From NCBI GenBank assembly GCA_032358255.1, contig JAULBX010026319.1, forward strand, positions 1-49,595: a DNA stretch of 49,595 bases, read 5' to 3'. Origin of the DNA: Heterotrichella gracilis (Eukaryota; Sar; Xanthophyceae; Tribonematales; Xanthonemataceae). Under the pieces are notes generated by a model. It was not told where the DNA came from. It was given only the letters and a program-made list of their open reading frames with translations, and did no database searches. Positions within the stretch are counted from its first letter, which is position 1. Each line of letters opens with the position of its first letter. The position numbers and the translations under genes are program-made. Below are positions 1 to 49,595 of the stretch, in pieces.

Positions 1-152
1 GCATATCTGAAAGGGGGGGGAAATGTCCCCAAAGGCACGGACCACACACGTCGTATCAAGGTGCAGCTCCCTCAGTAGCTGAACAAGCTTGGGATCAGCA
101 CCTCTCAATTCTAACACCTTCCACGCTGTGTCCCTATCTACCGATCCAACCA
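1..152 (-). mobile_element. LINE-type reverse transcriptase fragment
   Basis: Read on the minus strand from about 152 down to 1, one open frame gives MVGSVDRDTAWKVLELRGAD, followed by PKLVQLLRELHLDTTCVVRA and a G-D-I-S-P-P-F run. This is the pattern of the RT segment of non-LTR retrotransposons just before the GVRQGC block: D-x-V-x-R, a W-x-x-L helix, G-x-x-x-x-L-V-x-L-L-x-x-L, then VR-x-x-G-x-x-S-x-x-F. The frame runs off the left edge. It ends abruptly on the right at about 152, so the piece is a fragment or the element is truncated. Confidence 0.72.
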
Positions 153-316
153 TCTAATTTACTCATGAATTTTGCTTAATATGCAAGAATATATCAATTT
201 ATCAATCATCTTCTCACTATCTCCAATCCATGGATTCCTTAAAAGCAATTGTAGTCATAAGCATGAAGGGGAATGTTTTCTAAGGTGCTCTAAGGCGGTT
301 TTTCTTACTCACGCAG

Positions 317-2195
317 CCGCGACCGCACAGCGCTCCAGGCACGCCCCCTCCCCGCCCGCCCCAAGGCCGCGGGTCCAGCCCAGGGCTATACCCCACCCCC
401 GCTCATCCCAGTCGAGGTGACCCCATCGGACTACTCAACCCTACTGCTGGAGGCCACCGATGCCGCAGCTATGCTCCCCGCGGGCCTCTCAGGCGCAGAC
501 CCCTGCTCGGAGGACCTGCATGCAAAGCCCCTCATCCCCCCTGATCTACACATGGCCGCTCCAAACCAGCTCATATACCGGTGCATGGTCCCTGGTGCCC
601 CGCCCAGCCTGGTGAAGTACTCCACTGCCTACTCCGAGGACCTCCACCGGGCGCTGGCTGCGCGCCACCTGGCGCCTGAGCTGCTGCAGCCTGTGCGCAC
701 GCTGCCAGGTGGCTGGTGCGTGGTGCAGATGGAGCTGCTGGGTGCGCCATGGGTCATGCTGCATGACTTCATCCTGGCAGAAGATGAGGAGGACATCGAC
801 ACGGTAAGGGAAGCAGGGGACAGGGTAGGACTACAGGGTGAGGAAAACGGGGTAAGGAGAACAGTGGACAGGGTTAGTGAAACAAAATAAGGAGAACAGG
901 GTAAGGTAAACAGGGCAAGGGAGCAGTGGACAGGAGGCTCTTGCCCTTTTCATGCTCAATCTCTGTCCCCAGCCAGCGCCTGTTTGCTACATTTCTGTCC
1001 CTAACCAGCACACAAGACAAGCTCCATAGTATTAATTTATCACTCGACTATCGCAGCATCAATTTCTCATTTTAAATGAACCTCCTTGTGTGGATGTGGA
1101 CCAGGCGCTGGATGCTGTTGATGCGGCGCTTGCTGCAATGCATGAGGTGGAGGTGGGGGGGAAGAGGTGGGCGTGGGGTGACGCGCGGCCCAATAACGTG
1201 ATGGTTCGAAGGTATGGCATGGTGTTGGCATGCATTGCATCCGCAATTTGTGTGTTAGAGAAAATACAGGCAGCTTTTGTTACCAAGGGGACTTCAATAT
1301 TTAATGATTCGTTACTTTTATATTACTTGCATTGTGGCAAGAAAGCCAGATCAGCAATTGGCCTTGCGCAACGTTAAAGTGTTGACGACAAAATAATGCT
1401 CAAGTTGTCGGAATGGATGTGGGGCAGCTCGAGGTAGTGTGCAAATTTCACGATGTTTCAAATGATAGGTCTTTGCTTTGCAAGGCTGCACTCAGGCGCC
1501 GCTACTGTTGGCAAGGGACGTTGACTTTACAAGTGGAGCGGGGCAGTTGCAGCTAGCCAGGGGTTTAGAGTTTAGGGGTTTAGGGTTTAGGGCGGTGGTG
1601 CAGGGCAACTGGTGCATGCATGGCCTCCATGTATGTGGGAACGGTGCTGCTGCTTCATGGCCAGTACATGCCGGATGTGTGCTGAGCAGAGTGAAGTTTC
1701 AAAACTGTTCAACAACGTAACGGAAAAAATGAATCCCCAAGAAAATGCAAGAAAGGCAATGCACGAAAACACACCAGGGTTTATTTCCCTGGCTAACCCA
1801 TTCTGCTGCATCGCAGGTTGGAGGGCGGCGGGGTGGAGGTGCGCCTGATTGATCTTGATTGGTCGGGGCCTGCGGGTGTCAAAACCTACCCAGGCTGGCT
1901 CAACAGGGACATCCCTTGGCCAGATGGCGCGGAGCCACACACCCCACTGCACCAGCACCACGACACCAAACTGATGGCCGCATGTGTGGAGGTGATGATG
2001 AAACGGCGCATGCGCATCCAAGCGTACCGCTTCCGCACCCCTCCACGGGCGCTGGGCGCGTGTGGGGTGAGCAACAGCCGGTACCCGCAGCGTGCCCCCC
2101 TGGTGGGGTGCAAGGTGGTGCGCCCACACCCAGCCCTGCGTGCCCTGCGCAGGGTCTTGCCTCGAGGTGGTTTAGGGTTTCATGTTTTGCATTAA
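317..2195 (+). CDS. Kinase-like protein, 5' end uncertain, three exons
   Basis: Exons are 317-803, 1057-1211 and 1817-2195, with phases 0 and 2 matching at the two junctions (donors GTAAGG and GTATGG, acceptors CGCAG). The reading frame is open back to a pyrimidine-rich acceptor at 316, so an earlier exon with the start codon is likely. Exon 1 carries LVKYSTAYSEDLHRALAARH, resembling the kinase N-lobe region around the alphaC helix. Exon 2 has GDARPNNVMVR, in the place of the HRDxxxxN catalytic loop. Exon 3 has LIDLDWSG, in the place of the DFG metal-binding motif. The set GDxRPNN plus DxDW is known from atypical kinase-like domains of fungi and algae; substrate unknown. The C-terminal part after about 2000 is low in recognisable structure. 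No close functional partner is next to it. Confidence 0.7.
804..935 (+). repeat. GTAAGG-rich minisatellite starting at a 5' splice site
   Basis: Right after the exon 1 donor of the kinase-like gene, short units such as ACAGGGTAAGG, GGGGTAAGGAGAACAG and ACAGGGTAAGG recur about six times. Each repeats the donor sequence itself, so the intron opens with a string of potential 5' splice sites. Confidence 0.6.
918..994. repeat. Dispersed repeat, copy 1
   Basis: A roughly 75-base segment (GGGAGCAGTGGACAGGAGG, then TGCCCTTTTC, GCTCAATC, CGCCTGTT) recurs with mismatches at 22661-22735 in the same order and orientation. No coding sense is visible in either copy. Confidence 0.55.
1561..1595. repeat. 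Interstitial telomere-like TTTAGGG motif
   Basis: GGGTTTAGAGTTTAGGGG followed by TTTAGGGTTTAGGGC inside intron 2 of the kinase-like gene. TTTAGGG is the plant/algal telomere unit. Similar short runs lie in many other introns of the window, e.g. 5310-5336, 32836-32906, 41421-41460, 47745-47766 and 48023-48046. Confidence 0.7.
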
Positions 2196-2262
2196 GGGGG
2201 TTTAGGGTGCAGGGTTTTGCCTCAAGGTGGTTTAGGGTTTAGGGTTTTGCCTCAAAGTGGGG
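2153..2262. repeat. Tandem repeat with telomere-like core
   Basis: Three to four imperfect units of roughly 30 bases, each containing TTTTGCCTCAAGGTGG followed by TTTAGGGTTTAGGG. It overlaps the very end of the kinase-like reading frame (stop at 2195), so the last residues of that protein are encoded by repeat DNA. Confidence 0.6.
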
Positions 2263-2359
2263 TGTGATGAAAGGTTTCAGGGGTTAGCGGCTGCTGTTGT
2301 GGGACGAGTGGCACCTGGTTTTGCACATGTCACATTCCTAGCCAGTGGCGGTGCCATGA

Positions 2360-2685
2360 TGCTTAGCAGCTGAAGCCTCAAACAAAACTGGTGCAATGCA
2401 AACCCCGCAGGGTTGCACCGACGGCGCTCCCGACTAGCTAAAGGCGCACCACACAACCTCAACCAGCAAGACAGTATGCAACAACAAACACGGTGATGCG
2501 GCAGGCAGCAGCAGTACCTCCCGCAAGGGGCCAACGCCTGTCGCATCACCATGCTCATTGTTGCGTACTTCGGTGCTGGTTACGGTTCCGTGGTGAGTCT
2601 GGTGAGGAGCGCTGTTTGTGCTTCACTGCAGGGGTTGCATTTAATAGATCATGTTTCGGGGTTTCCGATATAGGTTTGTTTTTTC
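2360..2685. repeat. Long foldback element A
   Basis: The two halves are imperfect reverse complements of each other. The inner arms are clear: GGTGATGCGGCAGGC at about 2492-2506 pairs with GCCTGTCGCATCACC at 2536-2550. Outward, blocks such as GCAATGCA, GGCGCTC and CAACCAGC/GCTGGTTACGG continue the pairing to about 150 bases per arm. Both strands give similar short translations, as expected of a foldback. It lies between the kinase-like and reductase genes with no gene in it. It may be a MITE or a hairpin small-RNA source. Confidence 0.62.
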
Positions 2686-3149
2686 ATACTGCCCCTGCTC
2701 GCAGTGGTAGTTGTATATAGTGCATTATATGGGCCAGCTGTACAGTACTACAGAAGCATGCAGGCTGTAGTTATTGCGTTTTGCAAAATGGGCATGCAGC
2801 GTAGAATGATTAGCCTCACAATTTTACGCCTTAGACGCCTGCGCAGTATGAAATGACATCGGCTTCAAGGGTTGCTCCCTCCCCAACTGCCCTTCAAATG
2901 GCGGTCATGGTGAGGGTGTCATGGCTAGTTTTAACGCCATACATACGCATTACCCTGTGTGGGGTTGAACTTCTTGATTACCCTGGTGTTGGATTAAAGG
3001 GTATTTTTGAACGTTTCTAGCTGGTTGAAGTGACATCTGCGTAGGTAGCTTTTAGGCAGGTATTGGACAGGCTACGCATGTCGTTTTTTACCTGTTGGCA
3101 TGCGCAGTCAACCCACTGCTGCCACTGACCGTGGCACCACCCATTGAAC

Positions 3150-3303
3150 GTGTGCATTTGCAGCAATTTGCGTTGCGTGCACATTTCTGGCTGCAGGTGT
3201 ACAAGGAGAGGCAGCTTATTTCTGAGTCAGAATTAAGCTGCCTCTCCTTCTTCATCAGCAGCCCAAGATGTGCACGCAATGCAAAGTGCTGCAGTTTGCA
3301 AGC
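3150..3303. repeat. Long hairpin element B
   Basis: A compact imperfect hairpin of about 150 bases with almost no loop. Left arm blocks TTTGCAGCA, GCGTGCACAT and AAGGAGAGGCAGCTTA pair with right arm blocks TAAGCTGCCTCTCCTT, ATGTGCACGC and TGCTGCAG. The tip TTCTGAGTCAGAA closes on itself. Pairing is roughly 80 percent over about 67 bases. It could be a MITE or a primary microRNA-like hairpin; no coding sense. Confidence 0.72.
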
Positions 3304-3730
3304 GCGCACTGCTCAGAGTTGTTTCCATTGTAACCTGATCTTAGAGATCATCGGCCCGGGTCACCTGTGTGACTTTGCTAAACTCGTTCCTGGTCAGTTT
3401 GTGACATCACTGTGAAGAATTTGAGCTTTGTGTCTCCCAGTGGCCCCTAATACTACGTAAAAAAAAGGGCACTTTGTTTTTTTCATGTCTCTTTTTTATG
3501 ATTTCACAAAAAGCCCAATCGTTTCGGGTGGCATCAGTTTTGTGCTGGGTAGTTGTCAAGTTCCAAAGGTTGCAAGCGTGTCGACGTTAATCAATCTCCG
3601 CCGCCTTGTCTGGGCTTTCTATTCAACAGCAAGTGGAGCTAAACTCTTACGGAACCACCCCATGCATGCATGTAGCTGACCACCACTGTTACGGAACCCA
3701 GATCGCTTACAGCACACCGCCTCAAACCCG

Positions 3731-6700
3731 ATGGCCCACATAGCCACCGTCACTGGAGCCAGTGGCTTCGTAGCCAGCGAGCTTGTGAAGCAACTGTTGG
3801 AAAAGGGGTACAAAGTGAAGGCCACTGTGCGAAGCACATCCAACGCAGCCAAGGTGGCCCACCTCCAAAAGCTGTCAGACGCCCTCCCAGGGACGTTAGA
3901 GCTGTACGAGGCCGACCTCCTGGTCCCTGGGTCGTACGATGAGGCGGTGAAAGATGCGCACTTTGTGTTCCATGTGGCTTCTCCCTTTGTGATCGACGTA
4001 CCGGACCCAGTCAAGGACCTGATCGAGCCAGCGGTGGAAGGCACCCGCAACGTGTTCAGCAGCATCGGGAAAAACAAGGGCACCATAGAGAAGGTTATCG
4101 TCACGTCTTCAGCTGCGGGTAAGGCCCTCGAACATAGGATGTAGACGCCGTGGCTTGATATTGAACCATCGACATGTGCGGGCATGGGCAAGTGCATGCA
4201 TACCTCCCGTACCCACCCACCTACCCTGTCTGGTGGTCCACGCCGGATCGGACCTTGGCCCAAACATATGAGGCTCTTTGGAAGCCTAGCGTGCCAACTG
4301 TCGCTCAAGTTGGGCAGCTTTTCGTAGATGCGCTGTGAGGCGGTTGTGCCTGTGGTGTGCCAGGCTGGCATATGCATGCATATGTGCAATGTAGGGTCTG
4401 GGTGCATGTGCGCAAACATCACCGTATGTGCCTGAAAGTGCACTGGGCGTCTTCCGTAGACAAGCGTGGCAGTGACTTAGGTTTTGCGTCTTATACCGTA
4501 GGGCTGGACCCATGTGTGTATGGCTGCAGCGCTTGTTTGCCCCTTGTCAGAGGACCTGGAGGATCAGGCAACTGCTACAGCAATGAGCGCCTGGGTTACG
4601 CCTTTAGTTACTGAGATTCAATCCCAGGGTATTGGGGTTTTTCGTGTAGCAATTGCCTTGGGCCCTCCCCCAAGAACCCTTTAGGGTTTCCTTGTGTACC
4701 CAAGCACCCTTTGTGATTGCCACAAAGTGCCTGACACCCCTCTCGGTTTCCCCTTCCCCGTGCAGCCATCAAGGGGCCCAATGGTCACTCTCCCAAGAAT
4801 GGTACAACCTATTCCGAGGAGGATTGGAACACCAGCTCAACACTGGAGAACGGCCAAGCATATTGGGTCAGCAAGGCGAGCGCCCGGAAACCCTACACAC
4901 TGGAAACCCTTGCCACCGGAAACCCTACACACTGGAAACCCTGCAACCATGAGCCCTACACACTGGAAAGCCTACACACCGGAAACCCTACACACTGGAA
5001 ACCCTGCAACCATGAGCCTGAAAATCCTACCCTGCACACTGAGGTGGACTGGGGCACCAGCCCCATGCTGGGGAATGGGCTAGCATGCGTACCGGGTCAG
5101 CAAGGTGGGTGCTGATACCCCTGTTCCCTGGCGTCCCAAACTCTACATTTTAGACCTGAGCATTGAACTCTGTGCCCTCTGCACTGAATCCTTGACCCTA
5201 ACATGAAATCCAATCCTTGACCCTAACATGCAATCCAAGCAGGATTGAATCACCAGCTCCTCACTAGAGGGCGGCCAAGCACACAAGCCAACAAGGGGGG
5301 GAGCTGGAAAACCCTAAACCCTAACAACCCTAATTGCATTACTAGCCAATCAACCACCTGCCCACCCCGCCACTCTAACCCACCTGTATACCCAGCAGTC
5401 TAACTTACCTCCTCCACACCTCCATCGCAGACGCAAGCTGAGCAGCTAGCCTACGAGCTAGCCAAGGAGCTGGGGGTACCTCTGGCCACCATCCTGCCTG
5501 AGTATGTGCAAGGGCCGGTGCTGACCACGCGGCTGGATGGGCTGAGCGCAGGGTTTGTGAAGGTGCGCGCGGAAATTCTAGGGTAATCCTGCTGGAGTAC
5601 GTGCCTGAAGGGGTCCAGCGCAGTGTGTGTAGAAGTGGGTGATGAAACCCTATTGAAGCCCTAGGGCAACCCTAGGGCAACCCTGGCCATCATCCTGCCT
5701 GAGTATGTGCAGGGCCGGTGCTGACCACGCGCCTGGATGGGCTGAGCGCAGGGTTTGTGAAGGTGCGCGCGGAAACCCTAGCCGCAAATCCTAATGTGTC
5801 CCAATGGCTGACCACGCCCCATCACAAACCCTGCGAATTTAGGATTGGTACAGATGGCGCCAGGGTTTGTGATGGTGTGTGCAGAAATCCTAATGAACCC
5901 CTAAATGGAATCCTTCTGGCAGCCAGTTGGCAATGGTTGTGCCATGGAGTTGAGGATGCGCGGAACATGGCACGCACACAAACCCTAAAAATTCCAAACC
6001 CTGGCCCCAAAAACCTGACCATGCACACACAGCCCCTTCCTATACACCCAGAACGCGCGCCACCTACTCACCCTCATCCCTCCCATTTACCCTTGGTAGG
6101 GTTGGCTGGAGGGCAAGGCAAGCGATGAAGCCATGGTGCTGAGTGATGTGAGGGACGTGGCGAGGGCACATGTGCTGGCGGCGGAAAATCCTGCCGCTCA
6201 GGGGCGCTACCTGGTGTGCTCCACATCAACTTTCTCACCCAAGGAAATATCTGAAACACTACAGGTGAGGAAAACCTTGTGGGTCAATTTGTGGGCTTTG
6301 GTAGGGTGTTGCCTGGGTAGGTTTTTCCTGGGTTAAGGTGGTGAATGAGCGCGTGTGTGGGCGGTAGATGGCCACTTTTTTATCATCTTCGCTGGCTCGG
6401 TAGAGACCACAGCCACCTAGAGGCGCTACAGTTGCACATCTGCCCTCTCTCCCAAGGATATCTCAGAAGCACTGAAGGTTGGGTCCACAATCATTATCGC
6501 ATTGTTAGTTTGCAAATAGCTCAGCCATGGTAGCCTGGCCCATGGCTTTTGCATGGCAGGCGTAGCGCAATGGGTGCCGTGGTTGCATATGCATCAGGCA
6601 GGCGCTGACCCTGTGTACAAGTATGAGAGGCATTCCCGACCAACAGCAGCAGTTTGGGGGTATTTGGGGGGTGCTATCGCATAACCATTGCGATAACAAT

Positions 6701-7450
6701 CAAATGAATGCACATTTTCAGTTGCTGTGAAATGATTGTAGTGAAAGCGAAAGGCGAAAGGCATTCGAAAACGACGGACAGGAGCTCACTGCCATATGTG
6801 TGCTCTTGAAGGGTTTAAACGAAGGACGGCAAATGGAGACCCTTCAATGGGTTTTGCTTAGCTGCATTACAAAGAGCCACACACAACTGATGTTGTCCCC
6901 TTGTCCTCCACACAGGCGCGGTTCCCTACCTTTGACATTCCCGAGGGCAAGGACTTCCCCACAGAAGTGAAGATGGACAACTCAAAGGTGAATAGGGTGA
7001 CCCTAACCTGGGGTTTAGGGTTGAGGGTGTAGCCTTTGGTGTCCCCGTGGGTTCCTCACAAAAGTGAAGATGGGCAGGGTGGGTAAAAAACCCTGCTGTA
7101 GGGTTCAGGGTGTAGGGTTGGGTGCGGCAACAAGTCCTCATCCACACAGTAGACTACACAATTCTCTCCTTTCAATACCGGTGCAGTCAACGCCCTACTA
7201 CTGCGCTCATAATCCTAAGCACTTAATTCCACTCACAGCTGTGAAAATCGTACCTGCCAGAACTGTTACAGGCAAAAGCATGCCTACTGCACCAAAACAC
7301 CTGAATTCCATTCTCATCAATGTTTACCGACCGCAGGCCGTGACACAGCTAGGCATCCAAATCACCCCCTACAAGGAGACAATTATCGATACCGCAGCCA
7401 CCCTACTGGTACTGGGCCTGGCTCAGCCAAAATTGAAGTCCCAATTGTGA
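3731..7450 (+). CDS. Extended short-chain reductase (DFR/CCR-like), six exons
   Basis: Exons 3731-4118, 4766-4875, 5431-5562, 6100-6264, 6916-6987 and 7337-7450 join without frame breaks into 326 aa, the usual family length. Residues 8-15 TGASGFVA form the NAD(P)-binding glycine motif of the Rossmann fold. SSAA near 128-130 and YWVSK at 162-166 supply the catalytic Ser and Tyr-x-x-x-Lys. DVRDVARAHVLAAE and a KMDNSK segment follow as in dihydroflavonol 4-reductase, cinnamoyl-CoA reductase and related aldehyde reductases, which reduce a carbonyl using NADPH in the cytosol. The substrate cannot be read from sequence. Intron 2 would use a GC donor (AAG/GCGAGC); every other intron is GT-AG. Copies of exons 2 to 5 lie in the introns downstream of them, described separately. 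Confidence 0.92.
4884..5022. repeat. Tandem repeat in reductase intron 2
   Basis: A unit of about 15 bases, CACACTGGAAACCCT with variants, recurs about eight times, in places with an added GCAACCATGAG block. It begins just after the GC donor of intron 2. Confidence 0.75.
5041..5107 (+). pseudogene. Decayed copy 1 of reductase exon 2 end
   Basis: Matches source 4816-4880 with about 20 differences. It keeps the block GGGTCAGCAAGG and has a canonical GTGGGT donor, but two extra bases shift the frame and the catalytic Tyr codon has become part of TGC-GTA. It cannot replace the source exon. Confidence 0.8.
5239..5297 (+). pseudogene. Decayed copy 2 of reductase exon 2 end
   Basis: Matches AGGATTGGAACACCAGCTC of exon 2 as AGGATTGAATCACCAGCTC and continues through GGCCAAGCA and ACAAGG. 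It contains an in-frame TAG and lacks the Tyr-x-x-x-Lys codons and a GT donor. Confidence 0.75.
5682..5779 (+). pseudogene. Copy 1 of reductase exon 3 end with donor
   Basis: Close copy of 5481-5578: it runs from CTGGCC through CCTGAGTATGTGCA and GGGTTTGTGAAGGTGCGCG, so both exon end and donor are duplicated. One missing base after GTGCAGGGCC breaks the frame. The match continues into the intron (GCGCGGAAA), showing that the duplicated segment crossed the splice junction. Confidence 0.88.
5807..5895 (+). pseudogene. Copy 2 of reductase exon 3 end with donor
   Basis: A more decayed third version of the same segment: CTGACCACGC, then GGGTTTGTGATGGTGTGTGC and AGAAATCCTAATG, parallel to the source end and its donor. 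It follows copy 1 directly, so the segment was duplicated at least twice. Confidence 0.65.
6421..6477 (+). pseudogene. In-frame copy of reductase exon 4 end, possible cassette exon
   Basis: The segment copies the last part of exon 4 (GGCGCTAC to the donor). It has AG immediately before and GT immediately after, starts and ends in phase 0, and is open, encoding RRYSCTSALSPKDISEALK (19 residues) next to the source version that ends in SPKEISETLQ. Including it would insert 19 residues without a frameshift. Whether it is spliced in is not visible from DNA. Confidence 0.55.
7043..7083 (+). pseudogene. Copy of reductase exon 5 end
   Basis: GTGAAGATGG with flanking CCCC and AAA blocks repeats 6950-6990 (end of exon 5 and donor) just inside intron 5. 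It is short and decayed. Confidence 0.5.
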
Positions 7451-9176
7451 GCAGCAGTGCATCCCCAGCAACTGTCGGGGACAGATAATTAAAAGCAGGA
7501 GTTGGTGACCAAGCACGAGGAATTTGAGCTGGAATGCTGGAAGATGAGCTTCACACATAGTTTTGCGATCAGATGCAAGGGGGGTCGGTCAGGTACATGC
7601 AATTTAGCCGCACCACTCTATGAGTGTCGATTGCAGCAAAACACTGAAAGTATTTTGTGATTGGGAGCAGCACTTGCTGCATTCTGGAAAGGTGCTCTCC
7701 ACCCTATTATACTATAATAGTGCGTCAAAGTGGGTATGCATGGGACCGCAATAGGAGGGTAGAAGTGCTTAGGGGAGTTCCAAATTGAACCATCAAAATA
7801 ATGGCTGGAAACTATTGCGGGTATCCATTCGTCGATGGGGTCTTGGATCTTTGTACGGGCTGGCCAGTTTTTTATATATAGCTATAGCGCTGTAGGAAAC
7901 GTAAATGCAATGCATGCACGTGAAAGTAAAATATTCCTCACTATACCAGAGCCTCGCGGCGACGCAGTCTGCCCCTTTTTGAAGCAATCATGGGAATCGA
8001 TAATATCAGATGTGACCTGGGGTTGTTCACTGAACCAGTGACTCAGTATGTAAGTAAAACAAAATGTCACATGAGTCATGACTCCTTGACTTAAAGTGAT
8101 AGCCATTAAATTTGGCTTCAGCTGCATTCAATGCACTTGCAAATTTATTGTGGATTCAACTTACAGACTCTGAGTCTAGTCAAGCTCGCCTCAGGTCATC
8201 GAGCATTTACTCAGTCTGAGCAAACCCTTCACCCTTTAAGTTGAGAGGTCTCAGGGTTGATCATCTTAGTAAGCGATTCAACCTCCAGTGGATGGTGACA
8301 TGTAAACAACGTTGTTAGCTGTTAACCGTCAATTGCCATGGCATGTTGCATGGTCATCATTGACTCCAAGTCCGACAAAGTCTGGTAATTTAAATGCAAG
8401 CATTGTTGCAGCACCTTCATGATCATGGCCTCCATGGATGCCTGGCGCAGCTGCGTCAATCAAACGGCATTGCGACTTCTGCACACAGTGTCCAAACTTT
8501 GCGTCTAACTCAATTGAAGAATGGCATTGCCCAAATTTCAAAGTTTAATGTAAACCACATGCTTTCAGTTTGAATATGCTTTCCGAAAGTCAGAACATTG
8601 CTTACTAAGAAATAATTTGCTGCCTCTGCGGTTGACAAGAGGCTTAGCTGATCAAGCCTCGTGTCATCGATTGACATTCATATGGCCCAACGGTTGCTGA
8701 TCATGAACTGGAAACTTTAAAATTGATCCCTCACAAGTTAGAGAACAACACGGGGTTTGGCGGGGCTTGAACATATACTCTACACCTGCATGCCGCCTGC
8801 CATTCGATATTCCATACAGAGTATAATCACGGCCTGAGCCAACGGTGCATATCAAACCCTACACGTGACCATAAAATGCCCTGCCATTTCTTGCCGAATC
8901 TCACCCTAAGTGCATGCAAACCCTGCCCATGGTTTTGCACTGCTCCATCAAACCCTAAAACCCTCTAGGGCACCTGCCAGGGCGGAGTCGCCAGACCCCG
9001 TTCCGAACCCTGGTTAGGGTCATCTGCTGCACCTGACCCCTTTTCCCAAACCCCAACCCCAACCCTATCACACCCAAACTCTGCAGGTAGACGCCTCAGC
9101 AATCCACATTTAGGGTTCTGACACCCACACCAAAATCCTACTCAAAGCCGGTGCATGAGGAGTCTTCACGGTGATT
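7451..9176. other. Convergent intergenic region, no gene seen
   Basis: Lies between the 3' ends of the reductase (+) and PQ-loop (-) genes. A TGTAA at 8049-8053 (+) could serve the reductase. The part 8930-9140 is rich in CCCTAAA-like motifs. No open frame with family resemblance was found on either strand. Confidence 0.5.
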
Positions 9177-12100
9177 TCACTCCGCCCCTCCATCGCCACC
9201 CTCTGGCAGCAGCGCCTCAACCAGCGCGTCAGCCTGCGCCTCCTTGTACTCCTTCATGGTGAAATACACCCACTGTCCCAGCACAAACATGTCCAGCAGC
9301 ATGCATGTGGATGCCTCGGCGATCCACGGGCCCTGGGCGATGAGGTAGCGGTTGTCGTGGGACCTGCGGGAGTAAGTCTTTAGTGAGAATTTGTCAGGGT
9401 TGAGAGTCTGCGAGGGGATTTGGTAGGGTTTTGGGAAGGGTTTCAGTGGTTCTGATACATTTGAGGTTGTGGGCCCTCAGTACAAACATGTCCAGCAGCA
9501 TGCATGTGGAGGCCTCGGCGATCCACGGGCCCTGGGCGATGAGGCAGCGGTTGTCGTGGGACCTGCGGGAGGAGGTTGGTGAGGGTTTGCAGGAATGTTC
9601 TAGGTATGGTTTTTTGTATTGCTGTTTATCAGCGTTTTTTGGTGTGTGGGAGGTGTTTCCGTAGTGTTTCGTGGGCCCTGGGGGCCGAGATAGCAGTGGT
9701 CATGGACTAGAAGGCTGCTGGAGTCTGCTCTACAGGTAGATCACCACCACCACCCAACCATGCATTACGCCCCAAACTAATGTAACCTTCTGATGCTGTT
9801 ACATGTACCCACCTTGTGAAGATGCTTCCCAGGTAGGCGCAGTTTGCAATGACCGCCAGCAGGAACATCTCCACCGACAGGCCCTTAAATGTGCCCCTCT
9901 TGAATGTGTACATGATCTGGGGGAATCTGCCCCACAGGTAGATGACCACCATGACCCAGCCGATGATTTGGCCCCAGATGAACTGGGGGATCCCCAGCCA
10001 TGAGCCATCCCCGTCAAAACCCTCGTGCAGGGGTTGCAGCTGGCTGGGCATCATCCCGGAAAGGCCCAGGTTATTCTGCAGGTACAGGAAAATAAATGGG
10101 TTCATACCCTGGGTGATGATTCATGTATTGCCATACAAGTCCGCTAGAAGCTTGTTGGGCAGTTTCAACTGTGCAGGTACGACCCCACACAAGGTGCTCA
10201 CCCAACCGCATGCATACATATGCGCGCACACAGACTCGTACACGCACCAAGCCCCCCACCCGTCTGCACCTGCTGCGCGCATGCACACAAGCAGACTCGC
10301 ACCCACGAACCGACATGCGCATCTCTGCACAACTACAGGCAAGCACATGCACAACCCCCCACCGCCCCACCAGCCCGCATGCATATGCATGCGTCCCCCC
10401 TCCCCTCTCCCCACACCCCACCCACCACCCACCTGCATCATCTGCAGCTTGGCGCCCGTCACCAGCAACGTGGAGGCACACCCCACCGCCCCGGCCACTG
10501 CAGCAACCACCCCGCTGCCCCTCCCCCTCGCCTCCCCACCACCACCCTCCCCATGGGAGTGGGCGTGCTGGCGAGAGAGTGAGCGGGTGAGTGGACCATG
10601 CAGGGTGGTATTGTGCTCTTCCTCGCCTGCCACGCTGGATTCGTAGCCGGAGAATGTGCGCAGGGAGCTGCTGCCTGCAAAAGTTATGTTGAAAAAAACA
10701 TTTAAACCAGCATCTTTTATAGTTTCCTTTGGAATTAATCTTCAAGTGAGAGGGAGTGGACCGTGCCCTGTGGTGGTGGTGTGTTCCTCCGCGCTTCCGC
10801 CACCCACACTCACCTGGATGCGACAGCACATGCTGCAGGATCCTCTCTCCCTTCCCTGAAAGTTTCTTCTTGTCCCCCCCTAGGGTTGACACAGGCTCGC
10901 CCTCCTCCATGATGGCAGAATCCTCAAGCCCCAAGCCACCCTGCGGACAGAAAAACACCCTATATTAGGGTCCCGGCGCATTAAAAAACCGTTGAATAGG
11001 GTTGACACAGGCTCCCCCTCCTCCATAATGGAGTCCTGAAGCCCGAGGCCACCCTGCGGACATCGGCAGAATCCTCGGCCCCTTGAGGGGGGTCTCAAGT
11101 GCAGTACATATTCGTGCATCAACAGCTCAAACCTACAAACCCTACAGAGGTCAAGCCCAAACCCTCCAAACCCTTATCCAAGCCCACCCCCTACCTCCCC
11201 TTGTGCATGTAGTACACGTGCTGGAAGCACAGTAGGAAGGTCACCAGGGTACAGTATGAACTAGTTTAAACCCTACAACCCTCAATCAAACCTTACACAA
11301 ACAACCCCTCCACCTAATCACAAATTCCTACTTGGGCGAGCATCTACTGCAAACCCCAACATCGAGAATTCCACCACTTTTAAACCGCCAGTCACTCACC
11401 TCCCCCTTGTGCATGTAGTACACGTGCTGGAAGCACAGCAGGAAGGTGACCAGGGTGTAGAGGATGGCGGTGTACAGCTGGGTGGGAAGCTGCAGCAAGG
11501 GGGTTGGGGGTTGGGGTGAGGGCAGTGGGGTTGAGGGAAGAAGACAGTGGAGGGGGAGGTGTGGTGGGTGAGAGCAGGTGGAGGGTACAACTGGCACTGT
11601 GACGTGCGGTAGCATATCTACAGGTGGTGTGGTGTTGTGATGGGATGAGTAAAATCGGAGACCCCAGGGGGGAAAGGCAGGGTTTAAAGAGGGTGTGCCA
11701 GTAGGAGAATAATTGAGGTGGTCTGGAAGCTATCAGGTACACAGGTACAAATGCAGTTTACAGTGGACAGTGGCTGGAGCTGCAAGGTGGGTGGGGTGTG
11801 GGAGGGATGACAGCGAGCGTCCAAGGGTACGCTGTGGGGAGTATGCGTGGCATGTCTAGCTGCTTACAACATATGCCGGAACCCCTGGCCAGGGAAGGTG
11901 TGGCCCCAGTGGTAGTCATGGTGGCGGGAGTGCACACGGTAAGGTCGTGCGGCTGACTCGAAAGGTGTGTCCACATGCGTGACGTACTGCCAGGGTTATG
12001 CATGCCATGTGATGCTAGCGACAGCCAAGGGTTGTGTATCAGCGCCAGCAGTGCCCACGGTGTAGTAAAGCCAACCTAGGATATCATTTATGGTTTAGGT

Positions 12101-12573
12101 GGTGGGTGCACAGTACGGGAGGCTGGACGGGCGTGTGGGCGGTGGCGGGTGAGGGCTAGGGTAAAGCACCGCATGCCATGCCAAACACCACCGCGTACCC
12201 TCCCAACACCGCTGCCCACCCACGAAACGACGTCCCCTATATATATGCGAGTGTTTGCGACCCACCGCTATATACTTGCGAGCCAGGACACCTCCCCACG
12301 GTTGGTACCAAAGTCATGACTCACCGCTCCGGAGACAATGCAGCCGATGATGTTCAGCACGTCGCCGATCGCCCAGCTGACCAGAAACTCCCAAGTGACC
12401 CCTTCCGAGCTTCCCTCGAAGAAGTTACGGATGACCTGCGGTATCTCCGCCACCGCCCAGGCGCAGACGGAGGTCATGCCGAGCGAGAAGGACCATGCGT
12501 CCGCGTGGTCGCACACGCAGTCGTAAAAGTAGCGGGCTATCCATACCGAGCAGCCGGCTTTGCACTCCGCCAT
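9177..12573 (-). CDS. PQ-loop repeat membrane transporter, six exons
   Basis: Exons on the minus strand: 12573-12325, 11489-11400, 10940-10814, 10674-10433, 10075-9813 and 9363-9177. Phases agree throughout and give 385 aa, ending in TGA. Two PQ motifs are visible: EIPQVIRNFF at about residues 43-52 and RFPQIMYTFKRGTFKGLS starting near 286, each inside hydrophobic helices. LYTAILYTLVTFLLCFQHVY is a further helix, and the middle (about 115-230) is a polar, His/Gly-rich loop. This layout matches the seven-helix PQ-loop proteins of the Ypq1/PQLC2 type, which export basic amino acids or cystine from vacuole or lysosome. That substrate is known for relatives, not shown here. The ATG follows no obvious TATA; it heads away from the next gene, sharing a 733-base upstream region. 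Confidence 0.9.
9478..9572 (-). pseudogene. Copy of PQ-loop last exon start with acceptor
   Basis: Nearly identical to 9279-9372: ACAAACATGTCCAGCAGCATG through CGGTTGTCGTGGGACCTGCG, including the acceptor on the minus strand. It is cut off on the side of the C-terminal coding part, so it cannot give a full last exon. The high identity suggests a recent event. Confidence 0.88.
9712..9757 (-). pseudogene. Copy of PQ-loop exon 5 interior
   Basis: TCTGCTCTACAGGTAGATCA and ACCACC repeat the stretch TCTGCCCCACAGGTAGATGA of exon 5 (about 9916-9958). Here the copy holds only interior exon sequence, not the junction. Confidence 0.6.
10748..10805 (-). pseudogene. Copy of PQ-loop exon 4 part
   Basis: GAGTGGACCGTGCCCTGTGG and the following blocks mirror GAGTGGACCATGCAGGGTGG of exon 4 (about 10583-10640) in the intron on its 5' side. 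Confidence 0.55.
10998..11083 (-). pseudogene. Copy of PQ-loop exon 3 start with acceptor
   Basis: AGGGTTGACACAGGCTC, CCTCCTCCAT and GGCCACCCTGCGGACA repeat 10882-10949 with few differences, including the acceptor on the minus strand. A second short echo (GGCAGAATCCTC) follows at 11067-11078. The copy lies 5' of the source exon. Confidence 0.82.
11190..11258 (-). pseudogene. Copy of PQ-loop exon 2 end with donor
   Basis: TTGTGCATGTAGTACACGTG and CTGGAAGCACAGTAGGAAGG repeat 11405-11446 almost exactly, together with the donor. The copy lies 3' of exon 2 in the following intron. Confidence 0.88.
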
Positions 12574-13306
12574 GGCTGCGGGTTGCGTTTGGTGCACCGG
12601 TTGGGGAGGGGGGTGCGGGGAAAGCTGGGGCTTGTGTGGATGGTGCTGGGTTATGAGGGCTTTTGCCAAAAAGTTTTGGGTTTTTTGAAAGGGTGGGCCG
12701 CAGGCACTGGAGTCCTGGCTGGTTTCCTTCCCGCTCTTTAGCGTTACTTGTCCCCCTGACCCCACTTTGCCTTGAAAACCTGGGCTGTAGCTACAAAAGA
12801 CCGACCTGTTGAGCAAGCAAATGCAGTTTTACTGAATTTAAAACTTCTTGAAGTGTTGCACTTGCACTGGTGGATACGCCCCGACGGCAGCAACATGCAT
12901 GCATGCGTGTTTGCATGCATATACTTCGTATCACCGCCCTGTGCGATCTGGACCACGGCACACCTGCCAACCTCCGTTGAAGCAACCTGTGGTATTTGAA
13001 ATGTGTTACTTCAGTGGGTATCACTTCAATTGACGCAAATCGCCCGTTACAAGGTCGGTTGGGGGAGGCTCCGTAGCACCCGTTGCAATTTTTGGAACGA
13101 ACCTATCAGCCCCCCAGCCAACGGGGGCTGGCCGTCGTGATGTGAAAGATACGATAGCGTTATCCTGACAGTATCGTCCCGTATCTGGCTCTGAAGCAAG
13201 CTATAAGAGGGCAGCGATCTGAGGTACAGCACTTTTCTCCAAGCAGCGTCCAAGGGGCAAGGTTCGACCTGTGTGCCCCTTCTCCGACAGAAGCAAGCAC
13301 GCCACC
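12574..13306. promoter_or_regulatory. Shared region between two divergent genes
   Basis: The 733 bases separate the start codons of the PQ-loop gene (-) and the next gene (+), so both promoters must lie here. On the + side a TATA-like TATAAGAG sits at 13202-13209, about 100 bases before the ATG at 13307. Upstream of it GATACGATA (13148-13156) and TATCGTCCCGTATC (about 13172-13185) form an imperfect inverted repeat that could be a protein-binding site. No gene is visible in the interval. Confidence 0.5.
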
Positions 13307-16300
13307 ATGGCGAAACGACACCAGGTAAGCTTCAAGATCTGAACCACAATCACGTGTAATAAACTGAGCTCCAAGGCCTAGGCTGAGTGGCAGTTGGACA
13401 GATGTCCAGTGCTGGGCGATTCTGGCTCAACTCTTGACGCCATAACCAGAGTGCATACGTCATCTTGCTTGCAGGGAGACCGCAGTCCACTTATACAGCG
13501 CTCCTCGTCCGCCTTTTCACTCACCGAGTTTGAACCCCCAGGTGCGATCCCGCAGTGGCACCACTTCACCACCTTGCCTGCATAGGTAGGTACCCCCTGT
13601 CTCCTTTCTATTGACAAGGTGGGTACGCTTGCATGGATATGCACCACCCTTGCCAGCGCTTTATCCCCTGCACTCCTGTTGCCGCAAGCCGCACATGCGG
13701 TTGTACCCCGTTGCATCTGCCCCCCCCACACCACCCCCGATCTCAAACTTAGCTTCTGGTGTTGGACAATGCAGCCCCACCCCACATGTCTCTCACCCCA
13801 CCCCACACCATCACCACCCACGCATGCAATGCAACCTGCCTTCCCCCCACGATCTCAAATATTACTACCATTTCGTACCCAGTATGCGACATAGCTCCCC
13901 ACCCCTAACCCTGAACCCTAGACCCCACAGCCTACACCCTAAACTTGCACACCCTTGCCTTGCTACTGCAGACACACCAGCTAGCGCCGGTGGTCCCGAG
14001 ATCCCAGCGACTGATGGCGCTGGGGCTCGACCCTTCACCAGGTGAGGCATGTGGGGGTTGGAGTGGGGGGGTTGGGATGCCAATGGGTTTATTTGGAGAG
14101 GGGTTTGAGGCATGCGATGGGACCGCATGCAAGAGATTGGACACAGTGCATAAGGGGTACTAAATTGCCAAAATTGCCAAATTTTGTCATTTTCACATTG
14201 CCATCGAGGCTCGAAATTGGCACATTCTGAGCGCGTTGTTCTCAAGGCCATGTGGCATTCATGGCATAGCATTCCCAATGGTGTTATACATATGGCATCC
14301 ATATGTGGATGCTTGCCTATTGAGCCATTCACATGGCATCTGATCACATGGCATATAACTGGGTCACTTTGCCGTGGGGCCAGGGGTATATTAAATATGC
14401 TAAGCTTGGCTCCCCGGCTGAGTGTCCCCACTTTAATGCCAGGTGATCTGATGCCATGTGATCAGGAGTATACTAACTATACTAGTTAGTCTAATTAGTA
14501 TACCCCTGATGTGATTGGCCTATATGTGAGTGTCCCCACATGGATGCCATTAGATTGCAGGGGTATACTGACTATACTAAACCCTAAACCCTTACTATTT
14601 CACACAAATTACATGGCATTCACGACTTGAAACAACCCATGTAGCATGCACACGATGTGAGCGCGTGGACAGCCCTGAAGACCTACACATACCCTTCGCC
14701 CTCCACCCACCCTGGCAGGCACCCTGCACCTTCCATGCACGCCATGCTCGCATGTACCCTAGGCCCTGCATCCCTCATCCTGCGGCTGTTTGGTGGCTCC
14801 TTATTCGAGACTGGGCCAAGGGTGCCTGCAAGGCAATGTAGGCAACACAGCCAGGGCATCAGAGGGGCGCAATCCATTCTAGCCATTTGGAATTTGGGAT
14901 TCAAGATTTTGGGTAAGGGGCCAATACCTAACGGTTACATGCAGGTTACACAGCCACGGTATGGGCCAGCTTGGCGTAGGCGCACGCTGCTTTGTTTCGT
15001 AATATTTTTGCTCGGCCTTGATGCTCATTTCCTGCTGGTTGACCTGCAAGGTCAGGCAAAGGGAACTGGGCACTCACAGCAGGGCAAACGGGTTGCGAAC
15101 CAAAGCTGCACACGCCCACGCCGAGCTGATGCCACATGTGTTGTGCGCCTGGTGAACGTGAGGCATTTGTGGTGTTGTGCGCCCGGCTTACGTGAGGCTT
15201 GAGGTCCCTGCACACGCCATCCCTGGCCTCCCTGGGATTCGCGCTGCACACCCACTCCCAATCATGCCGAGTACCATCTGCGGCGCGTATAACTGCACAC
15301 CCAATCCACACTTTTTCACCAATCCCCTGGGGTTCGTGGCACAATCCCTACAGACCCTGAACCCCCATTTGCCACTGAAATCTCCGTTCTGCGCCTGCAG
15401 GTCCCCATCCCTGGCGTCTCTGGGAACCAGAGCCCAATCCCTGGGGTCTGTTGCACAATCCCTGGGGACCAGAGCGCACTCCTTGCTGGACCGGGCGTGG
15501 TCCCGGGGGTTGCGCACGGGGAGTCCATCAAAGGCGCCGGCCAATGTGGTGCAGATCCCGCTGCGAATGAGCAACGGCCACCTGAGCCTCATCCACGTGG
15601 TACGTGAAACCCTAGTGCAGGGTTTTTACCCCTGGTGCGGGGATTGAACCCCTAGTGTAGGGTTGAGGCTTGCCCGCAGGCGCTTGCGCATCGGGTGTCA
15701 TTGTGCGATGCCTGTGGATTGTGAGGGTGTCGAGGGGGATGGCCCTGGCCCAGTGCTTGCAGCCCCTGAAGAGCTGTTTTGCACCAAAAACCTAGTAGGG
15801 GACTTGCTGTCCTTCCGTGCCGTGGCACTAGAGGACCCCGCTGGTTGCACTGAAACCTCAGAAGGGTAATCCCCGTTCTGCCGTGTGCACCGCAAACCTA
15901 GTAGGCTGCCCCCACCCCTGCCCTTACTTTACAACCCTAAAATCTAAACCCTTGGTTGTGGTTTTCAGGCTGAAGATGTGACCATCGGTGAGCTGAGGGC
16001 AGCCTGTCGAGACCAAGTGGGGCTGGCGCCAGAGTGCCTGGCTTTCTGCGTGTTTGGTAAGTGGGAAAACCCTACCTCCCCTGGAAACTATGGCACCTAT
16101 GGAAATCCAGGCCCCATATAGTTCACTCGTCAGCTTGGAACCCTAAGGGCTTGCAGAGAAGAGCAGGAAAACGTGCAATTACCCTCATGGCAAGGGAGTG
16201 TCAACAAAGGGTGCCTGGCTTGCTCTGTGTGTCCTGTAGTAGGAAATGCATCGTGAAAAATCATCCCTCTGCCTATGTGCCTATTTGTTCCCAGGGGACA

Positions 16301-18881
16301 GGGATGAGGGGGGCCAATCGCTCGCCCGCTTATTATTAAAGTCATCTCCCTGCACCTTAGCAAACACCTGAAACCCTAAGCAAACACCTGAAACCCTGAC
16401 CCTGCCTTGCCTCGCTTGTGCAGAGGACAGGGACGAGGGGGGTCTTGTAGGGCTGGGCAGGGCGCTGTCCCGCTCCTGGGCTGCCTCACCCTCTGCCAAG
16501 CAAATGGTCATCGCATGGGCAAACTTCCTGTTCATGCCAGAGGTGCGGACAAACGCTTATGAAAAACCTAATGAGACTTCAACGAAATCCTGTTAAAATC
16601 CTGATGGATTTGCAATGGAGGTGATTGCACAGGAGGTTGGCCTATGCATTAACAGAACAGAATAAAGGAATAATGATGGGGTTTCCACCGCAGCATTTCC
16701 GCCACAGGCCACTCCGGGGATGGGCTATGCATTCCCTCCCTCATTACTCCCTCATGAAACATTTCTCAAGTAACTCCCCTCCTTGATACGCTTGTAGTCC
16801 CCCCACTCCACCCACACACACATGTCTTATGCTTCAGTGATTGCACATGCCTTGTCACCAATGATCGGTCCCTTGATTCAAAGTCGTTCCCTGCCCAGGT
16901 GATCAATCGTGAGTGGAGCGGGAGGGGGGTGATAAACTGGGCGAAATGCAACCTCCTCCCCTTGCTCAGCATTCCGGAGGATTTCCAAGGGGTGATAATG
17001 CATGTGGAGACGATAGTGGGGCAGCATTATGTGGTGCCAGTGGTAAGTAAACACATATCTAGGGTTTAGGGTTGGCTTAGTAAGTAACACGTGTTCACCT
17101 GCCGCCTATTGGGGAAGCATGAATATTCCTCGCCCACATAAACGCAAGGCAGACCAAACATTTTTTGCTAATGAGCAAGACTTTGCTGTCTTGGCTGCAA
17201 GGTATATGCAGCCCACATCTACAGCTACATATGCGCTATAAATGGATACAATACAGTACACACAGTACCTGTTAATGGCTCATGGCATGGTGAAATTCAG
17301 GGTATTTCCTCGTGCATTGCAGCAATACAGCTAGAATAGCAGCCAGTCTTGCACACTTTTGTGCCACTGAGCTCTATCCTGGCAGGTGGGTGCGAACTAT
17401 CTAAGTGTGCACCATATATGTACTTGAATGCCCCACATGTTTCTTGTGCCTGTTCGTATGTGCATTTCTGCACAATAGGAAAAGTGGTTTGCATGCTGGA
17501 TGGCCCAGGGTTAAGTGGCAACCACTGGGGTACAGCCAGCATGCAGATGCGTTTTCCTATTGTGCAAAAGTGCACATATAAACAGGCACAAGAACATGTG
17601 GAGGAGTTTATTACAAATGTGGTGCACAGTTAGGTAGTATAAATATATCTGACTTCCATCATGGGCAATTTGCAGGTACTGTATGTAAAATTATTTAGTA
17701 TACTATATATTCTTATACTAATATAAAGTATTCATAGAGAATATTTTCCTATGAAACACCTGACGCTGAGCACATGGGCTGCACACAATGATAGCCCATG
17801 TGTAGCACAGGAGAGCCATTTTCAGTAGCTGGATACTATGTTTTGCCTCACACATTTGTAGATGAGACAAGTGTTCCAACGCCAGAAAATGCATTTCCAG
17901 CCCAAAACCTTAACCCTAAACCGTCGATGTGGTGCCAGTGGTAATGAAGAATATAAATTTCAATGTTAATATCAAATGTCTGCAAGCTGCATTACCGGCT
18001 GAGTATCGCAATGGGTGCACCTCGATAGAAACACAAAACCCCAAACCCTGAAGAAGTGCAGTGCGCAGGCTGGTCGAACTGCGTATTTGACTGTACTTCA
18101 TATTACAAACGACTGCACAAACTAGAAATGTGTTAAAACAGACAAAATCACCCTTTCACCCACTGTCTAGGGTTATTGCATGAGGGTCTGACACCCACGT
18201 CCACACCCCACACCCCACACCCACACACCCGCTACTCGCTTTTCTCAGGCCGACACCACCACCTTCCTCCAATCCCAAGCCGCTGTCGAGCAGGAAACGG
18301 GGATCCCCAAGAACCTGCAGCACACCATCATCGCCCAGCGGCGGCCCCCCAACAAAGCCGTAGAGAGGGTAAAGCGGGTGGTGCTGCGGGTGGTGGTGGC
18401 GCTGCTGGTGCGCCTGTACCGGCTGCTGCTGTGGCTGGTGGTGGGGCTGGTGGGCAAGGAGATAATGGCGCAGTTCATACCCCGGGGGAACATGGTGGTG
18501 CAGGTGGGTGTGGGAGGGAATGGGGGTTTGGAGGATGTTGCGGTGGTGGTGGCGATGGTGGTTGTGGCGGGGTGGGGAGTGCGGCATTACCGGCACGTAG
18601 ATCTGGATCAAACCCTATTCCATTCACCTGAATCCTGCACCCTACTCCCCTCATTTTTCGTCTACTCATTTCCCAAGCACCGTCATCACAACCCTAACCT
18701 AGGGTTTCCCCCATCCCGGCAGGTCACCACCACCAAAGGGCGACAGGTGGAGCTGGAGGTTCCCGGCAACACCACCATCCACGACCTCATGCAGCTCATA
18801 GAGAGGGACCAGGACTGCACCATGGACGCCATTGCAAACATCACCATGAGCCAGCAGCCAGCACTATCGCTGCCGAGCTGA
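13307..18881 (+). CDS. Unrecognised membrane protein with ubiquitin-like-looking segments, nine exons
   Basis: Exons 13307-13324, 13475-13541, 13972-14041, 15401-15599, 15969-16056, 16424-16542, 16899-17042, 18249-18503 and 18723-18881 join in phase to 372 aa. The ATG has a strong context (GCCACCATGG). Residues 1-100 are Ser/Pro/Ala-rich and probably disordered. Residues about 103-155 (LRMSNGHLSLIHV, VTIGELRAACRDQVGLAPE) look like a ubiquitin-like beta-hairpin plus helix. A strongly hydrophobic helix spans about 279-304 (VVLRVVVALLVRLYRLLLWL). After it, residues 321-362 (VTTTKGRQVELEVPGNTTIH) again have the strand-turn-strand-helix rhythm of a ubiquitin-like fold. I do not recognise the family; the ubiquitin-like reading is inference from pattern only. 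An alternative extra exon at about 14719-14912 is open but not needed for the frame. Confidence 0.75.
14463..14508. mobile_element. Small MITE with CAGGGGTATAC-like ends, copy 1
   Basis: Imperfect 46-base palindrome starting CAGGAGTATACTAACTA and ending AATTAGTATACCCCTG. The bases ATGTGAT occur just outside both ends, like a target-site duplication. Half-copies of the same end occur at 14381-14396 and 14563-14580. A second full copy is at 27167-27219. Confidence 0.6.
15202..15262 (+). pseudogene. Copy of exon 4 start of the membrane-protein gene
   Basis: GAGGTCCCTGCACACGCCAT and CCCTGGCCTCCCTGGGA parallel the exon start CAGGTCCCCATCCCTGGCGT (from 15398) on its 5' side in intron 3. It is decayed and out of frame. 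Confidence 0.55.
16286..16322 (+). pseudogene. Copy of exon 6 start of the membrane-protein gene
   Basis: CCAGGGGACAGGGATGAGGG repeats the acceptor and exon start GCAGAGGACAGGGACGAGGG (16421 on) about 130 bases upstream. Acceptor plus first codons only. Confidence 0.7.
17388..17640. repeat. Long hairpin element C inside an intron
   Basis: The two halves pair over about 100 bases each. Left blocks GTGTGCACCA, CCCACATG, CTTGTGCCTG, TGCACAATAGGAAAA and GCATGCTGG match right blocks CCAGCATGC, TTTTCCTATTGTGCA, CAGGCACAAG, CATGTGG and TGGTGCACA as reverse complements. It lies in intron 7 of the membrane-protein gene, on its sense strand, so it would be transcribed as a hairpin. It could be a MITE or an intronic small-RNA precursor. 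Confidence 0.78.
17923..17946 (+). pseudogene. Copy of exon 7 end with donor
   Basis: GATGTGGTGCCAGTGGTAAT repeats the end of exon 7 and its donor (ATTATGTGGTGCCAGTGGTA at 17027-17046) about 900 bases into intron 7. Eighteen bases are identical, including the splice site. Confidence 0.7.
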
Positions 18882-19364
18882 TCAGATATGTACCCTATGG
18901 TAGGGTTTTGTGGTGGGTGCCCCAAAATCCTACACCTCCATTGCAGCAGCAGCAGGCGCCGGCCCTGCCAGGCTCAAAGACACCCTATACAATTTTTTTG
19001 CTTCACCCTTGGCATTACCATCGGGGTTTTACAAAGTGAGGAATGGGCAGTATTAATAGCCTGCAGTAGCTGGTTGCCAATGGGGTGTGTGGCACCTCAG
19101 CGATTCGTTCAAGGTCAGTTTTTATGCAAGCGTGATATGATGGTGAGATAGCGCAGGAGTGCTATTGTGGCTGTTAGGGTTTTGCAGGAGTGCTGCTGTG
19201 GCTGACTAGGGTTTCTATGTTACATAAAGTAGGGTTGCTACCTGCAGCTGCCTTTCAGTGTGGACACCCAGTCTGGGAGCCAGGCTGCCTTACAGTAGTA
19301 TACTGTAGTAAGGGGAATCACTCTGGCTCACAATTTAATGATGAATCAGATGTATGTTGCTCCC

Positions 19365-19369
19365 TGTAA
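19365..19369 (+). terminator. Candidate TGTAA polyadenylation signal
   Basis: TGTAA, the usual signal in chlamydomonad algae, lies 484 bases after the stop of the membrane-protein gene. The motif is short and may occur by chance. Confidence 0.4.
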
Positions 19370-19735
19370 CTGTACCCCGGTGCGCTACATCGCCTAATTC
19401 GTTTGTACATCATGGCATGGCCAGGGTCATGTTGTTTTTGTATCAAATTTTGTGTTCTGTATGTACACTAGGCCTTTGTCCTGAATGATTCAGCAGCGAG
19501 TCTGACCGCCGGTCACCGCGGTTCCAGTTAATGTTAGTGTAATAATTACAGGTGTATTTGACAGCCGACTACTGTGGCGGGAGCTTAATAGCCTTGCACA
19601 GCAGGGATCTTCAAGTCAATGACTAAATCACTGAAAGCAAGCCTTGTAACAACAGTTGGACAGGAAATTTTACCAAGTTAGACAGATTAGGCTATAAGCA
19701 AGCTCAGGCTGTCAGCTCTGTGAGACAGATCAGCG

Positions 19736-19855
19736 GATGGCATTGCATGGCATGCATTCAATGCATTCAATGGATGGCATTCAATCATGCATTCAATGCA
19801 TTCAATGCATTGTATGCATGCATTCAATGCATGGCATGCATTCAATTTGCTTATA
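19736..19855. repeat. ATGCATTCA simple repeat
   Basis: About twelve imperfect units of CATTCAATG/GGCATG alternate over 120 bases. No coding sense. Confidence 0.75.
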
Positions 19856-19997
19856 ACATAGTAATTCAGGTGAATGCGGCATTATGGATATATACATAAC
19901 ATATTATGTCGACGGGATCTGTCCGTGTGTGGCATTTGCCCACTGTCACTGACAATAGGCAATCTTTGAAAAAAAAAATCTTCCAAAGTTTCGACCG

Positions 19998-20041
19998 GCT
20001 GATTGGCATTTAATGTGGCAGTAGTAATGCCAATCAGCCTG
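19998..20041. repeat. Perfect short hairpin
   Basis: GGCTGATTGGCATT and AATGCCAATCAGCC are exact reverse complements separated by about 15 bases. It stands alone in intergenic DNA; it could be a small MITE. Confidence 0.7.
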
Positions 20042-20426
20042 CCAGTGGCTGCCGCAGCTTGTGGCTAACCCGCAGTATTACTACGGTACACCGCGTACAC
20101 ACGACATGTCATGGCATGTAGCATGCGCTAAGGAGCCTCGCCTGATACCACGACGTGACGGTAGCAGGTACTGCCAGCTGGGGGGTTTCCAAAACCTGCA
20201 GCAGACAGTCTGACTGCCAGTCTAAGTCTAGGATCACATTGTGACTCACGGAATTGTCATGCCAACTTGTCACAATTGTTTGAAACAATTAAACCTTTAA
20301 GGTTTAAACCCCGGTGTGCACAATAGGCAGGTAATGGATCCAAGATGGCTGACAGCACAGTGTGATAAGAAAGGAAGGAAGAAAGTGGACGCATACAGGC
20401 AGAGTTACTAGCACTGGCATATGGGT

Positions 20427-20523
20427 GGGTGATTAAGGTAACGTGACATCAACTGACTTCACAAGTCAAGGTATGTACCTCTGAGTCAATGATTGATGTC
20501 AACTGACGTTACCTTGATCACCT
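20427..20523. repeat. Hairpin element D
   Basis: GGTGATTAAGGTAACGT at the left pairs with ACGTTACCTTGATCACC at the right with one mismatch. The pairing continues inward through TGACATCAA/TTGATGTCA with a small bulge. The size of about 97 bases fits a MITE. Confidence 0.7.
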
Positions 20524-21863
20524 CCCCTGAATCAGCTAAACTAGCCATAAATGCTGCAAAAAGTTTAATCCCAGCTGATGATCATTATGGTACATTGTTG
20601 TCATGCCATGTAGAATTATTCACTTATTAATATTGATTAATAATGCCATTGTTGTCATGCCATACATCCTTAATAACATTGTAAAAGTAAAAGTAACAAT
20701 GCCACATGGCATGTGTCACATGATTCATAATGGAAAGTAATTACAAGGCATGTACTACCATGCTTAGCCTGGCCCCATATGTATGCTGCATACATCATCA
20801 TGCAGCATCATGATGACACTCTATGGTCATATATTTGTTCTTGCTCATGTTCCTGCTTTGCAAAGCACCTGGTGATCCTATGGGATGCAATGTTCATTGA
20901 ACTCAATAAGTTATCCCTACTAGCCTTGAAGAGTCTACAGACTATATACCTTATCCTTATTATCCTTATTCAGATTCGAAGGGAGGATGACAAGATTGTC
21001 CTGGAGAAAACAGAATAAGCTGTCGGGATCCCGCCCTAGCCTGCAACTTACTGAACCTCTAGAAGAAGCAATGGCAACTGGGACCTGAGCGGCACCGTTT
21101 GGGCGGAAACAACACCCGCAAAACCAAGTTTCAATAAATTCACGACAAGCGCCGATGTATATTGCTGGGCAAAGATGCTTGTCAAAGACACAACAGATTT
21201 GAATCAGACATGGCAAGAGGACACGAGGGACTGTATGTAAGAGGCGACGAGGATACGAGGATACAAGGAGACGTGGAGACGTGGAGACAAGCCTTAGGAG
21301 ACGAGGACTGAGACATGGAAATCATTTGTAAATTAAGAACAGATAAAGAGTTTTGAATAAACATGCGCCAATGGGGTATCACCCCTCATGGGAACGCTTG
21401 CTCATGAAGCATGGCTTGGCATATATGCAAGCCTTACACGAGGCTAGACCCCAAACGGTTGGTACCATAAAGCACAATCCCTATGCACCGCTGGACCCAA
21501 AATCCCCAACAATCCCCCTCTTGTGAACCTTACTGCCCAAATCCTCAGACATTGCTTGAATACCTCTTGCTAGCTATGCGGATAGACCCCAACCCCTCTA
21601 CCTCTAAGAAAGTACATTATTATCATCCTGGGGAATGGTGGGGCTTAAGAAGGGCGGCAACATGGTACGGCATGGAATGGAACGGCTGTTCCATGGACTA
21701 CAAGGATCCTTGCCTGCATGGCTATACTCCAAAGCGTACACAAGGCAAGCAGTACCCCAAACCCCTACACAAAGCTATACCAAAACTCTACATGAGGGGC
21801 CCTCAAAGCCATGCCATGGGTGCAGCAAGGCTTCCTGCTAGCTGGCCCACGTCCACCTGGCAG

Positions 21864-24800
21864 TCAAATCTCCTGGTTGGGTGTATATGTATCAGGGCGC
21901 ACAAACATCTCCCTATGGTCGCCGCCCTGGCTGAAGTGGAGGGTGGAGCTCTTGAAGTGGTACACAAATGTGGCTGTGTGGAGGCAAGCCTTGTGTCGGC
22001 GGACCACGCGCTTCATGAGATCTAGTTCCTGGCGCACCACCTGCACATGTAACATATCATTTTTCTGGTGAACCATTTGGACCAACCAGTAGGGTACCTA
22101 CTCGGATGTGATTAACGGTGATCACATCGTCTTCCAGGTGGAAAGGGTTAGGAAGTAAGTTATCACATGGGGTTATGTTTGCAGTTTTATTTTTTTCTTG
22201 AAGATAGGTTGGCATGCCTGGTTATGGCGCAACCCAGTGTCAGATTTAAGGGTTGTCTGCACTATTTCCAGATAGCAGCTGGTGCCCTACCAGACCTACC
22301 ACTTATGCGCACTCTCGTGCAACCCATTTCACCTGACAGCGGTCACCATGGCATGGCCCGTGAATCATGGGAAGAAAGGTAATAAATTGCATCGCATCGC
22401 AAATCCAACCCCTGACCTCTTGGATGAATCCTCGAGCTTTTATTAATGACTGTCTGTACCACTTGGCGAACACCCATTTGGCCGCCCATTGGTCCACCCA
22501 GTTAGGGTGTGATGGTTTGCTGCTTTTTCTTTCTGTGATATCTGTGATGCATGTTAACCATCGACCTCTCTCAAATCATGGACTGGTGCACGCTTGGGGG
22601 TTGTGATTGAGCTGCTGCCTCTATGTGCATGTGGCTGTGCGTGTGCGTATGGTAGGGGAAACACTGGACAGAAGGGCAATGCCCTTTTCTTTGCTCAATC
22701 CTCTTTCTTAACAACGCGCCTGTTCAAGGACAGGCTGTGTACATATTTATTTCTTTATTTCTGTGCGTGTGCGCCACAACAAGCAGTGGCGCAAGGCATA
22801 TACGGCTCACTGCTGATCTGGCTATATTGCTGAAGCGCGTATGACCAGCTGGTCCTAACCATGCTCTGTTTGGAGAGTTGCACACAGAGTTCAGTGGGGC
22901 CCTTGCGAGATGGACTAAAGTGATGTGTGCAAAATGATGGGTTTAGGCCTCACATGGCTCTTTGGCAAAGCATGAATAGTTATATTGAACCAACACGTTT
23001 TTCCAAAGCCACAGAGGTGTACTTATCCACTTCTTTTCATCCTTTATTTAGCATTTGCGCTTTCCACTGTGATATTCTGCAATCCCTCAATTCATCCATT
23101 TGTTCACTAGTCTATCTCCCACCTTATGTGTGCCATGCTGTCATGTTTCATGGTACGCCACTTGCCTTGTTGTGGGGATCAAAGAGGAATCCAGGCTGGT
23201 ACTCGATGTCCACCCCCCGGGGGACCCCAAAGAAAAAGCCCGAGAACCTCCCATCCCCGAGTTGGTGCAGCAAAGCCGGTTTGCTGACACTGTGAGCCCG
23301 CGTATCCAAAATCCACTGCACACGTGCATAGTTCAAGGGGTTGTTTACAAAATGCGCAGCGCTGTGCGACAGATTGTGTACAACCTCGATGCCGCCCCTG
23401 TTGCCCACGTATCCCAATCCTGCACAGCACATAAATAAATAATAAATAAATAAGTACGCTCTTTATCTCAAATATGAGGGCGTTGGTTGAGGAAGAGACA
23501 GAATGAGAGAGAGCCAGCATCGGAAGCTGGTCATTCCCTCATGTGTCCCTACCATAATGACCGAAGCAGCTCATAAAGCCATTGCAGGAGGAAAGCAAAA
23601 AGGACAAGCCTGACCCACACACACAACCAATAAATAAGGCTTATCCACAATGTACCACCTGTTAGCACTTTCAATGTATGAAACCGCAATGCCAGCTTCT
23701 TTGGGCGCTGGAATTCAAAATAATAAGAAACTGCCACTTTGACCGCTCTTGAAAATTTTGGAAATGCGCACTAGAGGGACTGTGGCCATTTGCTTGCCCA
23801 AACCCCTGCCATAGATGGTTTAAGAGATGGTGTAAGCTAGGACCAGGATATTCATGTGGTTGGCGCAGGGCGTGTAGAACAGACTGCTGGCTGTACTGCA
23901 GAATACAGAAGTAAAACCCTGCCATGACATAATTCCTTCATGTTAGGGCAAAGGTCACCGGGGGTCAATTGGGTCTAGCACGCAACCCCATCACCCAGAC
24001 AAACAAGCAGCAATGTTTTGGGAAATAAACAGAAGTTAGCCTCTACATTCCCTATTTTTTCGTAAAAACTACAAGTTAAAATGAATAAATTATTTTATCA
24101 TGGCCAAAGCAGGCATTCCTCACACCCGAGACAAACATGCTGCAACCTTGGTTGCACACCTGCCTAACCTGCCATGTAGGGTTAGCAGGGTCCGCACCCT
24201 TGGGTATGATAATCATGCGCATGGCCAAGCTACCCACCCACCCACCAAAACCAGGACCCATATAACCCATATGCTCAGGAGAACAAGTCAGTATAAATTT
24301 TTTTCTAACAAATTCCTTGGTGTCCATCCCTGCAAATTGGTGCAGGACCAGTCCCGTCACCCGCCAGCTTTGTGAGCACGCCATCTGGCACCCAGCTCAT
24401 TAATGGCGATAAACAAGTGGTAATTTTGGTAGATTCCTTATAAACAGTACATGCTCCTGTACAGTTATTCAATGCTGATTTGGCGCCAAACCCCTTACCG
24501 TATGGGTGAATACATGGTAGATATATAGGTGAATACATGGTAGATTTATGGGAATTATGAGAATATGCTTACCGTGCACGGTGCTCAGGGGTGTGACGAG
24601 CCCACATGCGCCTTCCTCGGTGCCCATCCCTGCCATTAGCTTTGTGAGCACGCCATCTGGCACAAGCACGTCGTTGTTCACGATGAAGAGGTGCGTGAGG
24701 TGGGTGTGGTTCTGGAAGAACTGCCACGCCATGTTCCAGTTGTGGGTCACTCCCATCGGCTTTGGGGGTGAGATGAAGGTGACGTTCATATGCTTCAGCG

Positions 24801-25945
24801 ACTGCAATGGTAGAGCAGGGTCCCAAAGGTTGGCAACATGGTACACAATGGTCTCCACCATGGTGCCCCAGGTCCACCTGGCCAGGTTCAGGCTCACGGA
24901 CTCATCCAAGGGGTCAAGGGTTTGGTTCATGATGGAGGCATTCAAGGCAACCTATTGCTGGTTCTCCATAAACTCCTCCTTTGTGGGCTATGTGGTAAAA
25001 ATGGGTAGCACCGCAGTGCGGTAAGCGGCACGACTGGTGGGCCACCATCTGCCACACAATGTCAGACGAGCCTTGGCACAAGCTAAGCTGGCTTCAAAGC
25101 TGGAATGCACATACTGAACATTGATCGCATGCTTTGGTTTTGAATTTTTTTGCAGGTACCGGCATGGACTCTCGCTGGTGGCTCAGGGTACTCAGGGGAT
25201 CAGCTACGTTTGTTAAGTGTGGCATCAAATAATCCTAAACTCTAAAGATCGTAACGCTAGAGAAGGCGTTCCCATACCTTGCGCGTTGCATCCGCACTGA
25301 GCTCGTCGACAACCAGAATGTCAAAGGTGTCTCTCACGGCAGCTAGGGAAGTCAACAACAGGATGGTCTTTTCAAACACATTGGCTGTAGCCACAGCCAC
25401 TAGGGCATGGAAGGGCTGGCTGGCTTCATGCTTTGGGGTGTGCTTTGGGTTGCAGACTGCTTGTGACGGGGGGCGCCAGGAGCTGCCACTGTGCCAGGAG
25501 GACCCAGAAGGCGAGGTGGAGTTGACTGCCTGTATGTTCAGTGTTTAGTATGAGTCACGCTTGAGAGTGAAATTGAATGACTCCAGTTTTACCGTCATAC
25601 ATTTCATGCCCCCTAGATCACGCAGTTGATTCCATACCAAAAATGGTGCCAAAGGACGTTGGTGGCACTATTGGTAGACGGGTAGTTTGCCATCCTCTTA
25701 GGGGCGGAACAGCATTCGTTGCTTGATAGATCTAGATGATCTAGATGGTCTACATGGTCAGCTTGCAAGCTAGTGACCAGCGGCTTCTACCCAGAGTTGC
25801 ATACCTGCACGATGAGTGCGTCCACATCCCCGGTGTTTCGCCAGCAGCCTTGTGCGTTTTGGTGCACGTGCGCATCTCTCACGTTGACAAGGGCCTTTGC
25901 GAGGGCCTTCGTCAAAGTAAGGGATGACCCCACGCACGAGCACAT
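21864..25945 (-). CDS. GT2-like glycosyltransferase, at least five exons
   Basis: Minus-strand exons 25945-25805, 25529-25278, 24801-24573, 23419-23166 and 22040-21864 join in phase to about 350 aa. Residues about 75-131 read HALVAVATANVFEKTILLLT then FDILVVDELSADATRK, the nucleotide-binding fold of a GT-A enzyme. THLFIVNNDVLVPDGVLTKL around 168-187 supplies the Asp motif that binds metal and nucleotide sugar. GFFFGVPRGV and KACLHTATFVYHFKSSTL follow as in family 2 enzymes. The acceptor sugar is unknown. The intron after exon 4 would start with GCAAGT, an exact GC-AG donor. A further small exon near 22095-22140, reading LEDDVITVNHIR, would add the family's ED motif, but I found no clean acceptor for it. 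The ATG choice is provisional; no signal peptide is evident. Confidence 0.8.
22661..22735. repeat. Dispersed repeat, copy 2
   Basis: GGGAAACACTGGACAGAAGG, TGCCCTTTTC, GCTCAATCC and GCGCCTGTTC parallel 918-994. Copy 1 lies in an intron of the kinase-like gene and copy 2 in an intron of the GT2-like gene. Confidence 0.55.
24325..24405 (-). pseudogene. Copy of GT2-like exon 3 part
   Basis: CCATCCCTGC, then AGCTTTGTGAGCACGCCATC and TGGCAC repeat 24626-24665 (the PDGVLTKL coding stretch) on the 3' side of exon 3. The Asp-motif codons themselves are lost. Confidence 0.75.
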
Positions 25946-27166
25946 ACACCCTATCAGAATAGAAGAGACACAGGCATACCACACAGGCGCAGACACCATC
26001 TTTCAGGTGGACACCCCAGGTCTAAAGTGTGCCACCCGTAGGTACAGGAACCACCCTTTGTATTGATCTCAAGAGCGCACATTGCATGCCGGCAGGGCCA
26101 GGGCCCTCCCAGCCCAGGGCCCTCCCAGGGGAATACTTGTAGCTCCCTTGAAAGGTCTGCCACATGTGCGGTCGCGGTGGAAGCAGGGGTGGCAGTGGTT
26201 CCGTCAGGCTAGTTGGGGGCGGTGGGGTTTCTCGTGTTAAGGATGAGTGGGTGGGGGTTGAGGTGCACGAGCACGCATACGCACACGGTGCAGTTGCATG
26301 CATGCATGTGTGTGCGTCGATCCAGCGCGGGCTTCCCCGAGGTCCCGCCTACGTCAGCGACAAGTCTGCGAGGTGGGGTCAATTGAAAAATGGTGAAGTG
26401 CTGCAGCTGCTGGCGTCATCACGAAGGCAAACTGACGTGTTGTGCGCACAAACAACTAACTAAATAAACAAAGAAAGAAAATCGTTTAAAAAAGAATTTT
26501 TGTTGAATTAAATGAATAATATAAAAAATTGCTTTGTATGATAACCGCTGACTCCGTGAGTCACGGTGTGCAAGAACAAGCAAACGGGGAAGGCAAACAA
26601 GCAAAACATGTGTGCAAACTGGCAAGACAGGTGGGGGGCACCTGGGTAAGCAAGGGAAGAGAAAGACCAAGCCCAACCGTTACGCTAGTCCAACGCAACC
26701 TGGTATCAAACCTGCATATACCTGTGTATACTATACACATTACTATACCTTACACAGTGTGCACATGTCCCTAAAAACACCAAATGCTCCAACTCGGAGC
26801 CTTTGTAATCATCATGATGCCACATTAGGGCCCTACAACTTCTTCAGAATCTGTACATCAAGATGGCTTTCACACCCTTAAAGGTTTGCCTACAAAGTTT
26901 GCCTACAGAGGAGTTTCCAGAGCTTCCCGTCCCCCAGAATCATTCTATTGACTAGATAGCAGAGTGGAAGAGGGGTTAACTGGTAAAACGTTTTGCAATA
27001 CAAACTTTGGTTAAAGCAAAACCTTGCAGCCAGCCCTGGCCCTGCGTATATGTATACCCTGCTTAAACTTTCACCGATTTCCATCCTGCCATACCCTTTT
27101 GTACGTCAAGGAATGTATGAGGCACTGATTGGGTCATGTGGCCCCACGTGACCCAATGGCCTGTAG

Positions 27167-27219
27167 CAGGGGTACACTACAGTAATAATACTAGCAGTTA
27201 GTATATTAGTATACCCCTG
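27167..27219. mobile_element. Small MITE with CAGGGGTATAC-like ends, copy 2
   Basis: An imperfect 53-base palindrome from CAGGGGTACACTACAG to TATTAGTATACCCCTG. Ten bases, GCCTGTAGCA, are repeated directly on both sides (27159-27168 and 27219-27228), like a target-site duplication. It is related to the element at 14463-14508. Confidence 0.68.
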
Positions 27220-27384
27220 CCTGTAGCACGCCGCATAATACTCCGCGCCTGCACTCGGTTGCGAACTGGGGTAACTGGGGAGCATGGTCGCCACCGCCGA
27301 CTATGTGCCTCCCTTGCCAGCTAACCACCCTCGAACCCACCCCGGTCCCCACCTCCCAACAAAACCACTTGCATTCAGTTCCAC

Positions 27385-28290
27385 CCTTGAGCTCCCTAGC
27401 CCAGCACAACCACTAGTCTCTTCAGAGCTAGGGGTCCCACCCAACAGCGGCCGGCCACCTGGCACAGGAGGGTAGGCAGTGCCGCACAATTGCATTGTTG
27501 AAACCAAAATGACGCAAAATAAACGCAGCCAGTGGCGCAATTGCCCCCAAAAACAGTCTGAGGCAAGGCACATGGTCTCCTCGGGCCTTGAACCGGCTCC
27601 ACATAGGGAGACTAAACCAGATCCACTCCCGTTGCCTATGCATGCACCATCACAAGTACCGCTGAAGGGTCCCACCCACTACACCCACCGGCCGCCACTT
27701 GGTGAAAAAGTGACAACAAGTGGGGTCCAACAACTGCTGGGGCGAAACAGTTGGACATCCCAACCCATTGAGGCAACAGAAAACACATAGATGTGTATTC
27801 TTTACTTTCCCCAAGGAGAGCCAACCAGGTGGAGCTGGCAACCAAAAATGGGATCTGCACCAGCATAACCAGCAACCCAGCCTATGACTACAATGACTCA
27901 TGCGATCAGAGCAGCACCCCAACCCCTGCACCACCGGCACCACAGGGTCCCACTCAGGACCCTGCATTTGGCACACGAAAATGAGGGGACGGCCCTGTGT
28001 GCTGGGGGCGCAGGGGCACTTTGAATGTCAAAAATGTCGCGAAGAACACAGCAGCGGTAGCTACGGTACCTACCAACCCATCTGACCCACCCCAGTAATT
28101 GAACTTCCAGCCACCAGAGATAACCAGAAATACAGAACAACAAGACACTGCATTTGGGGAAAAAGAAGAGCACATACAATGCTTTTCACGACTGATCAGC
28201 TCAACTAGCTCAACCCTGGTTGCCCCCGGCTGCACAACCAGCGCCGCGGGGTCCCACCCAGCCCCCGCCACCTGGCACAAAAATGACAAT
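27385..28290 (-). pseudogene. Array of decayed copies of the last RUS-like exon
   Basis: At least four degraded copies of the segment coding RQVATAGWDPAALVVQAGAT (source 28425-28500) lie beyond the gene's stop: 28200-28290 (VAGAGWDPAALVVQPGATRV, still well readable), about 27925-27985, 27655-27735 and 27395-27475. Flanking blocks are repeated too: ATTCTTTACTTTCCC with CCAACCCATTGA appears at about 27755-27812 and again near 28333-28388. So the unit is roughly 570 bases and includes sequence past the stop codon. Confidence 0.75.
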
Positions 28291-28406
28291 AACTGCTGGC
28301 CAACGCAGTTGGACTCCAACAAATGTTTTTATCCCAACCCATTGAACAACAAGAACAAAAAAAGGCTGTATTCTTTACTTTCCCTGAGGACAGCCAACAA
28401 GGGACG

Positions 28407-31400
28407 TCACATGCTTGCCAGCTCCACCCTGGTTGCCCCCGCCTGCACCACCAGGGCCGCAGGGTCCCACCCAGCGGTCGCCACCTGGCGCATGAAGGCG
28501 GGCATGGCGGTGCGTGCTGCATCCAGGCTGGCGGTGATGTCGGCTGGGGAGGCATCCATGATGCCCCGGCGCTGCAGCCAGGCTGCCTGCGCATCATTAC
28601 AGCTGCGTGTAAATGCGATCTGGAAGGAGAAAATGCGTTAAACTTGCATTTCACTAGTTTTACCATCACGACTTTTATGATTACAAATAATCATCAAATG
28701 TACAGTAGAAAATGTAAAATCGAATTTGGCTGTGCGTGCTGCGGCCAGGCTGGCGGTTGTGTCTGCTGGCGTGGCATCCATGATGCCCTGGCGCTGGAGC
28801 CAGGCTGCGTGCGCATCATTGCAGCTGCTTGATATGAACAAAAAGAAGAAACATGTCACCTTTTCCATTTTATCATCGTAACTTTTTTAAGAATTAGATA
28901 TAATATTTAAAAAAGTACAATTCAAATGCAAAGTACATAGTATTAAATATACGATTATTACGATAATAATCAACTTTTTTCATTCCTCATTACCAGGGGT
29001 GCAATGCCTCCATGGTGTGGCGGCGATGCAGCCATGCCCGCAGTTTGCGATGACTTCCAGGTGTAAGTGATGCCACAACCACAGTACCAGTACTGCACAG
29101 TGGGGCATTTTGCATCCAGCCAACCTACACCTGCAATTTCTCACCCCGCACCCTCGACTCTCAATCCCCGGAGGCATCCCACCCACAACACTGCCTGCAC
29201 CCCCTAAGAACCCCCATCCGTCCCCACCACCCAAACAACACATCCATTTACATACATCATACACAGTGACAACACTCCCACCCCACACCCGCAGCCTCCG
29301 CTCCCCACCCCCACCCACCTGCCACAGCGCCTGCAGAACCTCCTCACCCCCCGCGTCCCCCGCCAGCACCACGCATCCCCTCCCTCCCCTCCACACCATC
29401 ATGTACCGCTCCCCCTGGTACTCGGCTGCCAGCTGCGTCAGCTGGCGCGAGGCGAAACCTCTTCCCAGGGCCTCCTCCAGCCCCACCCCCAGGCGCACAT
29501 AGGGGGAGAGCAGCGCGGGGTCAACTATTATGTTTTCCCTGGCATTGGTCTCCTTCACGCCTGCGCATGGGGTACAGCGCACCTTTTCGTTGTTTTATAA
29601 CTTTTGAATTCCGAATATATCATATATTGCAATTTGTTTTTAAAGTTACAAGATTTACAAGATTTATTTCTACTTTTCGTATCTTGCCATTTTATCTTGT
29701 ATCATTGTGAAGTTGCACTTATGCAAATTCACAATGATACATGGTAAATGTCTTTTTCATTTTCTGCCTTTATTTCTGATCTTTTGTTTTGATCCCCCTT
29801 CCGAGTCGTCTATGTTCCTTAGGTTATTGTTTTGTTCCCCTTTCTTTTTCGCAGTTACTTTTCACATTGCTTGCGCGTGTTTAAGGCGTAGTGCCCCGCA
29901 CCTGGCAGTGGCTGGCCATCAAAATGCGCGTTGACCAGAATGCAAGCCCGCTGCTAGTTGAGGTAGGGCAGCCCTACAGGTAGGGTTGCACCAACCAGCA
30001 CCCCTTGCAAGGGCCGGCCAACATGACATCGGTGGGACTTGCACTGAATATGCAATCCCAAATTGCAACCTTCCCAAGGATTGTACCAACCTAGCGCCTC
30101 TCACCTGGCATTGGCTGTCCGTCGAAGTGCGCGTTGACCAGAATGCAAGCCCGCTTCTGGTTGAGGTATGGGAGCTGAAGGCTGGCGAGCGAGCAGTAGC
30201 GCAGGGCCACATGGGCGGCCTGCGGCACATGTCCATGTACAACCCTTGAGTAGGGTTTTCTAAAAGGGGTCAACGCAGGTGTAGGGTGGCGCGGCGCTGC
30301 TGTGTCGCCGAGGAGTCCTAGCTGAGGCATCTAAAAATCCCTGGAGTTATATGGTGTTAGAGAAACCTGGTTGAGGTAAGGGAGCTGCAGGTTGGCGAGC
30401 GAGCAATTGCGCAGGGCTACATGGGCGGCCTGCAGCGCACATGACCATAAAGAGAACCCTGAAATAGGGTTTGGGGAAGGTTGGAAGTTGCCACCACCAC
30501 CACCATTGCCAGTCTGATGTGCAGGGGGAGTCATGCCTGAACCCGCACCGCCAGGACCCCACCCTACTAATGCACACAATTCCATGGGGGTAAAGGGGGT
30601 ATCGACATTCACATGAGACCAGGGGGGGGCTGTGGCCGTGGTACCCGCATTACCGCCCACAGCCCCACCACACACTGCGGGCTGAGACCCCCAGCATGGA
30701 GTATGGCTCCTAAAACTTGTTAACTCCCCCTGTCCATCGTCCAAATCATGTCCGACTAACACCCTAAACCCTACAAAAGTGCTTTTGCCATGTGGCATGA
30801 GACCTCACAGGCAGGTGTAGTGCACTATACCCAGGGAGACACGCCGCCATTAAAGAGGAAGAAATTTCGAAAAACTAACACCCCAAACTCCTAAGAAATC
30901 AATAAAAAATACAGAGCTTTGAAAAGATAAATAGATACGATAACCATACGAAGGGGTTGTCCAAAGGCACCATACCTGCACAACCGCCCACAGCCCCACC
31001 ACCTCCTCTGCACTAGTACCCCCACTCGCAAGCGCCCGCAGCATGACCACACTGGCACCCAGGCCCAGCAGCTGACCCGTCACCTCCCACACCTGTAATA
31101 GAACGGTGAACATCAGGTATCCGTAATCGTGTACTCATTCAAAATTTGTAGTTTCAACACTCAATGTAGATTAGCTTTGTCAACTGGCGCCCAAGTTTCC
31201 TCATTGCCCGCAGCATGACCACACTGGCACCCAGGCCCAGCAGCAGACCCGTCACCTCCCACACCTACAGGGGCACAACATTGGGGTATAATAGATGCAA
31301 ATAAATAATCAATTTACGAAGTTAATTTTCCACAGACGGAGCAGGTAGCCGATCGCCCCCCACATCTGCAGTGGCAAAACATTAAATATGATGGATGCCC

Positions 31401-34057
31401 CCCCAAAACTGATATAATGTGATGGATGCCGACAAAAAAAACGTACAATCAAAATTACACATGTATGCAACTTATTTTACCATGTATGCATGGCCCCCTG
31501 TGCCTACCTCCTCTTTTGCAGCCACATCTCCCACATTGAGGGCCACCCCCGTGACCCCTCCCGCCGCAAAGTGGGTCTGTATTACCCTAAAACAGGGCTT
31601 TGCAAACGACTTGGCCACCGCCGTAGCCAGGTTGCCTGCTCCCGCGAAAACCTAGGCAAGGGTTTTAGCAAGGCTCGGTGGGGAATGGGAGGTTGTTGGA
31701 ATCCATGATGCAGCTGTTGGTGGCAGCCATTTGTTTGCAGGTGAAGCACTTGCAAGATGTGCATGCGTATATGCATACAAATGTATACAGCCATAAGTCC
31801 AGCTGTACATAAGCACCCACACACCCAACCACCGATATACCCACATGCGCACACACATACACCACCACCCATCCCGCCCACCCACCAGGAAATTGGCTCC
31901 ATCCAGCGAGGTTGCGATCTGCAGTGCCAGCCCCACCGACCCAATCAGATCCGCCACCACCCGCCAGCGCTTGGGGTCCTCATCAAACACTGTACTCAAC
32001 CGCCCGCCCACCTGCAGGGTCAGATTTATGTCAACTTATTACACGACCGTTGGGAGCTCAATTTGTCTGACACCACAGTGAGTGCCAATGCTTTATTTCT
32101 GTAAATAAGTAGTCTTTAATATGGCTGTCAAATACATGTTGTAACCTTGTAGTAGATAATTTGAAACTAGATGGCCTGCAGCACTCCCAACACATGTGAG
32201 TACTAAAACAGGCGCCAGGCACGGGCATGTGTGCCTAAATGCTGCAGGTTCTGTATGTGTGTATGTGCGTACATGCCAATGCAAATCTGCGGTGCAAGCC
32301 ACATATGCATATACCATCAGGAAATAGGCAGAAGCACCAAATCATGTGCTCACGCAGTACACAAACGTTCCGCGCCAAAAAAACACCTTTTGGCAACATT
32401 TAAGCAATGCTTTATCCCTCACCCCCAAACACCAAACCCCACCACCCACACCCACCAGCAGCCTGCCCAGTGCTCCAATGCCATCCTTTGTTACCCACTT
32501 TATGGCGGCGGTGGCGCCCACCACCCCCACCGCCCCGCCACCCCCCACCCCCACCGCCGCCAGCATGCCCGAGGTCACTAGAGACTTGCTCATCCACCCC
32601 TGCGCACACATGAACACACAGTCACTTGGTCACTGATGTGGCTGGGCGCACTGCCCACAGCTGGTAGGGTTTAGGGTTATAAGTATCAGGTTTTTCGGGT
32701 TTCTGGGTTTCACACATGCACACCCAGTCACTTGGTCACAGTCCACATGGTCAATCACTGTGATGGGCATGGGTGCACTGCCCACAGCTGGTAGGGCTTG
32801 GAAATACACATCTAGGGTTTGGAATCACACTTCAAGGGTTTAAGGTTTTAAGGGTGTAGGGTTTTAGGATTTGAAGGTTATTAGGGTTTAGGGTTTTAGG
32901 GTTCTCACCGTGATGTGGGTGGGCACTGCCCACAGCTGGTAGGGCAGGTAGTCGGGTGTGACGCTGTTAGGGTAACCCGTGGGGAAGTAAAACCCTACAG
33001 AGGTGCCACACAAGGGTCAGTCAGTGCCACATGACACAATTGCCCATAAAGTGCCACCAGTAGCTGAGTCAGCGTCACATGCTACGTTCAATGCTGCCAT
33101 GTATGAGCATACATGTCGCAGACGTGGCATCAGGATCCTGGAACTTCAGTGAAAGCCATTTAACGGGGTGCAATACAAGTAATTGCGATACCGCGCCCAT
33201 CACTCTCCCTGCAGGCCACCTACCCATTATCGCATCCATCACCCCCCCTCGTAGGCCCCCTGTCCCGTTGTCATTGGCCACATCGCTCACTGTGGGCTGG
33301 GCCCCATCCAGCACGTATCGCTGCCGCGACCTCCTCGTCCTTTCAATGTATACCGGTATCCCCTGTAAGGGGGACCACATGGGCAGCCCTTGTTACTCAG
33401 GGCTCGCATACAAAATACATTGAAAAGTTTTTTCAATGTACACCAGTATCCCTGCAATGGGGATCAAATGGGCGGGCCTTGTTACTCAGGGCTCGCATAC
33501 AAAATACATTGAAAAGTCCCTTCAGTATACACAAGTATCCCCTGCAAGGAAAGGGGCTATGTGAATGTGGTGTGGCACCAATGGTGTTGGCGCCAGTGGT
33601 GTGGTATGGGTGGTGGGGTGGCGTGGCAGGGGTGTGATGGCGTGGCAGGGGTGTGGGAGGTGGGTGAACCCTACTTGTGAATAAACCCTGTGCAAGGGTG
33701 CTGTAGGAAAAACGTTGCTGAGGTATGGTGATATGAACCTACGCAGGGCTGCTTAAAACTTTCAATCCTGCTCCGCTGTTGGCTGGCGTTGGTTCAGGGT
33801 TAACGGATAAGGGTTTTGAAAACCCTGCAACAGCTCACCTGCTGGGTAGTTTCTTGGGGTTTCTGTGGGCTGGTGCTGGTTTCCCCCCCTGCAGGCGCCT
33901 GGCACCGACACCCCCGGTTCCCTCTCCGATCTTGAAACGGCTTCTTCAGTCCAATGGTGCCCAGCTGCCTAGGCCTGGCCTGATGTGCTGCGGCATTGGG
34001 TGCGAAGGTGGTGGCGATGGCGTGTTGAGTGGGAGCCACACACCGTGACAGCTTCAT
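28407..34057 (-). CDS. RUS (ROOT UV-B SENSITIVE / DUF647) family protein, ten exons
   Basis: Exons on the minus strand: 34057-33839, 33362-33224, 32994-32909, 32599-32456, 32011-31886, 31651-31508, 31092-30976, 30219-30105, 29560-29319 and 28619-28407. All phases fit and give 514 aa. Residues 1-73 are rich in Ala, Arg, Thr and Gln with few acidic residues, as in a plastid transit peptide. The RUS domain follows: PTGYPNSVTPDYLPYQLWAV (about 123-142), KWVTKDGIGALGRLL, FDEDPKRWRVVADLIGSVG, AKSFAKPCFRVIQTHFAAGG and VWEVTGQLLGLG. In plants RUS proteins act in early seedling development and UV-B response; the biochemical role is not settled and the algal role is unknown. Copies of exons 2, 3, 7, 8 and 10 lie in the flanking introns. 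The start was chosen as the ATG opening the basic leader. Confidence 0.92.
28726..28833 (-). pseudogene. Copy of last RUS-like exon start
   Basis: On the minus strand it reads SCNDAHAAWLQRQGIMDATP then ADTTASLAAARTA against SCNDAQAAWLQRRGIMDASP and ADITASLDAARTA of the source exon (28500-28612). It lies 5' of the source in the last intron. It is open but lacks the downstream half. Confidence 0.85.
29895..29965 (-). pseudogene. Copy of RUS-like exon 8 end with donor
   Basis: CACCTGGCAGTGGCTGGCCA, then AATGCGCGTTGACCAGAATG and CAAGCCCGCT repeat 30102-30155 (3' half of exon 8 and donor), shifted about 200 bases into the next intron. Confidence 0.85.
30362..30447 (-). pseudogene. Copy of RUS-like exon 8 start with acceptor
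   Basis: TGGTTGAGGTAAGGGAGCTG, GGCGAGCGAGCA and ATGGGCGGCCTGC repeat 30158-30225 (5' half of exon 8 and acceptor) on the opposite side from the copy at 29895. Together the two copies cover the whole exon. Confidence 0.85.
30636..30690 (-). pseudogene. Copy of RUS-like exon 7 end with donor
   Basis: ACCGCCCACAGCCCCACCAC (30650-30669) repeats the same 20 bases at 30983-31002, the 3' part of exon 7. The flanks are more degraded. Confidence 0.78.
31204..31273 (-). pseudogene. Nearly identical copy of RUS-like exon 7 start with acceptor
   Basis: GCCCGCAGCATGACCACACT through CCCGTCACCTCCCACACCT repeats 31033-31093 with a single visible base change (CAGCAGCAG for CAGCAGCTG) before the acceptor. 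It is the youngest-looking duplicate in the window. The flanking RUS-like coding sequence is not included. Confidence 0.92.
32634..32675 (-). pseudogene. Distal copy of RUS-like exon 3 end with donor
   Basis: GCACTGCCCACAGCTGGTAG with preceding CTGATGTGGCTGGG parallels 32908-32944, the last codons of exon 3 and its donor. Confidence 0.78.
32757..32805 (-). pseudogene. Proximal copy of RUS-like exon 3 end with donor
   Basis: ACTGTGATGGGCATGGGTGC then ACTGCCCACAGCTGGTAGGG is the second downstream echo of the exon 3 end. The two copies and the source make three steps spaced about 120-150 bases apart, with CCAGTCACTTGGTCAC repeated between them. Confidence 0.8.
33340..33550 (-). repeat. Tandem copies of RUS-like exon 2 start
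   Basis: Three successive units begin with CTTTCAATGTATACCGGTAT (source, 33340), TTTTCAATGTACACCAGTAT (33431) and CCTTCAGTATACACAAGTAT (33518), each followed by CCCTG(T/C)AA and the acceptor on the minus strand. Units 1 and 2 share GCTCGCATACAAAATACATT further on. The unit is about 90 bases and crosses the exon 2 acceptor. Confidence 0.85.
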
Positions 34058-35457
34058 CTTGTGATACCTTGGGGCGCGTGCAGGTGGTGATGGTGCTAGG
34101 AAGAAAACTGGCAGAGTACAAAAGCGGTGGGGTAGCACAAACCCTGTGGCTGTGGTGACACCGGTGGGTACCCCTTGACGTGTATTGGAAGCTGGCAAAC
34201 GCAGTAGACGACTTCCAGTGCACGGGTACAAGTGTCACAGAAACGAATCAATCACAATGTGAAATAATATACTGCTGGGAGCCAGTTTAGGCTGGCTCGC
34301 GCCGAGGGTGCCCCTGTGACGCACATGCACATATGCATGCATGCATGCAATAGCGAAGTTTGGTCCAAATATTCAAAAAGACAACCTCTCCTGGGAAAAA
34401 CAACAGGTGGGTATTTTAGCAATGCAACCGACGCTCGACAGTGGGTGGGCTCATAGACTGCGCTCGACGCTGCTGGCTTGCTAGTCAGCCAGACCGTAAC
34501 GACATGCCGTTTACTAGTGGTACCACTTGTGCTGAAAACTATCGTTCAACATCTTTCAAACAGTTAAAAGAGGTGCACGTAAACCCAACGGTGGCACAAC
34601 ACCCACAAGAGAATATCGTTAGTGCTGTATTTACAACATAAGCCACTGCAACTGGTGTCCTCTTGACTTAATTTCAACCCTGGGTCATCGCTACTTTTTT
34701 TCACGCCTCGTGCACTGCGTGGAATCACGGTTTATTGAGCGCTCGACGATGCAGGCTATTGCTAATTCCTTCAAAAAATTTCAGAACTCACACGTAACTG
34801 GCTGCAGTGACGAAGCAGGAGCCAGATCGTCAGTTCACCAGGTGGGTGGCATGGCATGCACCTCGTGCATGGGCAGGGTAGACAGTTCTAAAAATCCACG
34901 TGAACTTAACAGCACTGTAACCATGCCTAAATCAGGGATCAGAGGGTAAAAGGGGCAGTGTGTTTACACCCCAACATCTGTGCTGTTTCTTGAACACAGG
35001 TGCTATGCAAAATAGGGCAGAATGCTGAAGGTATCCAACAAGGTCCTACGTTTAGAAACTTTAGTACAGCGTTTGCCCTGAGGCATCGCCTTTAATTTGA
35101 TTCAAAGCCCCCTTTGTGCGAGCGCTTCTCCTCTTTACTTGCTACATGGTGGGTGGCTGCCTCAAACCAGATCTATGCATGCATATGGACGCTTTGACAG
35201 TGTGAACTTGCAGCACAACTAGGTTTCAAGAGCTTCCAGATGGGGGGTGAGGACCAGCTTTGCAGCAGCATAGGTAACAACCAATTGGGGTGGCATCATA
35301 ACTTGCAAGCTACAGAGTTGATTAGAAGGCTGCGTGTAGCAAAGGTGTGTCCTTGAAATTTGTTGTTTCGACGTCCTTGCTTTGACTTCTGACCACGCTT
35401 TTCACCTTGCAGACCAGGCCGAGCCTGCAGCTCCTAGCATACAGCACCCAGCTCGGC
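34058..35457. other. Region between divergent genes; possible upstream exon
   Basis: Holds the promoter of the RUS-like gene (-) and the 5' part of the F-box/LRR gene (+). A possible first exon for the latter is 34749-34841: ATG, 31 codons, donor CAG/GTGGGT, phase 0, matching the acceptor at 35412. It has no recognisable domain, so this stays tentative. 34328-34352 is a GCATGC-type simple repeat. Confidence 0.35.
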
Positions 35458-36945
35458 ATGCAGCAGTCAACAGGTGCCATGACCAGCAGCAGCAGCAACC
35501 CAGGTTTGCCAAGCTGTCACTGCAACAGGTGCCCCATACACTCCCTCCCAGACGACCTGCTGCAGCGAGTCTTTGGGCTGGTACCAACCTGGTGGGAGCT
35601 AAGCAGCCCCCTCATTGAGGGCAGGCGAATGTTCAAAGTGCTGGAGCTGGTGTGCAAGCGCTGGCGCCAGGCCCTTGCGAGCCCTAGTGCAGGGTGTGCA
35701 GGAACGGTGCACAGTCCTTCAAGGGCATGCCTGCATTGGCTGTGCCCCAGCCTGGCAGCAACCAAGTCCGTGAATAAGTTGCACGGGCACCCACTAGACG
35801 TTCTTCGGGTGCTCAACAGCTTGAGCCCATCCTGCCTCACTTCCCTCACGCACGCGGGTCGATGGGATGGCAGCTACTGCCACAACTACTACCGCGGGGA
35901 CAGCGCTGGTCAGCTGCTTGAGGCCACCCTCCGCCTCACCTCCCTGACCTCCTTGCAACTGTGCCTGCTCTGCAAGCCGGAGCAGGTGGCGCCCTACGTG
36001 CCAGCCATGTCAGCACTGGTCAACTTGGAGAGGCTCCAGTTTGATGTCAAGAGTAAGCAACGCAATAGCCAGCACTGGTGGCCGGAGCTTCCATGCTTGC
36101 TTAAGCTCTCCCATGTAGACATCATAGTGAACGGGACAGACTACATTCCAGTGCTGGTCAACCAGACTGCACTGACCAGCTTGGAAGTCATTGAATGGGG
36201 TTATGGTGTGCGGCAAGGGGTTGGTACGTCCGCGGCCTTGCGTCACTTCACTCAGCTGAAAAGCGTGCATGTGGAGTGTGAACACCTGGCTATACCGCCC
36301 GGCTGCTTCCCCACATCGCTACAGGAGCTGGACATCCGCTGTCACCCATACATGGATGGTATTGATTGCATGGCGCTCCTCCCAGACCTCGTCCACCTTA
36401 CAACACTGGGCCTGGATGGCAGAGGCATGCAGCGCGTGGGCCCTGCCCTGGCCACCCTCACCAACCTCCAGAAGCTGAGCCTTAGGGACATGGAGGAGCC
36501 GATGGAGCTGTCCGGTTTCACCAACCTCACCACCCTGCAGGAGCTGAGCCTGACCAACCTGATTGAGCCCATACTGCTGCCGGCCATGCCCAATCTCACA
36601 TTGCTCGGGGCGCTCGGCGTGCACAGCGTGCAGCTGCAGGTGCCCATCAACCCCAGCCTGCGCATGTCGGAGTGGGGTAATGCGTATCTGGGGGCCTCAG
36701 GAGCACAGGAGGATGTGGTTGTCATCAAGGGGCGGCACGGCACGTACAGTATGGGTGTGGATAGACTCGTAGGTGGCTGTGTTGTGGTGGGCGCAAAGCA
36801 GCGCCTGCCCCCCCGGAGGGCACAGCCCCATGCTGATTGGGATCATGAGGCCAGGGAGGAGCGGGAGCAGTGGATTGGGTGGCTGCACACCGCAGCAACA
36901 GTATACAAAGAACCAGATGCTGCAATTTCTGATGGCGATGAATGA
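35458..36945 (+). CDS. F-box-like, leucine-rich repeat protein
   Basis: One long open frame. The first ATG in it is at 35458 (495 aa), but the frame is open back to a good acceptor (TTTTCACCTTGCAG, ending 35412), so an upstream exon may add residues. Residues about 28-75 (IHSLPDDLLQRVFGLV, then LELVCKRWRQALASP) fit an F-box, which binds Skp1 of an SCF ubiquitin ligase. From about 155 on, leucine-rich units recur (LTSLTSLQLCLL-type, LVNLERLQFD, TSLQELDIRC, LTNLQKLSLRD, LTTLQELSLTN), giving a substrate-binding surface. The last 80 residues lack repeats. Substrates are unknown. It has no introns in this span, unlike its neighbours, and no exon copies around it. Confidence 0.82.
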   Translation: MQQSTGAMTSSSSNPGLPSCHCNRCPIHSLPDDLLQRVFGLVPTWWELSSPLIEGRRMFKVLELVCKRWRQALASPSAGCAGTVHSPSRACLHWLCPSLAATKSVNKLHGHPLDVLRVLNSLSPSCLTSLTHAGRWDGSYCHNYYRGDSAGQLLEATLRLTSLTSLQLCLLCKPEQVAPYVPAMSALVNLERLQFDVKSKQRNSQHWWPELPCLLKLSHVDIIVNGTDYIPVLVNQTALTSLEVIEWGYGVRQGVGTSAALRHFTQLKSVHVECEHLAIPPGCFPTSLQELDIRCHPYMDGIDCMALLPDLVHLTTLGLDGRGMQRVGPALATLTNLQKLSLRDMEEPMELSGFTNLTTLQELSLTNLIEPILLPAMPNLTLLGALGVHSVQLQVPINPSLRMSEWGNAYLGASGAQEDVVVIKGRHGTYSMGVDRLVGGCVVVGAKQRLPPRRAQPHADWDHEAREEREQWIGWLHTAATVYKEPDAAISDGDE

Positions 36946-37204
36946 CGACGTGAGATATCGTGTTGATTACTAGTGCTAATTTAGAGCCCTTGTAGCCCTT
37001 GGAGAGTTTAAGCTTATGCTTAGCACCTGATGGGGTACCATAGCATTTGCAAATTGTTTTCTTGGGAGGGCTTTAATAAACCAAACAACACACATGTCCA
37101 CTCTTTCTAGCTGCTGCCTGGTTTTGATTTCTCCTCTGCAGGCGATGGCATCCACATGGTGGGCACCCCCTAGGCCAGGGCCTGACCCGTCACCTTTTTC
37201 TGCA

Positions 37205-37209
37205 TGTAA
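37205..37209 (+). terminator. Candidate TGTAA polyadenylation signal
   Basis: TGTAA 260 bases after the stop of the F-box/LRR gene. Typical distance and motif for a chlamydomonad alga, but short enough to occur by chance. Confidence 0.45.
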
Positions 37210-37465
37210 CAATCTGAGACTCCCAGAAACGAGAATTGTCTGGTTGGTAATTACTATGGATCATATACTTCCCACATATATTTTCCATTTCGTTACGTTC
37301 CGTTACACTGCACCGCAGTAGTACTATTTCCCCTCTGCTGGTGCCTTGGCCTGGGACCAGCTTCGAGTCACAGGGTGGTGGCGGCGTGAATATTCTTAAT
37401 ATTATCGCAGACTAATCCCATGAATGCGCCTTGCATATGTCAATGTAAACACAGTGACATGTGAC

Positions 37466-37520
37466 ATAGGTGTATGTACATAGGCTACACAATGACATAG
37501 GTGTATGTACATAGGCTAAA
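37466..37520. repeat. Two-unit tandem repeat
   Basis: TGACATAGGTGTATGTACAT plus AGGCTA occurs twice in a row with a 30-base period. A second short tandem, CAACAATTTTACATCATG, occurs twice at about 37600-37637. Confidence 0.8.
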
Positions 37521-37689
37521 CAACAACACAACGGCATAATGATGAGTTAAGCTTGCAAAAAATGGCAAAATAACTGTTCGAACTGGGATTTTGAGAAATG
37601 TAACAATTTTACATCATGCAACAATTTTACATCATGATGAAAATCGTATGATTACATGCGACATATGAATATATTCCATTTAAATAATA

Positions 37690-38775
37690 GTAGAAGACGG
37701 CGCCACAACCGCTTGAAGGAGGCTCAATGACCTCTGCAGCAGCTCAAGTAATGGTTTCAACGCCACCCGCTGGTAACAATACTGGCCCCACCAGACAAAG
37801 CACTGCCGTGGTCCACCTCCCATCATGGTCCATATGATACCAACTTGAAGGTCAATAATCCCCAATATATATTTTGGGGATAAATCCTCCATATTTGGTG
37901 ACCTTCAAAAGACTCTTGTGACACTGTCCGGGATATCCACAGTTGAACCCTGCCACTCAGGGAGATTCGTGTGTATATTGCCTTTGCAGGCCATAAATAC
38001 CATAAATATAATCTAAAAACGCTTCGGGAAACCCTACAACCAACTTTCTTGTTATAGGATAAGAATAAGAATAGTAATGTATCCGTCTTGCTATAGCATT
38101 GCCGCAGTGCAACAATTGGTCCCCACAAGGCATGCGCGCTGCGCACCTGGCAGGCAAAAGGCAAGGCATGCGCACCTGGCGGGGACCGCGACTCTTAGCC
38201 ACAGCTAGCACCCAGCCAGCCTGTAGCAAGAGCGAGAGTGCGCACCCATTCAGCTTCCCGCCCCTACCCCAGGCCCCCCAACTCTCCTGCCAGCCTACCT
38301 TTGTAGACGCGAGTTTCATCTTCATTGTCCTTGAAATGTTTCTGAAATAATGCTTTTCATAATATTGTTGATATTATTACTTAAAAAAAGCTGTACTGTT
38401 GTAAAACATGATTCTAGCACACTCATGGTTCTAGCACACTTATATATAAAAGATGGTTCCTGCACACTCATATATAAAATCCGTAAAACTTCACGGTGGC
38501 AGTACCCGCCCGCGCAAATCCCTCCCGCCTCCCACGCCCCCGTGCGCCCACATTCACCTCCCAGGTAGGGCGTGCAATCTGAGCAAGCCAAACACCAGCT
38601 TCAAATCATAGTCAGCCCGCCCATACTGCCCCAGCCCCTCCTGGTGCGCCACGCTGTCGTGCAGCTCGTCCTCGAACGCCTTCTCCCGCAGGCCCCACGT
38701 GGCATCCAGCAGGGTTTCCTGGCCCACCCCCTGATGCCCCCGACCACTGCAGATGCCCATGAAGGGGTGTAGGGA
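37690..38775. repeat. Segmental duplication, left copy
   Basis: Collinear with 46205-47315. Matching landmarks in order: GACGGCGCC, CCACCCGCTGGT, TGGTCCACCT, CCATATGGTACCAA-like, CACTGCCACTCA-like, ACCCTACAACCAAC, TAGCATTGCCGCA, AATTGGTCCCC, CCCGCCCGCGCAAATCCCTC and GCCCCTCCTGGTGCGCCACG. Overall identity looks about 65-75 percent, higher at the right end. It carries a broken copy of the end of the GT77-like gene. Confidence 0.8.
38560..38760 (-). pseudogene. Broken copy of the GT77-like gene 3' end
   Basis: On the minus strand it reads QETLLDATWGLREKAFEDEL then HDSVAHQEGLGQYGRADYDL. The real last exon at 47136-47483 has QETLLDAMWGLREQAFEDEL then HDSVAHQEGLGQYVGGL. The copy loses similarity after GLGQY (frame change) and lacks the upstream part of the exon. 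It lies inside the left segmental duplicate. Confidence 0.88.
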
Positions 38776-38955
38776 TCATGGCCAACTGGTTCTAACATTG
38801 ACACTTTGCTGTGCAGCATTGAACCAGTCTGTTCATTTGTTTAAAAAATGTTAAGACTTGTCGCATCAACAAATTTCCCAATATATCGGTATTATTATTA
38901 CAGCATACCAGCCACAAAGCCAGATCAGCAATCAACCTTGCACAAGCATGCGCCA

Positions 38956-39213
38956 CTAAGTCCTGTTATGGCATTTTTTGTACCATTTTTGAATGTGTCT
39001 AGCCTGCAGGTCCTTAGTAACGAAAGCAGCCCATGTGGCCCTGGGTGCTCCCCTAGACCGCTTCCCAATTAATTGCCCAAAAACCATACGCTTTGGTAGT
39101 CTGTCATCAGCCATACGTCCTAAGTGCCCCAGCCATTTTAGCCTCATAATACTCATAACCCTCAGCCTTTCCTCCACTGAGGATTGCCCACCGTGGGTAA
39201 TGAGTACCCACAT
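38956..39213 (-). mobile_element. LINE-type retrotransposon 3' fragment
   Basis: The minus strand reads RLRVMSIMRLKWLGHLGRMA then DDRLPKRMVFGQLIGKRSRG, followed by W and WYKKC residues. This is the C-terminal segment after the RT domain of many LINEs (R-x-x-x-x-GH-x-x-RM-x-x-x-R-x-P). The frame is lost further 5' at about 39215, so only a fragment remains. The stretch 39500-39840 beside it has no similarity I recognise. Confidence 0.8.
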
Positions 39214-40625
39214 CTATCTAACAGTTCTGCATTTGTCATGTGCGCTAACCGCCAACAACCACAAATTGCCCTCAGGAACTGATTTTGAAGACCTCAAACG
39301 GTGACCAAATATTGGTATGCACTCTTGGAAAGACAACAACTTGAAGTGGCAAAGGCTTGCCCACGTGTAGTGCAGTGACAGTGGGCTAAGTAAGGATGCT
39401 ATATACATTATTTGGGCATGACTGGTAGGATCTTGGACAATTGCCTTATATGGGAAAAGTTCCCATCAAGGCAAAAGACGTGGATGACCAAAAATGGTTA
39501 AAATGGACCCTAGTCTCCCCAGTACGGGGCAATCCTGGGAGTTCCAATACCGAGGATGAGTTCCTGGAATCGAGACCCTAGGACGACCCTTTGCACGACG
39601 CCGCGGCGGCTTTTTTCGGCCGTAAAACTATTTTTTCGGGAATGTCTTATGGTTGCTTTGTGTCTGTACGCTGCCTTTGAACTGTGTTTCACCTGCTTTG
39701 TTCTGTCATTATCCTCTTTCATCTGCTTTGTTCTTCCCTTATCCCATAAAGCCCCCTTGTTTCACTCCTAGAGACTGTTTTACTGGTCTGCAGTTCTCTC
39801 AGGATCTGTATGCTCCTACATCAGCAGACCCGTTTTGCCTGTTACCCTTCCCCGCTCGTTGCACTCACACCCATGATCAGCGGTTCTTCCATATTCATAC
39901 GCGTATACCTACGCAGTGGCCCAGCCTTGCTATTTCTGTTGCGCCTAGCGTGCTCCTTGCCACAGGTGATCTCATGAGCCTGGACCTTGCTCGAGTGTTG
40001 CGTATTTGCTGATACGTACCAACCTTGCTCCCACGTACCGGCTGGTATATATACCGGCAAAGGTGCAATGGTGCCGCTATTTCGCTGTGCAGTATGTGCA
40101 GAGCCAAAGGGCGCTTAGCTGTGCATGCATGGTGCACAGCTGTCGATCATTGTCATCAGTGCTTGCAGATCCTACTTGAACCCTATGCATATGCAAGATG
40201 TCTGGAACAAACTTGCAAAAAAACGTTGCCCCCCTTTTTCTCAGAAAACAAACCGCAAGTCCTTGAAAACTGGTCGATGTTGATCACCGGCCCCATCGCA
40301 TAACTCAGTCCCAGTCGGCCAGTCACATGCTTGCACGCCTTGCATAAATATTTCACCAGTCCCACTCACTATCGATCAATAGCGACCAACGTTGCAGGTA
40401 TTGGCACAAACCATGTATTAGTGTCCATATATGTATTATACTCACGCTGCTTTTGAATAGTTTAAAATCCATCCGATATCCTGCCTGCAAGAACGTTCTT
40501 AGAGTGCGGCTCATGGCATTTTTCTTTCCTCCAAGAGGACTTCTAGGTGACACAAATGCTTTGAAGGTGCTTTGTAGGTGACACAAACTTGAGACTCATT
40601 AAACTGCCTAAAGCTCAACGCTATA

Positions 40626-40647
40626 TAGCTAGAATATATTCTAGCTA
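40626..40647. promoter_or_regulatory. Perfect 22-base palindrome upstream of a gene
   Basis: TAGCTAGAATA followed by its exact complement TATTCTAGCTA. It lies 111 bases upstream of the O-fucosyltransferase-like ATG, where a dimeric regulator could bind. A simple-repeat origin is also possible since CTAGCTATT recurs just after it. Confidence 0.4.
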
Positions 40648-40758
40648 TTCTAGCTATTTCACTGTGTGCACTCCTACTCTCGCCATTTGGCCATGACCAG
40701 CTTGGACAGCTTGGCCAAGCACAACTTGAGTACTTGTCTTTATTTTCCAGAAGTTTAA

Positions 40759-43700
40759 ATGTGTTTCAAGCGCACGCGTACATCTTTAAACCCCGCATTC
40801 ACTGCAGTTAGGCAAAGGGTCGATGCTGATGACACAACCCAAATTGCTGCACCGCAAAAACCCACACCCTCTCCATCGCAGGCACACGGCCATGAGCAGA
40901 TGGACAATAACAGCGGCACATATTTGTTCCCCATCCAGAATTTTGGCCCCAACAATCAATTTGCGACGTTCATATCACATGTCTTCTTGGCCAAAGCCCT
41001 CAACCGCACCCTCATTTTGCCCTTTTTTGTCAACCATTACAGGGCCGGGTAAGTGTGCGTTCACTGTGGAATGCAACCAATCCCATCCAATGATAACAAC
41101 CCCGGGCCGTGCACTTTGCAACCAAATTACCCTTTACCCGTCAAACTTGCAAATTAATCTTGGCAATGTTCTGCAACTATGGTATTGGAAGGTAAGTGCA
41201 ACCTGACGTCATATATGGTTAGGAACTTGTGCTAGGTGATATGGATTTCTGTAGAGTATTACCATGTGTAGATTGCACTGAGTTGGGTTGTGCCACAGAA
41301 AAGCTGATGGCCGATGGCATTTTGAGTTCGAAGAAACTTTTGACAGACAAGTGCTGCACCAGTATGTGCCCACCGTCACAGTAGCAGAGCTGAGGGAGAA
41401 GGGTAGGGCAGAAATTACAGGAACCCTAAACCCTAAACTCTAAATCCCAAACCCTAACACCGCAACGTTAAACATGTCATTAAATCATAGACGGACGGAG
41501 GACATTCGGGAAATAATTGGGCACAAAAAATAAGGGCACCATGTACATGGCAACTTCAAGGTAATCCCGTTCACTTTCTTGGTTGGTTAAACCTCTGACC
41601 CCTGAACCATGGCAAGGCATACCCAACTGTGCTACCCTTGCTGTATTTTATGAACGACCTAGTGTTCATGTGATCTTTGTGTGTCCCTCCTTGCAGTTAT
41701 GGCCAATAGAGGCTTTGACTTTAGAGTACTAAACATGTTTGGCCATACTAGCACAACTCGCCTTTTTGGAGCAAATGTAGCAGCTGCCGCTTTGTTGTTG
41801 AATCAATATTGCTTTATTTAACTAACTTATCAGATACACGTGTGGGCAGGCTGGCCGGCTACATTTGGAGTGGTTGTATACATGAAGGACATCAATTGGG
41901 GTGCTGAAAAACACCAAGAAAATCACTTTCGAGGCAAATATGGCTTCCACCTCAAAAATGCAACACACACGGTAAGTGCAAAGAAAAACATCTCAGCAAT
42001 TAGGCTGTGCAAGGCGTGGCAAAATTGAGGTTTTAAGTTTGTAACTAAAAGTGAGAGGAAGTACGGAAGAAATCATTGTTAACAGTGAGTCCTTCACAAA
42101 TCGTGGAAGGGTTGGCATTCGTGTACTTCGGCATGTTTTCACAAGGTCAATAACCCCTAACTTAATGGTTGCAAGAACATTCCTGTCGAGGTTGCAAAGG
42201 TAAAATACATACCAAATCAATCACCAGTGGCAACCTTGTGTCTTCAATGTCATTGCAGGCTTTGCCTATGGGCTTCTACCTAATATATCTATATATAAAT
42301 AAATAATTTGAATGTTGTCGCATGTGTGTATCGCATGTCTAGTATGTCATTGCCAAATATGTGCTATTAGTGTATTGTACATCGATTGACCAATATATTT
42401 TTGGTGCAAGCCCGTGATTGGGTTGCATTCCCCTAAACCAGCTTTGCTTGTGCACATTGCATCATCATGGATTAATGCCTACTGTGGTCGTTACAGAAAC
42501 TTGATGTAGACGGGGATGAGTGCTCACCAACCGTGTTGGACTCGCTGCATAACCTCACTGCCGGGCACCGCTATGTGGGGTTCCATAACGTAGATTTCAT
42601 CAATCATGTTTTCTCGTTTGCTTCGGTAAGTGTAGGAAGTGCTGATAACACAATAGGTCCTCTAGGATGTAGCTAATGTAGCAAGCTAGGCTAGATTATG
42701 CTGCCACTGTCATTGGTATTTGTGTTGGATAATAATAAAAATATGAAAGATTCCATTGCCTACCACTCCGCTGGCAGTGACTGAGTGGACAACTGCTGTA
42801 TGCGTAAATAGCCTGCATAGGCTTGCCATAATGGTGGCAATCATCTGGATGGGTACAATTAGTATATTTGATTTGCGCAGATGAAGGCGGTGGGGTATTG
42901 TGAAGGGGGCTAGTCGTTTTCCACTAAATAAAACCACAAAAGCTTCTGTGGTATGATGGCATAGATGGCACCGGCAGTGTGGTGCCTTGCAGTACTTGCG
43001 ATTGCCTAACTCCCAATTCCCTAAGCGAGATGGCATAATGGATTTCATGCTGATCCGTTTCATGATGTTGGCAGCCAAACGTCACCCAAGCCAATGAATG
43101 CCACCAAGGCTTTATTGAAGTTGTCAAACATATCGTGAAGGCACCAGCCATAAGGGAGGCGGCTAAGAACTTCACGAGGTTGATGTTTGAGTTCCCTGCG
43201 TTGCATGAACCGGATGGGGCGACAGGCAACGCAAGTCAAAGCAAATTACCTGAGGGCAGGTATATTGCCTTCCATGTTCGGCCTTTTGATGTGGACGACA
43301 GATGCATGAAAGATTGGGAGGGAGCAGCAGGTAATATTGTTTGCGTATCAATAGTTTTATTCCATGCATCCTTCTTCCTTTGTTTTCTATTCCACTCGTG
43401 TGTGCTCATGTTCTGCCATATAATCTCTTTGTTTCGATAAAGCATGCATCTATCTTGAAGACTGCTATTGCTGGGCGCTGACTAAGGCGTTGTCTAGTGG
43501 TGCAGTTACACTGCAACACTTTGCATGGGGTGCTCTAGGTGATCAGATTGTACATGCCTCACAGGCAACAACCTGACGTTCAGTGAAGAGGATTGCAGTC
43601 CACCCAATTTGCACAAGACGCTGGCAGCTACGTTGCAACAAGCTTTAGTAAACTACAACTTGAGCACTGTCTTTGGGGTGGCATCGCCAGGTATATGCGG

Positions 43701-45390
43701 TTATCAGTAAGCTGCAAAGCCATGTTCCAGTTGCTGATTTTGCAACTTGGGGTTCTTGTTTGGGCATGCATGCAGCTCTTGGTTTCTCCAAATAGAAATC
43801 ATAATGGAGGCTGTGTTCCCTATTTCTGCAAGTTAGTTAGTTAGTCACATGCATTCCAGCAAAACTGCCAGAGTAGCATTCAGTCTTGCACATGCGGCGC
43901 CTTGCAGCTCTATCCTGGCACTTTTTGAACCATCAATTGATCCCACACAACTTGAAATCCTGCTGGTCAGCCCATGTGGCCCTTGGCTTACATACCCTCT
44001 ATTTCTGCAAGTTTCTTAAGACATATTCGTTGTTGGGTTGTTTTTGCGCATTATATAAATGTATCAAGGACCACAAAGTACCACACCACCCTCACCATCG
44101 TATTTTTTACGTTTGATACATGTATTATAGCAATACTGAGCGGGGCGCATGCTTACTAGCATTGTGTCATTGCAGCCATTCGACCAACAATCATGATGCT
44201 CCTTGAGAGGCAAGTGGACATTCCTGCGGTCCACTGGCTTGACACACGCTTCCATTGGGGGACCCAGGTGGGTGGTGAAAGTCACACGGGTATTGATGCA
44301 ACATCAATGATGTTTGATAGTAGTCCTCTGGATCAAGAGGACATCGAGCACAAGTGAAGTAGGTGACGCATCAACCTGCTTTGCTGCATAATTCAGGGTC
44401 CAGTTAGTCAAATATTTCAACCTTTGGTTTGTTAGCAAATGCCCGCATACAGTCAGAGTAGCAGTTCACCATCCTGTGGGACCGAGCACTATAGGCACCC
44501 AAGCAGTAGAGTTAGTAGAATACAATGGGGTGGGCGTATTCATTTGGGTGCATTGATTAAAGTACATGGCCTGGGAGCAGCATCAAGCTTGGCAACCTCC
44601 GGAGGGAGCGTCGATTTTCTATTTTTTGAACAAATCCTTTATGTTAGAAATAACATAATATTATCTCTGGTTTGTAAGTCTTTTATTTTGCTGCTGCTCA
44701 GAAGTGTGGCTTATGAGGCTTCGCCAGATTAGCGCCCATTCTCATCTGCATAGTGGATGCTAGTGGATGTTTCCCTGTTTGTTTACTGTATGTACATCGC
44801 AAGTGAGGATGCCGCTAGTGATGCATTTAACCCTAGATAGGCTAAAGAAGTCACAACGTTTTGCTGCTGCTTTGGTTCATCAAGGAGGTGACAGCGTTGC
44901 CGGGTACAAGGTTAGCGCACCTACTTTCCCATTTCTTTAAAAATCACAATTCTCTATCAGAAGCTTTGAAAGCAACTTTGTGGAAGTTGTGGTTTCCCCC
45001 AATACCTTGCAGATTCAAGCCTGTAATTAGCAGCCCTTGTGGAGCATGAGGTTGGGCATATTACCAGTAGGGTTGTCCTCAACGAACAATATAAATTCAA
45101 TGTGAATTGTGTGAATAAAACCCTTTTTTGTGCTAGGTGTTTGACCTGCTCATTGCTGTTAAGGTGTGGGTGAAAGGCCCACATTTTCTATGGTTTTTGC
45201 ACAGGTGGCGTCTGGTCGCGAGCGCGGCAGCCTGTACCTGTCAAGCTTGGTAGAGCAGGAAATTGCGGTCCATGCCACTGTCTTCTTGGCATGTCCCCCC
45301 TCCAGCTTCACCTCATCCATCCTGCGAGAGCGCATGGCCCTCTATCCAGATCGCCCCAACCTGGTGTACCCCAAAATGGCAATGCCTTAG
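40759..45390 (+). CDS. O-fucosyltransferase-like protein, nine exons
   Basis: Exons 40759-41048, 41299-41402, 41697-41776, 41834-41971, 42497-42625, 43075-43330, 43565-43690, 44176-44267 and 45205-45390 join in phase to 466 aa. FPIQNFGPNNQFATFISHVF (about 57-76) followed by LAKALNRTLILPFFV is the start of the GDP-fucose binding fold. FEEIFD-like HFEFEETFDRQVLHQYV comes next. IAFHVRPFDVDD matches the H-x-R motif of the O-FucT family, and SLVEQEIAVHATVFLACPPS then SSFTSSILRERM is the usual C-terminal end. Such enzymes move fucose from GDP-fucose to proteins in ER or Golgi. The exon 3 donor (AAT/GTAGCA) is weak. The ATG lies 9 bases after a possible acceptor, so an upstream exon with a signal sequence may be missing. 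Introns are more AT-rich than in the other genes. Confidence 0.85.
43871..43922. repeat. Dispersed repeat shared with intron at 17331-17387
   Basis: AGTAGCATTCAGTCTTGCACA ends here with AGCTCTATCCTGGCA; the same two blocks occur at about 17336-17387, just left of hairpin C. The spacing is similar. Confidence 0.55.
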
Positions 45391-45696
45391 TAGTGCCTGA
45401 ATTGGCATGATATGGGAAATAGTGCGAATAAAGCAGGGATCAACTCTGGGATACTGTGGCAATCACAGCAATATATTTCTGGATGGAATTTCACAGGGCG
45501 CCAGGAATGATGACCTACCCAATCACCAAGCCTATGTATCAATGAGTACTGTACGTTAGTACTAAGTTTTTTCCAACTTCCAAAATTGTACTTTTCAAAG
45601 CCCGAGTCGGACAGGGCACACTAGCAGCTGGTATGACTCTAATGGCATAGACATATCAGATATATGGTTGTGCTTTCCAAAATTGTGAACCCTGCG

Positions 45697-45701
45697 TGTA
45701 A
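45697..45701 (+). terminator. Candidate TGTAA polyadenylation signal
   Basis: TGTAA 307 bases after the stop of the O-fucosyltransferase-like gene; another lies at 45952-45956. Confidence 0.4.
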
Positions 45702-46204
45702 CTATGGTTGCTCTGATTTTCATATTTTTTACTAGTCATTTATAGTATTTATAGTGAAACTCTATTTCTTGGGCTCGTTTATCATTGGTTCCATATTTAT
45801 CACGCTTATTATAGGTTACTTTGACTGGTGGATCAAGCGAAAAATGCTAAGCTCAGTATTTTGATGTACCCTGGTGGCTGTCACTGTTGTATTCTGCGCA
45901 CATTGCCTAAATAACTGGTTTGGGTAACTTGAAGGCAGCCCCACATGTCAGTGTAAGACCAATTGGCAAAGCTGCGCTAGTGGCCACGGGGATAGGCACC
46001 ATTCTGATACCACCATACTTCCACATTAGCTCGTATAATACAACATCAATGCCGCGGCCGCGGCCGCCGCGTGTACATACATGACAATGTTATATACTTG
46101 CTAAATACTAGCTAATATCACTTATATTGTGGGCATTATTTTTTTATACTGGCTGTTGGAATTTAATTTAATTGTGGATCCCAATGAATGCAACCATTTT
46201 AGCT

Positions 46205-47315
46205 GCAGACGACGGCGCCTCAAATGCCTGCAGAGCGCGAGATGAAGGCTCTATGCTCTTTGCTAAAATGATGGTATGAATGCCACCCGCTGGTTATAGC
46301 AATGGCACACTGCGCCCCACCACACTTGGTGCTAAAACCAAGCAGTACCATGGTCCACCTACGCAGGTATCCCATGGTCCATATGGTACCAAGGTCAATG
46401 GCCAGGACAACAGCCTGCCATGGGCGTGCCTGCCATTTATCAGCCTGACATTTCTGCTCCAAATATGGTGACCCCTGAGGACATTTGGATGTACGGAGTT
46501 GAGCACTGCCACTCAAGGAAATACGTGCGCACGCTGCCATTGCAAACCAGTATTACACACTAGAAACCTTTTGTGACCCTACAACCAACATTCTCGCTCT
46601 ACACTATGCATAGAAGCTGAAGTTGTAATGTCTGGCTTTAGCATTGCCGCAATGCAAGAATTGGTCCCCGCCAGGCATGCGCACAGGGACCGGGGATCCA
46701 CCCCCAGCGGGATCCCCAGCCAGCCTGTAGCAACAAGAATAATAAGATATTGTAGGTCCTGATTTTGTAAGGTCATACCCTAGGTAGGAATGGCGGGGGT
46801 CTGCACCCACTCAGCTGCCCGCCCCCATCCCAGGCCTCCCTCTCACCGAGGGCCTACCAGCCCAGCTTTGGAAACCTAAATTGCTTTTAGTTTTCCTTGA
46901 AGTGGTAAAAATAATTACATCTAGTAAGTTTGTTCAAATTAAAAAGCTTTACTAATGTACAAGCTAGTTCTAGCACACCAATACAGCTAGAAAACGTAGC
47001 GGCGGCAGTTCCCGCCCGCGCAAATCCCTCCCCCACTCCCCCACTCCCACACCCCCGTGCCCCCGCATGCGCCCCCCAGGAAAGGCGTGCAAGCCAAACA
47101 CTGGCCTTAATTTAAATAGATATCTGGACCCAGGGTTAAAACATAGTCAGCCCGCCCACATACTGCCCCAGCCCCTCCTGGTGCGCCACGCTGTCGTGCA
47201 GCTCGTCCTCGAATGCCTGCTCCCGCAGGCCCCACATGGCGTCCAGCAGGGTCTCCTGGTCCACCCTTTGATACCCCGGACCGCTGCAGTTGCTCATGAA
47301 AGGGTGATGGGATAG
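46205..47315. repeat. Segmental duplication, right copy
   Basis: Collinear partner of 37690-38775. It runs from the 3' flank of the GT77-like gene into its last exon, so this copy, attached to the intact gene, is the likely source. Confidence 0.8.
46915..46919 (-). terminator. Candidate TGTAA polyadenylation signal
   Basis: TGTAA on the minus strand, 217 bases after the GT77-like stop. Confidence 0.4.
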
Positions 47316-49358
47316 CCGCCTGCCAGCGTCCGGGTCTGACTCCTGCGGGGGGTTAGGTGAGTTCCCCGCCATGTACAGGGGCCGGTAGCTGCCGTTCCCC
47401 CACTCAACCAGCACCAGTTTGCCTTGCCGCATGGTGGCCTCCTTGATTTGGCGCCCGGGTTTGCACGCCGCGTGGTAGTACACCTGCACAGGGCGCGTAG
47501 GGTTATTAGGTCAGGGTTCTGGGTTCAGGGTTCAGGGTTCAAGGGTTAGGGCTCAGGATTGGGTGTCCTCCTTGGCTTGGGGCCCAGCAATGCACGCCGC
47601 GTGGTAGTATACCTGCACAGAGGGTGGGTTTAAGGTTTCAGGTTTAGGGGTGAGGGTGCAGTGAGGGAGGTTGGCCCATGTGGGGGTGAGCATGTGACCC
47701 CATGCGTCCACCGCCCATAGGAGTCATGGGCTGCGATCCTGAATTCTAAACCCTAAACCCCCTAAAACTCGACCCTACACTGACTTCATGACCACAACAG
47801 CACGCGATGCTTGGCAAAACATCGCCAAAGCAGGCGATCACCCCGCCGCGGATCCTCCCCCATGCACCGCCTCGACCCCTCGTCCCCATCTTGAACCACA
47901 GGCAATTAATCAAAGAACCCCAACCCCTAAAACCCAAACCCTTCACTCGTTCCCCACCTTGAACCACAGGCAGTGCTCCAAAAAGTGCGAGAGGTCGCCG
48001 CAGTGCAGGGTGAGCCACTGCGCACCCTAAACTCTAAACCCTAGACACGTCCCCCACCTTGAACCAGAGGCAGTGCTCCAGAAAGTGCGTGAGGTCCCCA
48101 CAGTGCAGGGTGAGCGACTGCGCGGGGTGGCGCACCACCGCCACTCGCCCAGTGCGCTGCACATACCGGCACTGCCGCGGTGTGTGGCACGCCTGCCACA
48201 CCGCGTGCTGGTCGCCGTTGTCCCCCTCCATGAGGTTGTTCCATATCCACTGGTCGAACATCTGGATGTTGGCGCCATCTCTGGTCATGTGCTCCTCAAT
48301 GTGGTCCAACCAGCTGCAAAAGAAGGGGGCATACACTCAGCAACGGTTACCCTCAGAGCGTGCACGGTGGAAAATGGTGTGTACCCAGTAGCCATTTGCG
48401 TGCCACCGCACTGGGAGTTGGAAACCCTAACAGGAACCCTAAGCATGTTGTTCCATATCCACTGGTCAAACATCTGGATGTCGGCGCCATCCTTGGTCAT
48501 GTGCTCCTCGATGTGGTTCAGCCAGCTGTAAAAGAAGGGGGCATCACATTTTTCTTAAGAGCTTTTTTTTTCCGAAAAGGATATACTAATTGGTATATTC
48601 TTTTCCAAAAACAAAAAAAAGGCTCAGACCGAATATGTATCAATATTTTATTTAAGATGTTTAGAATGTATGCATTCAGCCACGGCTAACCTCAGACCAT
48701 GCACGGGCCACATATGGTATACACAGTAGCCATGTGCATGGCACCAAAGGAGTTCCATCCATACATGCCGTTGCTGATTCAGCAACCAGTGCGTGTCTGA
48801 AACCCTAATAGGAACCCTAGGCGCCGTCCCTGGTCATGTGCTCCTCAATGTGGTACGGCCAGCTGCCAAGGGGGGGGAATAACATGGTGACGCAAAAAAT
48901 GGTGATGTAAAATGACAATTAAATCCACAAACTCCTGACAGTATTGTTTTCCATTTCTAGCACGAGCATATATTATTCCATATTTACGCAAAATTAATCC
49001 GACAAATTAATCGGATTAACTTAACCCGAGCCTACGGTGTGCACGCGGGGAGAACATGATTTGTGCATGGCACTGCCTAGGGCCTAGCTATAGCCCATGT
49101 CCCCTACACAACCACCCTGCCCCGCCATGGCTTGCCAAGTGCACCGCACCGCACCTCTGGAATGCGACCAGTGTCCTGTTGTTGTTGCGTACGTAGCTCA
49201 CCCCCGTGTTCACCCCAGGCCCCTCAACCATGAAGGTGGCATCTGCATCAAATTTGTGTGTGAAGAAAGTGAATGACGCCAGGGGGTCCCGGAACAGCAC
49301 CACGTCTGTGTCGCACCACAGCAGGGTGTATCCCAGGCGGAGCAGCTCAATCATCACC
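47136..49358 (-). CDS. GT77-like (Nucleotid_trans) glycosyltransferase, 3' part
   Basis: Three exons are visible on the minus strand: 49358-49155, 48313-48058 and 47483-47136, joined in phases 2 and 0, ending in TAA. The 5' exons lie beyond the right edge. Exon 1 of these reads ELLRLGYTLLWCDTDVVLFR then DPLASF, the DxD motif and its surroundings typical of the nucleotide-diphospho-sugar transferase domain of RRA/RGXT-type enzymes. GVNTGVSYVRNN and NIQMFDQWIWNN follow in the family order. VYYHAACKPGRQIKEATMRQ opens the last exon. Relatives add arabinose or xylose to cell-wall glycoproteins or pectin in the Golgi; the donor here is not determined. The C-terminal 60 residues are duplicated at 38560-38760. 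Fragments of the last two exons lie in the introns. Confidence 0.85.
47575..47625 (-). pseudogene. Copy of GT77-like last exon start with acceptor
   Basis: TGGGGCCCAGCAATGCACGC then CGCGTGGTAGTATACCTGCA and CAG repeat 47448-47490 (start of the last exon and acceptor) about 130 bases upstream in the intron. Confidence 0.85.
47872..48022 (-). pseudogene. Two copies of GT77-like exon end with donor
   Basis: CCCACCTTGAACCACAGGCA, GTGCTCCA and AAGTGCGAGAGGTCGCCGCA with GTGCAGGGTGAGC (47954-48015) repeat 48053-48115. A shorter echo, CCCATCTTGAACCACAGGCA, stands at about 47884-47903. Both hold the 3' end of the exon plus donor and lie 3' of it. Confidence 0.88.
48430..48537 (-). pseudogene. Proximal copy of GT77-like exon start with acceptor
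   Basis: GTTGTTCCATATCCACTGGT, CATCTGGATGT, GCGCCATC and GTCATGTGCTCCTC with the acceptor flank AAAAGAAGGGGGCAT repeat 48234-48332 with about ten changes. It remains open and would encode nearly the same residues. Confidence 0.9.
48812..48868 (-). pseudogene. Distal copy of GT77-like exon start with acceptor
   Basis: GCGCCGTCCCTGGTCATGTG then CTCCTCAATGTGGTACGGCC and AGCTGCC is a third, shorter version of the same segment, further 5' in the intron. Confidence 0.82.
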
Positions 49359-49469
49359 CTGGAGGAGGGGTGTGACGGTATTTTATTTATTATTTTTTAA
49401 ATAGTGAAAATCAGGTTTGTTTTTGGTTTTGTTTTTGTGGAGATCAGGGTTTTTTATTTTATTTTTTTA

Positions 49470-49595
49470 TAATATTGTGAGACGATCGGGCAACGTCATG
49501 TTGAAGATGAACACCATGTCATTTTTGAATGTCCACTATACCACGATGTTAGAGAAACATTTCAGAGCTGCTATAATGGCATTTCAAGAAACCTG
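49470..49595 (+). mobile_element. LINE-type C-terminal fragment
   Basis: The plus strand reads HVEDEHHVIFECPLYHDVRE then TFQSCYNGISRNL up to the window edge. E-x-E-x-H-x-x-x-x-C-P-x-Y-x-x-x-R is the zinc-binding tail found at the C terminus of many LINE reverse transcriptases. It lies in the intron upstream of the GT77-like exon, on the opposite strand. Confidence 0.7.

Follow-up and report, generated by a model that had tools for sequence, protein, structure and literature searches.

Exon echoes in introns of Heterotrichella gracilis and their association with telomere-like motifs at intron edges

Introduction

Introns in the 49,595-nt stretch of DNA analysed here (the window) contain fragments that resemble parts of the neighboring exon, which raises the question of what process places partial exon copies, or echoes, inside introns. 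A preliminary description of the window had reported that such fragments copy the adjacent exon, and all eight of the examples that it listed were found to align to that exon in direct orientation. Related processes are known from other systems. In rice, insertions arise as small tandem duplications from the repair of staggered breaks, the AGGT model explains intron gain by tandem duplication, and with introners a single process alters many introns.

Materials and Methods

The sample consisted of 279 introns in 333 kb of this genome's 68.5 Mb, window included, and was gene-biased, the loci having been picked by kinase hits and a donor-like pattern. Exon calls are predictions of our own gene finder, which learned from the genomic sequence alone and still merges adjoining genes. 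Overlapping loci (L012, L014 and L016) and gene models scoring below 20 were dropped before counts were made. Introns shorter than 60 bp or longer than 1200 bp were left out of the exon-versus-intron alignment count, and introns shorter than 130 bp were left out of the tests of side and motif association, both overall and within echo-bearing loci. Two different sets of 31 are referred to below: an exon-only set of matches (score 42, exons cut at 300 nt) used for junction reach, side, and GT/AG counts, and a strict set of echoes (score 180, exon part at least 30 nt) used for motif position and orientation counts.

Results

Echoes of adjacent exons in the window

The echoes located in the window are listed in Table 1. 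They sit mainly in four genes, all of which have Pfam support. Pfam PF01370 supports an epimerase-family assignment for the gene with exon 5431-5562, which we take to be cinnamoyl-CoA-reductase-like. The main echo of this exon has two 1-base indels within its exon part, and weak, older echoes at 5591-5662 and 5842-5902 have scores of 118 and 128 versus a maximum of 110 in 100 shuffles. The permissive scan extends the donor-side echo of exon 11400-11489 to 11133-11258. The two short echoes of exon 32909-32994 align to 32911-32944 (32634-32669, 92%) and to 32905-32945 (32755-32797, 86%), and the intron that holds them has telomeric repeats. The spacer beside the echo at 11193-11258 is telomeric by score, the spacer at 47492-47561 is degenerate telomeric, and AAACCCTA is found both in the echo at 30367-30472 and in its source copy. 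The segments 47925-48023 and 48025-48123 form a true tandem with a 100 bp unit and a gap of 1 nt, and both units contain a telomeric motif. Our gene finder called exons at 9488-9562 and 48463-48525, inside the echoes at 9478-9593 and 48447-48544, respectively.

Self-BLAST of the window returned 28 direct pairs and no inverted ones; in four of the direct pairs the members lie over 8 kb from each other, so these are not local. Eleven of the 35 window introns match the adjacent exon at a score of at least 50. The permissive scan yielded 17 matches, some of them weak, in addition to several copies called as exons by the gene finder, numbers that do not support the more than 20 fragments in six genes of the preliminary description. 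Scans of the window with Rfam (gathering threshold) and for tRNAs found nothing.

Table 1. Exon echoes and source segments in the window.
Feature	Position	Strand	Evidence
Source of donor-side echo: 3' part of exon 5431-5562	5474-5562	+	Gene model, Pfam PF01370, alignment
Donor-side echo of exon 5431-5562	5672-5792	+	5675-5781 aligns to 5474-5581, 93%
Source: acceptor end of PQ-loop gene exon 9177-9363	9279-9363	-	Alignment, gene model, Pfam
Acceptor-side echo of exon 9177-9363	9478-9593	-	Aligns to 9279-9398, 90%
Acceptor-side echo of exon 10814-10940	10997-11062	-	Permissive scan
Donor-side echo of exon 11400-11489	11193-11258	-	BLAST 11193-11250 to 11398-11456, 95%
Acceptor-side echo of 28505-28609, RUS/UVB_sens gene	28727-28831	-	Alignment, permissive scan
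Donor-side echo of exon 30105-30219, RUS/UVB_sens gene	29889-29972	-	Aligns to 30092-30175, 86%; Pfam
Acceptor-side echo of exon 30105-30219	30367-30472	-	Aligns to 30157-30258, 83%
Acceptor-side echo of exon 30976-31092	31206-31266	-	Versus 31034-31094, 60/61 identical
Two short donor-side echoes of exon 32909-32994	32634-32797	-	Parts 32634-32669, 32755-32797
Acceptor-side echo of 47433-47491	47562-47620	-	Self-BLAST, permissive scan
Donor-side echo of 48025-48123, Nucleotid_trans gene (Pfam)	47925-48023	-	Alignment
Acceptor-side echo of 48235-48332	48447-48544	-	Alignment, 92%
Older copy of segment 48235-48332	48820-48885	-	Self-BLAST, permissive scan

Echoes are direct, local, and more frequent than expected by chance

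The preliminary description had proposed aligning introns to their own genes with shuffled controls. Across the 279 introns (333 kb), alignment of exons to adjacent introns gave 27 matches (16 + 11) at a score of at least 50, while reverse-complemented, reversed, shuffled, and permuted introns gave none in each case. With telomeric words masked, BLAST pairs within 700 bp were direct in 70 cases and inverted in 0. A point on the other side is that short exact 14-mer seeds were direct in 112 cases and inverted in 18. By a stricter rule, 9/35 window introns and 19/244 sampled introns elsewhere contain an echo, so the window is richer in echoes than average. Offsets fall between 90 and 222 bp in 27/31 cases and cluster near 100 and 200 bp; a reading of these peaks as nucleosome lengths is suggestive at most. 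Consistent with the earlier proposal that the process lengthens existing introns, median length is 466 bp in the 28 introns with an echo versus 270.5 bp in the 232 without one (p 3e-6). A mixture of two organisms was rejected on informal judgement, as the loci overlap in GC (0.495-0.602) and GC3 and visual inspection showed no obvious division into two groups.

Echoes reach the near splice junction

In the exon-only set (exons cut at 300 nt), 25/31 matches reach the exon end that faces the intron and 2/31 reach the far end, which argues against unequal exchange between motifs flanking an exon, a process that would copy whole exons. The distance to the near junction is at most 3 nt for 14/19 upstream-exon and 11/12 downstream-exon matches, and GT or AG is retained in 23 of 27 aligned echoes, with four further echoes not alignable at the splice site. 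These counts bear out what had been claimed from the window: the splice site is usually included, and donor-containing copies lie 3' of the exon and acceptor-containing copies 5'. The proposal that echoes leave decoy donor and acceptor sites in introns is likewise supported, the sites being predicted from the retained dinucleotides. Duplication clusters at exon edges (junction-spanning) outnumber non-exonic ones 36:9. This excess is not just the product of easier detection, because simulated uniform duplication with detection bias gives only 0.21-0.28 junction-spanning pairs per non-exonic pair.

Copies diverge as expected for neutral sequence beside a constrained exon

For the 23 of 58 matches that passed filters on score, identity, and length, dN was 0.089 and dS 0.174 (uncorrected; dN/dS 0.51), and divergence was 10.9% in the exon part and 21.0% in the intron part. 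The roughly 1:2 ratio fits a neutral copy beside a constrained parent exon, and the copies therefore appear to decay neutrally. None of the 23 pairs has an in-frame stop; 16 have neither frameshift nor stop, and seven are frameshifted. Identity ranges from 0.63 to 0.93 in the score-180 set and reaches 98% by BLAST, in agreement with the wide range of ages first noted. Collapsed haplotypes, which the preliminary description had named as one case against it, are unlikely because the values of dN, dS, and intron divergence are those expected when a copy decays neutrally beside a constrained parent. The pair 31034/31206 differs at 1/59 positions in the exon and 8/24 in the aligned intron part, a contrast sharper than a single neutrally decaying unit would show, and its spacer matches neither flank.

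Most copies are spaced

Among 41 direct pairs of at least 80% identity, seven have a spacer below 25 nt (tight tandem), the spacer measures 41-154 nt in 26, and it is longer in eight. Of the 34 spacers in non-tight pairs, 15 match a flank (p 0.01 or better) and 19 match neither. Simple tandem duplication with later decay is thus not the whole story, since these 19 lack the required homology. The tandem duplication envisaged earlier holds insofar as the copies are direct and cross existing junctions, but most are not contiguous. Nor are the spacers simply degenerate telomeric arrays, a reading with p 0.025 or less in six of 13 window spacers but not in the other seven.

Echoes are associated with telomeric motifs on the matching side

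The introns hold telomeric (TTTAGGG) motifs that lie preferentially no more than 60 nt from a splice site and are mostly short, 410/452 runs being a single unit. With exon-only detection at score 46, a donor-edge motif is present in 9/17 introns with a donor-side echo versus 19/221 (p 1.5e-5, odds ratio 12), and an acceptor-edge motif in 6/10 introns with an acceptor-side echo versus 27/221 (p 7.6e-4, odds ratio 11); motifs on the wrong side were found in 4/16 and 2/9 echo introns. Restricting the comparison to echo-bearing loci gave 9/17 versus 9/75 for donors (p 6e-4) and 6/10 versus 14/75 for acceptors (p 0.01). In the score-180 set, a motif lies between junction and echo in 21/31 cases (control mean 4.3, maximum 11, 500 draws), with median distances of 25 nt to the splice site and 19 nt to the echo. 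A telomeric word is spanned by 30/50 direct clusters versus 11.9 expected, and motif density correlates with echo density across 25 loci (rho 0.78). Telomere-like edge sequences are preferred sites of small direct duplications, which suggests a route of intron growth.

In the same 31 pairs, the motif was found in both flanks in 13, in the real flank only in five, in the echo flank only in three, and in neither in 10, where the 70 nt of flank on both sides lack an intact telomeric word. The orientation is shared in all 13 pairs with the motif in both copies, so the motif is probably older than the duplication. Two of these 13 pairs are copies of one exon edge, and two real flanks also carry one motif in the opposite orientation. 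Edge motifs without an echo occur at 17/232 donor and 29/232 acceptor edges; the motif is therefore not sufficient for duplication.

Discussion

The junction excess, the telomeric motifs at intron edges, and the side-matched association of motif and echo go beyond the preliminary description. We consider it probable that the echoes stem from junction-spanning duplication through break repair at intron-edge telomeric motifs. Small local direct duplications would arise repeatedly at exon-intron edges, where motifs probably older than most of the duplications may be prone to breakage. When a break is staggered or a fork stalls at a motif, repair would copy the neighboring 60-200 nt again or fill them in and at times add unrelated filler, so that the copies end up spaced rather than strictly tandem. 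Each event would leave the intron with an exon echo that includes a decoy donor or acceptor, and the echo would then decay neutrally. Selection presumably removes duplications that disrupt exons, and those that span a junction merely lengthen the intron and so would survive.

Alternatively, breaks near exon edges might be capped with TTTAGGG by telomerase and joined, sometimes with duplication of the flank, such that motif and echo come from one event. Telomeric repeats inserted at mammalian breaks (excerpt of PMC2246262), a published model for plant telo boxes (excerpt of PMC3022908), and the five of 31 pairs with the motif confined to the real flank favor this reading, but the 13 that carry it in both copies with a shared orientation point to a motif that probably predates the duplication, and we regard the single-event account as unlikely. 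Somewhat less likely still is that CST, drawn by telomeric single strands, and polymerase alpha-primase fill in 3' overhangs before end joining. In human and mouse cells, breaks whose 3' overhangs are complementary acquire small tandem duplications through this same axis, according to PMC8355091, which also references paired-nick duplications in plants. This account leaves the spacers unexplained, however, and our own prediction from it, that the 3' tip carries the telomeric G strand, gave a non-significant 12 versus 8 (p 0.50, score-180 set). Equally improbable, in our estimation, is ordinary random tandem duplication everywhere, with intron-only copies diverging at two neutral rates and fading sooner so that exon echoes stand out. 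The uniformly direct BLAST pairs (70/70), the dN/dS, and the exon/intron divergence are all consistent with such neutral copies, but the simulation with detection bias falls far from 36:9 and the motif association is side-specific.

Two further explanations are harder to credit. Mutually exclusive alternative exons maintained by selection would account for the lack of in-frame stops in 23 pairs and for the 16 intact ones. We find this very unlikely given that seven are frameshifted, that the dN/dS of 0.51 is what a constrained copy paired with a neutral one should give, and that the copies are partial (far end reached in 2/31, exons cut at 300 nt). Falsely duplicated haplotypes or reads could be suspected because short reads could mimic the 100 and 200 bp offsets, but the span of identities (0.63-0.93 in the score-180 set, up to 98% by BLAST), the codon-aware divergence, the side rule, and the absence of inverted BLAST pairs make an assembly artefact extremely unlikely.

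Like introners, the process inferred here changes many introns, but the echoes are locus-specific and have no common family beyond one dispersed repeat: an introner family was rejected when an all-against-all intron comparison gave only this ∼60 bp repeat, in 11/279 introns and not in the form of echoes. The echoes resemble staggered-break tandem duplications in being short, direct, local, and without family sequence; they differ in having spacers of at least 41 nt in 34/41 pairs and in concentrating at exon edges with telomeric motifs. Intron gain in which coding sequence that holds a proto-splice site is duplicated in tandem (PMC2891723) similarly copies splice-competent exon sequence, whereas here an existing intron is lengthened and in-register repeats at both ends are rare. 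The two ends of one intron match at a score of at least 90 in 9/203 introns versus 1/203 permuted; four of the nine are exon-exon matches, and only L032 (997 bp) is roughly in register over both junctions. AGGT intron gain, the model invoked in the preliminary description, is therefore not the main process. Mammalian interstitial telomeric repeats are also found at breaks, with flank duplication in 6/130 rodent and 4/25 primate loci (excerpt of PMC2246262), but the units here are mostly single, at intron edges, and often within the duplicated unit (13/31). Plant telo boxes share the identical 8-mer AAACCCTA, for which PMC3022908 gives a model with telomerase acting on free 3' ends. Its density is 1015 per Mb in the introns studied here (both strands counted) versus 150.7 in Arabidopsis and 72 in rice, where the paper's strand counting may differ, and telomeric words here concentrate at intron edges. 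Among the matches listed from the open-access literature, titles and abstract openings described no such echo process; subscription papers lay mostly outside this scope.

In our judgement, studies of intron lengthening and of the origin of cryptic splice sites usually draw on genomes whose traces of these processes have faded. In the present genome such traces are common, span many ages, and are linked to a motif, which allows direct measurement of the process. A link between telomere maintenance and intron evolution would follow if repair of the telomere type operates at exon edges. A more tentative idea, possible but one we would not expect to hold, is that edge motifs drive intron growth in this lineage in a self-reinforcing way: each motif would make its junction break-prone, repair would duplicate exon edge and motif, and the copy would bring a new motif and decoy site. 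Were this true, intron length and splice-site noise would be governed by telomere biology, in the form of telomerase, CST, or telomere-binding proteins at work within genes.

Exon copies in introns

Introns of Heterotrichella gracilis contain copies of the exons that adjoin them. Self-BLAST of the window returned 28 direct and no inverted pairs, with members more than 8 kb apart in four cases. The same relationship was scored in a larger sample of the 68.5-Mb genome (903 contigs; the window is contig C381), made up of the window, 240 kb at kinase loci and approximately 54 kb from two other searches. After exclusion of three overlapping loci it totals 332,695 bases (333 kb, 0.5% of one genome) and is biased in that loci were picked by kinases and a donor-like pattern. 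Exons and introns are predictions of a purpose-written gene finder, which, trained on this genome, gave a C-rich acceptor consensus with TGCAG. Pfam searches with seven window proteins placed four above the cut-offs (epimerase family, PQ-loop, RUS/UVB_sens and Nucleotid_trans) and a fifth slightly under the ubiquitin cut-off, and gave no result for two. Part of the Nucleotid_trans gene (46.5–49.6 kb) is duplicated in three pieces.

Exons were compared with their adjoining introns (279 introns of 60–1200 bp, 558 comparisons), yielding 27 matches with a score of at least 50 versus none in reverse-complemented, reversed, dinucleotide-shuffled or permuted introns (in the permuted control, intron pairs from one locus were assigned a score of 0). 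At a score of 34, there were 41 real matches versus 1, 1, 0 and 1, respectively. A more permissive scan that also took in as much as 60 nt flanking the junction found 58 matches, compared with 5 in reverse-complemented and 8 in reversed introns; the weakest of the 58 are therefore not all safe. All eight example copies in the preliminary description align to the adjoining exon, and an alignment against shuffled controls, of the kind that it proposed genome-wide, gives an excess in the 333-kb sample (27 versus 0).

These echoes, direct copies of an exon edge on the donor or acceptor side of the intron, include the exon end facing the intron in 25 of 31 exon-only matches and the far end in two, bearing out the earlier claim that copies usually include the junction and lie on the fitting side. 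GT or AG is retained at the echo junction in 23 of 27 aligned cases (four further echoes are unaligned there); decoy splice sites are therefore common, as had also been suggested. A seed search of the sample found 112 direct and 18 inverted exact seeds, with seed-cluster offsets of 80–120 bp in 24/112, 180–220 bp in 20/112, intermediate values in 15 and 20–80 bp in 28. Contiguous tandems occur in the window and in L034, a sampled locus outside it. Among 41 direct pairs with at least 80% identity, only in part exon echoes, spacers were shorter than 25 nt in 7, 41–154 nt in 26 and longer in 8, lengths that reflect early-stopping BLAST alignments and are in some cases trimmed by permissive alignment (from 93 to 63 nt for the 5474 pair). 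Of the 34 longer spacers, fifteen resembled a flank with p ≤ 0.01 and 19 had no such match.

Coordinates of repeats and duplications
Feature	Location	Basis or identity
Closely spaced splice-like site and telomeric motif repeats	C11:68243-68449; C19:120814-120959; C2:135932-136032	pattern listing
~60 bp dispersed repeat	window 17313-17384, matching 43850-43920	sequence match
~60 bp dispersed repeat	L002, L007, L018, L019, L022, L031, L032, L036, L038	intron comparison
Contiguous tandem	L034 5007-5137/5138-5267	91% identity
Contiguous tandem	window 48025-48123/47925-48023	
Tandem repeat, 90 bp offset	window 33341-33547	86% identical
Partial gene duplication	window 37941-38776 vs 46497-47313	70-79% identical

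Eleven of the 279 introns also contain a dispersed repeat some 60 bp long, in sense orientation relative to its gene in all cross-locus matches listed. It has 719 candidates in a preliminary genome-wide search (all 40 scored reach at least 94 bits), extends to the acceptor in one window intron, and is possibly a SINE or introner-like element.

Junction bias and divergence

With telomeric words masked before BLAST pairing, there were 70 direct and no inverted pairs. They group into 50 clusters that do not overlap, of which 36 pair an exon with non-exonic sequence, 9 are wholly non-exonic and 5 are exon/exon. The ratio of junction-spanning to non-exonic pairs was 4.0, versus 0.21–0.28 when duplication was simulated as uniform under identical divergence rules and with an equivalent score cut-off, although the gene finder may label some repeats as exons. 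The junction excess is thus not merely a matter of easier detection.

Divergence in 23 filtered pairs out of the 58 was 10.9% in the exon part and 21.0% in the intron part, and uncorrected change per site was 0.089 at nonsynonymous and 0.174 at synonymous positions. Both ratios are near 0.5, the value expected if one copy is constrained and the other neutral. Frameshifts were present in 7 of the 23 pairs and in-frame stops in none. Echo-bearing introns are longer (median 466 versus 270.5 bp, p 3e-6), in part because the echo adds length and long introns give room.

Telomeric motifs at intron edges

The telomeres appear to be of the plant type, with TTTAGGG arrays at contig starts (e.g. C70, C140 and C609), and the corresponding 7-mers occur in introns at 4.1–4.6 (sense) and 2.7–5.3 (antisense) per kb, compared with 0.43 and 0.15 in exons and 0.42 and 0.59 in shuffled introns. 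Counting both strands, AAACCCTA reaches 1015 per Mb in sampled introns versus 64 in coding sequence, denser than the intronic plant telo boxes reported in PMC3022908 (Arabidopsis 150.7, rice 72), where the strand basis may differ. Density was 17.4 sense motifs per kb 20–40 nt upstream of acceptors, 10.9 antisense motifs per kb 20–40 nt downstream of donors, and 0.2–4.9 per kb more than 60 nt into the intron. The acceptor-side C-strand bias may simply be selection against the AG of TTTAGGG near the acceptor. Genome-wide, there are 1594 cases of a two-unit motif 5–35 nt upstream of GCAGG and 1065 of the swapped order, a contrast that is not clean because the swapped set includes GCAGGT donors. 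Introns without any echo match still show edge motifs (16.6 per kb, 20–40 nt before acceptors), and a splicing role for them is possible. Genome pattern listings also contain a splice-like site and telomeric motif repeated about 48–98 bp apart.

When echoes were detected from exon sequence alone (score 46), a donor-edge motif was found in 9/17 introns with a donor-side echo versus 19/221 without, and an acceptor-edge motif in 6/10 versus 27/221; wrong-side counts were 4/16 and 2/9. A score of 38 gave 9/19 versus 19/217 and 8/14 versus 26/217. The link persists within echo-bearing loci (p 6e-4 donor, 0.01 acceptor) and outside the window (3.8-fold motif coverage, p 0.0002, 15/208 introns), and motif and echo density correlate across 25 loci (rho 0.78). 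Non-exonic clusters alone showed no clear association (4/9 with a motif, 2.3 expected).

Possible mechanisms

The direct duplications are junction-biased and motif-linked, with neutral-type divergence. Telomerase capture with duplication of the flank is documented in mammals (PMC2246262), but it would confine the motif to the gap between copies. For 21 of the 31 echoes of the score-180 set, a motif falls in the stretch from the junction to the echo (median distance 25 nt to the junction, 19 nt to the echo); the motif is present in both copies in 13/31 and in neither in 10/31. Fill-in by CST/Pol alpha is known to make small tandem duplications (PMC8355091); a motif strand orientation predicted from it in this analysis was seen in 12 cases versus 8, which is not significant. 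Where both copies carry the motif, it was probably there first. The motif may be a site of breaks or stalled forks, at which repair would re-copy the adjoining sequence.
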